Shown here in pieces: positions 1 through 38,811 of a stretch of 38,811 nt of DNA. Below the pieces are notes generated by a model, which saw only the letters and a program-made list of their open reading frames with translations, made no database searches and was not told where the DNA came from. This stretch comes from Balneolaceae bacterium (GTDB lineage Bacteria; Bacteroidota; Rhodothermia; Balneolales; Balneolaceae), in contig JAFIFA010000017.1 of NCBI GenBank assembly GCA_020832225.1, positions 1 to 38,811 on the forward strand, written 5' to 3'. How positions within the stretch are numbered: the stretch's first letter is position 1; each line of letters begins with the position of its first letter. A program made the position numbers and the translations under genes.

Positions 1-180
1 GGTACCAATCGGGAAGAAGTCCCAGTTCATACCATTGACCATCAAAGGCCTGTCGTTTACGAGGAGGTGCCACCCTTCCTCACTCTCCTTCACTTCGATT
101 CGATCGGACTGCGCAAAGGCAGAGCTGGAAAGCAGTCCCAGAATTGTGAATAGGTACAAGAAATATCTGATTTTATTCAT
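1..180 (-). CDS. Secreted glycoside hydrolase-like protein, 5' part only
   Basis: Only the first 60 codons lie in the window; the gene runs off the left edge. The start ATG is the complement of 178-180. The reading begins with a signal peptide: MNKIR, then a hydrophobic stretch LYLFTILGLLSSSAFA, then a likely cleavage after AFAQ. The mature part has a short beta-sandwich-like segment containing VNDRPLMVNGMNWDFFPIGT. From memory, this resembles the start of secreted family-2-like glycosidases (GH2 TIM-barrel type) of Bacteroidota, where the phrase introduces the sugar-binding/catalytic core. The catalytic region is outside the window, so the activity cannot be confirmed. It is divergent from a LacI-type regulator, the usual partner of sugar-utilisation genes, which supports a carbohydrate role. 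Confidence 0.6.
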   Translation of the reverse strand, partial: MNKIRYFLYLFTILGLLSSSAFAQSDRIEVKESEEGWHLLVNDRPLMVNGMNWDFFPIGT

Positions 181-415
181 ATTCGTAGATTTTCTTAAGG
201 TTTATTTACCGCGAGAGGCATACACATGAAGTAAATACTTCTCCCTGGCTCTTAACCCTGTATTAAACTTGACTACCGACAACCACCATCTACATACTTT
301 CCCAGAGTAAAAACAGACCAACATTTCTCCCCAATTGAAAATCTGCGATAGAGTGGAACCGCTTCCCTATATTAAATATTGACCGCTTGTTTTGCAAATT
401 TTTCTCACAATAATG

Positions 416-435
416 AAAATAGTTCTCACTATTTT
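416..435. promoter_or_regulatory. Perfect inverted repeat, possible operator
   Basis: AAAATAGT (416-423) and ACTATTTT (428-435) are perfect complements around a TCTC spacer. It lies in the divergent region between a sugar-hydrolase-like gene and a LacI-type regulator. An operator role is inference only; an A+T-rich palindrome can occur by chance. Confidence 0.3.
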
Positions 436-507
436 TCACCTAATTTTCAACCTAAAATGATCTCCCCCAACCGCTTTAAACTTTACAGCACCCCCGACAG
501 AATTGAA

Positions 508-526
508 AAGTTTTACATTTAAACTT
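508..526. promoter_or_regulatory. Inverted repeat AAGTTT-N7-AAACTT
   Basis: Six-base arms (508-513 and 521-526) with a seven-base spacer lie about 200 bases upstream of the LacI-type start. The AAAC/GTTT core is shared with the palindrome at 567-578, which is why it is listed. A regulatory role is inferred, not shown. Confidence 0.25.
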
Positions 527-566
527 AAACAACCACTAAAATAACTGTCACTAACCCCCTTAATCA

Positions 567-578
567 TTGTTTAAACAA
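567..578. promoter_or_regulatory. 12-bp perfect palindrome TTGTTTAAACAA, candidate LacI-family operator
   Basis: The sequence is a perfect dyad without spacer, about 145 bases upstream of the regulator's start. LacI-family proteins bind short even-spaced palindromes, commonly with a central CG. Here the centre is TA, so the fit is only partial. It could serve autoregulation and control of the divergent glycosidase gene. Confidence 0.35.
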
Positions 579-723
579 GCTTTTCAGAATGGGAAATATT
601 TTAGTTCTTAGTGCAAAATTTTTTCATTAGATTATCAGTGACTTTCAACCTTTATGCATGAGGGGTTTGGTATTAAAAAGCCCTTTTTTAACTTTTGGAA
701 AAAATCAATCACATCCGAACATC

Positions 724-1779
724 ATGGTCGACAAGGTCACACTCAAAGATATTGCCGAGGATACAGGGCTCTCCATATCAACTGTTTCCAGGGCTCTTTC
801 CCGATCAGGCAAAATCAGCAGGGAGAATGAAAAGAAGGTATTTGAAAGCGCTTATCGTTTAGATTATCCACTTTCAAATATGTACACCCCTATAGAGCTC
901 AGGAAGAATCTGAATATTGCCATGATTACCCGACACTATACCGGGGAATTCTATGCATCTCTCTTTGAAGGTTTTGATCAGGCCACCAAAGATACCAAGG
1001 CAACAATGCATCTTACCAGCGTAACCCATTCCTCCTCACCCATACCTCAGATTGTATCAGAACTAAAGAAAGCTAATTACGATGCGGGTGTTATTTTTCT
1101 GCCCGATTTTAAAGCAACCGACTACTTAGAGTTACTAAAATCTGTATCTCCAAACTTTCCTCTGGTCTCAATTGCGCCGATTGCAAATCCGGTTATGGAT
1201 ACCGTTACTTTTGATAACTACCGTGGCGGACATCTGGTTGCAAGCCATTTTGAAGAGCGTGGCTACAGGAAGCTGGGTATTATTCAGGGCCCGGTAAAAC
1301 AGTCTGAAGCGATGCTTCGCAAGAGTGGCTATGCTGACTATATCGAGGCCTCTGATAATATGGACCTTATCTGGCAGTTTAACGGCGACTACTCATTTCA
1401 AAATGGAAAAGTGGCATACGAGGATTTTAAACAGCTCGCGGACAAACCGGATGCAATTTTTTGCAGCAATGACGGCATGACACTGGGCTTTATGCATAGC
1501 GCCATTCGTGATGGAGTTCACATTCCTGAGGATGTAGCGGTAGTCGGCTTTGATGACCTTCCAACCTGTGAACTTTATACACCAACAATCACCTCGGTTC
1601 ATACACCTTACACGATGCTGGGTAAGAAAACCCTGGAGCTGATATTTACACGCCTGAAGGAGAAAACAGACAGTCCTCATACCGGCTATACAAGCCTTGT
1701 CCCTGTTTCACTCAGTGTTAGAGAGAGCTCCACAGAGCTTAATAACGTCTTCCGTGACTACTATCCCAATCACGCCTGA
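724..1779 (+). CDS. LacI-family transcriptional regulator
   Basis: The 351-residue protein has the two-part LacI layout. An N-terminal helix-turn-helix (residues about 5-27, TLKDIAEDTGLSISTVSRAL) with the family's hinge region is followed by a periplasmic-binding-protein-like sensor domain. The tail of that domain has the typical phrase AVVGFDDLPTCELYTPTITSV, in which LacI proteins bind sugar and dimerise. I chose the ATG at 724 because the family normally begins a few residues before the HTH; an in-frame start at 658 would add 22 residues that fit nothing in the family. No clear Shine-Dalgarno site is visible. It is divergent from a secreted glycosidase-like gene and probably represses it and itself; the sugar effector cannot be read from the sequence. 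Confidence 0.9.
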   Translation: MVDKVTLKDIAEDTGLSISTVSRALSRSGKISRENEKKVFESAYRLDYPLSNMYTPIELRKNLNIAMITRHYTGEFYASLFEGFDQATKDTKATMHLTSVTHSSSPIPQIVSELKKANYDAGVIFLPDFKATDYLELLKSVSPNFPLVSIAPIANPVMDTVTFDNYRGGHLVASHFEERGYRKLGIIQGPVKQSEAMLRKSGYADYIEASDNMDLIWQFNGDYSFQNGKVAYEDFKQLADKPDAIFCSNDGMTLGFMHSAIRDGVHIPEDVAVVGFDDLPTCELYTPTITSVHTPYTMLGKKTLELIFTRLKEKTDSPHTGYTSLVPVSLSVRESSTELNNVFRDYYPNHA

Positions 1780-1905
1780 GTTCAACAAACGGTTCTTTGA
1801 TTTGAGCTTATCTTGGCTCTAGCAGAGGAACAGACACCATTATCCATATGATACCTTCTTTGAAAAACGAAGCGTGAAATTCCCGGTTGTTGTAAATCCT
1901 GCTTC

Positions 1906-2925
1906 TTACCCCGAATAGCACTTTACAACATCCAGAACCTTATCCAGCTCCTTGTCTCCAACCTGAAAATGGAAGGTAGCACGGATCGTCTTCGGGCCGA
2001 ACGGGATCATCCCTACTCCTTTCTCAGCAAAGACCTCCAGCACATCTGCGGCAGTCCCGTTCCTTACATCGAAAATGACAATGTTGGACTCCACGCTATC
2101 GGGATCGATCTCAAATGCAGGATTTTCGAACACTACTTCAGCCAGTTTTGCCGCACGCACCTGATCGTTTTTCATCAGTGGATAGTGATGCTGAATAGCG
2201 TAGTCGGCCGCAGCCGCCAGTAGGCCTATCTGCCGCATTCCCCCACCCCACATTTTCCGAAGCCGGCGCGCCTTGCGGACCTGATCTTCCGATGCAAGCA
2301 TCATAGACCCAACTGGCGCTCCCAGTCCTTTGCTGAAGCAGACCGAAATGGTATCGGCAACGCTGCCAAAAAACTCCGGTTCAATATCGGTTGCCGCCAT
2401 TGCGTTCCAGATACGGGCACCATCCAGATGGAGTGCCAGTTCATGTTCGGATGCCAGATTGCTGAGCTCAATCAGTTCTTCCCGCGAGTAGCAGGCTCCC
2501 CCACCCTTATTGGTCGTGTTCTCAACGGCGATCACACTGGTATGGGGATCCCAGTCGTTGCGCGTGCGAATCGCCGGCTCGGCGAGCCTCCTTGAAAGTT
2601 TACCTCGTACCCCCTTGAGCGGACGCAGCTGTACCGAAGAGAGATGTGAGGCAGCGCCCGACTCGTAGTTAAAGATATGCCCCAACTCATCAATGATCAC
2701 CTCATCACCGGGCTGTGTGAGCACCGCCAGGCAGAGCTGATTGCTCATGGTTCCACTCGGCACAAAGAGACCAGCCTCCATTCCGAACATCTCAGCCACC
2801 TTTTGCTCAAACCGGTTCACCGTCGGATCCTCCCGGAACACATCATCCCCCACTTCAGCAGAGGTCATCGCCTCCAGCATTCCGGATGTCGGTCTTGTTA
2901 CGGTATCGCTGCGAAGGTCTATCAT
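1906..2925 (-). CDS. ltaE: Low-specificity L-threonine aldolase
   Basis: PLP enzyme of fold type I that splits L-threonine or allo-threonine to glycine and acetaldehyde in the cytoplasm. The 339-residue length is normal. Visible landmarks are the N-terminal family signature [12 protein letters not shown], the glycine/serine phosphate-binding turn PSGTMSNQ (about 56-63), the His that stacks on the cofactor (LGH, about 83), the DGAR motif (168-171) and the Schiff-base lysine in CFSKGLGAP (Lys199). All key residues are present, so the gene should be functional. It lies on the same strand as the dehydrogenase at 3035-3895 but is separated by a 109-base repeat-bearing spacer, so co-transcription is uncertain. 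Confidence 0.93.
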
Positions 2926-2953
2926 TTTATTGGAGTGAAAAGTGAAAAGGGAA

Positions 2954-2981
2954 GACGTGAGACGTGAGACGTGAGACGAGG
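2954..2981. repeat. Heptanucleotide array a: three perfect GACGTGA units plus one degenerate
   Basis: Units start at 2954, 2961 and 2968, followed by a decayed fourth at 2975. The TGAG core reads on the plus strand. It lies 28 bases upstream of the threonine aldolase start and faces array b in inverted orientation. Confidence 0.85.
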
Positions 2982-3018
2982 AATTTGGTTCATAACTTGA
3001 TTAGAACCCAATTCCCAA
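2981..3018. repeat. Imperfect inverted repeat between heptad arrays a and b
   Basis: GAATTTGGTTC (about 2980-2990) and GAACCCAATTC (about 3003-3013) are near-complements differing at one position around a 12-base loop. With arrays a and b outside them, this makes a larger fold-back of about 90 bases. Confidence 0.6.
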
Positions 3019-3019
3019 T

Positions 3020-3043
3020 CTCAAGACTCAAGACTCAAGACTT
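3020..3043. repeat. Heptanucleotide array b: three perfect CTCAAGA units
   Basis: Units start at 3020, 3027 and 3034. On the minus strand they read TCTTGAG. The stop codon of the dehydrogenase gene (complement of 3035-3037, TGA) falls inside the last unit, so the array begins exactly where the coding sequence ends. Confidence 0.85.
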
Positions 3044-3895
3044 ATATTCAAAAAATCCAACTCCTGTCTTGTCGCCGAGTTTTCCGGCATCAACCATCTT
3101 CACCAGAAGCGGACATGGTCGGTACTTTGGATCCTTGAACCCATCATAAAGCACATTCAGTATATCGAGGCAGACATCCAGACCGATAAAGTCGGCCAGG
3201 CGAAGTGGTCCCATCGGGTGGGCCATTCCAAGTTTCATCACCTCATCAACGTGTTTTGGCTCTGCAACGCCTTCATGCACACAGAAGATCGCCTCGTTGA
3301 TCATCGGCATCAGCACGCGGTTGGAGACAAACCCCGGAAAGTCGTTGGCCGGAACCGGTACTTTGCCCAGCTTCTCCGATAGTTTCATGACAGCATTTGT
3401 AACACTTTCATCGGTATCAAGCCCGTTGATCACCTCAACAAGCTTCATTACCGGAACAGGATTGAAGAAGTGCATTCCGATAAATTTCCCCGGCCTGCCG
3501 GTTACCGCCGCCAGTTTTGTAATCGATATAGAGGATGTATTGCTCGCAAGTATGGCGTGATCGGGCGCGTGCTTATCAACTTCCTCAAAAATCTTCTTTT
3601 TGAGCTCGAAATTCTCCGGTACTGCTTCAACAACCAAATCACAATCCAATACAGCACCGGGTATATTCAGATGCGGCTGAATGCGGTCCATGGCTGCAGC
3701 CTTATCAGCTTCAGTGATCTTCTCCTTTTTAACCATTCGGCTCAGGTTCTTATCGATGGTATTCATCGCCCGATCCGCAAACTCCTGCTTGGTCTCCACA
3801 AGTTTCACATCAAAACCGTTTTGTGCAAATACGTGCACAATTCCGTTACCCATTGTACCGCCACCGATGACGACCACTTTCTTTATTTCACTCAT
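3035..3895 (-). CDS. 3-hydroxyacyl-CoA (3-hydroxybutyryl-CoA) dehydrogenase
   Basis: NAD(P)-dependent oxidation of L-3-hydroxyacyl-CoA to 3-ketoacyl-CoA, or the reverse, in fatty-acid or short-chain acyl-CoA metabolism. The 286-residue length matches the single-function Hbd/PaaH type. The Rossmann fold opens with VVVIGGGTMGNGI (8-19). The catalytic His is His142 in MHFFNPVPVM, with its Glu partner at 154 (KLVE). The NDFPGFVSNR segment (184-193) supplies the conserved Asn192, and the C-terminal helical dimerisation domain is complete. Chain-length specificity cannot be told from sequence. The stop codon lies in a heptanucleotide repeat array. Confidence 0.93.
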   Translation of the reverse strand: MSEIKKVVVIGGGTMGNGIVHVFAQNGFDVKLVETKQEFADRAMNTIDKNLSRMVKKEKITEADKAAAMDRIQPHLNIPGAVLDCDLVVEAVPENFELKKKIFEEVDKHAPDHAILASNTSSISITKLAAVTGRPGKFIGMHFFNPVPVMKLVEVINGLDTDESVTNAVMKLSEKLGKVPVPANDFPGFVSNRVLMPMINEAIFCVHEGVAEPKHVDEVMKLGMAHPMGPLRLADFIGLDVCLDILNVLYDGFKDPKYRPCPLLVKMVDAGKLGDKTGVGFFEYKS

Positions 3896-4012
3896 TGTCT
3901 GGCTCCATTACGTTCATTATTTCAATCTTCATTTCATTCGGTTCAGAGAGTATGTATTTTGATTGGAATTTTCAATCTTTACAGCCACATATTTCGACTT
4001 TTAACCCCGCTG

Positions 4013-6457
4013 ATGAGTTCACTTCTAAGAATCGGACTATTCCTGCTTATACTGCTTACCGGATTAGCCGCTATCGGAATATACTGGACATTCTACAAAC
4101 CTCTGCCCAACTACAGCGGCACACTTGAGTTGGCTGAGCTGCAGAGTCCTGTTGATGTTCACTGGGATTCATATGGCGTACCCTATATCCACGCTCAGAG
4201 CGAGAATGATCTCTACTTTGCCGCCGGTTATGTTCATGCCCAAGAGCGAATCTGGCAGATGACCCTCTCCCAGCTATCGGCTGAAGGGCGCTTTTCGGAG
4301 TTTCTTGGAGAAGAACTGGTGGAACTCGATAAATTTCAGCGCACCCTTGGCTTCTGGGAGACCGCCAAAAGAATTGAGGAGGAGAGCTCAGCTGAGGTTC
4401 TGAATATCCTGCAGCGTTATGCTGATGGTGTGAACCGCTATGTGGAAGATAACCGGAAGAATCTACCCATTGAGTTCTCCCTAACCGATGTTAAACCGAT
4501 TGAGTGGACGCCTACACACACAATCGCACTGACCCGTTTGATGGCGTGGGACCAGAATATGCACTGGTGGAGCGAACTCTCTATCGCATACCTTGCCGAC
4601 ATTATTGAACCACAACGTCTTCAGGAGCTCATACCGGTCTACAACGACCGATACCCCACTCTGCTAAACGACAGTGAAAGCCGTGGTTTTGCATCATCCG
4701 CTCTGCCGCTTTTGGAGACCGACCTGAAGAGAAGGTCGATTCTCTCCCTGGAAGGGACACAGTTTGGGAGCAACGCATGGGCGTTAAGTGGTGAGAAAAC
4801 CGAGTCCGGCAGCCCGATACTAGCCGGTGATCCCCATATGGGCCTCACCATTCCCGGCTTCTGGTTTGAAGTTCACTACTCACTGCCCGGCCATCGGGTA
4901 ACCGGTGCAACCATTCCGGGGCTCCCCTTTGTTATTCTGGGCAAGAACAACAATGTGGCCTGGACCATCACCAATATGATGGCAGATGTGACCGACTTTT
5001 TTGTTGAAACCCCATCACCGGAAAACCCCAATCGCTACATCACGGACACAACATCCACTCCAGAAACTACGGAAGCTTTCGAGTTCCGGGATGAGATCAT
5101 TCAGGTGAAAGGCGGAGATGACCGGCTCTTTAGAATCAGATCCACCATTAACGGCCCCGTTATCAGCGATTTCCTAAATCACGACACATTTCCTGATGAC
5201 AAGGTGATCGCCCTCTCCTGGACCGGCAACCAGGTAAGTCATGAAACACTGGCGGGCTATCGGATGAACCGTGCCCGCAACATGGAGGAGTTTGAGGAAG
5301 CAATCTCCGGGTTTCGATCTCCCGCAATGAACTTTACCTATGCCGACCGATTCAACAATATCGCAATTTTCAGTGCCGCATCGATTCCGGTGCGTTCCGG
5401 TCAGCCACTGCTATTCCGTGATGGAAGCAACCCCGCCTCAGCCTGGCAGGGCACCCTTCGCCAGGATCAGCTCCCAAGGGTCGTAAATCCGGATAACAGT
5501 TTCGTGGCCCATGCCAATAATAAAATTCATACAGACGACTATCCGCACTATATCGGCTCATTCTGGGCTCCGCCATCACGAATCATGAGGATTACTCAAG
5601 TGCTTGAGGAGAGCGAAAATGTAACAACGGATGATGTTCGAACACTTCAGTTTGATCATTTTTCGGAGCATGCAAGAGAGATCACCGAAATGATTCTCCC
5701 GATGCTTCGCTCCGACTCCCCGTACGACTTCTCAACCGTTCTCCCCTATCTGGAGAATTGGGATTATCTCTACAACCCCTCCTCTACAGCCGCCACAATC
5801 TTCGATCTCTTTTTTCTGAATCTCTCCAGAAATGTTCTTGCAACTGAGATTGGTGAAGAAGCCTATCAATCCCTTGCATCACTTAGCTATGTACCGGTGC
5901 AGATTATCAGCCGCATGCTGGACCAGAACAGCCCCTACTTCAACAGAACCGAGTCACCGTTAAATGACGACCGTGCAATGGTGGTGCAGGAATCGATGCA
6001 GGAGACGGTTGAGCAACTCGGGGAGATGTTTGGCGATGAACCGATCAACTGGCGATGGGAAAATGTAAACACAATTACGCTTCGTCCACCCCTGCTTGGA
6101 GAAGCAGCAGCTGCACCGGAAGCTCCGGCTGTACTCAGAACCATTGTAAATAACCTCTTTAGCCGGGGGCCCTATCCCGTTCACGGTCATGCCCTTTCAG
6201 TAAACAAAGCTGAATATGGCTGGGATCGGCCATTTGAAGTTACGCTGGGCCCTTCAATTCGCCGAATTATTGATTTTTCATCACCGGGCAGGGCGTTGTC
6301 GATACTTCCAACCGGTCAGTCTGGAAATCCGATCAGCACCCATTACGGAGATCAGACCGATATGTGGCTCGACGGGCGGTACCGATTCATCTATCAGGAC
6401 AGCACCTTTTTCCAGCAGGCAAGTTACAGAACGATGCGGATGCTGCCCTCCGACTGA
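4013..6457 (+). CDS. Penicillin acylase family (S45) amidohydrolase, membrane-anchored precursor
   Basis: N-terminal nucleophile hydrolase made as one precursor that self-cleaves into alpha and beta chains. The 814-residue form starting at 4013 opens with one hydrophobic anchor (SSLLRIGLFLLILLTGLAAIGIYW), placing the enzyme in the periplasm. The alpha part has the family phrase VHWDSYGVPYIHA. The autocatalytic site is FGSNAWALSG, with Ser253 as the new N-terminal nucleophile. GKNNNVAWTITN carries the expected Asn for the oxyanion hole, and the C-terminal GQSGNP segment is typical. The frame is open upstream to 3470, but that stretch is antisense to the dehydrogenase gene and lacks family residues. 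The natural substrate is unknown: acyl-homoserine lactones, beta-lactams or other N-acyl compounds are possible. The next gene follows 107 bases downstream. Confidence 0.92.
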   Translation: MSSLLRIGLFLLILLTGLAAIGIYWTFYKPLPNYSGTLELAELQSPVDVHWDSYGVPYIHAQSENDLYFAAGYVHAQERIWQMTLSQLSAEGRFSEFLGEELVELDKFQRTLGFWETAKRIEEESSAEVLNILQRYADGVNRYVEDNRKNLPIEFSLTDVKPIEWTPTHTIALTRLMAWDQNMHWWSELSIAYLADIIEPQRLQELIPVYNDRYPTLLNDSESRGFASSALPLLETDLKRRSILSLEGTQFGSNAWALSGEKTESGSPILAGDPHMGLTIPGFWFEVHYSLPGHRVTGATIPGLPFVILGKNNNVAWTITNMMADVTDFFVETPSPENPNRYITDTTSTPETTEAFEFRDEIIQVKGGDDRLFRIRSTINGPVISDFLNHDTFPDDKVIALSWTGNQVSHETLAGYRMNRARNMEEFEEAISGFRSPAMNFTYADRFNNIAIFSAASIPVRSGQPLLFRDGSNPASAWQGTLRQDQLPRVVNPDNSFVAHANNKIHTDDYPHYIGSFWAPPSRIMRITQVLEESENVTTDDVRTLQFDHFSEHAREITEMILPMLRSDSPYDFSTVLPYLENWDYLYNPSSTAATIFDLFFLNLSRNVLATEIGEEAYQSLASLSYVPVQIISRMLDQNSPYFNRTESPLNDDRAMVVQESMQETVEQLGEMFGDEPINWRWENVNTITLRPPLLGEAAAAPEAPAVLRTIVNNLFSRGPYPVHGHALSVNKAEYGWDRPFEVTLGPSIRRIIDFSSPGRALSILPTGQSGNPISTHYGDQTDMWLDGRYRFIYQDSTFFQQASYRTMRMLPSD

Positions 6458-6564
6458 AATTGACAACACGATCTGATACCCGATTCCCGGATGATCTTTT
6501 ACTATCTTCCAACACGATTTCAACAACTGCTTCGTACTTAATTAAAAAAAAACGCCGTTATCGA

Positions 6565-9504
6565 ATGAAACTTCGTACAGCTCCATTATCCTTCGCTTTT
6601 GTTATTACCCTCATAACACTGTTGATGCTTTCAGCCTGCCGCACTACAGAACCTCCGGCAGAAGAGAGAAGACCCGGGCTTCCAACACCCCCGGCAGATG
6701 ATCGTGAACTCCGGACAGAACAGATCCCCTCTGATGTCGATATTGATTCTCTTCTTGCAGAAATGACGCTGGAAGAGAAAGTGGGACAGATCTTTGTTGT
6801 ACCCGCCTATGGCACCTTCAGAAACGACCGTGATCCTGATTACCTCCGTCTCAAACGTCTGATCCGCGACTATCATATCGGTGGACTTATTTTCATGAGC
6901 GGTGATATTTATGGTCAGGCCGTACTCACCAATCGTTATCAGGAGCAGTCTTCGGTTCCGCTCTGGATCAGTCAGGATATGGAGTTCGGTGCCGCTATGA
7001 GGGTTAGAGGTACAACACGAATTACACCGGCCATGGGAATTGCAGCAACGGGAGATCCACATAACGCATGGCTGAAAGGTAAAATCACGGCACGGGAAGC
7101 ATCTGCGCTGGGTGTACATCAGATCTTCGCGCCGGTTCTTGATGTCAATAACAATCCGGAAAATCCGGTGATTAATGTCCGCTCCTTCTCTGCATCTCCC
7201 CAAATGGTTGCCGAGTTTGGGATGCAAAAGGTGGAGGGAATTGAAAGTGAAGGCGTGCTTGCCACGGCGAAGCACTTTCCGGGCCATGGTGACACCGACA
7301 CAGACTCACACCTTGCCCTGCCAGTAATCAATCACGACTATGCACGCCTCGACTCACTGGAACTTCATCCATTCCGTGTCTCTGTGAGCAACGGGCTTCG
7401 AAGCGTGATGAGCGCCCATATTGCATTTCCCGCCATCAGCGAAAACATCGACATGCCGGCCACTCTCGATGCAAGTGTTTTGAACCGCGTATTGAGAGAC
7501 ACACTTGGCTTTGATGGGCTCATCGTGACAGACGGACTGAATATGCAGGGAATTACAGACACATTTTCACCGGGAGATGCGGTGATCCGGGCGCTCAATG
7601 CCGGTGCGGATATGATGCTGATGAGCCCTGATGAGATGACTGCTGTGAACGAGGTGATTCGCGCAGTTGAGAGCGGACGAATCAGCGAGGAACGGATTGA
7701 ACAATCTGCAAGAAAGATCCTTCAGCTGAAAAAAGAGCATGGTGTATTTGAAAACCACATGGTTGACCTGGACGCATTGGCCAACCGGATCAACACCCCC
7801 GACTATCAGACAATTGCTGAACGTATTGCACGCGAATCGGTAACCCTGCTTAAGAATGAGAACGATGTTCTCCCGATCCGTGAAGTGGATAACCTCAATA
7901 TTCTCGCAGTTGCCCTCGCCGACGACCGTTCCGGCTCAACAGGTTCCGGTTTTGCACGTGAGCTGCGCAACTATCACAGCAACGTCAATTTTCACGTTCT
8001 GGATCAGCGAACCAGTGAAGAGGAGAAAGAGCGAATCGTAACAGCCGCTGAGAATGCAGACCTGATTCTGATAGGTTCATTCATCATCGTGCGTTCGCAT
8101 CAACCAATGCAGGTACAGCCCGAACAGCTGGCCCTTCTCAGAAAACTCACCTCCATGGATAAACCCTCGGGTGTGATCGCTTTTGGAAACCCTTATGTGG
8201 TTCAGGATTTGCCCGATGCCGATGTCCATATGATGGCGTGGGCATCAACGGCCCATCAGATCAGCCAGACCGTACCGGCTCTCTTCGGGGCCTCAAAAAT
8301 CAGCGGAAAACTCCCTATCAATATTCCGGGGATGTATAAGATCGGAGACGGAATTGAGATCGATCAATCTGTGGTTCGTCTGGATCGCCCTGAGGCTGCA
8401 GGTCTATCAACCGACTCGCTTCTCCATATCGATATGATTATGCAGAAAGCGATCGACGATTCGGTATTTCCCGGCGGAGTTGTTGGCGTTATGCGAGACG
8501 GTGCCCTGGTTTGGCAAAATGGTTATGGATATCACGACTACACAAAGACCACACAGACAGCACCGAATACCGTTTTTGATCTCGCATCCATCACTAAAGC
8601 GATGGCAACTACTACGAGTATTATGAAACTGGTTGATGATGGAAGAATCTCCCTTGATGACCCCGTCTACCAATATATTGAGGAGTTTGACGAGGGAGAG
8701 AAGAGGGATGTCACCATACGCCATCTTCTGCTTCACACCTCCGGACTGGCAGCATTCAGGGTCTATGTGGATGAACTACAGACCCGGGATGAGATCGTTA
8801 AGGCTGTTCGCAATGAGCCCCTGGAAAACACCCCGGGTGAAGAGTATGTCTACAGCGACCTCGGATTTATTCTGCTCGGCGAGATCGTTCATGAGGTGAC
8901 GGGGACGCGCCTGGATCGCTTTGCGCGAAACCACTTCTTCTACCCAATGGGCCTCTCCTCCACCCACTTCAACCCGAAGCGTGTTGGCCGATGGGTAAGC
9001 AACCGCATTCCTCCCACTGAGATCGATGTCAGTTTCGACCGCGGTACGGTTCAGGGAGATGTACATGATGAGAGAGCCTTCTTCATGGATGGTGTTGCAG
9101 GGCATGCAGGTCTCTTCTCCACAGCCCGTGAGATCGCTTCCTGGAGCTATATGCTGCTCAATGGCGGCAAGTATGGGGGACATCAATATCTAAGCAGAGA
9201 AACCATCGATCTCTTTAGCGGACCGAGATCTCCGGTAAACCACCGCGGTTACGGTTTCGACAGGAAAAGCGGCAGTGCCAGCACAGCCGGGCAGCTAACC
9301 GGTGAACGAACCTTTGGGCATCTTGGGTTTACAGGTACAAGTGTCTGGATGGATCCAGACGAAAATATCGCCATCATTCTGCTAACGAACCGTACCTTCC
9401 CAAGTCGCGAGTATGGCAGTGATATAAGCCGGATCAGGGCGCGAATAGCAGATGCAGTAATGAACAGTATCGAAATACACTACAGCCAAACTGAAGAAGA
9501 GTAG
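6565..9504 (+). CDS. Lipoprotein fusing GH3 beta-N-acetylglucosaminidase with a beta-lactamase/esterase domain
   Basis: The 979-residue protein starts with a lipoprotein signal ending LMLSAC, so it is probably tethered to a membrane. The N-terminal half is glycoside hydrolase family 3 of the NagZ type: KHFPGHGDTDTDSH (His237 and His240 region) and the nucleophile Asp323 in GLIVTDGLNM. These enzymes remove N-acetylglucosamine from peptidoglycan fragments. After a GH3 C-terminal domain comes a serine-hydrolase domain of the class C beta-lactamase fold, with SxxK as Ser675-Ile-Thr-Lys678, a YSD motif in VYSDLGF and HLGFTG near the end. Such fusions are known in Bacteroidota. The combination suggests processing of both sugar and peptide or ester bonds of wall fragments. 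It heads a tight three-gene run: the next start is 7 bases after its stop. Confidence 0.93.
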   Translation: MKLRTAPLSFAFVITLITLLMLSACRTTEPPAEERRPGLPTPPADDRELRTEQIPSDVDIDSLLAEMTLEEKVGQIFVVPAYGTFRNDRDPDYLRLKRLIRDYHIGGLIFMSGDIYGQAVLTNRYQEQSSVPLWISQDMEFGAAMRVRGTTRITPAMGIAATGDPHNAWLKGKITAREASALGVHQIFAPVLDVNNNPENPVINVRSFSASPQMVAEFGMQKVEGIESEGVLATAKHFPGHGDTDTDSHLALPVINHDYARLDSLELHPFRVSVSNGLRSVMSAHIAFPAISENIDMPATLDASVLNRVLRDTLGFDGLIVTDGLNMQGITDTFSPGDAVIRALNAGADMMLMSPDEMTAVNEVIRAVESGRISEERIEQSARKILQLKKEHGVFENHMVDLDALANRINTPDYQTIAERIARESVTLLKNENDVLPIREVDNLNILAVALADDRSGSTGSGFARELRNYHSNVNFHVLDQRTSEEEKERIVTAAENADLILIGSFIIVRSHQPMQVQPEQLALLRKLTSMDKPSGVIAFGNPYVVQDLPDADVHMMAWASTAHQISQTVPALFGASKISGKLPINIPGMYKIGDGIEIDQSVVRLDRPEAAGLSTDSLLHIDMIMQKAIDDSVFPGGVVGVMRDGALVWQNGYGYHDYTKTTQTAPNTVFDLASITKAMATTTSIMKLVDDGRISLDDPVYQYIEEFDEGEKRDVTIRHLLLHTSGLAAFRVYVDELQTRDEIVKAVRNEPLENTPGEEYVYSDLGFILLGEIVHEVTGTRLDRFARNHFFYPMGLSSTHFNPKRVGRWVSNRIPPTEIDVSFDRGTVQGDVHDERAFFMDGVAGHAGLFSTAREIASWSYMLLNGGKYGGHQYLSRETIDLFSGPRSPVNHRGYGFDRKSGSASTAGQLTGERTFGHLGFTGTSVWMDPDENIAIILLTNRTFPSREYGSDISRIRARIADAVMNSIEIHYSQTEEE

Positions 9505-9511
9505 ATAGACC

Positions 9512-10198
9512 ATGGATCAATATGCACCATACTCTGACAGCAGAGAGACGTGCCTGGTGAGGGGAAAGTCGGGGATAATCTATCCCGGAGTGAGGGTGGA
9601 GAACATCTCCTATCCACTTACTATTACATCCATACAAGCCGCCGTCTGCAGCTGCCTCGCAAATGGTGATACACCGGAATCCTACTCAATCACCAACGGA
9701 TCACAAAGACCTGAACTGCTCTCTTTCTGGACAGCAACATTCAGCATGGAGGAGCGCGCGAGTTACGGTTCTGAAGAACCACGCTTTAACCCGCTCATCT
9801 CTATTGAATCCAATATCGGCGGGGAGCTGACTGACCTCTGCTCAAAAGCAGTCACCATTCACTCCGGATTTCCCGTCTCCTCACTTCTCAAGGTAGCCGA
9901 TGGGTATATACCCGGAGCCAATGTTGAGGTGGAGGCGTGGGCCCTTGGCTTGTGTGCAGAGAGGGTTTCCATTTCCAGGGCCATTGCTGCCGGTTACACT
10001 GAATTTGAGTCGATCCATGTCCATGCGCCAAAAAGCGATTTCAGCAGCCCGTGCGGCGCCTGCCGGCAAGTTTTGAACGAGTTCATGCCCACCGGAGTTG
10101 TTGAAATGCACCATGGAGACGGTTCACTATCCAAACATATCACTTCACACCTGTTGCCACACGGCTTTATCTCTGAGGAATTAACAAGGAAGATATGA
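9512..10198 (+). CDS. cdd: Cytidine deaminase with degenerate N-terminal and catalytic C-terminal domain
   Basis: Zinc enzyme converting cytidine or deoxycytidine to uridine in pyrimidine salvage. The 228-residue protein contains two related halves. Residues about 4-60 (YAPYS, then VENISYPLTITSIQAAV) match the family's substrate-binding region, but the catalytic CAE is replaced by TSI. Residues about 105-215 hold the active site: Cys148-Ala-Glu150 (GLCAER) and Cys181/Cys184 in SPCGACRQ. In E. coli CDA the catalytic half comes first and the degenerate half second; here the order is reversed. It lies 7 bases after the GH3 gene and overlaps the next gene by four bases (ATGA), so the three are probably one transcript. 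The call as a deaminase is firm; the exact nucleoside substrate is not. Confidence 0.85.
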   Translation: MDQYAPYSDSRETCLVRGKSGIIYPGVRVENISYPLTITSIQAAVCSCLANGDTPESYSITNGSQRPELLSFWTATFSMEERASYGSEEPRFNPLISIESNIGGELTDLCSKAVTIHSGFPVSSLLKVADGYIPGANVEVEAWALGLCAERVSISRAIAAGYTEFESIHVHAPKSDFSSPCGACRQVLNEFMPTGVVEMHHGDGSLSKHITSHLLPHGFISEELTRKI

Positions 10199-10812
10199 AT
10201 TTCATCGCAGTACTCGACTTTCAACACCTAGACAACGGTATTTTTCTAACCGCCTTCGCCCGCTCTCTTGCCAGACGCAAAAAAAGGGGCATCATCATTC
10301 ACAGCGATAGCGAATATACTGACCGTCTGATCCAGACAGGAATGATGCGGGAGGATGCCATGCGAAGATCCATCCGCGATCTGAATCACAGGCTGGTTGC
10401 ACTATTTGCCGATCAGGGGGTTCCAACCATCGCACTTAATGGCTATCAAAAAGCGATGGTTACAGCCGGCAACGGAACTACTCTTTCGATCAACAGAAAT
10501 GAGATCGACCGACTTCCCGAGCAGCCAATGCTTCTTTTATCCGGGCTTGCTCATTCACCGGACAGTAATCTCCCAACACCGGTGAGCCTGCCCGATTTTG
10601 CTTTTAGTCTTCAGCGAACATACTCTGTGGACGCCATTACGCTGTTCAGTACCAGTGAATCGTCTTCGATCATCAAATCGGACCTTCCAAAAAGAGTGGC
10701 TCTGGGTGACGCAGATTCTGATTTCCTTGAAGAGCATATCCCGGAAAGTTTTCACGGTAGAGATGAAACGGTAATTCTATCCACGGCAGACGCTTTTGGG
10801 AAAGATGAGTAA
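10195..10812 (+). CDS. Degenerate amino-acid-kinase-like protein of unknown function
   Basis: The 205-residue protein has no certain family. Residues about 35-85 (IIIHSD, then DLNHRLVALFADQGVPTIALNG) resemble the part of acetylglutamate or aspartate kinases running from the phosphate-binding strand to the helix before the substrate loop. The glycine-rich VHGGG is replaced by IHSDS. The protein is also shorter than a full kinase (about 260 residues), and I find no clear ATP-binding C-terminal part. It may therefore be a non-catalytic relative, or the likeness may be accidental. Its start overlaps the deaminase stop (ATGA), indicating translational coupling, and it closes the three-gene run. 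The next gene is convergent, 16 bases away. Confidence 0.55.
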   Translation: MNFIAVLDFQHLDNGIFLTAFARSLARRKKRGIIIHSDSEYTDRLIQTGMMREDAMRRSIRDLNHRLVALFADQGVPTIALNGYQKAMVTAGNGTTLSINRNEIDRLPEQPMLLLSGLAHSPDSNLPTPVSLPDFAFSLQRTYSVDAITLFSTSESSSIIKSDLPKRVALGDADSDFLEEHIPESFHGRDETVILSTADAFGKDE

Positions 10813-10828
10813 ATCCATCCCTGTATTT

Positions 10829-11617
10829 CTAATCACCCTTTTCCAACAGAACAAAACGATAACCCGCTTCCCTGAGCTTCGGAACGGCAGCCTTTAATCC
10901 ATCCAGTGTACCATTTTCCGGACGATTCATGTGCAGGAGTACGATATCTCCGCTCCCGGCATCCATAAGATTCGACTTAATCTCCCCGGCAGATAGTTTA
11001 CCTCCACCATCTCCGTTAACAGTGAAGCCAGCCACCGTAAGTCCCATTCGTTCTGCAATTTTCAGGCAAACTTCATCGTAGTGCGCCGTTCCCGATCGAA
11101 AAAGATGAGTTTCGCGACCTGTAATCTCACGAATAAGCCGGTCATTACGAGCAATTTCATCAAAAATCTCCACTACAGAACCGGTACCCTCAATCTCTTC
11201 TGCCTCTCTCCCATCTGCTGAGCAGGGAAGATGTCGGTATCCATGGTTTTCAATTTTAAAAAGCGGGTTGTCAGAGAGTCTAACGGTCAATTCCGGATGG
11301 TTGGCGATCCAGATGCCGCTCAGGAACAGCGTGGCCGGAATCTTTTCCTCCTTCAGCCAGTTGATCAAACCTTCATCTGCGTCTCCGCCACAGGCATCAA
11401 ATGTTAGCGCAATTTCCTTGTTTTGATCCCCCGGTATCTTCTCTTTTATCAGCTCATGATTCATACCCCAAAACTCAGGCTGCAAATCTTCAAGCCCCTC
11501 AAGTACCTCATTACGGTTAAACCGTTCATCTTCGATATAGAAATCGGCAGATAGAAGAATCAATACAAACAGATAGATAAAGCTCGGGAAGCTATGTTTT
11601 AATGTAAAAAACGACAT
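10829..11617 (-). CDS. Polysaccharide deacetylase (NodB/CE4 fold), exported or membrane-anchored
   Basis: Zinc-dependent de-N-acetylase type enzyme. The 262-residue protein begins with a hydrophobic segment (residues about 8-25), so it acts outside the cytoplasm. The NodB core is readable: IALTFDACGG with Asp74, the metal-binding pair in ENHGYRHL (His125 and His129), FRSGTAHYDE with Arg174, and the C-terminal LLHM His229. The TFDACGG variant of motif 1 (instead of TFDDG) marks a subgroup in which the second Asp is replaced. Likely targets are peptidoglycan or another N-acetylated glycan; the neighbouring GH3 and lytic transglycosylase genes fit wall metabolism. It is divergent from the transglycosylase gene across 236 bases with no other gene. 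Confidence 0.85.
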   Translation of the reverse strand: MSFFTLKHSFPSFIYLFVLILLSADFYIEDERFNRNEVLEGLEDLQPEFWGMNHELIKEKIPGDQNKEIALTFDACGGDADEGLINWLKEEKIPATLFLSGIWIANHPELTVRLSDNPLFKIENHGYRHLPCSADGREAEEIEGTGSVVEIFDEIARNDRLIREITGRETHLFRSGTAHYDEVCLKIAERMGLTVAGFTVNGDGGGKLSAGEIKSNLMDAGSGDIVLLHMNRPENGTLDGLKAAVPKLREAGYRFVLLEKGD

Positions 11618-11853
11618 CTTTTTATCTGGAAAACTGATCGTTGCTATCGGACTAAGGCTATTCTGCCGATAAATATTTTTAGCACCTCACAATGAACCCT
11701 GCAGTTGAAAGTTATCAGATTATAACGGGTTCGCAAGCAGGCCACGAAATAATGTCATGAATCGTTCCGGGGCGCTTGCTCTTTTAGTTATTAGTTGATT
11801 TATTAAACATACAAAAGACGCACGATCATCATTACAGACGACAGAGAACTCTT

Positions 11854-12669
11854 ATGAAACAGCTTACCACCCCCCTGACTGCCATTATGGTGTGTCTTAT
11901 GATTACCTTGCAGGCCTCAAGCCTTTCTGCACAACAGAATGGGCCACTCGCTGCACTAACCACCCCCAATGATCCGGTACCGGAAGAGTTGAGGGGAAAT
12001 ATCACCAAACTAATTGAACATTTTGACAGCAAGGGTGTGGACCTGAAATCCCTGCTTGAAGACCCCCGTTTTGAGTATTACGAAGGGATTACACAGCGAT
12101 TTACCCGTTCTGCCGAGCGCCGAACGCCCACTTTTGAGGAGTATAAGCGCATTCTCGGTTTCGACGCCAAAAAGCGTCAGATCAAAGCGTTTATCACCGA
12201 GCATGAAAAGCAGCTGATCAAAGCAGAAGAAGAGTATGATATACCCAGATACGTCATTGCGGCGATTATTGGGGTTGAATCCGATTTTGGACAGAATATT
12301 GGCCGTTTCAATCCGCTCAATGCCTATGTATCGATGATTGCCGAGGATTACCGTGCAGATTTTGCCAGGGCACAGCTTGAGGAGCTGCTTCAATTTACCG
12401 AGCGAAAAGAGATCGATGTTTTTGAGCTCAAGTCGAGCTATGCGGGCGCCATGTCGTTTGCACAGTTTATCCCCTACTCCATCAATCGCTGGTGGGTTGG
12501 CGACGACATTTTTGATATGAACAACAACATCCTCTCAATTGGCAACTACCTCGCCCACTTCAAGGGCGTAACCGGAAGCCTTGAACGCGCTGTCTTCCGC
12601 TATAATCCAAGCCAGCTATACACTGATGCTGTACTTGCGCTGGCCAATGAAGCTGAAGCGATGTTTTAA
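11854..12669 (+). CDS. Periplasmic lytic murein transglycosylase, MltB type
   Basis: Cleaves the MurNAc-GlcNAc bond of peptidoglycan with formation of 1,6-anhydro-MurNAc. The 271-residue protein begins with a signal peptide (cleavage near SLSAQ, about residue 27) and lacks a lipobox cysteine at the cleavage site, unlike E. coli MltB. The catalytic Glu is Glu142 in IIGVESDFGQN. A second family block, SSYAGAMSFAQFIPYSI, and the later FRYNPSQLY complete the active-site groove. It is shorter than typical MltB and lacks a C-terminal peptidoglycan-binding domain. A strong terminator follows at 12696-12731. Confidence 0.9.
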   Translation: MKQLTTPLTAIMVCLMITLQASSLSAQQNGPLAALTTPNDPVPEELRGNITKLIEHFDSKGVDLKSLLEDPRFEYYEGITQRFTRSAERRTPTFEEYKRILGFDAKKRQIKAFITEHEKQLIKAEEEYDIPRYVIAAIIGVESDFGQNIGRFNPLNAYVSMIAEDYRADFARAQLEELLQFTERKEIDVFELKSSYAGAMSFAQFIPYSINRWWVGDDIFDMNNNILSIGNYLAHFKGVTGSLERAVFRYNPSQLYTDAVLALANEAEAMF

Positions 12670-12695
12670 TCACTTTAATTCTTTTGGGGTTACGT

Positions 12696-12731
12696 AAAAA
12701 AACCGGTCGGTAAAAGCTGTCCGGTTTTTTT
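12696..12731. terminator. Bidirectional rho-independent terminator
   Basis: Perfect 11-bp stem (12696-12706 with 12721-12731): seven A then CCGG pairing with CCGG then seven T, loop of 14. It sits between the convergent transglycosylase and phospholipase D genes and would work in both directions. Confidence 0.92.
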
Positions 12732-12754
12732 GTGTTTGAAAATCATCCTTGTGA

Positions 12755-14047
12755 TTAAAGATATGGACCCAAAACCGCTGCATTGATTCTACCAGCTATC
12801 TTCTGCCAAAGCGGACGCCCTTCCCACATCTCCAGAGTAATCTGCTCAGACTCTTCAAGGTTTTGATCGAAATAGTCGTTCATCTCCGCAGCAAACTCTT
12901 CACTAATCAGATTGACGTTCGTTTCGTCATTAAGACGAAAGGAGCGGTTGTCGAAGTTGGTGGAGCCTACCGACACATAGCTGTCATCAACCAGTAGTAG
13001 TTTGGCGTGATACATGGTTGGCTGGTACTCAAAGATCTCAATACCGGCCCGCAGCAGGTCGCCCCACAATGTTTGGGACGCATACCTCAGGTAGTTCTGA
13101 TCGATCTTTTCACCCGGAACAAGGATCTGAACATCCACACCCCTCTCTTTAGTCTCTACCAGCGCTTCTATGAATTTTTGATCCGGAAAAAAGTAGGCCG
13201 AACCGATACGCACACGCTCCTCGGCCGATGAAATTGCATGCAACATCATTTTCCGAACCAGGTGTTTCCCTTCACGGGGATGGCTGGTTGTAATCTGAGC
13301 CTTTACGGAACCGGCTGAGTCAGACTCAGAGTACCATCTATCCCCCGTCAGTAGTTTGCCTTTTGCAGAGACCCAGTTTTCAGAAAAAGACCCCTGCATT
13401 TCGCTGACTATTGGCCCCTCAAACCGAAAATGAAAATCCTTGTACCCGCCATCTTCAGGAGCCGGAAGCCAGTCATCGGCAGTGTTCGCTCCACCGGTGA
13501 AGCCAACTTTTCCATCAACCACAAGAATCTTTCGGTGAGTTCGATAGTTAAAACGAGCCATTTGATACCAGGCGGGTTCCCTCCATCGAACCACCTTCAC
13601 ACCGGCCTCCTCCATCATGCTTAATTGTTCATCGGTAGCCAGCACCGATCCAATATAGTCCATTATAAAACGCACATCGACCCCTCTTTCAGCGGCCTCA
13701 GATAGCGCTTCAGCCATTGGTGTTCCCACATCTTCGTCCCAATAGTTGAAGGTCTCTTTGGTGATGCTCCACTCTGCTTCTTCGATCTCCTCAAGCATCG
13801 CCCCAAAAATATCTTCACCCCTGTTCAGGATCTCAACCCGGTTGCCCTCACTCCATGCGCTGCCGGTGAGAATTCCGCTCTCCTTCATAAATGCCGGATC
13901 ATCCACGGAATAACTGTAGGGAATACTCTCTGTAATACGGATCTCTTTCGGCGTGGCATTAAAAAATAGTACGGAGGCCAGCAGATAAAGAGCAAGCAAC
14001 CCGATAACGGATAGAATGATCGTTCTCAGCCTGATCTTAAATTTCAT
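12755..14047 (-). CDS. Phospholipase D / cardiolipin synthase-like membrane protein
   Basis: Two HKD half-sites form one active site. With the start at 14047, the first is HRKILVVDG (His171, Lys173, Asp178) and the second HAKLLLVDD (His347, Lys349, Asp354), each followed by the GG/GSTN element. Enzymes of this class join phosphatidylglycerol units to cardiolipin or act as phospholipase D. One N-terminal transmembrane segment (IILSVIGLLALYLLASVLFF) is followed by the catalytic part; classical Cls usually has two. I prefer ATG at 14047 to the in-frame GTG at 14053. The 430-residue length is within range for the family. Cardiolipin synthase is the likeliest role, but a different phosphatidyltransferase is possible. 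Confidence 0.85.
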   Translation of the reverse strand: MKFKIRLRTIILSVIGLLALYLLASVLFFNATPKEIRITESIPYSYSVDDPAFMKESGILTGSAWSEGNRVEILNRGEDIFGAMLEEIEEAEWSITKETFNYWDEDVGTPMAEALSEAAERGVDVRFIMDYIGSVLATDEQLSMMEEAGVKVVRWREPAWYQMARFNYRTHRKILVVDGKVGFTGGANTADDWLPAPEDGGYKDFHFRFEGPIVSEMQGSFSENWVSAKGKLLTGDRWYSESDSAGSVKAQITTSHPREGKHLVRKMMLHAISSAEERVRIGSAYFFPDQKFIEALVETKERGVDVQILVPGEKIDQNYLRYASQTLWGDLLRAGIEIFEYQPTMYHAKLLLVDDSYVSVGSTNFDNRSFRLNDETNVNLISEEFAAEMNDYFDQNLEESEQITLEMWEGRPLWQKIAGRINAAVLGPYL

Positions 14048-14143
14048 ATTCACCTTACCAGTTTTTTGACTATTTATTATTCACTTATACTCCCCTCTCA
14101 GGTTTTATGAGTGAAAGCTTTTCTGAATGTGCTCCCTTCAGAA

Positions 14144-14181
14144 ATAAAAAAGGGTACAGGAATTAAAAATCCTATACCCTT
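14144..14181 (-). terminator. Rho-independent terminator for the 1133-residue amidohydrolase gene
   Basis: A 12-bp stem with one mismatch (14150-14161 with 14170-14181), 8-base loop, followed on the minus strand by six T (complement of 14145-14150). It begins about 25 bases after the stop codon. Confidence 0.88.
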
Positions 14182-14206
14182 CCAAATCAATGTTTGCAGC
14201 AATTCG

Positions 14207-17200
14207 TTAGTCATTCAAGAGATGAAGTCCCGGCAAACCATTTGGCTCTTCCTGCTGGAACCAGAGGCGACCAACTGCATGTTGACGTGGCCAGACCTCG
14301 TTGAGGGTATCTCCATCGTAAAGACGACCGTTTTTCATCACTTCTCGAATCGTGTTTGTATTTCGGATATTCTCAAGTGGATCTCTGTCCAAGATCAAAA
14401 GATCGGCAAGTTTGCCCTCCTCAATGGTTCCGATATCGCCATCAAGACCGAGCGCTTCTGCACCCTGAATGGTTGCGATTCGCAAGGCAGCGTGCGGGTC
14501 CATATCGTCCCAGGCCATCGCCCAGAGCTCCCAGTGGTAGCCAAGTCCCTGCAGCTGACCGTGACTTCCAACTCCACTTATTCCACCGGCCTCGTAAAGT
14601 TCCTTAACCGTTCGCGATTGACGATCCATCACATACTCATCTTCATGGAACCAACCTGCTCCTCTTCGGAGTGCTTTTCCATCCAGGTCGGGGCGAGGTG
14701 TGAAATGGCGCAGTTTCGGATCGTTTGCCGCATCTTCGGTCATGAAGAAGTAGTTTTCAGCCCATGGCCCACCATAGGTAACCAGCAGTGTAGGTGTGTA
14801 GGCCATTTGTGATTCGGCCGTTACCTGAATAACGTCGTTGTATACCGGCGAAATCGGGTAGTTATGCTCCTGCCCCGGGTATCCGTCGATTAGCTGAGTA
14901 AGGTTCAATTTCATATCGAGTGACCCCTCAGTAGTAGGCATCAGCTCCTGCTCCTTTGCAGCTTTCAAAATCCATTGACGCTGCTCCCGGTTACCGGCAA
15001 CATACATCTTGATCGTCTTGGTGTTGTAGTATTTGCTATACCGTTTCAACACGTCGCGTGCATGATCAAGATTTCGGATCTGCTCGTTCCAGAATACTCC
15101 CGGGCCTGTTTGATAAATTCGGGGACCCAGAATTGAACCGGCGGTAACCTGATCAGCGTATGTGAGAAGGTCGGTTGTTCCTGTTTGAGGATCACGGATC
15201 GTTGTTACACCGTAGGCAAGATTGGCCATAAACGACCAGATTTGTGGCTGATGGAGGTTCCGGAATGGCCTCACGTGGGCATGTGTATCCACAAACCCGG
15301 GGATAATCGTCTTTCCGCTTACGTCGCGTTCATCAGCACCTGACGGTATATCCACGCTTCCGCGCTCGCCAACCGCTTCAATTCGGTTGTCTCGGATTAC
15401 AATATCCGCATTCTCAATAACCTCATAACCGTTCATCGTAATTACGGTTGCGCCTCGCAGTGCAAGAACGCCTTCCGGAATATCACGCTCGGCACGGATT
15501 TCAATAGCCATCTCTACCGGTTCATAGTCCTCAGGGCGATCATCGTTCTCTTCAGACTCTCCGTTTTCCGGATCCTCCTCATCGCCATTCTCGCCATTTT
15601 CACCGTTTTCACCATTCTCACCCTCTTCCTCTTCAGCTTCCTCCTTCAGGCGGTCATACTCCTCCTGCTCGCGCTTGCGCTCCTGAGCGTCATCCAGATT
15701 GTATGTGAAGAATCCGTTTCCAATCGACCAGTGAATGGTTCGGCCGTCCCAGCCCCATGCAGGAAACTGTCCACCAATATCGGTCAGTCTGGATACAGGG
15801 AAAGATGCGTTTGATGGATTCCCAACGTTGATCGTCTTCGCCTCACCCGCTCTTGGAATAGTAACGGTATAGATATCGCTGCCAACCTGAGCCAATGCCT
15901 GATCGCCTTGTGGTGCCTTAAAGATTGCAGATGCCCGAGTGGGCTGAGTCTGACCCGGAGGTGAACTACCGGTAACTGCAACATGGCGCTGCTCATCAGT
16001 ACCGTCAAAACGGATGGAGATGAGTCCTCGCTGACCGTGATTGAGATAGATTCGATCATCATCCTTCACAAAATGTGGATTACTGCGGCCATTGGTACTT
16101 GCAATAAAGTTTAGTGAACCACCATCAGACGGGATCCAGACAAACTCATCTGCCGCGAATGGCACAAAGGGTCCGGGCGACTCGTGGTAGACACGCTTAT
16201 CACCACGTATGGCTACAATACGGTCCTGCGTTTTGGACCACGCAATCTGCTGATAGATGCCGGGTTCCTCTGTAAGGCGCTGAGCACTTCTTCGGCCATC
16301 AGATCGCTTTCTGTAGATATGACCTCCCTCTTCGGGATCCCATGTTGCAAATGCAATCCAACGCCCATCTGGAGACCAGGCCGGGAATGCCTCAACCATA
16401 TCCAGTTCAGTAAGTTTCTGTGGGGTTCCGTCCGGAAGGTCCATCACGTAGAGATCATTCAGAACAGTAAAGGCCAGTTTACTTCCGTCAGGTGATGGTA
16501 CACCATCACGGATCTGTCTCGCTATAAACTCAGAGTCGTCCTCAATCGGGTACTTGAATTCAAGTCTTGGACCAAGATCGAGTTCCATATCAATCTCGAA
16601 TGGAATTTCAGATGCCTCAGCTCCCGGCTGAACAGGGACTTTCCAGATTCGACCGCCAAAAGTGGTAATAACAGCCTCATTATCCGGCGTAAAACTCATG
16701 GAAGGAAGAACATCGCGTGTAGCCCTTGACTCCTGATCATCCCGCTGAATCGGATAGGCCAGCCATCTTTCATCACCGGTTTCGAGATCACGGATTCTGA
16801 GACCGGTCTCCTGATCCTGACGGGTTCCGTAAACCAGATATTTCCCGTCGGAAGAGAGAGTGGGGCGAAATGCAGAGCCCTGACGTGCAGTTTGTGTGTG
16901 TCGTTCGCCTGTTTCCAGATCGATCTTTGCAATCTGGTACTGTGGCAGGATGGCGTTGTAGCTCCAGTCTCCTGTACGTTGTGAGAACCAGACATATTGG
17001 TCATCTCCACCAAAAGCAGGTTCTACCGTTTTCAGATTGCTTGGCCCGCCAACAAACTCCGTACCACTGCCGCCATCAACGTGGTACATCCAGAGCTTAT
17101 GGACACCGCTTCTCAGCCCGGTTCTGGCAGCAATGATATAATTGCCATCAGGTGTGTAAATTGGTGACTGCATCCGGAAGTTATTACCTCGCGTTCGCTG

Positions 17201-17608
17201 TTCTACATCACCGGTTTCCCGGTCCAATATCCAGATATTGTCGCCGCCGCTGCGGTCTGAGATAAAGACAATTTTATCTCCGTCCGGATTGTATGATGGC
17301 TGAGAATCGAACGCCATTCCACTTGTGAGCTGTTTCGCTTCTCCGCCCTCCATCGGCATTTCGAAAAGATTGCCCATATACTCAAATACAATCGTCTCTC
17401 CGGATGGATGAACATCGAGTGATATCCATGTACCTTCATTCGACTGTATGTGAACCGTACGATCCGGCTCGATAGGAAGATCTTTATGGCTCGGTTCAAG
17501 GCCGTTATCATTTCCGGAATCCTGGGCAACCAAAGATTGCGGAATTGAGAAGGCAGCCAGAACCAATAACGTTGAGAACAACAGGGTCTGTAGCACTTTC
17601 ATAGTCAT
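14207..17608 (-). CDS. Secreted TolB-type beta-propeller plus amidohydrolase protein
   Basis: The 1133-residue exported protein has three parts. After a signal peptide (cleavage near SLVAQ) come about 600 residues of PD40/TolB-like propeller repeats, with recurrent phrases such as PDGKYLVYG, PSPDGSKLAF and WSPDGRWIAF. A very acidic linker (about 650-690) contains EEEEGENGENGENG, encoded by a 9-bp tandem repeat. The C-terminal 400 residues are a metal-dependent amidohydrolase: GFVDTHAHV with His776 and His778, IKMYVAG with the probable carbamylated Lys, and the C-terminal GTIEEGKLADLLILDRDPLENI. Proteins with this layout are common in Balneolota/Bacteroidota and are thought to be peptidase- or imidazolonepropionase-like. 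The substrate is unknown. The start is either 17608 or the ATG two codons later. Confidence 0.88.
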   Translation of the reverse strand: MTMKVLQTLLFSTLLVLAAFSIPQSLVAQDSGNDNGLEPSHKDLPIEPDRTVHIQSNEGTWISLDVHPSGETIVFEYMGNLFEMPMEGGEAKQLTSGMAFDSQPSYNPDGDKIVFISDRSGGDNIWILDRETGDVEQRTRGNNFRMQSPIYTPDGNYIIAARTGLRSGVHKLWMYHVDGGSGTEFVGGPSNLKTVEPAFGGDDQYVWFSQRTGDWSYNAILPQYQIAKIDLETGERHTQTARQGSAFRPTLSSDGKYLVYGTRQDQETGLRIRDLETGDERWLAYPIQRDDQESRATRDVLPSMSFTPDNEAVITTFGGRIWKVPVQPGAEASEIPFEIDMELDLGPRLEFKYPIEDDSEFIARQIRDGVPSPDGSKLAFTVLNDLYVMDLPDGTPQKLTELDMVEAFPAWSPDGRWIAFATWDPEEGGHIYRKRSDGRRSAQRLTEEPGIYQQIAWSKTQDRIVAIRGDKRVYHESPGPFVPFAADEFVWIPSDGGSLNFIASTNGRSNPHFVKDDDRIYLNHGQRGLISIRFDGTDEQRHVAVTGSSPPGQTQPTRASAIFKAPQGDQALAQVGSDIYTVTIPRAGEAKTINVGNPSNASFPVSRLTDIGGQFPAWGWDGRTIHWSIGNGFFTYNLDDAQERKREQEEYDRLKEEAEEEEGENGENGENGENGDEEDPENGESEENDDRPEDYEPVEMAIEIRAERDIPEGVLALRGATVITMNGYEVIENADIVIRDNRIEAVGERGSVDIPSGADERDVSGKTIIPGFVDTHAHVRPFRNLHQPQIWSFMANLAYGVTTIRDPQTGTTDLLTYADQVTAGSILGPRIYQTGPGVFWNEQIRNLDHARDVLKRYSKYYNTKTIKMYVAGNREQRQWILKAAKEQELMPTTEGSLDMKLNLTQLIDGYPGQEHNYPISPVYNDVIQVTAESQMAYTPTLLVTYGGPWAENYFFMTEDAANDPKLRHFTPRPDLDGKALRRGAGWFHEDEYVMDRQSRTVKELYEAGGISGVGSHGQLQGLGYHWELWAMAWDDMDPHAALRIATIQGAEALGLDGDIGTIEEGKLADLLILDRDPLENIRNTNTIREVMKNGRLYDGDTLNEVWPRQHAVGRLWFQQEEPNGLPGLHLLND
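15584..15619. repeat. Four-unit 9-bp tandem repeat inside the amidohydrolase linker
   Basis: Units GCCATTCTC, GCCATTTTC, ACCGTTTTC and ACCATTCTC encode GEN repeats on the minus strand. Being in frame, copy changes would alter linker length by three residues without breaking the gene. Confidence 0.8.
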
Positions 17609-17765
17609 AGACAGGTTAAGATGATTGATTAGAGGAAAAATTTACGAAAGTGAGTGCGGAGCTTTTGTAAAAGAAAATATTTACGGGTTCGATGATTCAC
17701 GCACGACCGCACTCTCAATTACTAACTATACAGGGCTCTTTTGAGTTCAACCTTCTCAAAAATGA

Positions 17766-17790
17766 AAATGCCGGCAGTAAACCGGCATTT
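17766..17790 (-). terminator. Terminator hairpin downstream of the DoxX gene
   Basis: AAATGCCGG (17766-17774) pairs perfectly with CCGGCATTT (17782-17790), loop of 7. On the minus strand it is followed by TTTCATTTTTG. It begins about 27 bases after the DoxX stop. Confidence 0.85.
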
Positions 17791-17816
17791 CGTTAAAGAT
17801 TTTTAAGAGAGGTCGA

Positions 17817-18212
17817 TCACGATTTGCCGGTCATACCATCCACTGAGTATTTACCGCTGCCAATTATCGCCAGCGCCAATGTTGCAAAAAGGAGCATCAG
17901 ATCGAGACGTGCAGCTCCAAAACCTTCACCCATTTTAGTGGTCAGAAGCGCAACTACCATAATTACGGCGAGTAGCAGATTCGGAATTCTGGCCCACGCT
18001 CCGAAAAGGACCATCAGTCCACCAACAAACTCAACCAGTGCAACAACCCACGCCATCAGGCCCGCCATCGGAATTCCGATATTACCGAAAAAATCTTGTG
18101 TACCCTCAATACCGGTTAGTTTACCCCAGCCTGCAAAGATGAAGATAAGGCCAACTCCGATTCGAAGTAACAGGGGTGCCAGGTCGTGATATTTACTTAA
18201 ACTTTTGTTCAT
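17817..18212 (-). CDS. DoxX family membrane protein
   Basis: Small four-helix membrane protein (131 residues). The N-terminal phrase LAPLLLRIGVGLIFIFAGWGKLTG is the DoxX/SURF4-like signature. Three further hydrophobic helices follow, including AGLMAWVVALVEFVGGLMVLFGAWAR. DoxX relatives are linked to respiration or redox homeostasis, but the exact activity of this branch is not established. I start at the ATG at 18212; an upstream in-frame start at 18260 would add 16 residues that do not look like the family. It is divergent from the duplicated secreted protein at 18410, with about 200 bases between them. Confidence 0.88.
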   Translation of the reverse strand: MNKSLSKYHDLAPLLLRIGVGLIFIFAGWGKLTGIEGTQDFFGNIGIPMAGLMAWVVALVEFVGGLMVLFGAWARIPNLLLAVIMVVALLTTKMGEGFGAARLDLMLLFATLALAIIGSGKYSVDGMTGKS

Positions 18213-18409
18213 AATGTACCACCAGATATTTATTTGATTGATTTGTTTTAGCATCAACATCAGATGCTTCTAAATTAAACGGTTTCGTCAGAATTGCAAG
18301 AGGCTTGAATTGGGGTAACGAGATGCGGGAATTGAATTTCTGAACAAAAACCTGTATTTGGTATGAAGCCTTTTTAACATCGATCAGATCTACAAAACGG
18401 ATCACACAT

Positions 18410-19237
18410 ATGAAAACATTCTCAACGCTGCTTTCTCTTTCAATTTTTATTTTGGTTGGAGCCTTTCATCAACCGGCTGAAGCACAAACCGATGACACCC
18501 TTTATCTTAAAGTCGACTACTTTAAAGCAACCGGACCTCAAACTTCAGAGTATCTCGAAATTGAACAGGAGATCTGGAAAGCGCTGCATGAAGAGCGCCT
18601 GAATCGCGGAATTATCCTCAGCTGGGATTTCTACGCCGTAGTTGCCGGTGAACCGTATGTTCCGTATAACTACGTAGCTATTAATGTCTTTGATGATTTC
18701 TCAAAAATTGACTATTTCGATCTTGACGATATTATGAATGAGGTCTATCCCGACAAAAGTCCCGATGAACTGATGGAACGTACCCGCGCTGCCCGTGAGG
18801 TGGTGCGAACGGAGATCTGGCAGGTGAACGGGCGGATCATGGATGAGGGGCAGACCACTCCGGGTGGCAACTATCTCACCATCAACTACTTTGATGCCCG
18901 CGGCGGCAGCGGTGAACATGTGGAGATGGAGCTAGATTTCTGGGGGCGTATTCATGAAACCCGGATTGACCGTGAGATTCTCAATAGCTGGGCAATGTAC
19001 ACCATGCTCTACCCGAGCGGTGATGCCGCCTTCTACACCTATAGCACGGTCGATTACTATGATGAGCTGGGTGATCTTCGTGAACCGGTTGGGACGGCAC
19101 TGGCCGCAATTGCCCATCCCGATCTCTCGGACGAGGAACTGGATAAGTACTTCACCCGAACAGCCGATTCGCGATCGGTCTTTAAGACTGAACTATGGAA
19201 GAGAATTGATCATGTGGGCGATGAACCGCTCGATTAA
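18410..19237 (+). CDS. Secreted protein of unknown function with two tandem homologous halves
   Basis: 275 residues; a signal peptide ends near PAEAQ (about residue 26). The rest is an internal duplication. Half one (about 30-150) runs TLYLKVDYFKA ... EIEQEIWKALHEERLNRGII ... SWDFYAVV ... YVAINVFDDF ... VVRTEIWQVNGRI. Half two (about 155-268) runs NYLTINYFDARG ... EMELDFWGRIHETRIDREIL ... SWAMYTML ... YSTVDYYDEL ... VFKTELWKRID. Each half looks like an alpha/beta unit of the ferredoxin-like dimeric barrel type (as in ABM/EthD domains), so the pair could fold as an intramolecular dimer. No catalytic motif is visible. The oxidoreductase at 19287 starts 49 bases downstream, so co-transcription is possible. 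Confidence 0.75.
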   Translation: MKTFSTLLSLSIFILVGAFHQPAEAQTDDTLYLKVDYFKATGPQTSEYLEIEQEIWKALHEERLNRGIILSWDFYAVVAGEPYVPYNYVAINVFDDFSKIDYFDLDDIMNEVYPDKSPDELMERTRAAREVVRTEIWQVNGRIMDEGQTTPGGNYLTINYFDARGGSGEHVEMELDFWGRIHETRIDREILNSWAMYTMLYPSGDAAFYTYSTVDYYDELGDLREPVGTALAAIAHPDLSDEELDKYFTRTADSRSVFKTELWKRIDHVGDEPLD

Positions 19238-19286
19238 GATCAACCTGAACTAACGAACCTTCACTTTAAAAAACTAACTCTGCGAT

Positions 19287-20531
19287 ATGAAAACGTTGAA
19301 AATCGGAATCATTGGATCAGGCTTTATAGCCAAATTTTTAGCCGTTGCAATGAAACAGGTACGGCACTGCGAAATATCAGCCATCTACAAGCGGGGCGGT
19401 GCTGATGAGCTTGCCGACATTGCCCGAAAAAACGGTCTTGGAGATCCAAAAATCTGTGACACCGTAGCTGAAGTCTGCAATCACAGTGATGCGGTAGCGA
19501 TCTACTCCCCCAACTACACACGTCTTGCGATCATGGAGGAGATTGCCGATGCAGTTCAAAAAGGAGCCAAACTTACCGGTGTGATCTGTGAAAAGCCGTT
19601 GGGGCGAACGATGGCCGAATCACGCAGAATGGTGGAACTGGCCCGCGGCGCCAATCTGCTCACCGCCTACTTTGAAAATCAGCTCCACATGAATGCCATC
19701 AACAATGCACTCGTACAGCTTCGTCCGCAGCAGGAAGCGATGGGGAATTTCACTTTGGCCCGAAGTACCGAGGAGCATGCAGGGCCACACAACAGCTGGT
19801 TCTGGGATCCTTCAAAACAGGGTGGCGGCGTGCTGTCCGACATGGGTTGCCACAGTATCGCCATCTGCCGGCACATCCTTACCCCTCCCGGCAAGTCGCC
19901 CACATTCCTGGAGCCGGTAGCTATGCAGTGCGACACCTCCCTTCTGAAATGGGGTCAGCCGAAGTACCGCGAACAGCTCAAAGAGCGCTATGGTGTAGAC
20001 TACTCCAAAACACCGGCTGAAGATTTTGCAACGGGGATTATCACGTTCAGAAATCCTGAAACAGGTCAGCTGGTTAAGGGGCAATTTACCGACTCCTGGA
20101 TGTATGACAAGCAGGGACTTCGTCTCTCCATGGATGGACTTGGCCCCGGTTATGCCATGGAGGTGAACACGCTGATCTCCCCTCTCGAAATTTTTATTGG
20201 TGATGAAGCCGCCGCCGGTGCTGCCGATGCGGAAACCGCACTTGAGAAATCGACCGCTTCCCGTGGTTTACTCGCCGTGCAGCCCAACGAAGCCCACCTC
20301 TACGGATATGTAACCGAAACCGAGGATATGGTAAACAGCTTTCTGAATGGCGAAGACGCGATGCTCGATTGGGAGTTCGGGGTTGAAGTGACGTTTATGG
20401 TTCAGGCTGCATATATGGCTGCCGAGCAGAGAAAGACGATCGATCTGACAGACTCAGGCGTGAAAAAGGAGTTGGAAAGCTACCGTTCACTCATTTCCCA
20501 GGGAAAGGGAGCTGAGGTGCTTTTTTCTTAA
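19287..20531 (+). CDS. Gfo/Idh/MocA family NAD(P)-dependent oxidoreductase
   Basis: The 414-residue protein has an N-terminal Rossmann domain opening with KIGIIGSGFIAKF (residues 5-17) and the family lysine in VICEKPLGRTMAE. The C-terminal alpha/beta substrate domain includes FWDPSKQGGGVLSDMGCHSIAICRHI, where a conserved His near the DMGCH segment normally helps hydride transfer. These enzymes oxidise or reduce sugars, inositols or related alcohols in the cytoplasm. The substrate is not deducible. No signal peptide is present. It lies 49 bases after the duplicated secreted protein and ends before a probable bidirectional terminator/repeat at 20548-20615. Confidence 0.9.
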   Translation: MKTLKIGIIGSGFIAKFLAVAMKQVRHCEISAIYKRGGADELADIARKNGLGDPKICDTVAEVCNHSDAVAIYSPNYTRLAIMEEIADAVQKGAKLTGVICEKPLGRTMAESRRMVELARGANLLTAYFENQLHMNAINNALVQLRPQQEAMGNFTLARSTEEHAGPHNSWFWDPSKQGGGVLSDMGCHSIAICRHILTPPGKSPTFLEPVAMQCDTSLLKWGQPKYREQLKERYGVDYSKTPAEDFATGIITFRNPETGQLVKGQFTDSWMYDKQGLRLSMDGLGPGYAMEVNTLISPLEIFIGDEAAAGAADAETALEKSTASRGLLAVQPNEAHLYGYVTETEDMVNSFLNGEDAMLDWEFGVEVTFMVQAAYMAAEQRKTIDLTDSGVKKELESYRSLISQGKGAEVLFS

Positions 20532-20547
20532 AAAGGCCAAACCTTTT

Positions 20548-20615
20548 TTAACCACCATGATCACAAAGGTTTTTCACGAAGAGCACAAATATAACTTTGT
20601 GCTTTTTGTGGTTAA
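20548..20615. repeat. Palindromic intergenic repeat with CTTTGTG core, possible bidirectional terminator
   Basis: The inner stem AGCACAAA (20582-20589) pairs with TTTGTGCT (20596-20603) over a 6-base loop. The outer stem TTAACCAC (20548-20555) pairs with GTGGTTAA (20608-20615). T-rich stretches follow on both strands. It lies between two convergent genes, consistent with termination. From memory, CACAAAG / CTTTGTGGTTAA palindromes recur between genes in several Gram-negative phyla; I could not check this. Confidence 0.7.
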
Positions 20616-20687
20616 AGCTTCTCGATTCATAGATTTATCCCGCAACTTAAGTGAAGCATGCCATATTTCGCTTCGAATCACGTCTGT

Positions 20688-20729
20688 CTCACGACTCATG
20701 ACTCACGACTCACTACTCAACCCTACTCA
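20688..20729. repeat. Heptanucleotide array c, running into the 3' end of a coding sequence
   Basis: Five phased units start at 20688 (CTCACGA, CTCATGA, CTCACGA, CTCACTA, CTCAACC); a further CTCA follows at 20726. On the minus strand these read TGAGNNN. The stop codon of the 260-residue gene is at 20713-20715 (complement TAG), and its last codons (MSRVE) are themselves repeat sequence. Confidence 0.85.
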
Positions 20730-21495
20730 TCGCCGCTTCAGACAATAATCGAATTGTATTGGACTCATGCGGGGTGACCCGGATCGCATAGTGGCTTGAA
20801 CTGTTTGAACTTTCATCACTCGATCCCGCAATAGAACCGATAATTGTAAGGGTGGAATCAGTGATGGAATCCTCAATCCTGAAGCTAAATTCGCTGTTCT
20901 CATCCCATGTTTTCAAATCGGTAAGGCGAATCTCCCGTGATGTCGCTTCGCCAGGAATATCGATAAAGCTGCCGTTACCGCCGCCATAATCATGAGGCAT
21001 CAACATCTTTTCTGCTGCGGCAAATCCATGAATCATCAGCTGGCTGCGAAGCTGATCTCTTAGCACGTTTTCTTCTATCTGTCTATTTTCAGCAAAATAG
21101 CTGGTGGCCATCAGGGCTGAATTAAACAGTGCAAAACCCAGGGAACTGACAAGCAATATAGCACCCAAATACCAAACCAATGATCTCTTGAGAAGAGTTT
21201 CCTCGCGTATCGCACGGTATCCTTTCACCAGCAGAAACGGCGTTAAGGCCAGTACAACGATTAGACCGATGATGGCAGTTAGTCCCGTCTGCATAAAAGG
21301 CTCTAGTGTAAAAGTGCCCCCACCGAACACCGTAATTGCATGTACGGTAGTGTATTGAAGCAGTGGCATTGCCGGGGCGTATATGGCATACGCTAAAGCA
21401 TACATGCCTGATGTATGTTTTGGAATAAAGATAAGAATGGCTGCGATCAACGCAACGATCATCCAGGGCAAGAACGGTTCAATTTTCTCTTTCAT
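20713..21495 (-). CDS. Membrane protein of unknown function with possible pilin-like C-terminal domain
   Basis: 260 residues. The first about 145 contain four likely membrane helices: WMIVALIAAILIFIP, MYALAYAIYAPAMPLL, TAIIGLIVVLALTPFLLV and LVWYLGAILLVSSLGFALF. The remaining soluble part has a helix (LRSQLMIHGFAAAEKMLMP), a GGGNGSF turn, and strands with FSFRIEDSITDSTLTIIG and HYAIRVTPHE. From memory, the helix plus GGG-GSF plus strands resembles a pilin-like domain seen in Bacteroidota-group proteins, but here it follows several membrane helices instead of a type IV prepilin leader, so the likeness is tentative. It overlaps the upstream gene by 17 bases, so translation is probably coupled. 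Its last codons come from repeat array c. Confidence 0.6.
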   Translation of the reverse strand: MKEKIEPFLPWMIVALIAAILIFIPKHTSGMYALAYAIYAPAMPLLQYTTVHAITVFGGGTFTLEPFMQTGLTAIIGLIVVLALTPFLLVKGYRAIREETLLKRSLVWYLGAILLVSSLGFALFNSALMATSYFAENRQIEENVLRDQLRSQLMIHGFAAAEKMLMPHDYGGGNGSFIDIPGEATSREIRLTDLKTWDENSEFSFRIEDSITDSTLTIIGSIAGSSDESSNSSSHYAIRVTPHESNTIRLLSEAAMSRVE

Positions 21496-22144
21496 AATCG
21501 ATGCCTCCGCTGGTTAAAGTGGCTCTAACCTGGAGTTTGCCGGTTTCTCCGTTTAGGTTTGCAAAGTCGGGATCGGCACCATTGGAAATAGCTGCTATAG
21601 CTGTGAGCCTCACCGTATCCGCACCCGCTACATCGTATATATATAGAATAGGAGGATCCTCAGCAGCATCCATTTGAGCCAGGGATTTGGTGATGAATCG
21701 TCCATCCTCGCCGATGCGATCACTATTCAGCTCTTCAAATATCGACGCCATTGTAACTTCCCCATCCCGGTCTGTTTCCAGGTGATAGTGACGGAAGGTG
21801 ACGAGAAGTGCGTTTTTCATATCGCTTTGAATCACGCCGCTGTCAATGGTCTGTCGGATGTCGGAAAGCAGTTTTTTTTGCCTATCTGCTTTGGCATACA
21901 TGATTAAGGCCATGAAGAGTTGTGCAACCACCAGGCAGCCTACCAAACTGCGAATAACGACTTTCGCGCCGGGCAGTTCCATGGTTTGAACCATCCGTTT
22001 ATCTAACAGGTACAGGTAGATGAGTGCAACGACAAACGCGGAAAAAAATCCAATCCAAAGATCCTGAAAAAGGTAAGAGAGACTGAATGCCGTCAACATT
22101 CCCCCGATCCCGCCGGCCAGCAAGAAGATGTTTTTATCTTTCAT
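21479..22144 (-). CDS. Membrane protein of unknown function, partner of the 260-residue protein
   Basis: 221 residues; no family recognised. Two N-terminal hydrophobic helices (IFLLAGGIGGMLTAFSLSYLF and LWIGFFSAFVVALIYLYLL) and a third (VIRSLVGCLVVAQLFMALIMY) are followed by a soluble domain from about residue 85. That domain opens with a helix (KLLSDIRQTIDSGVIQSDMKNALLVTFRHYH) and continues into beta-rich sequence (ILYIYDVAGADTVRLTAIAAIS, LQVRATLTSGG). The architecture parallels its downstream neighbour: several helices, then a helix leading into a strand-rich domain. The stop overlaps the next gene's start by 17 bases, pointing to a two-component membrane assembly. Function unknown. Confidence 0.6.
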   Translation of the reverse strand: MKDKNIFLLAGGIGGMLTAFSLSYLFQDLWIGFFSAFVVALIYLYLLDKRMVQTMELPGAKVVIRSLVGCLVVAQLFMALIMYAKADRQKKLLSDIRQTIDSGVIQSDMKNALLVTFRHYHLETDRDGEVTMASIFEELNSDRIGEDGRFITKSLAQMDAAEDPPILYIYDVAGADTVRLTAIAAISNGADPDFANLNGETGKLQVRATLTSGGIDYEREN

Positions 22145-22288
22145 ATAGCTGTTGTTGATGATTTTTAGGTATTTAAGGAATTCCCCGGAGATATTCCATT
22201 AGAGCTAGGGGCAAATTTGGGTTGGAGATGTGCTGCGCCTTGGGCGCAGTCGGGAAGTCCTGAGAATTAGTGGCTATATTTTTTATTT

Positions 22289-22329
22289 ACTCAATCTATT
22301 GAGTCAATCTACTCAGTAAAATGAGTAGA
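22289..22329. repeat. Two adjacent palindromes upstream of the ATPase remnant
   Basis: ACTCAAT-CT-ATTGAGT (22289-22304) is directly followed by TCTACTCA-GTAAAA-TGAGTAGA (22308-22329). Both are perfect. They end two bases before the ATG of the ATPase remnant, so they may be its old operator or leader. Confidence 0.75.
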
Positions 22330-22330
22330 C

Positions 22331-22431
22331 ATGGAAACATTTGAGAGATTTCATTTACAGATTCTGAAAGAACGCATTGAAAATGAACCCTAAAGTTCAT
22401 GCAGGTAATCTATGGACCGCGTCAGGTTGAT
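22331..22431 (+). pseudogene. 5' remnant of an AAA ATPase of the DUF4143 type, frameshifted and truncated
   Basis: Reading from ATG 22331 gives 20 codons, METFERFHLQILKERIENEP, then a stop. Shifting frame at 22393 continues as KFMQVIYGPRQV, the family's run-up to the Walker A motif (normally followed by GKTT). The homology ends at 22428, just before the phosphate-binding lysine. Intact members are about 370-420 residues with an N-terminal ATPase and C-terminal DUF4143, and are common accessory genes of uncertain role. Here at least one frameshift and loss of more than 90% of the gene show it is dead. Confidence 0.7.
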
Positions 22432-22568
22432 GAGTTCAGATCTGACAGCATTCCCGGCAGGTTTCAGGAGTTGAATGTTGAATGTTCAACCATGTATCCT
22501 GCGCCTTTCGAGAAGCTGCAAATCCAGAAAGGCTAACAACCAAATGCTTGAAGGTTTTCACCCGTACC

Positions 22569-22596
22569 CTGAGCCTTGAGCCTTGTACCTTGCACC
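22569..22596. repeat. Heptanucleotide array d at the stop codon of the SWIM-like gene
   Basis: Four phased units: CTGAGCC, TTGAGCC, TTGTACC, TTGCACC (starts 22569, 22576, 22583, 22590). The stop codon of the 569-residue gene occupies 22596-22598, so the array abuts it. Upstream is GCTTGAAGGTTTT (from 22547), also present beside array f. Confidence 0.82.
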
Positions 22597-24305
22597 TACC
22601 GGTTCCATTTTTCAAACTCTTCAAGCAGTGCCGGGCGGTTTGAATAGAGATCGCATAAGGAGTCTGATAATTTTACGGCTTGCTCTTCTGCCCCCAGTGT
22701 ATAGAGATATTTCAGTTCCTTACACATTTTCCGGTAACGCGTTCGGCCGGTATTCTGCTCCAAATAGTTTCGGATAAGCGTTTCGTATAGGTCAAAAATT
22801 TCATCCAAAGCCGTTTCGGTAAAAAATCGGTCGTATCGTTTCAGGGTATAGAAGTCTGGATACTTCTTCAGGTACTCCAGAAGCTGATCCCACATTTTTT
22901 CATGCACATATATTTCAGCCAGCAGTGTTAACCCGCGGTAATTGGAGCTGAGGTTGGGAATCAGGTTTTCGCGCAGATAGCTTGCCCAGCGATCCTCCGG
23001 CCACGTCTCTTTAAGTTTTGTATAGGTTTCCATTGTAGGTTCATTAAATAGAAGTGCTTCCAGTAATTTTTGCACGTCACCGTCGCTTTCATTGGTTTGG
23101 TGAACTTTTATCAGCCACTTCTGCCAACCGGGAATTAGACCGGGTGCCGATTTGCCAAGAGATTTAATCGCATCTTCAGCGAGCGTTTTTACAGTTTCCG
23201 GTTCTCCCCTGTCCCATGCTGTTTGAATCATCTGCTCCCGAACACCAGTTAGCATCTTGAACTTGTTCAGTAAAGCATCCGCTTCCTTTTCCCGGCTAAA
23301 TTTTCTTAAAAGCCGGGCTTTCTGCAATACCGATTTTTCAAGCCGGTAATTGGAACTCCAATCATCTTTAGTTTTTGATGATTCTTCAATACGCTTGTCC
23401 AACAGATCTTCCATTTTATCGGCCTGTTTTCCGGCATTGGCCAGGTTGACGCCCATCACAATAAAATCACCCGGAAAGTCCCAGCCTTCATATCGTTTAT
23501 CATCGATCGATTTGATACACCAATTGAAAAACTGTTTCTGCTCTTTGTTCTCAAATTCTTGGCCGGCCAAATCGTGCAAAAGATTAATGGCCCAGCGGAC
23601 GGCATCCCCTACATCCGCGCTCGAATCATCTATAAACTGAAAAGCGGGCACCATCTCTTCAACCACTGTCTGGCTGATGGCAATAGCCGTTTCATGTGAT
23701 CCCGATTGATTCAATTCATCTGCACGTTCCAATAGTTCGTACACCGGGGGCAGCATTCGCCTCGCTTCGTTTGAAAAGACAATCCCCTTGCGGCGGGCCG
23801 GAGCCAGAGCTGATTTAATCAGTTTGCGAAATTGCGGTTTACCGGAGCCGGGTTCAGTTGGAGTCATAAAAGAGAGAAATTGATTTTTGAAATTGGGATC
23901 GTTCGCAGCCATTATCCGGATAAACTCTGCCAGCACATCTTTTCCGGAGCGATTCAGAATTTCATCAAAGTGATCTGCAGGGTTTGACGAATAGGACTTT
24001 GCTTCCGCTTCCTGCACACCACGGATGCCGGATTCATCCTCAAGGGCCATCATCACGGCGGAAATGTGTTTATAGGGAGCATCATACGCATACGGGCAAG
24101 TGCATCGGCAGTTGAACCAACCGCTGTCAGTGGGTTTTAGGGTAATAAGATACGTTTCGGTTCCCTCCACCTCGGCAATCCAGGTGCCGTTATCAGACTG
24201 CGCAAGATTACGGATCGCCCCGGATGAATAATATGAGGCTCCACGCTCCATGATTACCGATGGAAAGTAGATCTCAGGTTCCTCAGGATCGATGAAGAAG
24301 CTCAT
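22596..24305 (-). CDS. SWIM-like zinc-finger protein with an altered third ligand
   Basis: 569 residues. The N-terminal part (10-85) has the SWIM layout: a beta region (RGASYYSSGAIRNLAQSDNGTWIAEVEGTETY), then the metal-site segment CRCTCPYAYDAPYKH. The expected ligands CxC...CxH correspond to Cys68, Cys70, Tyr78 and His80, so the third Cys has become Tyr (codon TAT at 24072-24074; one base from TGT). Cys66 might compensate. The remainder is a long helical repeat region (about 130-560) of the kind found in SWIM proteins linked to SNF2-type helicases, but no helicase lies nearby. The DNA- or protein-binding role is inferred from the family. It is divergent from the UPF0158 gene with 105 bases between them. 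Confidence 0.75.
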   Translation of the reverse strand: MSFFIDPEEPEIYFPSVIMERGASYYSSGAIRNLAQSDNGTWIAEVEGTETYLITLKPTDSGWFNCRCTCPYAYDAPYKHISAVMMALEDESGIRGVQEAEAKSYSSNPADHFDEILNRSGKDVLAEFIRIMAANDPNFKNQFLSFMTPTEPGSGKPQFRKLIKSALAPARRKGIVFSNEARRMLPPVYELLERADELNQSGSHETAIAISQTVVEEMVPAFQFIDDSSADVGDAVRWAINLLHDLAGQEFENKEQKQFFNWCIKSIDDKRYEGWDFPGDFIVMGVNLANAGKQADKMEDLLDKRIEESSKTKDDWSSNYRLEKSVLQKARLLRKFSREKEADALLNKFKMLTGVREQMIQTAWDRGEPETVKTLAEDAIKSLGKSAPGLIPGWQKWLIKVHQTNESDGDVQKLLEALLFNEPTMETYTKLKETWPEDRWASYLRENLIPNLSSNYRGLTLLAEIYVHEKMWDQLLEYLKKYPDFYTLKRYDRFFTETALDEIFDLYETLIRNYLEQNTGRTRYRKMCKELKYLYTLGAEEQAVKLSDSLCDLYSNRPALLEEFEKWNR

Positions 24306-24410
24306 GGTATATGCTGATGCAGAGTAAAAAATTCATTGAAACTGTGAGAAATCAAACTATCAATTTTATAACTTAAAACCCGAAACCGTTGAATTAAATG
24401 GAGAATACCA

Positions 24411-24905
24411 ATGTCCTTACCCGTATCCCTGCAGGAAGTTATCGATGAAATGGGCCAGCAAAATGAGTTGATCACGGCGTTCATCAACCGGAAAACCGGT
24501 GAACTGAGGATCCTCACCGAAGACGATTACTACGCTTTGCGGCACCTGGATGATGGCGAGCCGATTGAAGACCTCCCGCCCTGGCAGCAGGAGACTATAC
24601 CTATACTTCGCGAAACGGACGAGTCGGACGATTTTATCCCGCTCCCCTCCAAGTTCGAGATTCACGAATACCAAATTATGGAAGATTTTATACGGTCTCT
24701 GGATGACGGGGCGATAAAAGATGATTTGTTTAACGCCATTCGCGGACGCGGTGCATTCCGGTATTTTAAAGACAAGGTATTTGATTATGGCATCCGAAAT
24801 GATTGGTTCAGCTTTAAAAACCAGGTGATGAAGAAAATTGCCGCTGACTTTCTTGATTCGGAAGGGATTGCGTACAAAGATGATTTAAGAGAGCAAAAGA
24901 AATGA
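24411..24905 (+). CDS. UPF0158 family protein
   Basis: Cytoplasmic protein of 164 residues belonging to a family without an assigned function. Recognisable parts are an N-terminal segment (residues about 20-45, TAFINRKTGELRILTEDD) and the central signature FIPLPSKFEIHEYQIMEDFI (about 75-94). This is followed by the conserved IRGRGAFRYFKDKVFDYGIRNDWFSFKNQ (about 110-138), which is the hallmark of the family. The protein is acidic, with no signal peptide or membrane helix. It ends in a TGA followed after seven bases by heptad array e, and the DUF4926/DUF6883 pair converges on it. Confidence 0.85.
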   Translation: MSLPVSLQEVIDEMGQQNELITAFINRKTGELRILTEDDYYALRHLDDGEPIEDLPPWQQETIPILRETDESDDFIPLPSKFEIHEYQIMEDFIRSLDDGAIKDDLFNAIRGRGAFRYFKDKVFDYGIRNDWFSFKNQVMKKIAADFLDSEGIAYKDDLREQKK

Positions 24906-24912
24906 GATGAAT

Positions 24913-24933
24913 CTTGAGTCCTGAGTCTTGAGA
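24913..24933. repeat. Heptanucleotide array e just after the UPF0158 stop
   Basis: Units CTTGAGT, CCTGAGT, CTTGAGA (starts 24913, 24920, 24927), flanked on both sides by ATGAGAT-like half units. It begins 8 bases after the TGA stop (24903-24905). Confidence 0.8.
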
Positions 24934-24950
24934 TGAGATTAAGAGATCAT

Positions 24951-25193
24951 TTATGCAGATTCAATTTTTCGAACATTAAGCATATCGTTCTCATTGAGAT
25001 GCTCAATTTCAGACTCCTTAACTGTTAAAACGGTAATTGTATCACCAACTGCATTGAATACTTCCAGGGTATATCCAAACTCTTCCTTGACCGGATCGTG
25101 ACGGTCTACTACCGTTGCCAAATCACCTTTCCGAAGGTGTTTTTCCTTAAAATCTCTTAGCAATACAACTTCTGAGTAAAGTTCAAACTTCAT
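24951..25193 (-). CDS. DUF4926 domain protein
   Basis: The 80-residue protein has the small beta-barrel-like DUF4926 pattern: FELYSEVVLLRDF ... HLRKGDLATVVDRHD ... GYTLEVFNAVGDTITVLTVKESEIEHL. No signal peptide or membrane helix. It starts 4 bases after the stop of the DUF6883 gene, so the two are almost certainly one operon. I recall DUF4926 and DUF6883 genes lying next to each other in other bacteria, notably cyanobacteria, and the size and layout are those of a toxin-antitoxin-like pair, but no activity is known to me. The gene is more A+T-rich than its surroundings, consistent with transfer. Confidence 0.8.
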   Translation of the reverse strand: MKFELYSEVVLLRDFKEKHLRKGDLATVVDRHDPVKEEFGYTLEVFNAVGDTITVLTVKESEIEHLNENDMLNVRKIESA

Positions 25194-25197
25194 GTTT

Positions 25198-25494
25198 TTA
25201 TGATTTAGCCGGATACATAGTTATGAACCTGTAATTTTCAAATTTGTAGTCATTCATCCAAATTGACTTTACAGATAATGATTTACCATTGGGTCCAATT
25301 AAGACTCCCTTAGACTCAAATAATTCCCCAAACTGTGTAATTTCAATTAATTCTGCATTAGTAGGCAATAATTGTATCCTGATATCCCTTTTAAGGATCT
25401 GCCAATTCTCTTTAGAGTATCCCGCCAAACCCAAGCCATTTGGATTTATCATTTCGCGGTCTGTACGAGAGCAGATAATGTTCAATCTTTTCAT
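25198..25494 (-). CDS. DUF6883 domain protein
   Basis: 98 residues from the ATG at 25494 (an in-frame TTG lies two codons upstream). The order of elements matches DUF6883: a helix GYSKENWQILKRDIRIQLL, then strands with GVLIGPNGKSLSVKSIWMND and FENYRFITMYP at the C-terminus. That corresponds to the family's R/K-S/T-x-W-I and RLVT-x-YP blocks. The family occurs alone and, as I recall, as a terminal domain in some polymorphic toxins; enzymatic activity is not established. The first half is short here and lacks the usual HP-GKHKA-type helix, so it may be a divergent or trimmed member. First gene of a two-gene operon with DUF4926. Visibly A+T-rich. Confidence 0.7.
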   Translation of the reverse strand: MKRLNIICSRTDREMINPNGLGLAGYSKENWQILKRDIRIQLLPTNAELIEITQFGELFESKGVLIGPNGKSLSVKSIWMNDYKFENYRFITMYPAKS

Positions 25495-25499
25495 CCTCA

Positions 25500-25523
25500 A
25501 TTATACAAGATCGAGAAATTCTC
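25500..25523 (-). promoter_or_regulatory. Possible promoter with overlapping palindrome for the DUF6883/DUF4926 operon
   Basis: On the minus strand a TATAAT hexamer (25500-25505) lies 5 bases before the ATG at 25494, which would imply a leaderless or nearly leaderless transcript. Immediately upstream is the 11-base palindrome GAGAA-A-TTCTC (25513-25523). No good -35 is visible. Autoregulation through the palindrome is speculation. Confidence 0.3.
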
Positions 25524-25607
25524 ATAGGAAGTAATCAATTGTTATATCTTTTTTGAATGATAATATTAGTCTTATGCATTGAGTCCCGTCCCTGTCCCAA
25601 ACGCTTC

Positions 25608-25646
25608 AAGGATCCCGGAAAAGCCCGGGAACGCTTGAAGGTTTTA
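25608..25646. repeat. Imperfect hairpin between the DUF6883 operon and the S9 peptidase gene
   Basis: CTTCAAG-GA-TCCCGG-AAAAGC-CCGGGA-ACG-CTTGAAG folds back with an inner 6-bp and an outer 7-bp stem. Its right arm GCTTGAAGGTTTT recurs at about 22547 next to array d. Confidence 0.65.
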
Positions 25647-25656
25647 ATCTTTCGCC

Positions 25657-25691
25657 CTGCTGCCTGAGACTTGCACCCTGAGCCCTGCTAC
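25657..25691. repeat. Heptanucleotide array f across the stop of the S9 peptidase gene
   Basis: Five phased units: CTGCTGC, CTGAGAC, TTGCACC, CTGAGCC, CTGCTAC (starts 25657, 25664, 25671, 25678, 25685). The peptidase stop codon (complement of 25688-25690, TAG) is inside the last unit. Confidence 0.8.
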
Positions 25692-28072
25692 AAATGCTCC
25701 TCAAACCACTCGAACATCTCCACGAGCGTCTGGTAGATCGACTCACGGGCTCCGTAGCCGTGATCTTCAAAGGGCAGCATCACCAGCTTGGCCTCTTTGC
25801 CCATTCCCTTCAGGGCATGAAACATTCTCTCAGACTGCATCGGAAACGTTCCCGGGTTTGGATCATCCTCCCCGTGAATCATCAGCAGCGGTGCTTCGAT
25901 CAGGTGGGCATTCATGAATGGTGACATCTCCATATAAACTTCCGGTGCCTCCCACAGCGTTCTCAGTTCATTTTGGAATCCAAAGGGTGTAAGTGTCCGG
26001 TTAAATGCCGCACTTCTCGCAATTCCTGCCCGAAACAGATCCGAATGTGCAAGTAGGTTTGCCGTCATAAACCCGCCATAACTGTGGCCGCCTACCCCAA
26101 TCCGGCCGGGATCGATCACTCCTTCAGCAACAGCGGCATTCACAGCTGCCTCGGCACTCATCACCAGCTGTTCCACATACTCATCATTGGCCGTTTCACC
26201 ACCCAGAATCGCGATGGAAGCACCATCAAGCACCGCATATCCTCTCAGCAGAAAGAACATGTGTGAAGAGCCCCCAATCATCTGAAAGCGGTTGTCGTCG
26301 GCGGGAACCTGACCGGCAGCATCCGCTGAGACATATTCCCGCGGGTAGGCCCAGAGCACCATCGGCAGCTTCTCCTCTCCGTCATATCCGGGCGGCAGGT
26401 AGAGCGTGCCGGCAAGCTGAATACCGTCTTCACGCTCATAGACCAGCACTCTCTTCTCAACTTCACGAAGCTGAGGAGCGGGATCTTCCATATCGGCCAG
26501 TACCAGCTCACTTCCGTCAGAATAGTCTGCCAATACCAGGTGAGGCGGGGTGCTGGCCGACTCCCGGCGAATCACCATCCGCTCTTCAGACATCACATTA
26601 ACCGGATATTCATAATAGTCCTCACTGCTCTGCCATACCCTTTCGGTTTCACCACTGGTGATGTTGAGCTTATCAACAAAGGGCGTGGCGCCATCCGGAC
26701 TTAGTCCTGAGCCCCGGAGGTAGATCCAGTCGCCATCGTTGCGAACGGAATTACCGCCGCCAAGCGGAGTGCCGGGGTCATCAAACTGATCCTCCACGCT
26801 GCGGTCCCAAAGCAGGAAGGGTTCCCGATCGTCCACGGAGCTGAGCACCCAGGTCCGCGACCAGCTGGCGGCTCTGAATGGATACCGGTCCACCTCGGTC
26901 ACCATCGCCCGGCCATCGTCGGTCCACTGAAGGCTCCAGTAGTTATCCTCGAGTGAGAGAATTCGATCCTTATCCTCAAACGGATATTCTGAAACAAAGA
27001 TATGCTCGGTAAAGGCATCGGACTCCTCCGCAAGTTCTGCCCAAACGAGAGTTCGGTCGGAGCCCCGTTTCCAGTGAATGTCTCGCGGACCGGGACGGCT
27101 TGAGTAGACCGCCACTTCTTCCGAAAGCGGCAGCGAAGCGATGGAGGCCTGCTTCTCACCGTTCATGTCCCACACCTCCATTTCACGCGGAAACCAGTCG
27201 TTCTCTCTCCAGTGGTCCGGCACGATGTAGGAGAAGGGGCGAACGGTACGCGATACAAACAAAAGATCTCGATTGGGTGATGGAGTGAGCTGATCAAAAA
27301 TTGCAGGCTCACCGATTGTTCGCTGTGATCCGTCATCGGCATCAACTTTTGTAAGCTGGGATGTAAAGTAGTACTCATAGAGGTCACCATCGTATGGTGA
27401 TTGAAGCAGATCCTGAAATGTTCGAACAGGGGTTGCTTCATCTGTTGATCGCTGAGACATCGGCCCAAGCGGAACATCGGGCCGCTCCGGTTCAGGTCCC
27501 CGATCTTCGGGCACCATCTTGCAGAGCAGCTCATCGCTGTTCAGCCAGCTGCAGGGAGTACCTGAAATCGCATTAAGCCGGCCACCGCTAACGCGCTCAA
27601 TCTCGTTTTCCCCGGTTTTTACGCGGTAGAGGTAATAACCGTTATCCTTTACAAGTGAGAAGAAGAGCTCCTCCCCTCCCGATCTCCAGTTTATGTGATC
27701 GGCAGAACTTCCTTCAGGTAGGTTTACCTCTATCGATTCGCTGCCATCGAGCCGTTCAAAAACAATACGGTTAACCAATGGATTGCGGGAAAGTGACGGG
27801 CCGTTATTGGCAGGGTCGATCCGGTATCCGGCCAGATCGTATCGTTCCCGGGAGATGTCGGCCAGCTCCAGCATACGCGGACGATGAAGCATCAGCTTCC
27901 ACTCACCATCCGGGGCCAGACGTACATCGGGCAGTGTGGGCGCTTCCAGAATGTCGATAATCTCCTGGTCAGGTTTTTGATAGAGTTCCTGAGCAGTAAG
28001 CGGGTGAGTGATAACGATGGTTAGCAGAAGAATAGGCAGTGTAATCAGCCGTACGATGGTAGAAAAACTCAT
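25688..28072 (-). CDS. Secreted S9 family (prolyl oligopeptidase-like) serine peptidase
   Basis: 794 residues from the ATG at 28072, which is followed by a clear signal peptide ending near LTAQE. A further 25 in-frame codons upstream would hide that signal and are unlikely. The N-terminal about 540 residues form a beta-propeller (phrases such as LTPSPNRDLLFVS, LQWTDDGRAMVTE). The C-terminal alpha/beta-hydrolase domain has the nucleophile Ser664 in GGHSYGGF, an acidic residue in HGEDDPNPG and the catalytic His in FEDHGYG. The overall order and the long propeller resemble the glutamyl-endopeptidase-like S9 branch rather than classical prolyl oligopeptidase. It should hydrolyse peptides in the periplasm or outside. 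Its 3' end lies in heptad array f. Confidence 0.92.
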   Translation of the reverse strand: MSFSTIVRLITLPILLLTIVITHPLTAQELYQKPDQEIIDILEAPTLPDVRLAPDGEWKLMLHRPRMLELADISRERYDLAGYRIDPANNGPSLSRNPLVNRIVFERLDGSESIEVNLPEGSSADHINWRSGGEELFFSLVKDNGYYLYRVKTGENEIERVSGGRLNAISGTPCSWLNSDELLCKMVPEDRGPEPERPDVPLGPMSQRSTDEATPVRTFQDLLQSPYDGDLYEYYFTSQLTKVDADDGSQRTIGEPAIFDQLTPSPNRDLLFVSRTVRPFSYIVPDHWRENDWFPREMEVWDMNGEKQASIASLPLSEEVAVYSSRPGPRDIHWKRGSDRTLVWAELAEESDAFTEHIFVSEYPFEDKDRILSLEDNYWSLQWTDDGRAMVTEVDRYPFRAASWSRTWVLSSVDDREPFLLWDRSVEDQFDDPGTPLGGGNSVRNDGDWIYLRGSGLSPDGATPFVDKLNITSGETERVWQSSEDYYEYPVNVMSEERMVIRRESASTPPHLVLADYSDGSELVLADMEDPAPQLREVEKRVLVYEREDGIQLAGTLYLPPGYDGEEKLPMVLWAYPREYVSADAAGQVPADDNRFQMIGGSSHMFFLLRGYAVLDGASIAILGGETANDEYVEQLVMSAEAAVNAAVAEGVIDPGRIGVGGHSYGGFMTANLLAHSDLFRAGIARSAAFNRTLTPFGFQNELRTLWEAPEVYMEMSPFMNAHLIEAPLLMIHGEDDPNPGTFPMQSERMFHALKGMGKEAKLVMLPFEDHGYGARESIYQTLVEMFEWFEEHL

Positions 28073-28263
28073 GTAAGAGAGATTTGTTGAACATTTACGG
28101 AGTAAATATCGTAAAATCACAGATAACCTCAGGAGATAAAAATCCACTTAGGGAAGACCAAACCCGCTCAGTGAGAGTGGTTTGAGCATGATCAAGACAT
28201 CAAATGACCTGCATATAAGAGAATCATCCAAACCGAAATGTTCAGCTAACCTGTAAACCGGAG

Positions 28264-29388
28264 ATGAAAAAAGCGACCGCCACCCTGCTTCTCATTTTCC
28301 TGATCTCTTGCGGATCAGATAGCGCACCTGAACCTCCTGTAACCCCATCTGAAGCGCTAAATGAATTTCTTACCGGTGCTTCTTTTCAGGTAATCGACCT
28401 GGATGCTCAACCAGTTGACACCATCTATATTACCAATGATATGATCCTTAGTGAGGATCTCTATCTGGATGATCAGGTCAATCTGAGCAGACCCACACAG
28501 ATTATTCCGTTTCAAGACTATCTGATTCTGAATGGCTTCATGTCTGCGAATGTGATCGCAATCGACCCTCAAACGGGAGTTCCCGCTTTCAGAATTGGAG
28601 GTGAAGGTCGCGGGCCGGGGGAGTTTATTCAGCCATTTGAAATAATGAGCGATGGAGAGAGCCTCTACATACACGATACCTCCCTGAAACGCTTCTCCCG
28701 CTTTGATTACAACTTTCAGTTTCAGGAAAATTTTCCATTTGAACCCCTTTCCGGTTCCCCCAATGCAGTCAAAGCCGTAATGAACAGCGATTATATCGTC
28801 TATGAGAATCATCTCTCTTCCGGATTATTCTCCGTATCAGAAAACCCTACAATATTGGAAGTGGCAACCATTTCAAAACCGGACTCTGTGGTTAAGCACC
28901 TGATGCCAAGAATCATCCCCTCCGGTATGCAGCCCGGAGCCTACAACAGAGTTCACTTCACGATGAGTCACGACAATCGACTGGCTGCTGTTTATGCAGG
29001 GCTTCCCTACCTCTTTCTATTTGATCAATTTGAGCACCTCAATACCGTGCAGTTCCAGACAAGCTATATCGATTCAGTAAATAATCCCTCCCTGACTCCC
29101 TTTCCACCCCGGGGTAATGATGGTGAAAGGGTCTCCTCACTCTACATCTCACAACTATATCTACCCAATGGTGAGCTACTGCTTCAAACCCGGGGTGGTA
29201 TATTTCGTTTTCGCATTGGTGATGACGGACACGCCCGGCTGCTTGCCAACTACTATCTGAAAGAGAAAGGATATGAGGGAACAGGCATTCGAGCCATAAG
29301 GGGGATTACTTATAACCCAAACGATCCGCTTGAGATCTTTTCGGTGGGTTGGGAACAGATCTACAAATTTCGCCTGCCCGAAATTTGA
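28264..29388 (+). CDS. Six-bladed beta-propeller lipoprotein (BF4221-like)
   Basis: 374 residues. The N-terminus MKKATATLLLIFLISCGSD is a lipoprotein signal with the lipid-bearing Cys at 16. The mature protein has propeller features: LILNGFMSANVIAIDPQTG, FRIGGEGRGPGEFIQP (the typical G-x-GPGEF turn of this family), SLYIHDTSLKRFSRFDYNFQF and the closing YNPNDPLEIFSVGWEQIYKFRL. Such proteins are frequent in Bacteroidota-group genomes and likely bind ligands at the cell envelope; function is not known. The stop codon is inside a strong stem-loop (29374-29405). Confidence 0.85.
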   Translation: MKKATATLLLIFLISCGSDSAPEPPVTPSEALNEFLTGASFQVIDLDAQPVDTIYITNDMILSEDLYLDDQVNLSRPTQIIPFQDYLILNGFMSANVIAIDPQTGVPAFRIGGEGRGPGEFIQPFEIMSDGESLYIHDTSLKRFSRFDYNFQFQENFPFEPLSGSPNAVKAVMNSDYIVYENHLSSGLFSVSENPTILEVATISKPDSVVKHLMPRIIPSGMQPGAYNRVHFTMSHDNRLAAVYAGLPYLFLFDQFEHLNTVQFQTSYIDSVNNPSLTPFPPRGNDGERVSSLYISQLYLPNGELLLQTRGGIFRFRIGDDGHARLLANYYLKEKGYEGTGIRAIRGITYNPNDPLEIFSVGWEQIYKFRLPEI

Positions 29389-29405
29389 CGACAAACTTCG
29401 GGCAG
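29374..29405. terminator. Stem-loop overlapping the stop codon of the propeller lipoprotein
   Basis: CTGCCCGAAATTTG (29374-29387) pairs with CAAACTTCGGGCAG (29392-29405), 14 positions with one mismatch, loop ACGA. The TGA stop (29386-29388) is in the stem. No U-tract follows on the plus strand, so it may act as a 3' end stabiliser or a factor-dependent terminator between the convergent genes. Confidence 0.6.
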
Positions 29406-29459
29406 AACAGATCATTAAAATAACGCCAATGAATGCCCAAATCCGGGATTCATCAATCC

Positions 29460-30833
29460 CTACAGCGAGTCCCTCATCTTTTCTCTCAGCGCCTCAAGTT
29501 CTTCCGCATCGTAAAATTTTCCATCTTTCATCACGCCCTCAATGGCATCGTGAAAAGGGATCGATTCAAGCGGATTTGAGGATAGAAAAATGAGATCGGC
29601 CCGATAGCCCGGCGCCACCATTCCGGTTTCACCCTCTTCGTTTAAGTAGACACCTACGTTCACAGTTCCTGTTTTGAGTGCCTCAAAGGGTGTAAGTCCC
29701 GCCTCAACAAGCAGTGCAAGTTCACGGTGTGCAGAGTATCCGGGCGGATTGAAGATCTGAGGTGCATCGGCCCCGAGAAGGAGTCCGGCATCATGGTCGT
29801 GAAGTGCTTTTGTGATCCTGTTTCGGATCTCAAGGAAGCGGCGTGCCTGCTCTTCGTCGTAATCAGACCCGGTTCGCACATCCTCAACATAGTCGGCCCA
29901 GCCATTTACGGTCTGCTCCGGTATAAACTCCATTCCCGGCCAGGATCGCATCTCCTCTATGCTGTAATCGGGACTAAATACATTCACGAGAAGTGTATTT
30001 GTAGGCACGTTCCAGACGCCGGCTTCCACCGTCTTTCTTGCTGCTTCATCGATCAGATCTTCATCAATCTCATTGGTCAGATCATACCCAAAGTAGATGA
30101 TTGGCGGATCATCACGTTCGGCGGCATCACCGGCCAGAAACTCCATGTAGCGGTCCAGGTGATCGATCGATGCCTTACCGGCCTCAAGGCTGCGCTCCAG
30201 CCCCACAGGAAGTGAAATATGCCCTGCAAACTCGATACCCTGTTGATTTGCCTCATCCACGGTTGCCTCAAAAACCTCAAGGCTCATTCCGGGATGAAAT
30301 TTCAGCAGATCATATCCGGCCTCTTTTTGGTCCCGAACCCTTTGGCGCGCCTCATCCGGTTCGCTTACGCTGTTGCCGCTAAATGATGGTCCGGAAGTAA
30401 AAACCCGTGGGCTGCTGATCTCTCCGGCGGCAGCTTTTTCCCGAAACTCAAGATGTGCCGGTTCACCCAGCATACCCCGAATAGTGGTGAGTCCCTGCGA
30501 CAGATAGAGGCCAAGCACAGCCTCCATATAGTCGCTGCCTTGTCGTTCAGGCGGAATATGGGCATGCATCTCGGCAAGCCCCGGCATCACATAGAAGTCG
30601 CCGGTAATGATGGTTGCACCGGGTGGAGTATGCGCCTCCGTTGCACTGCCCATCCATGTAATACGGCCATCAGAGATAATGATCGACTGGTTTTCCAGAA
30701 TCTCATCGCTCTCCATGCTGAGTACGTTTACGTTTTCGATCACTACCACGTCCCCTTCAGTTGGTGCATCACAGGAAACAAAAAGAGCGAGCGTAAGAAG
30801 TGAAAGTAAAAGGTATTTGAAAGTGGTTTTCAT
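29460..30833 (-). CDS. Amidohydrolase family lipoprotein
   Basis: 457 residues. The signal ends LALFVSCDAP, a lipobox with Cys21. The metal-dependent hydrolase core shows GLAEMHAHI (the HxH metal pair), YDLLKFHPG with the bridging Lys, AGHIS and IDHLD with the two further His, and the catalytic Asp in LLLGADAPQ. These five elements make the usual TIM-barrel site. The C-terminal APGYRADLIFLSSNPLESI closes the small beta-sandwich. Likely an imidazolonepropionase- or dipeptidase-like enzyme in the periplasm; the substrate is not deducible. It resembles the C-terminal domain of the 1133-residue protein at 14207-17608. Confidence 0.9.
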   Translation of the reverse strand: MKTTFKYLLLSLLTLALFVSCDAPTEGDVVVIENVNVLSMESDEILENQSIIISDGRITWMGSATEAHTPPGATIITGDFYVMPGLAEMHAHIPPERQGSDYMEAVLGLYLSQGLTTIRGMLGEPAHLEFREKAAAGEISSPRVFTSGPSFSGNSVSEPDEARQRVRDQKEAGYDLLKFHPGMSLEVFEATVDEANQQGIEFAGHISLPVGLERSLEAGKASIDHLDRYMEFLAGDAAERDDPPIIYFGYDLTNEIDEDLIDEAARKTVEAGVWNVPTNTLLVNVFSPDYSIEEMRSWPGMEFIPEQTVNGWADYVEDVRTGSDYDEEQARRFLEIRNRITKALHDHDAGLLLGADAPQIFNPPGYSAHRELALLVEAGLTPFEALKTGTVNVGVYLNEEGETGMVAPGYRADLIFLSSNPLESIPFHDAIEGVMKDGKFYDAEELEALREKMRDSL

Positions 30834-31003
30834 GATCTTCTGGCTGAATTTGAGATGTTTATCCTGCTTTAATATAAGACTGGGATGAAATTTTTCAAGC
30901 TTGATGCTTATAAGGCAGGTGAGTTTTTAGAACGAAGCACGATAATCCCACTATGAAGGTGGATGTAAACGCTCAACATTGATATGGAAACTAAACACCC
31001 GCT

Positions 31004-32242
31004 CTAACGATCAGAAACAGTCTCTTTCTCGTCACTCTTTTTATCGGTTGATTCAGGCTCAGAATCCTCTCCACCATTATCAGACTCTTTGTACTCATTG
31101 AAATCGACCTTCTCTTTCGCCTTCTCTGAAAACTCACTGATTTTCTTAGCCAGCCCGCTTCTCTCCTCACTTTTATCGCCTTTCGACCGGCCAAGCAGGT
31201 ATCCATATGGCTGAAGCGATTCAATTTCATCACAAATGATCTTTAGGATAGCTCCAAGCGGAATAAAGAGAATCATACCGGCAAGGCCCCAGATCTGGGC
31301 TCCGATAAAGATGAGCAGAAGCGTAACAAGCGCATTCATACTAACCTGACTTCCCACAATAACCGGTGTAAAGAGGTTGCTCTCAAAGAGCTGAATGATG
31401 TAGAAACCAAGCAGAATAATCACCGGGTAGATCAGGGAGTCCATGGTGATCAAGGCGTAGAGAATCGGCAGAATGGAACCCATGATTGGCCCGAGAAACG
31501 GAATCACATTAAGCATGGCGGCAAACACACCAAAAAAGATCGCATGCTCCACGCCAATAATCAGAAGCATGGTAGAGTTCAGAATCGCAAGAATACCGAT
31601 AACCATCAGCATGCCCAGAATGTACCTCTGTACAAGGGTTTTCATCTTAGTGACGATCTTGGCCACTTTTTCCTCACGTACCGGCTCACCCTTACCAAAC
31701 GCCTTGAGAACAAAGTTTTTTAGCAAATCCCGAAAGAGCAGGATCAGAAACATATAGATGGGAACCAGGAAAAACGCGGTAACGGTTGAGGCAACGCCGG
31801 TCATGCCACTCAGCAATGACTCTGCATTATCCTGAACATAGTCCACAATTTCATTTACAGCCCTGTCCAGATTCAATCCACCTTCAATCACAAACCATGT
31901 GGAAAGAAATGCTTCAGCTTCTTCAAGCAGATCTTCAAGTCGCTCCACAAACATATCGGCATCTGCGGCAAATGCGGTAATCTGATTATAGAAAAAGTAT
32001 CCCAGTCCAAAGAGAAGCCCAATTCCGGTCAGAAGGGCTGCCAAAGCTCCCAAAAAGCGCGGAACCTTATAACTCTCCAGCCAACGGCTTATTGGTGACA
32101 AAAGAATCGACAAGAAGAGGGCGAAGAGAAACGGCAAAAGAACCGTTTTCGCCATAATCATGGCGTATACGGTTAGAATTAGTCCGGCCAGTACATAGGT
32201 ATATTTTACATACCATTTATGATCTGTAAAGCTCGTCTCCAT
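31004..32242 (-). CDS. AI-2E family transporter (UPF0118)
   Basis: Integral inner-membrane protein of 412 residues. It has two N-terminal helices (VLAGLILTVYAMIMAKTVLLPFLFALFLSILL), a helix near 55-75, a central cytoplasmic or periplasmic region with FVERLEDLLEEAEAF, and a C-terminal half with four to five further helices. The conserved ILNVIPFLGPIMG-type segment of the family appears as LNVIPFLGPIMGSILPILYA. A charged tail of about 60 residues (KSEERSGLAKKISEF ... EPESTDKKSDEKE) is not typical of the family core and is probably disordered. The name comes from autoinducer-2 export proposed for E. coli TqsA; other members are Na+/H+ antiporters, so the transported substrate is open. Confidence 0.88.
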   Translation of the reverse strand: METSFTDHKWYVKYTYVLAGLILTVYAMIMAKTVLLPFLFALFLSILLSPISRWLESYKVPRFLGALAALLTGIGLLFGLGYFFYNQITAFAADADMFVERLEDLLEEAEAFLSTWFVIEGGLNLDRAVNEIVDYVQDNAESLLSGMTGVASTVTAFFLVPIYMFLILLFRDLLKNFVLKAFGKGEPVREEKVAKIVTKMKTLVQRYILGMLMVIGILAILNSTMLLIIGVEHAIFFGVFAAMLNVIPFLGPIMGSILPILYALITMDSLIYPVIILLGFYIIQLFESNLFTPVIVGSQVSMNALVTLLLIFIGAQIWGLAGMILFIPLGAILKIICDEIESLQPYGYLLGRSKGDKSEERSGLAKKISEFSEKAKEKVDFNEYKESDNGGEDSEPESTDKKSDEKETVSDR

Positions 32243-32432
32243 CTCTTTGGGTGTGGTTGGTAAGTTCTGAAACAGAATGGTTTAATCGTATCCGTCCTCA
32301 GCTTATGATAGTTAATCTTTGCCTGAAAATGTACCCGAATTTCGGGATGAATCTTTTCAGTTTGGTAACATGATCTTCCTCAACTTTTACTATGTTGGCA
32401 AGCTGAATCCATCAGTAACTATCTCTTTTTTT

Positions 32433-33725
32433 ATGACAGACGAGCTGAAACGCGCCATTTGCACACCCGGAGCCGTTTTAATGGGTCTGGGATCGATTAT
32501 TGGAACGGGTATATTTGTCAGTATTGCCATTGCCACGGAGGTTGCGGGAACCGGTATTGTTATCGCCATTATTGTAGCCGCTATACTTGCAGCGTTTAAC
32601 GGTCTCAGCAGTGCCCAGCTCGCGGCAGCGCATCCGGTTAGCGGTGGCACCTATGAGTATGGTTACAAGTTTATCAACTCCTGGTTTGGTTTTACGGCGG
32701 GCTGGATGTTTATGGTGGCCAAATCGGCCTCGGCGGCCACTGCCGTGCTGGGCTGTATTGGTTATCTGTTCTACGCTTTTGGGGTTGATACCAGCAACAT
32801 GGTTATAACGGGCGCCGGACTTTTGCTGCTAATCATCATGACCGCACTTGTATCGGGTGGAATTCAACGAAGCAACAGCGCTAACAAGTGGATAGTATCG
32901 ATCACCCTTGCAGGCCTTGCAGCTCTGGTTGTAACCTCACTCTTCATCAATGGCCTGCCCTTAGATCCTTTGACTAACGCCACTTCAGACACCTCCCTCT
33001 CCTCTATCCTCTACGCATCCGCACTGATGTTTGTGGCATATACAGGATATGGGCGTATCGCCACACTGGGTGAAGAGGTGGCCGAACCGCGAACCACCAT
33101 CCCTAAAGCGATCATCGTGGCCATGGTTGTGATTGTGGTGATCTATCTTTCAGTCACGCTCACGGCGATTCAGGTTATGGGTGCCGAGGCCTTTGGAATG
33201 ACAACCGAGGGTGAGGCTGCTCCGCTGATGATTGTGGCCCAGGCACTCTCCGTTCCGGTTATTGGGCCAATTGTTACGATTGCAGCGGTCACAGCCATGC
33301 TTGGTGTGCTGCTGAACCTGTTACTGGGTCTCTCCAGGGTTCTGCTCGGCATGGCCAGAAGGCGTGATGTACCCCACGCAATTGCCCGCATCAACAAAGA
33401 GACACAAAGCCCGGTGGTTGCCGTTTGGGTAACCTGCGTCATTATTGGTCTGCTGGTGCTAAGCGGTGATGTGGTCTTCACATGGTCGTTCAGTGCCTTT
33501 ACGGTTTTGATCTACTACTCCATCACCAACCTCTCCGCACTCTTTCTGCCCGAGGAGCAGAGGCTCTATCCCCGTATTGTTCCCATAATAGGACTTTTCG
33601 GCTGCCTATTCCTCGCTCTCTGGATCGATCCCGCCATCATTCTTCTCGGAACCGTGGTGATTGGAATCGGCCTGATCTGGCACTGGATTACCCGTCGATA
33701 TAGTAAAAACCTGGGTTCGATATAA
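32433..33725 (+). CDS. APC superfamily amino acid permease
   Basis: 430 residues from the ATG at 32433; an in-frame start at 32319 would add 38 residues, not hydrophobic in the usual way and unlike the family. The protein begins with the APC signature KRAICTPGAVLMGLGSIIGTGIF, in which GSIIGTGIF is the broken first helix that binds the amino group of the substrate. About 12 hydrophobic helices follow, as expected. The phrase AYTGYGRIATLGEEVAEPRTTIPKAI is the conserved loop after helix 6. Likely a sodium- or proton-coupled amino acid importer; specificity cannot be read. It is divergent from the AI-2E gene. Confidence 0.9.
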   Translation: MTDELKRAICTPGAVLMGLGSIIGTGIFVSIAIATEVAGTGIVIAIIVAAILAAFNGLSSAQLAAAHPVSGGTYEYGYKFINSWFGFTAGWMFMVAKSASAATAVLGCIGYLFYAFGVDTSNMVITGAGLLLLIIMTALVSGGIQRSNSANKWIVSITLAGLAALVVTSLFINGLPLDPLTNATSDTSLSSILYASALMFVAYTGYGRIATLGEEVAEPRTTIPKAIIVAMVVIVVIYLSVTLTAIQVMGAEAFGMTTEGEAAPLMIVAQALSVPVIGPIVTIAAVTAMLGVLLNLLLGLSRVLLGMARRRDVPHAIARINKETQSPVVAVWVTCVIIGLLVLSGDVVFTWSFSAFTVLIYYSITNLSALFLPEEQRLYPRIVPIIGLFGCLFLALWIDPAIILLGTVVIGIGLIWHWITRRYSKNLGSI

Positions 33726-33834
33726 GAATTTGAGAAATTAATCTCCCCTCCTTTTCAAGAGCCTGCCCCACCATTCGGGGAGGGATCGGTGCAAAAGTGC
33801 TTATTTATGGGAAAATAGTCGTAATTGAAAGAAT

Positions 33835-33855
33835 CCCCTCCTTATGTAGGAGGGG
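33835..33855. repeat. Inverted repeat CCCCTCC-N7-GGAGGGG with GGGTGGTT flank
   Basis: Perfect 7-bp arms (33835-33841, 33849-33855), followed by CCATGGGTGGTTGG. From memory, elements of this kind (CCCCTCC...GGAGGGG plus GGGTGGTT) are dispersed between genes in several phyla. No copy-number check was possible. Confidence 0.65.
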
Positions 33856-34009
33856 CCATGGGTGGTTGGACCAGAATAATTTCCTGCTAAAAAGCTTTAA
33901 ATATGCCCCTAACCTATTTGAATCACCCTTTATTTAGCTTCGCGTGCAAAAAATGAGCCTTCCTTGAGAAATCAGTCAATCTCTCTATCCTCCTTCTTCT
34001 CAAAAACAG

Positions 34010-34040
34010 AAAAAGCCCGAACCTTTCAGGCCCGGGCTCT
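34010..34040 (-). terminator. Rho-independent terminator of the TonB receptor gene
   Basis: GCCCG (34015-34019) pairs with CGGGC (34033-34037), with an inner CCT/AGG extension, followed on the minus strand by TTTTTCTGTTTTT. It lies about 25 bases after the receptor stop. Confidence 0.85.
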
Positions 34041-34062
34041 TGGGAGTGAATCATTCTACATA

Positions 34063-35988
34063 TCAAAAACTAAACCGTACTCCTCCATTCAGCGCAATTC
34101 CGGTGGTGTTGAATCCATATACCTCAGTAAAATCGCTGTTGAAGAGATTCTTCACATCAGCAAAGAGTGAAAGATTGTAGGCTGGTATGGAGTAGGAGGC
34201 GTAGAGGTTCACGAGCGTGTAGCGATCGAGTGCGACCTCCTCTTGTGCAAAGTTGTTTGCGGGATCAAAGAAGAGATCGGTTCGTTCACCGTTGAACTCT
34301 CCGTCAACGGCAGCATAGAGCCGGTCCGTAATCTGAACCCCGGCACGCATCCCAAAACTGTGGGTTGGTCGGCGAATCAGGTTGTTGAACGAGGTCTCTT
34401 CACCGGCATCATCCAGAGTGGTGATCTCCCCTTCCAGGTAGTTGTACCAACCGCCCAGGGAAAGTCTGTTCGAGACGATCCAGTCTGCAGAGAGTTCAAC
34501 ACCGTAATCTTCTTGCCTGTCCCGGTTGATGTAGCCCGGATCGAACGTAAAAACGATCAGGTCGTCAATATCACGGGTGAAAAAGTTGGCTGAGAGCTTC
34601 AGAGAGTTGGCGAGCAGATAGAGCTCTGTACCAAAATTCATGTAGAGGCTGCGCTGCGGGTCCAGATCCGGATTGGGGCCAAACGGACCAAAAAGCTCAT
34701 CCAGGGTTGGCGCTTTAAAGCCGGTGGTAATCGATCCGAAAAATCTCAGATTTTCATTCACGTCAAATGACGGAGCAAAGCTATATGTGGCGTTGGTGCC
34801 ATACTCGGAGTGGCTGTTCAGCCGATATCCGATCTCCGCACTGAATCCATTCAGATTTCGGAGGTAAAGTGTTGCGTAGGGGCTCAGAATCTGGGCATCT
34901 CGGCTTCCTGCATCATCAATTCCGCCAGGAATGGAGAAATCCTGAGCATTCACACCACCAAGAACCAGCAGGTTCGGTGTGATTTCGTAGTTTGCAAAGA
35001 GATCGGCGTTGTGAAAATCTGCCTCAAACTCATTTTCAGAGAACTCCGTCAGGAATGAACGGTTTGTTCGCGTAAAGTTATACCCTCCGTTAACGCGAAG
35101 CGGGCCATCACTGTAGACAGCCTGCACGCCCGGGTTGAACATCCGCAGTTCATATCGATTATCTGCATCCATAAATGCACCATCGTCATACTCCCCTTCA
35201 TTGTTTGAGTAGTTAAGAAAAGGAGAGATCGTCAGGTTTGAAGTCAAATCCCAATCAAACCTTCCGTAAAAACTGTCCAACTCATAGCCATCTGCTTCAA
35301 AATCTCCGGTTCCATTGGGATCTTCTGCTGCGCTAAATCCGTCACTGCTCTCGCGATTGTAGTGGAGCGAGTACCGAAGTGATGGTAGTGCAGAACCCTG
35401 AACGCCAACAGATCCATTGAAGGTATTGTATGCCCCGTATGATAGACGCGCGGATCCGCTGATCGGTTCCGGTCCGCCTTCCCTGGTGATCAGGTTCACA
35501 ACGCCTGCAATCGCATCGGTGCCGTAAAGTGTAGACTGACTGCCCTTAATTACCTCAATCTGCTCAATATTGTTGGTTGGAAGCAGTCGCAAATCGAACA
35601 GGCCGCCTACACCGGAGGGATCAGAAATCGGCAATCCATCTAAAAGTATGAGGGTGTTGGCTGCAGCAGCTCCCTGAAGGTAAAGAATTCGTCCGTTGGA
35701 CGGGGCACCATAGGAATCATTGACACGAATCCCGCTTTGGTTATTGAGTATTTGCGAAAGATCCCTGCTCCCGCTGCGCTCAATCTCCTGCCGATCGATG
35801 ATGATAACCGGCTTGGTAGTTTCCCGTTGAGATAGTGGGATTTTGGATGCTGTAATCACAATCCGGTCCAGCTGCAGTGAGTCGGTCACTTCCGGTTCCG
35901 GCGTTGGTTGTGATGGCTGAGAGTAGATCGCGGGACTGAACAATATCAGCCCGGCAAGTGTAAGCATAGTTAGTAGTTGTTTGCTCAT
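34063..35988 (-). CDS. btuB: TonB-dependent outer-membrane receptor, BtuB-like (cobalamin)
   Basis: 641 residues. A signal peptide (cleavage near IYSQ) is followed by a TonB-box region DRIVITASKI (about 41-50). The plug domain shows PVIIIDRQEIERSGSRDLSQIL, the IRVNDSYGAPSNGRILYLQG strand, LILLDGLPISDPSGVGG and QIEVIKGSQSTLYGTDAIAGVVNLIT. The 22-strand barrel ends in the canonical GGVRFSF with a C-terminal Phe, as needed for outer-membrane insertion. Its size and plug wording are those of BtuB-like receptors, and the cobalamin riboswitch in the leader makes vitamin B12 or a corrinoid the expected ligand. No BtuCDF transporter or cobalamin synthesis gene lies in this window. Expression should fall when B12 is abundant. 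Confidence 0.9.
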   Translation of the reverse strand: MSKQLLTMLTLAGLILFSPAIYSQPSQPTPEPEVTDSLQLDRIVITASKIPLSQRETTKPVIIIDRQEIERSGSRDLSQILNNQSGIRVNDSYGAPSNGRILYLQGAAAANTLILLDGLPISDPSGVGGLFDLRLLPTNNIEQIEVIKGSQSTLYGTDAIAGVVNLITREGGPEPISGSARLSYGAYNTFNGSVGVQGSALPSLRYSLHYNRESSDGFSAAEDPNGTGDFEADGYELDSFYGRFDWDLTSNLTISPFLNYSNNEGEYDDGAFMDADNRYELRMFNPGVQAVYSDGPLRVNGGYNFTRTNRSFLTEFSENEFEADFHNADLFANYEITPNLLVLGGVNAQDFSIPGGIDDAGSRDAQILSPYATLYLRNLNGFSAEIGYRLNSHSEYGTNATYSFAPSFDVNENLRFFGSITTGFKAPTLDELFGPFGPNPDLDPQRSLYMNFGTELYLLANSLKLSANFFTRDIDDLIVFTFDPGYINRDRQEDYGVELSADWIVSNRLSLGGWYNYLEGEITTLDDAGEETSFNNLIRRPTHSFGMRAGVQITDRLYAAVDGEFNGERTDLFFDPANNFAQEEVALDRYTLVNLYASYSIPAYNLSLFADVKNLFNSDFTEVYGFNTTGIALNGGVRFSF

Positions 35989-36035
35989 GGTTTGATTTAA
36001 TTATAGTTGAACCAATGAGCTTCCGATTGTGAAAA

Positions 36036-36081
36036 AGATGGGCACATAGCCGCTCCGGATTGCAGAGCGGACCTACATTCC
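36036..36081 (-). terminator. Probable riboswitch-controlled transcription terminator
   Basis: On the minus strand a long stem (GGGAATGTAG then GTCCGCTC, loop TGCAATCCG, GAGCGGC then TATGTGCCC, with two G-U pairs and a few mismatches) is followed by ATCTTTTTC. It lies between the riboswitch and the receptor start. Its position suggests B12 binding favours this terminator; that is inference. Confidence 0.6.
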
Positions 36082-36114
36082 CGGCTCTTCCTCCGAAAGC
36101 CTGAATATGACGCA

Positions 36115-36305
36115 TCGGGCAGGTCTTCTGACTTACTCCCATCCGCGCCTTCCCGCCTCTCTCAGAGGCAGTGGCTTCGATACGAATGGCTTTGTTGAGC
36201 TTACAGCTACGGGGATAGTTCCGGACTTCCTGATTTCGGTCACCGGATTCCCTTTTAATTCCGTGAGAGCCTGAGATGGCATCTCAACGGAAACCTGACG
36301 CACGA
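36115..36305 (-). promoter_or_regulatory. Cobalamin riboswitch
   Basis: Read on the minus strand, the class hallmarks are in order: a 5' GGTTTCCGTTGAGATG region, AAAAGGGAATCCGGTG, TCCGGAACTATCCCCGTAGCTG, the B12 box GCCACTG (complement of 36169-36175), GGGAAGGCG, and the 3' element AAGTCAGAAGACCTGCC (complement of 36118-36134). The spacing fits a standard cobalamin aptamer of about 190 nucleotides. It lies upstream of the BtuB-like gene on the same strand, with about 130 nucleotides of leader between them. Confidence 0.95.
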
Positions 36306-36405
36306 CAATGGTAAGAGGAAATCGGACTTGAAGCAAACCATAACATTAAAATAACTTTTAAACCCCTACATTCTCTTCTTAGTTGAAACATAATCGATTA
36401 CAGAT

Positions 36406-37029
36406 ATGATATCAGATTACCTTACCGGTATCGAGAGCGAACTCAAAGAGACCAAACCGGAGCGGCACAATGCAGTGATCCAATCCATCGCCAAATGGAT
36501 TGCCGATGAACTTAAGAAGGGAGCAACCCCAAACCTGAACTTTATCTGCACCCACAACTCAAGGCGCAGCCAGTTTGCCCAGACCTGGAGCGTAATGGTA
36601 CAGGCGTGGCTGGGACTCAATTTCACCCGCTCTTATTCCGGGGGAACGGAAGTAACTGCCTGCAATGAAAGAACCGTGGCCGCACTTATACGAGCCGGCC
36701 TTAAAGCCTCGTCAAAAGGTGATGGTAATCCGGTCTACACGCTCACTGATCCGGAAAGTGAAAAGTCGGTTCGTTTGTGGTCCAAGCTGTTTGATGATGC
36801 AACCAATTCCGTTGATCGCTTTGCAGCCATCATGACGTGTGATCATGCTGACGACAACTGCCCCTTTATTCCAGCTGCAGAACTGCGGATCCCCTTCACC
36901 TACACCGATCCCAAATTTGCAGATGACACCGAGCAGGAAGAGAGTGCTTACGACGAAACCTGCAAGATGATCGCAACCGACATGATCCGCATCTACAGGG
37001 CTGTGCAGAAAATCCGTAACGGAAAGTGA
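36406..37029 (+). CDS. Low-molecular-weight protein tyrosine phosphatase / arsenate-reductase-like protein
   Basis: 207 residues, cytoplasmic. The phosphate-binding loop is FICTHNSRRSQFAQ with nucleophile Cys48 and Arg54 (CX5R), and the general acid is likely Asp168 in the FTYTDPKF loop. The P-loop with His-Asn-Ser and the length of about 200 residues resemble a Bacteroidota-group branch sometimes found with arsenic genes. No ars genes are visible here, so arsenate reductase activity is not supported by context. Three more cysteines (86, 145, 152) lie in the C-terminal half. The gene starts about 100 bases beyond the 5' end of the divergent cobalamin riboswitch, and HisI and DUF2237 genes follow on the same strand after a 78-base gap. 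Confidence 0.8.
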   Translation: MISDYLTGIESELKETKPERHNAVIQSIAKWIADELKKGATPNLNFICTHNSRRSQFAQTWSVMVQAWLGLNFTRSYSGGTEVTACNERTVAALIRAGLKASSKGDGNPVYTLTDPESEKSVRLWSKLFDDATNSVDRFAAIMTCDHADDNCPFIPAAELRIPFTYTDPKFADDTEQEESAYDETCKMIATDMIRIYRAVQKIRNGK

Positions 37030-37107
37030 AATTAACTGCCGCCTCACTTTTCTCTGCCTGATCCCGTACCTTGTTGATTGAACAGAACGATCAAATAAGC
37101 GTGATTC

Positions 37108-37512
37108 ATGTCAGAACAGAATAGGGATATTGAAGAGGGGCTAACACTCAGCCTGAGGTTCAAAAAGAGAGGTGGTCTTCTGCCTGTAGCCGTTCAGGAG
37201 AGCTCCACCGGAAAAATTCTGATGATCGCATCGGTGAACCCTGATGCGCTGGAGCAGACCATCAAAAACGGCAGAGCTACATTCTGGAGTACGAGCCGAA
37301 ATGAGCTTTGGGAGAAAGGATTAACGTCCGGAAACCGGCTTCTGCTCGATGAGGTTCTGGTTGATTGCGATCAGGATGCTCTGGTTTACAGGGTGACGCT
37401 GGAGGGTGACGGTGTCTGCCACACAAAAAATCAGAACGGCAAACACCGCAAAGCTTGTTTCTACAGAAAAGTCGATCTCAAAACAAAAAAACTGGAGTTC
37501 ATTGATGAGTGA
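37108..37512 (+). CDS. hisI: HisI-like phosphoribosyl-AMP cyclohydrolase variant
   Basis: The known family enzyme opens the adenine ring of phosphoribosyl-AMP in step three of histidine synthesis. The 134-residue protein keeps the main motifs: LLPVAVQE, the WSTSRNELWEKG block (about 60-71), SGN, and the metal site VDCDQDAL (Asp86, Cys87, Asp88, Asp90). The zinc-binding C-terminus is CHT...CFYR with Cys104 and Cys117. In standard HisI the last two cysteines are about 7 apart; here they are 13 apart because of an insertion (KNQNGKHRKA region) rich in basic residues. No other his gene lies nearby, and the stop overlaps the DUF2237 start by 8 bases. It may be the organism's histidine enzyme or a paralogue with another substrate. 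Confidence 0.78.
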   Translation: MSEQNRDIEEGLTLSLRFKKRGGLLPVAVQESSTGKILMIASVNPDALEQTIKNGRATFWSTSRNELWEKGLTSGNRLLLDEVLVDCDQDALVYRVTLEGDGVCHTKNQNGKHRKACFYRKVDLKTKKLEFIDE

Positions 37513-37897
37513 AAAGTCTCTCAACCTGTTTGGCGAACCGATTGCAGTATGCAGTAAAAATCCACTAACCGGATTCTACCGCAACGGCTGTTGCGATTCT
37601 GGCAAAGACGATTCGGGACGGCATATGGTCTGTGCGGTGATGACCGACGAATTTCTGAAATTTTCAAAGGCGATGGGCAACGATCTCTCCACTCCTATTC
37701 CACAATACCGGTTTCCGGGCTTGAAGGCAGGCGACAGATGGTGTCTTTGTGTCTTGAGATGGAAGGAGGCGTATGACGCCGGTAAGGCCCCCAAAGTAGT
37801 ATTGGAGGCCACAAATGAAAAGGCGCTTCACTACGTCTCGATGGAAGAGCTTCTGCCCTATGCACACAAGAAAGAGGAGACGGATCAGGCCGGTTGA
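37505..37897 (+). CDS. DUF2237 family protein
   Basis: 130 residues from the ATG at 37505, overlapping the HisI-like gene by 8 bases. The family pattern is clear: NLFGEPIAVCSKNPLTGFYRNGCCDSGKDDSGRHMVCAVMTDEFLKFSKAMGNDLSTPIPQYRFPGLKAGDRWCLCVLRWKEAYDAG, continuing to the conserved APKVVLEATNEKAL. Four or more conserved cysteines (GCC, CLC) suggest a metal site, but none has been proved that I know of. The function is unknown. Translational coupling to the HisI-like gene suggests a linked role. It ends 11 bases before the convergent, broken oxidoreductase gene. Confidence 0.85.
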   Translation: MSEKSLNLFGEPIAVCSKNPLTGFYRNGCCDSGKDDSGRHMVCAVMTDEFLKFSKAMGNDLSTPIPQYRFPGLKAGDRWCLCVLRWKEAYDAGKAPKVVLEATNEKALHYVSMEELLPYAHKKEETDQAG

Positions 37898-37908
37898 TTT
37901 GCCCCACA

Positions 37909-38811
37909 CTAAAGCTCTACCGCTTTCCCCGTCTTGACCGATTCATCGCTGGCGAGTACAATTTTGAGGGTGTGTACCACTTCCCTGAGGTGGCCTGAAA
38001 GGTCCAGATCCTCTTTGATCGCTTTCAGGAAGTAGCTCTGTTCCAAGTAGCAGAGATCATCATGGCCCGGCTCATCCGGTGTGTCGATATACTCATCATC
38101 ATGCTTCAGCTTTCCGTTTTTATCCATTTCAGAATGGTGGAGATGAAGCTGATTCACCGTTGTATGCTGTCCGATATCGGCTGAAACACCGCGCGGCTGA
38201 TCAAACGTATTCTTCCGAATGCTCACGCTTCCCTTCGGCCCCATCACATCCTTTACAAAATAGGCCTGCTCGCTAATCATTGGTCCCCATCCTGATTCGT
38301 ACCAGCCCACCGATCCGTCATCAAAACGAACCTGAAGCTGTCCATAGTTGTACATCTCCTTATCGATCTCATCGCTCAGCCGTGCACCGATTGCATGAAC
38401 GTGAGTCGGTTTCGCTTTCGTCATCTGGCACATCACATCCACGTAGTGCACACCGCAATCCACAATGGGCGACATCGCCTCCATGATGCTTTTATGAACG
38501 CCCCACTCCTCTCCGGTACTCTGCTGGTTCAGGTTCATTCGCATCACGAGTGGCTTGCCCAGCCCCTGAGCTTTTTCGATAAACTGCTTCCACCCCGGAT
38601 GGTGACGCAAAATATACCCAACAACGACCTACTTGCCGGCTTTCTCGGCGGCCTTTACTACTTTCTCCGCATCCTCCACCGTCTCGGCGATCGGCTTCTC
38701 CACAAAGACATGAGCGCCCGCTTCCAGTGCTTTAATTGAGTATTCCGCATGCGTGCCCGGATAAGTGCTCACGCATACAGCATCCGGTTGTGTCTTTTTC
38801 AGAGCTTCCTC
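37909..38811 (-). pseudogene. Gfo/Idh/MocA oxidoreductase interrupted by an in-frame TAG
   Basis: The gene runs off the right edge. Reading the minus strand from 38811 gives clear family sequence: EEALKKTQPDAVCVSTYPGTHAEYSIKALEAGAHVFVEKPIAETVEDAEKV, with the EKP lysine motif, then KAAEKAGK, an in-frame TAG (complement of 38629-38631), and without frame change VVVGYILRHHPGWKQF to the natural stop at 37909. The TAG sits where relatives usually have Lys or a similar residue (AAG to TAG is one base). The C-terminal domain carries the usual HYVDVMCQMTKAKPTHVHA block and ends VKTGKAVEL. A downstream restart is unlikely to give an active protein because the Rossmann domain would be lost. Confidence 0.85.

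Follow-up and report, generated by a model that had tools for sequence, protein, structure and literature searches.

The DNA analysed here, called the window below, is a stretch of 38,811 nucleotides that corresponds to contig 91 in the draft genome of a soda-lake Balneolaceae bacterium (genome G000; 3.37 Mb in 231 contigs, 96% complete). Balneolaceae MAGs are its closest named relatives in the genome collection, and one genome of the same genus, G007, matched PWWL01000330 (isolate CSSed11_50) at 100% over 3.9 kb. Genes were called with our own codon-usage script, of which the stops are reliable and the starts less so; the script missed ORF 9512-10198, which is probably real. A preliminary description of the window had reported short seven-base arrays on or within 8 bases of the stop codons of five genes. 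These arrays proved to be real. Four overlap a stop and one begins 6 bp after a stop; Tandem Repeats Finder detected most of them.

At the dehydrogenase gene two arrays face each other. The left arm (2934..2978, G-rich on the plus strand) is a stretch of AGTGAAA heptamers followed by an AGACGTG/TGAGACG array, and was found by a looser scan and by Tandem Repeats Finder (2953-2978, AGACGTG, 100%). The right arm (3020..3042, minus strand; CTCAAGA, sense TGAGTCT; Tandem Repeats Finder, 100%) overlaps the dehydrogenase stop at 3035-3037, the TGA of which lies within the array. Together with the gap between them, the two arms are predicted to fold into a hairpin (2930..3045, minus strand) of -37.2 kcal/mol (z -5.76), which none of 200 shuffles equalled. 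An array of CTCACGA (sense TGAGTCG) at 20688..20719 on the minus strand (Tandem Repeats Finder, 88%; looser scan) lies on the stop 20713-20715 of ORF 20713-21495. The same convergent gap holds an imperfect long hairpin at 20548-20618, TTAACCACC...GTGGTTAA with GCACAAA/TTTGTGC (DNA fold z -3.2). The array CCTTGAG/CCTTGTA/CCTTGCA at 22567..22597 (Tandem Repeats Finder 22570-22585 as TGAGCCT; looser scan) overlaps the stop 22596-22598 of ORF 22596-24305; it is G-rich on the minus strand and carries TGAG on the plus strand. It shares its gap with a short GTTGAAT stretch, which had been noticed before and was recovered at 22470..22486 on the plus strand by Tandem Repeats Finder and the looser scan. 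Two neighbouring small palindromes, ACTCAATCTATTGAGT and TACTCAGTAAAATGAGTA (22284-22330, z -4.5), were observed in the gap following ORF 21479-22144.

The array TCTTGAGTCCTGAGTCTTGAG (24912..24932, plus strand), found by the looser scan only, sits in a 45 bp convergent gap, 6 bp past the stop of a UPF0158 gene (24903-24905). At the stop of an S9 peptidase gene (25688-25690), degenerate heptamers with a CYTG core were read by eye as five 7-base units (25657..25690, minus strand). This stretch fails every threshold used and is graded weak. A hairpin, CTTCAAGG..CCCGG..CCGGG..CTTGAAG (25596-25645, z -3.9), adjoins it. Among the gene names first given, 3-hydroxyacyl-CoA dehydrogenase, UPF0158 and S9 peptidase were recovered by Pfam, while the "membrane protein" and the "SWIM-like" protein had no Pfam match at E<=0.001.

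RNA folding gave z below -4 in two of seven cases, both of them facing pairs. For the remaining facing pair (L089) and the window's four single arrays, folding was no better than in shuffles. One hairpin or terminator family was rejected on this count (two of seven cases, none of the four single window arrays), and the arrays as a class do not provide the stable hairpin of an intrinsic terminator.

Period, unit sequence and abundance

The pattern TGAGNNNTGAGNNNTGAG, that is TGAGNNN three times, has 77 + 96 matches in the 3.37 Mb genome, with about 0.4 expected arithmetically from its 12 fixed bases. As a control, the pattern was searched backwards, which gave 41 + 47 matches; this number is high because period-7 runs of GAGT match the pattern as well. 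TGAGNNN x3 was present in all 28 genus genomes searched. Of 148 genomes sampled from the phylum, 79 had it, 42 of these with at least five matches. Among the matches listed, the preferred unit varies by genome, being TGAGTAT in G003 and TGAGACC in G001.

Period 7 was then considered independently of the unit. A scan with mismatches allowed, run on 520 kb picked by contig number together with the window, gave 23 arrays of period 7 and at most six for any one period other than multiples of 7. Noncoding DNA was examined in stretches of 794 kb from G000, 400 kb from G003, 200 kb from G001 and 200 kb from G024, which contained 56, 88, 13 and 0 arrays of period 7, respectively. Period 8 was the runner-up and forms a minor second class in noncoding DNA, with 11 arrays in G000 (794 kb) and 23 in G003 (400 kb). 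Stretches L070-L090 and parts of the G003 and G001 stretches were picked for containing matches, so that densities per kb are biased there.

The units include TGAGTCT, TGAGTCG, TGAGACG, TGAGCTT, TGAAAAG, GGCAGAA, AAAAGGC, GTCAGTG and CAGGGTT, among more. The copies had been regarded as independent because they differ in detail, and the differing units bear this out. TGAGNNN as a shared template has to be given up, because units such as GGCAGAA, GTCAGTG, ACAGTAG, AAAAGGC and TGAAAAG are placed alike; strand polarity is the constant feature. A single free position, TGAGTCN, fits the TGAGTCG and TGAGTCC arrays and the TGAGTCT arrays less well. The consensus TAACTGA was found in none of the G000 arrays. 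In stretch L240 of G003 (263-416), TGAGTAT units switch to CAGGGTT with the 7-base register kept. In L221 of G008, after HisE, a facing pair was seen by eye to have a GAGA/CTC core that is constant per 7-base unit, the other bases being free.

Placement and polarity at gene edges

In the 794 kb of G000, 55 of 57 arrays are intergenic. For the distance test each array was removed and relocated to random points of its own gap in 20000 simulations; 51 arrays lay between two called genes and six were left out for not doing so. Twenty of the 51 lie no more than 8 bp from a stop (3.96 expected), and no simulation exceeded 11. The enrichment at stops that had been suspected from the window is thus present in the sampled part of the genome, and it extends to two further species (G003, 20/86 with 4.3 expected; G001, 6/13 with 1.4 expected). 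Within 8 bp of starts there were six of the 51 G000 arrays (3.1 expected, P 0.05), seven of 86 in G003 (2.3 expected) and one of 13 in G001 (0.8 expected). Arrays at start edges, with mirror polarity, and arrays inside gaps are covered neither by an element targeted to 3' ends nor by a 3'-end RNA signal, the two interpretations offered at first. Overall, the preliminary interpretation is partly supported.

To call polarity free of any motif, arrays were oriented by their G and C content alone, and those within 15 bp of a gene were taken as edge arrays. In G000, G003 and G001 the G-rich strand runs 5' to 3' away from the flanking gene in 77 of 79 edge arrays, namely in 34/34 at the left and 43/45 at the right edge of the gap. 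At stop edges polarity is outward in 60 of 61 arrays, compared with 234 of 507 array-free gaps, which have no bias. At start edges it is outward in 17 of 18; these are the weaker evidence, because array-free start edges already lean likewise (447/628). The rule is followed by the window's three strictly detected edge arrays and, by a reading of their composition, also by the arrays at 24912 and 25657. Those at 22567 and 25657 fit although their TGAG is on the opposite strand. Within a single gap, neighbouring arrays were arranged 32 times as '><', twice as '<>' and seven times each as '>>' and '<<' in the three genomes.

With G018 added and distances taken from the nearer gap edge, outward polarity at stops was found in 30/30 overlapping arrays, 32/33 at 1-15 bp, 7/9 at 16-50 bp, 9/16 at 51-120 bp and 2/9 beyond. 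The corresponding values at starts were 2/2, 17/18, 5/5, 12/13 and 11/16. For the interior arrays of G000 polarity was not clear; by gap half, 11 pointed outward, 11 inward and one was a tie. The two ends of an array also differ. Read on the G-rich strand, the 5' end is sharper than the 3' end, with a next-unit match of 0.45 versus 0.54 in edge arrays (n=87, P 0.005) and of 0.46 versus 0.54 in interior arrays (n=77, P 0.0015). As judged by eye, the first TGAG is frequently preceded on its 5' side by an NTAGNNN unit, also away from stops. Arrays per stop edge in convergent versus tandem gaps numbered 10/152 versus 13/295 in G000, 18/96 versus 13/158 in G003 and 3/42 versus 5/78 in G001. In five G000 stretches (L085, L080, L073, L071, L089), arrays were seen by eye to follow directly on gene-side T/A runs, some of which resemble terminator tails.

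Stop codon usage differs at the arrays. TAA was used at only 2 of 63 stops with an array within 15 bp (G000 1/23, G003 0/32, G001 1/8), compared with 436 of 976 other stops (G000 227/554, G003 122/283, G001 87/139). The stop was TGA or TAG in the remaining 61 of 63. From this near absence of TAA it follows that the array often supplies the stop codon.

Orthologous stops and sister genomes

The dehydrogenase in the window ends in GFFEYKS. Among 23 relatives read to a stop, 13 end in GFF(K/T)Y or GFFKYD; the dehydrogenases of other relatives end one to three residues further, without an array (G010: GFFEYKN). Because of these later, array-free ends, the dehydrogenase alone is no proof that a native stop was overwritten. 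Its fourfold sites are near saturation against G000 (G007 0.43, G003 0.34, the rest 0.24 to 0.41). In G007, G003 and G008 its stop is followed by TGAG-type units; the units there are shorter or mixed in G009, G018 and G015.

Orthologs of five further G000 genes with an array at the stop were sought in six genomes and scored uniformly by counting matches at lag 7 close to the stop (maximum 16). For an ETF-QO-type gene the scores were 16 in G003 (GTCAGTG), 16 in G015 (GGCAGAA), 12 in G007, 11 in G009 and 8 in G018. HisE scored 13 in G003 and in G018, 12 in G008, 8 in G007 and 7 in G015. For OsmC, CMD and HemE every ortholog scored 9 or less. As a control, six array-free genes were drawn at random from 41 conserved ones. 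Among the 26 orthologs found for the six array genes, 7 scored at least 13, compared with 1 of 27 among the control orthologs (Fisher P 0.02); two control rows are the same region (L318/L334), so that 1/27 is 1/25 distinct. One control gene, c3, scores 12/16 in G000 itself. The data support the view that arrays are kept at orthologous stops while their units change, and three of the six tested genes carry this result. A reciprocal-best-hit 2x2 test was biased, as some G003 stretches had been picked around known orthologs, and was not relied on.

Two sister genomes, G009 and G018 (95% identity over 2.4 kb at the dehydrogenase), were compared gap by gap. The gap that precedes the ETF-QO-type gene has 99% identical flanks and a '><' frame in both genomes, but its units differ and its inner DNA could not be aligned. 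Another facing-pair gap (L277/L295) likewise differs between them. In L284/L294 the array is identical and the DNA after the array is altered, and the dehydrogenase arrays differ by a 10-base step. Of 38 comparable gaps, the three with arrays score 0.61, 0.61 and 1.00 and the 35 without score 0.07 to 1.00 (P 0.42), so gap turnover is not confined to gaps with detected arrays; some low identities reflect differences in gene-start calling, as L301 4613 and L304 12115 align nearly perfectly. REP-like elements, CCCCCTT...AAGGGGG, were seen to be gained or lost in gaps between the sister genomes (L300/L309, L304/L312, L222/L217).

Related repeats and the origin of the arrays

Dispersed short tandem repeats of cyanobacteria, the STRR, are heptamers. 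No paper was found by searching the literature for heptameric repeats in Bacteroidetes or for 7-bp repeats located downstream of stops. The closest description is that of the GGGAATC and GGGGA(C/T)T heptamers of Xanthomonas and Nostoc (Rehm et al. 2015, PMC4692102). According to the available text, these occupy the coding strand when within 50 bp of a stop, which they may overlap, and the non-coding strand when upstream of a gene; they are closer to the 5' neighbour and form convergent inverted pairs. They occur mostly between the same genes in two species, with varying length and sequence, and form quadruplexes in vitro; the authors identified no role. The Balneolaceae arrays share with them the period, the intergenic location (55/57), the G-rich strand being sense near stops (60/61) and antisense upstream of genes (17/18), and the convergent pairs (32 '><', 2 '<>'). 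Placement and polarity are therefore already known for GGGAATC-type units. The units described there have GGG quadruplex tracts, whereas those found here are varied and mostly lack G tracts (four GGG tracts in 8/151 arrays). Here, moreover, the unit is swapped between relatives at one stop, and array-made stop codons, frequent here, are not reported in the available text of that paper.

The TAACTGA heptamers of Beggiatoaceae, Cyanobacteria and a few Bacteroidetes (MacGregor 2015, PMC4679880) are likewise dispersed intergenic direct repeats with a stop codon on one strand; as far as that text was available, they differ by 7 nt steps between Cyanothece strains, and a set in Flexibacter litoralis directly follows a stop codon. 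They have one fixed unit, in contrast to the many units here, and in the main species lie mostly just upstream of start codons, compared with 6/51 arrays at starts and 20/51 at stops in G000. Geobacter metallireducens has multicopy tandem heptanucleotides, with four units of the GGACCGG type or five MTYCTGA units, which were read as sites for regulation or protein binding (PMC2700814). Those form families of alignable copies, also within genes, and stop placement is not described in the text available. What appears new, as far as the literature found reaches, is that the polarity rule holds whatever the unit, mostly with units lacking G tracts, that the array often supplies the stop codon, and that units are swapped at one stop and an array-framed gap differs between sisters.

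How might such arrays arise? We tentatively favour the possibility that the gap-edge heptamers are local, directional seven-base arrays that arise in gene gaps and grow back to the gene edge. Repeats would be written 5' to 3' on the G-rich strand starting at a boundary with older sequence, through slippage of the polymerase or end extension during repair of gap DNA. Repeated rounds would replace the adjoining gap sequence up to the last bases that selection retains, be they the last codons, a terminator or a start region, and two facing ends of growth would leave the '><' frame. The array itself would need no function. This reading, the mechanism of which we infer, is preferred for accounting jointly for polarity, stop overlap and facing pairs. 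It is favoured by the motif-free edge polarity (77/79; at stops 60/61 versus the unbiased 234/507 in array-free gaps), by the 32/33 at 1-15 bp past the stop, where an array is not needed as stop, by '><' exceeding '<>' (32 versus 2), and by the scarcity of TAA at array stops (2/63 versus 436/976). The sharper 5' end, interior arrays included, the exchange of units at one stop beyond near-saturated fourfold sites, and the differing facing-pair gap between 99% identical flanks in G009 and G018 argue the same way. Counted against growth towards gene edges are the turnover of array-free gaps (3 versus 35, P 0.42), the interior G000 arrays without clear polarity (11 versus 11, one tie), site retention resting on three of six genes, the fact that selection on a signal would yield much of the pattern, and the outcome of the search for an engine. 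Ku was found in none of the 28 genus genomes, with a control search finding it in Bacillus subtilis, and Ku-type end joining was rejected as the resident engine. RVT_1 was found in 9 of 28 genus genomes and not in G000, G003 or G001; a miss is possible in G000, which is 96% complete. It was not found in array-rich G000, G003, G006 and G016; array-rich G004, G007, G015 and G026 have it, and so do array-poor genomes. This pattern gives no tie to array number, so an RVT_1 enzyme was likewise rejected as the resident engine; its not being found in array-rich G000 and G003 leaves a resident telomerase-like reverse transcriptase unsupported. Such an enzyme, DRT10, does write short tandem DNA repeats in bacteria (PMC12632851, preprint), but in the text available it makes protein-primed cDNA for phage defence and not chromosomal arrays.

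Rho prefers C-rich, G-poor RNA. A serious rival, which we hold to be somewhat unlikely, is a boundary signal under selection, in which C-rich, G-poor RNA transcribed into a gene from the gap (CTCANNN and the like) would load Rho or another RNA-binding factor and halt both read-in and antisense transcription. Pairs that face each other would act both ways, and units may vary while composition persists. Such selection would suit the edge polarity, the higher frequency of arrays at the stop edges of convergent gaps, compared with tandem ones, in all three genomes, and the unit changes at one and the same stop. It leaves the takeover of the stop codon itself unexplained, and the mirror polarity at start edges would place the C-rich stretch in the gene's own leader. 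Unlikely as well is ordinary slippage without direction or function, by which repeats would form in every gap and persist where they do no harm; TGA or TAG on the G-rich strand would be tolerable at gene ends, and G-rich leaders would be selected against at starts. The use of TGA or TAG at 61/63 array stops and the lean of array-free start edges (447/628) are in line with it, as are the stop-codon argument made for TAACTGA repeats (MacGregor 2015, PMC4679880) and the idea of polymerase slippage for period 7 cited by Rehm et al. (PMC4692102), both from the text available. Polarity persists past the stop codon (32/33), however, the 5' end is sharper in interior arrays too, and facing pairs prevail by 32 to 2. 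Stop-codon supply as the whole cause of polarity was rejected, the rule holding also 1-15 bp after the stop.

We consider it quite unlikely that the arrays are telomere-like scars, in which broken 3' ends in gaps would be extended by a seven-base G-rich repeat writer and joined head to head. Outward arrays and facing pairs would then be as in telomere fusions, the unit would drift with a change of template or seed, and selection on the gene would set where the array starts. A mobile element, with heptamer arrays as inverted ends and stop codons or TAG as preferred target, is very unlikely. The facing pairs and the common NTAG first unit at the 5' boundary, away from stops too, would fit it, but the interiors of 42 facing pairs from the looser scan had no common inner sequence, only scattered partial matches to other repeats, and no single family. 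Their lengths run from 7 to 1348 bases, and units differ between arms and between loci. No clean empty site turned up at which a target duplication could be compared. A single insertion element or MITE with a common core was rejected on account of these interiors. Least credible are G-quadruplex elements, with which placement, polarity and facing pairs would agree as described for Xanthomonas and Nostoc (available text of PMC4692102). Four GGG tracts occur in only 8 of 151 arrays and four GG tracts in 36, and TGAGTCT and TGAGACG lack any run of G. Quadruplexes were rejected as a general reason, and could still apply to the few arrays with G tracts.

In the literature found, heptamers were handled motif by motif and explained by motif-based ideas such as quadruplexes or binding sites. 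The motif-free polarity in three genomes, together with its match to the description from Xanthomonas and Nostoc, suggests that the cause does not lie in the motif. If telomere-like scars were the correct reading, the common rule in Balneolaceae and the published Xanthomonas and Nostoc cases would reflect one widespread repair activity. For annotators, stop codons at array sites call for caution, being often made by the repeat. The polarity rule itself points to directional repeat writing in gene gaps, or to a boundary signal based on composition.

What the first reader, a model, noticed from the sequence alone, without database searches (positions are those of the whole stretch)
24951..25523. 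Compact A+T-rich DUF6883/DUF4926 operon, a candidate two-gene accessory system
Two small genes separated by 4 bases, both of families without known function, lie in A+T-rich sequence bounded by repeat arrays e and f. The TATAAT next to the start has a GAGAAATTCTC palindrome upstream. From memory, these two families are neighbours in other bacteria, and DUF6883 also occurs at the end of some toxins. The arrangement fits a toxin-antitoxin-like or immunity-like pair; there is no direct evidence for activity.
Basis: partly seen in the sequence, partly recalled or inferred. Interest (0 to 1): 0.65.

Follow-up and report, generated by a model that had tools for sequence, protein, structure and literature searches.

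The report
Decayed toxin gene beside intact antitoxin
The two small genes belong to a widespread but apparently undescribed bacterial gene pair that looks like an RNA-cutting toxin followed by its antidote; in this genome the toxin gene reads as broken by a frame shift while the antidote gene is intact.

Summary
The two genes are real: minus strand, DUF6883 (25494-25198), 4 bp, DUF4926 (25193-24951). Its missing N-terminus (ATG ~25526-25524, IIEDEKIEHYLLSYRPRNDKSKWLG) lies one frame off, so the 'TATAAT' and the GAGAAATTCTC palindrome are inside the broken coding sequence and are not a promoter.

The conserved-neighbour prediction is strongly confirmed. DUF4926 lies directly downstream of DUF6883 at 80/80 GTDB loci from about 12 phyla, at 23/25 places in the window's phylum, and at 94/146 listed cyanobacterial places plus all 16 of 16 re-examined exceptions.

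AlphaFold gives DUF6883 a BECR ribonuclease fold (pLDDT 96). The best solved match is the CDI tRNase CdiA-CT Kp342 (Z 11.3), and the reported Lys-Tyr-Thr triad is conserved. DUF4926 is SH3-like. DUF6883 also forms the C-terminus of phage minor capsid and prophage-borne toxin-like proteins, again followed by DUF4926. DUF6883 is broken beside an intact DUF4926 far more often than the reverse (19 vs 2).

Best reading: a BECR RNase toxin with its antitoxin/immunity protein; the window holds a decayed toxin and a retained antitoxin. Activity and interaction are untested; the joint model gave no confident interface.

The parts
25198..25500 (-).
   Evidence: Pfam PF21814 44.6 bits; 41.1 bits to own model, profile 37-110
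25430..25526 (-). 5' third of the same gene in another frame (reads MRISRSCIIEDEKIEHYLLSYRPRNDKSKWLG...), with the conserved K, Y and DKS motif; runs into a stop soon after the frame break near 25425-25440
   Evidence: Sequence; 15.7 bits, profile 7-31, against shuffles at most 7.0; aligned with 16 subfamily members
24951..25193 (-). DUF4926 gene, 80 aa, intact; SH3-like presumed antitoxin/immunity protein
   Evidence: Pfam PF16277 49.6 bits, profile 1-56; SH3-like fold of the family's model
25499..25523 (-).
   Evidence: Codons ATG AGA ATT TCT CGA TCT TGT ATA ATT GAG GAT GAA; palindrome not above chance

Best explanation
DUF6883-DUF4926 is a two-gene toxin-antitoxin (toxin-immunity) module. 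DUF6883 is a BECR-fold, metal-independent RNase toxin, most like the CDI tRNase CdiA-CT Kp342, with a Lys-Tyr-Ser/Thr triad. DUF4926 is a small SH3-like protein that neutralises it, presumably by binding. The module occurs as free operons and as the C-terminal tip plus next gene of phage capsid proteins and prophage-borne toxin-like proteins. In the window the toxin gene has been inactivated by a frame shift (or reads so in the assembly) and the antitoxin gene survives intact. Shown: the families, adjacency, fold prediction, residue conservation, frame break and biased decay. Inferred: RNase activity, tRNA as target, neutralisation by DUF4926, and that the frame break is biological rather than a sequencing error.
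For: Adjacency: 23/25 places in 345 genomes of the phylum; 80/80 GTDB loci, ORF gap typically 11-18 bp; cyanobacteria 94/146 listed, and 16/16 re-examined exceptions had a divergent DUF4926; plasmids of Actinomycetota, Cyanobacteriota, Pseudomonadota. Fold: pLDDT 96.2, helices then 4-stranded meander; 6cp9 Z 11.3, rmsd 2.3, 100 residues; 6cp8/6vek Z 9.0-9.5; RelE-type toxins Z 4-6.6. Active site: K15, Y19, H25 61/61, R103 58/61, S/T106 60/61, equivalent to K157, Y160, H170, R252, T255 of Kp342; in the window's subfamily K, Y, W, T 16/16. Toxin contexts: MuF minor capsid C-terminus plus DUF4926-like gene; 382-aa prophage protein plus DUF4926; cassette array. Biased decay: 19 vs 2, p 0.002-0.011; three 'orphan' DUF4926 keep the last codons of a deleted DUF6883. 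Frame break.
Against: No experiment on either family was found. The read-through pair model has pTM 0.59 and no confident mutual placement. The window's subfamily lacks the H25 of the main group and usually R103, so its chemistry may differ. One locus (G139) has DUF6883 intact and no DUF4926 found; Rhizobium L060 likewise. Decay counts are not independent and the p values are modest. The fold assignment rests on a prediction of a relative, not of the window's own broken protein.
Confidence: 0.82

Rival explanations
1. The frame break in the window is a sequencing or assembly error, and the genome carries a working toxin-antitoxin pair.
For: Draft genome of 231 contigs; a single-base event; both halves keep the family's conserved residues.
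Against: No long homopolymer at the site; breaks of DUF6883 with intact DUF4926 occur at 18 other surveyed loci, at different positions, so real decay is common; the same-genus copy in G266 also carries a stop.
Confidence: 0.2
2. The pair is a cellular function (for example RNA processing with an SH3-like RNA-binding partner), not a conflict system.
For: Very stable gene order over about 12 phyla; DUF4926 often remains when DUF6883 is lost.
Against: Patchy: DUF6883 in 21 of 345 and 63 of 244 genomes, several copies per genome and tandem copies (L106), on plasmids, and as tips of phage capsid and prophage-borne proteins.
Confidence: 0.1
3. DUF4926 is the harmful partner and DUF6883 the antidote.
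For: Both proteins are small and in one operon; gene order alone does not decide.
Against: DUF4926 survives without an intact DUF6883 in many genomes, the reverse is rare; DUF6883 has the nuclease fold and forms the C-terminal tip of phage capsid and prophage-borne toxin-like proteins.
Confidence: 0.03
4. Programmed frameshifting makes the full DUF6883 protein from the two frames.
For: Both frames remain open and conserved up to the break.
Against: Relatives of the same subfamily read in one frame, so there is no conserved shift site; breaks elsewhere are at other positions.
Confidence: 0.03

Closest known systems
CdiA-CT Kp342 / CdiI (PDB 6CP9) and CdiA-CT EC3006 (6CP8), BECR tRNases of contact-dependent inhibition systems
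   Same: Fold (Z 11.3 and 9.0), Lys-Tyr-Thr triad plus His and Arg in the main DUF6883 group; partner gene for protection
   Different: No detectable sequence similarity; DUF6883 is mostly a free 110-aa gene, not a CdiA tip; the partner is a different small protein family; the window's subfamily lacks the His
RelE/HigB-type type II toxin-antitoxin pairs
   Same: Small free BECR-fold toxin (Z 4-6.6) in a two-gene operon with a small partner
   Different: No sequence relationship detected; partner is SH3-like rather than a DNA-binding antitoxin; toxin gene comes first (usual in HigBA, unlike RelBE)
Phage-BECR (PBECR) domains fused to MuF (PMC5512222) and BECR toxins of polymorphic toxin systems (PMC3482391)
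   Same: BECR-fold domain at the C-terminus of MuF minor capsid proteins; standalone and fused forms
   Different: DUF6883 is a separate Pfam family and is paired with DUF4926; no description of it was found in the held library

Membership tests
Pfam DUF6883 (PF21814) | match above the gathering score | tested here: met
   44.6 bits against 27, positions 37-110 only; 5' part recovered in another frame
Pfam DUF4926 (PF16277) | match above the gathering score | tested here: met
   49.6 bits against 29.1, positions 1-56 of 57
BECR-fold nucleases (Kp342/EC3006 type) | N-terminal helical part followed by a four-stranded meander | tested here: met
   AF2 model of a family member, pLDDT 96.2; 6cp9 Z 11.3
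BECR-fold nucleases (Kp342/EC3006 type) | Lys-Tyr-Thr triad | tested here: met
   K15/Y19 61/61, S/T106 60/61; 16/16 in the window's subfamily; in the window K and Y lie in the out-of-frame part
BECR-fold nucleases (Kp342/EC3006 type) | key His and Arg | tested here: inconclusive
   Main group H25 61/61, R103 58/61; the window's subfamily has no H25 and R103 in 4/16
BECR-fold nucleases (Kp342/EC3006 type) | tRNase activity | not testable with these tools
   needs an assay
Type II toxin-antitoxin / toxin-immunity pair | conserved two-gene unit on one strand | tested here: met
   80/80 GTDB loci, 23/25 in the phylum
Type II toxin-antitoxin / toxin-immunity pair | toxin toxic alone and neutralised by partner through binding | not testable with these tools
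   joint model without a confident interface, pTM 0.59
Polymorphic toxin / phage-delivered effector | domain at C-terminus of a delivery protein with partner gene next | tested here: met
   met for relatives (L056, L146, L150); the window's copy is free-standing, so this speaks for the family, not for the window's copy

The most novel reading that the evidence does not exclude
DUF6883-DUF4926 is an undescribed, phylum-spanning toxin-antitoxin family: a tRNA-cutting BECR RNase neutralised by an SH3-like protein, with one and the same module serving as chromosomal and plasmid toxin-antitoxin pair, as prophage-borne toxin tip and as a warhead on phage minor capsid proteins.
Probability: 0.65. Interest if true: 0.65.

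Novelty: new member of a known kind. Interest (0 to 1): 0.5.

Why it matters
Two domains of unknown function that sit together in about a dozen phyla, and in a quarter of sampled cyanobacterial genomes, get a concrete and easily tested function: RNase toxin and antitoxin. It would add a widespread family to toxin-antitoxin catalogues (no PADLOC model matched the window's pair) and show the same module as a free pair and as a tip on phage capsid proteins. The window itself is an example of such a pair in decay, with the antitoxin outliving the toxin.

Tried and rejected
Promoter reading of TATAAT and palindrome: rejected, both are inside the broken gene. Sequence search of PDB with single proteins or the profile: no usable hit. 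PADLOC, NCBIfam, PHROGs: nothing above noise. GTDB scan with the window protein: none; first alignment too diverse for patterns. Phage records: no match; viral contigs with the Anoxybacillus tip: none. Apparent cyanobacterial DUF6883 without DUF4926: re-examined, 16/16 have a divergent DUF4926 that Pfam's threshold or the truncated list had hidden. Synteny of the flanking genes in the genus: not conserved, so no empty site to compare. Joint structure by reading the stop codons through in 16 in-frame pairs: both domains confident, placement not.

Full report
What is there. On the minus strand the window has a DUF6883 ORF (25494-25198 from its ATG; 25500 from a TTG), 4 bp, and a DUF4926 ORF (25193-24951). 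Both Pfam matches are above the curated cut-off. The stretch has the lowest GC of the window (0.366). On its 3' side lies a short heptamer array (TGAGTCT type, 24908-24934); no comparable array was found on the other side.

The toxin gene is frameshifted. Pfam matches only positions 37-110 of DUF6883. The missing part is encoded one frame off, from ATG at 25526-25524: MRISRSCIIEDEKIEHYLLSYRPRNDKSKWLG, then a stop a few codons on. Scored alone against a family model built without the window, this piece has 15.7 bits at positions 7-31. The best of 2000 shuffles has 7.0 and the next best segment of the whole window 3.3. It carries the conserved Lys, Tyr and the DKS motif of its subfamily. The palindrome class is at chance level and no sigma-70-like pair is found. 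Whether the break is biological or an assembly error cannot be settled without reads.

The pair is real and very widespread. In 345 genomes of the window's phylum, 25 DUF6883 places were found, 23 of them with DUF4926 directly downstream on the same strand. In GTDB species genomes, 80 of 80 loci found with the DUF6883 motif have DUF4926 next; record titles name about 12 phyla, including Cyanobacteriota, Acidobacteriota, Pseudomonadota, Chloroflexota, Bipolaricaulota, Bacteroidota, Verrucomicrobiota and Planctomycetota. ORF gaps cluster at 11-18 bp. In 244 cyanobacterial genomes 63 have DUF6883. Of 146 listed places 94 have a listed DUF4926, and all of the 66 strongest do. Sixteen of the 52 apparent exceptions were fetched and every one has a divergent DUF4926 directly downstream. 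Most of these exceptions belong to the subfamily of the window's pair (NDKSKFL in DUF6883; KGD.AT..D and LEVFNA.G in DUF4926). Plasmids of Rubrobacter, Gloeothece and Nitrosococcus carry the pair too.

Fold and active site. AlphaFold2 on 61 DUF6883 sequences gives pLDDT 96.2 and pTM 0.87: three helices, then a four-stranded meander, which is the published definition of the BECR fold (PMC3482391). The best solved structures are CdiA-CT Kp342 (6cp9, Z 11.3, rmsd 2.3 over 100 residues) and CdiA-CT EC3006 (Z 9.0-9.5), then RelE-type toxins at Z 4-6.6 (Foldseek E 3.3e-4). The two CDI toxins are tRNA(Ile) RNases for which a Lys-Tyr-Thr triad plus His and Arg are reported (PMC9086364). DUF6883 has K15, Y19 and H25 in 61/61, R103 in 58/61 and S/T106 in 60/61. 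The alignment ends (9 to 151, 110 to 259) place K15 at K157 and R103/S106 at R252/T255; this mapping is inferred from the ranges, since coordinates were not at hand. The window's subfamily keeps K, Y, W and T in 16/16, lacks H25 and has R103 in 4/16. DUF4926 is modelled as an SH3-like barrel.

Toxin contexts. In a Bacillota plasmid prophage DUF6883 is the C-terminal domain of a MuF-type minor capsid protein (PF04233 plus PF21814), followed by a 56-aa gene related to DUF4926 (via L146). A viral contig (L146) shows a capsid-cluster protein ending in DUF6883 followed by a DUF4926 match at 1.4e-9. Two phage capsid proteins in BFVD match at TM 0.86-0.88. In a P2-like prophage stretch (L150) and in Rahnella (L057) a protein of about 380 aa (in Rahnella only its end is in one frame) ends in DUF6883 and is followed by DUF4926. 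In Subdoligranulum the pair stands in an array of cassettes with repeated joints.

Biased decay. Counting only stops and frame splits, DUF6883 is broken beside an unbroken DUF4926 at 19 places (5 in GTDB, 3 in the phylum including the window, 11 in cyanobacteria). The reverse was seen twice (G585 C254; G139 has no DUF4926). Against gene lengths p is 0.002-0.011; the loci are not independent and some sets may overlap. Three 'orphan' DUF4926 genes (G179, G195, G087) keep the last codons of a deleted DUF6883. This is what a toxin with an antidote predicts.

Reading. Best explanation: BECR RNase toxin plus SH3-like antitoxin/immunity protein, decayed on the toxin side in this genome. Adjacency, fold prediction, residues and decay are shown. 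RNase activity, tRNA as substrate, neutralisation and binding are inferred. The read-through joint model (16 pairs, pTM 0.59) neither supports nor refutes an interface. No paper in the held open-access library names DUF6883 and only one names DUF4926 in passing; subscription papers are not covered. The kind (BECR toxin with partner, also as MuF fusion) is known (PMC3482391, PMC5512222); the family appears new.

Noticed in passing
window 2953-3044, 20686-20719, 22570-22582, 24908-24934: Heptamer repeats of the TGAGTCT type in several intergenic places: 14 pattern matches in the window against 1.4 expected. They recall the short tandem heptanucleotide repeats known from cyanobacteria (from memory).
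   Followed up: partly
window 24411-24905: A UPF0158 gene convergent with DUF4926; relatives in only 8 of 21 genomes of the genus (window's own included) and not in the same gene order.
   Followed up: partly
L106 (Contendobacter) 2078-4342: Three tandem DUF6883(-DUF4926) units, the first a remnant.
   Followed up: no
L062 2741-3351 (Methylobacterium): Reversed order: a DUF4926 gene upstream and overlapping DUF6883.
   Followed up: no
L060 2959-3339 (Rhizobium etli): DUF6883 overlapping the end of a restriction-type ATPase gene, with a DUF262 gene nearby and no free DUF4926; a weak DUF4926-like stretch lies in the C-terminus of the restriction protein (E 2e-3).
   Followed up: no
L046 786-2146 (G239): Unpaired DUF4926 between a DUF433-like/PIN-like pair and a HEPN-like gene, that is, inside what looks like a toxin-antitoxin island (assigned by eye from the translations).
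   Followed up: no
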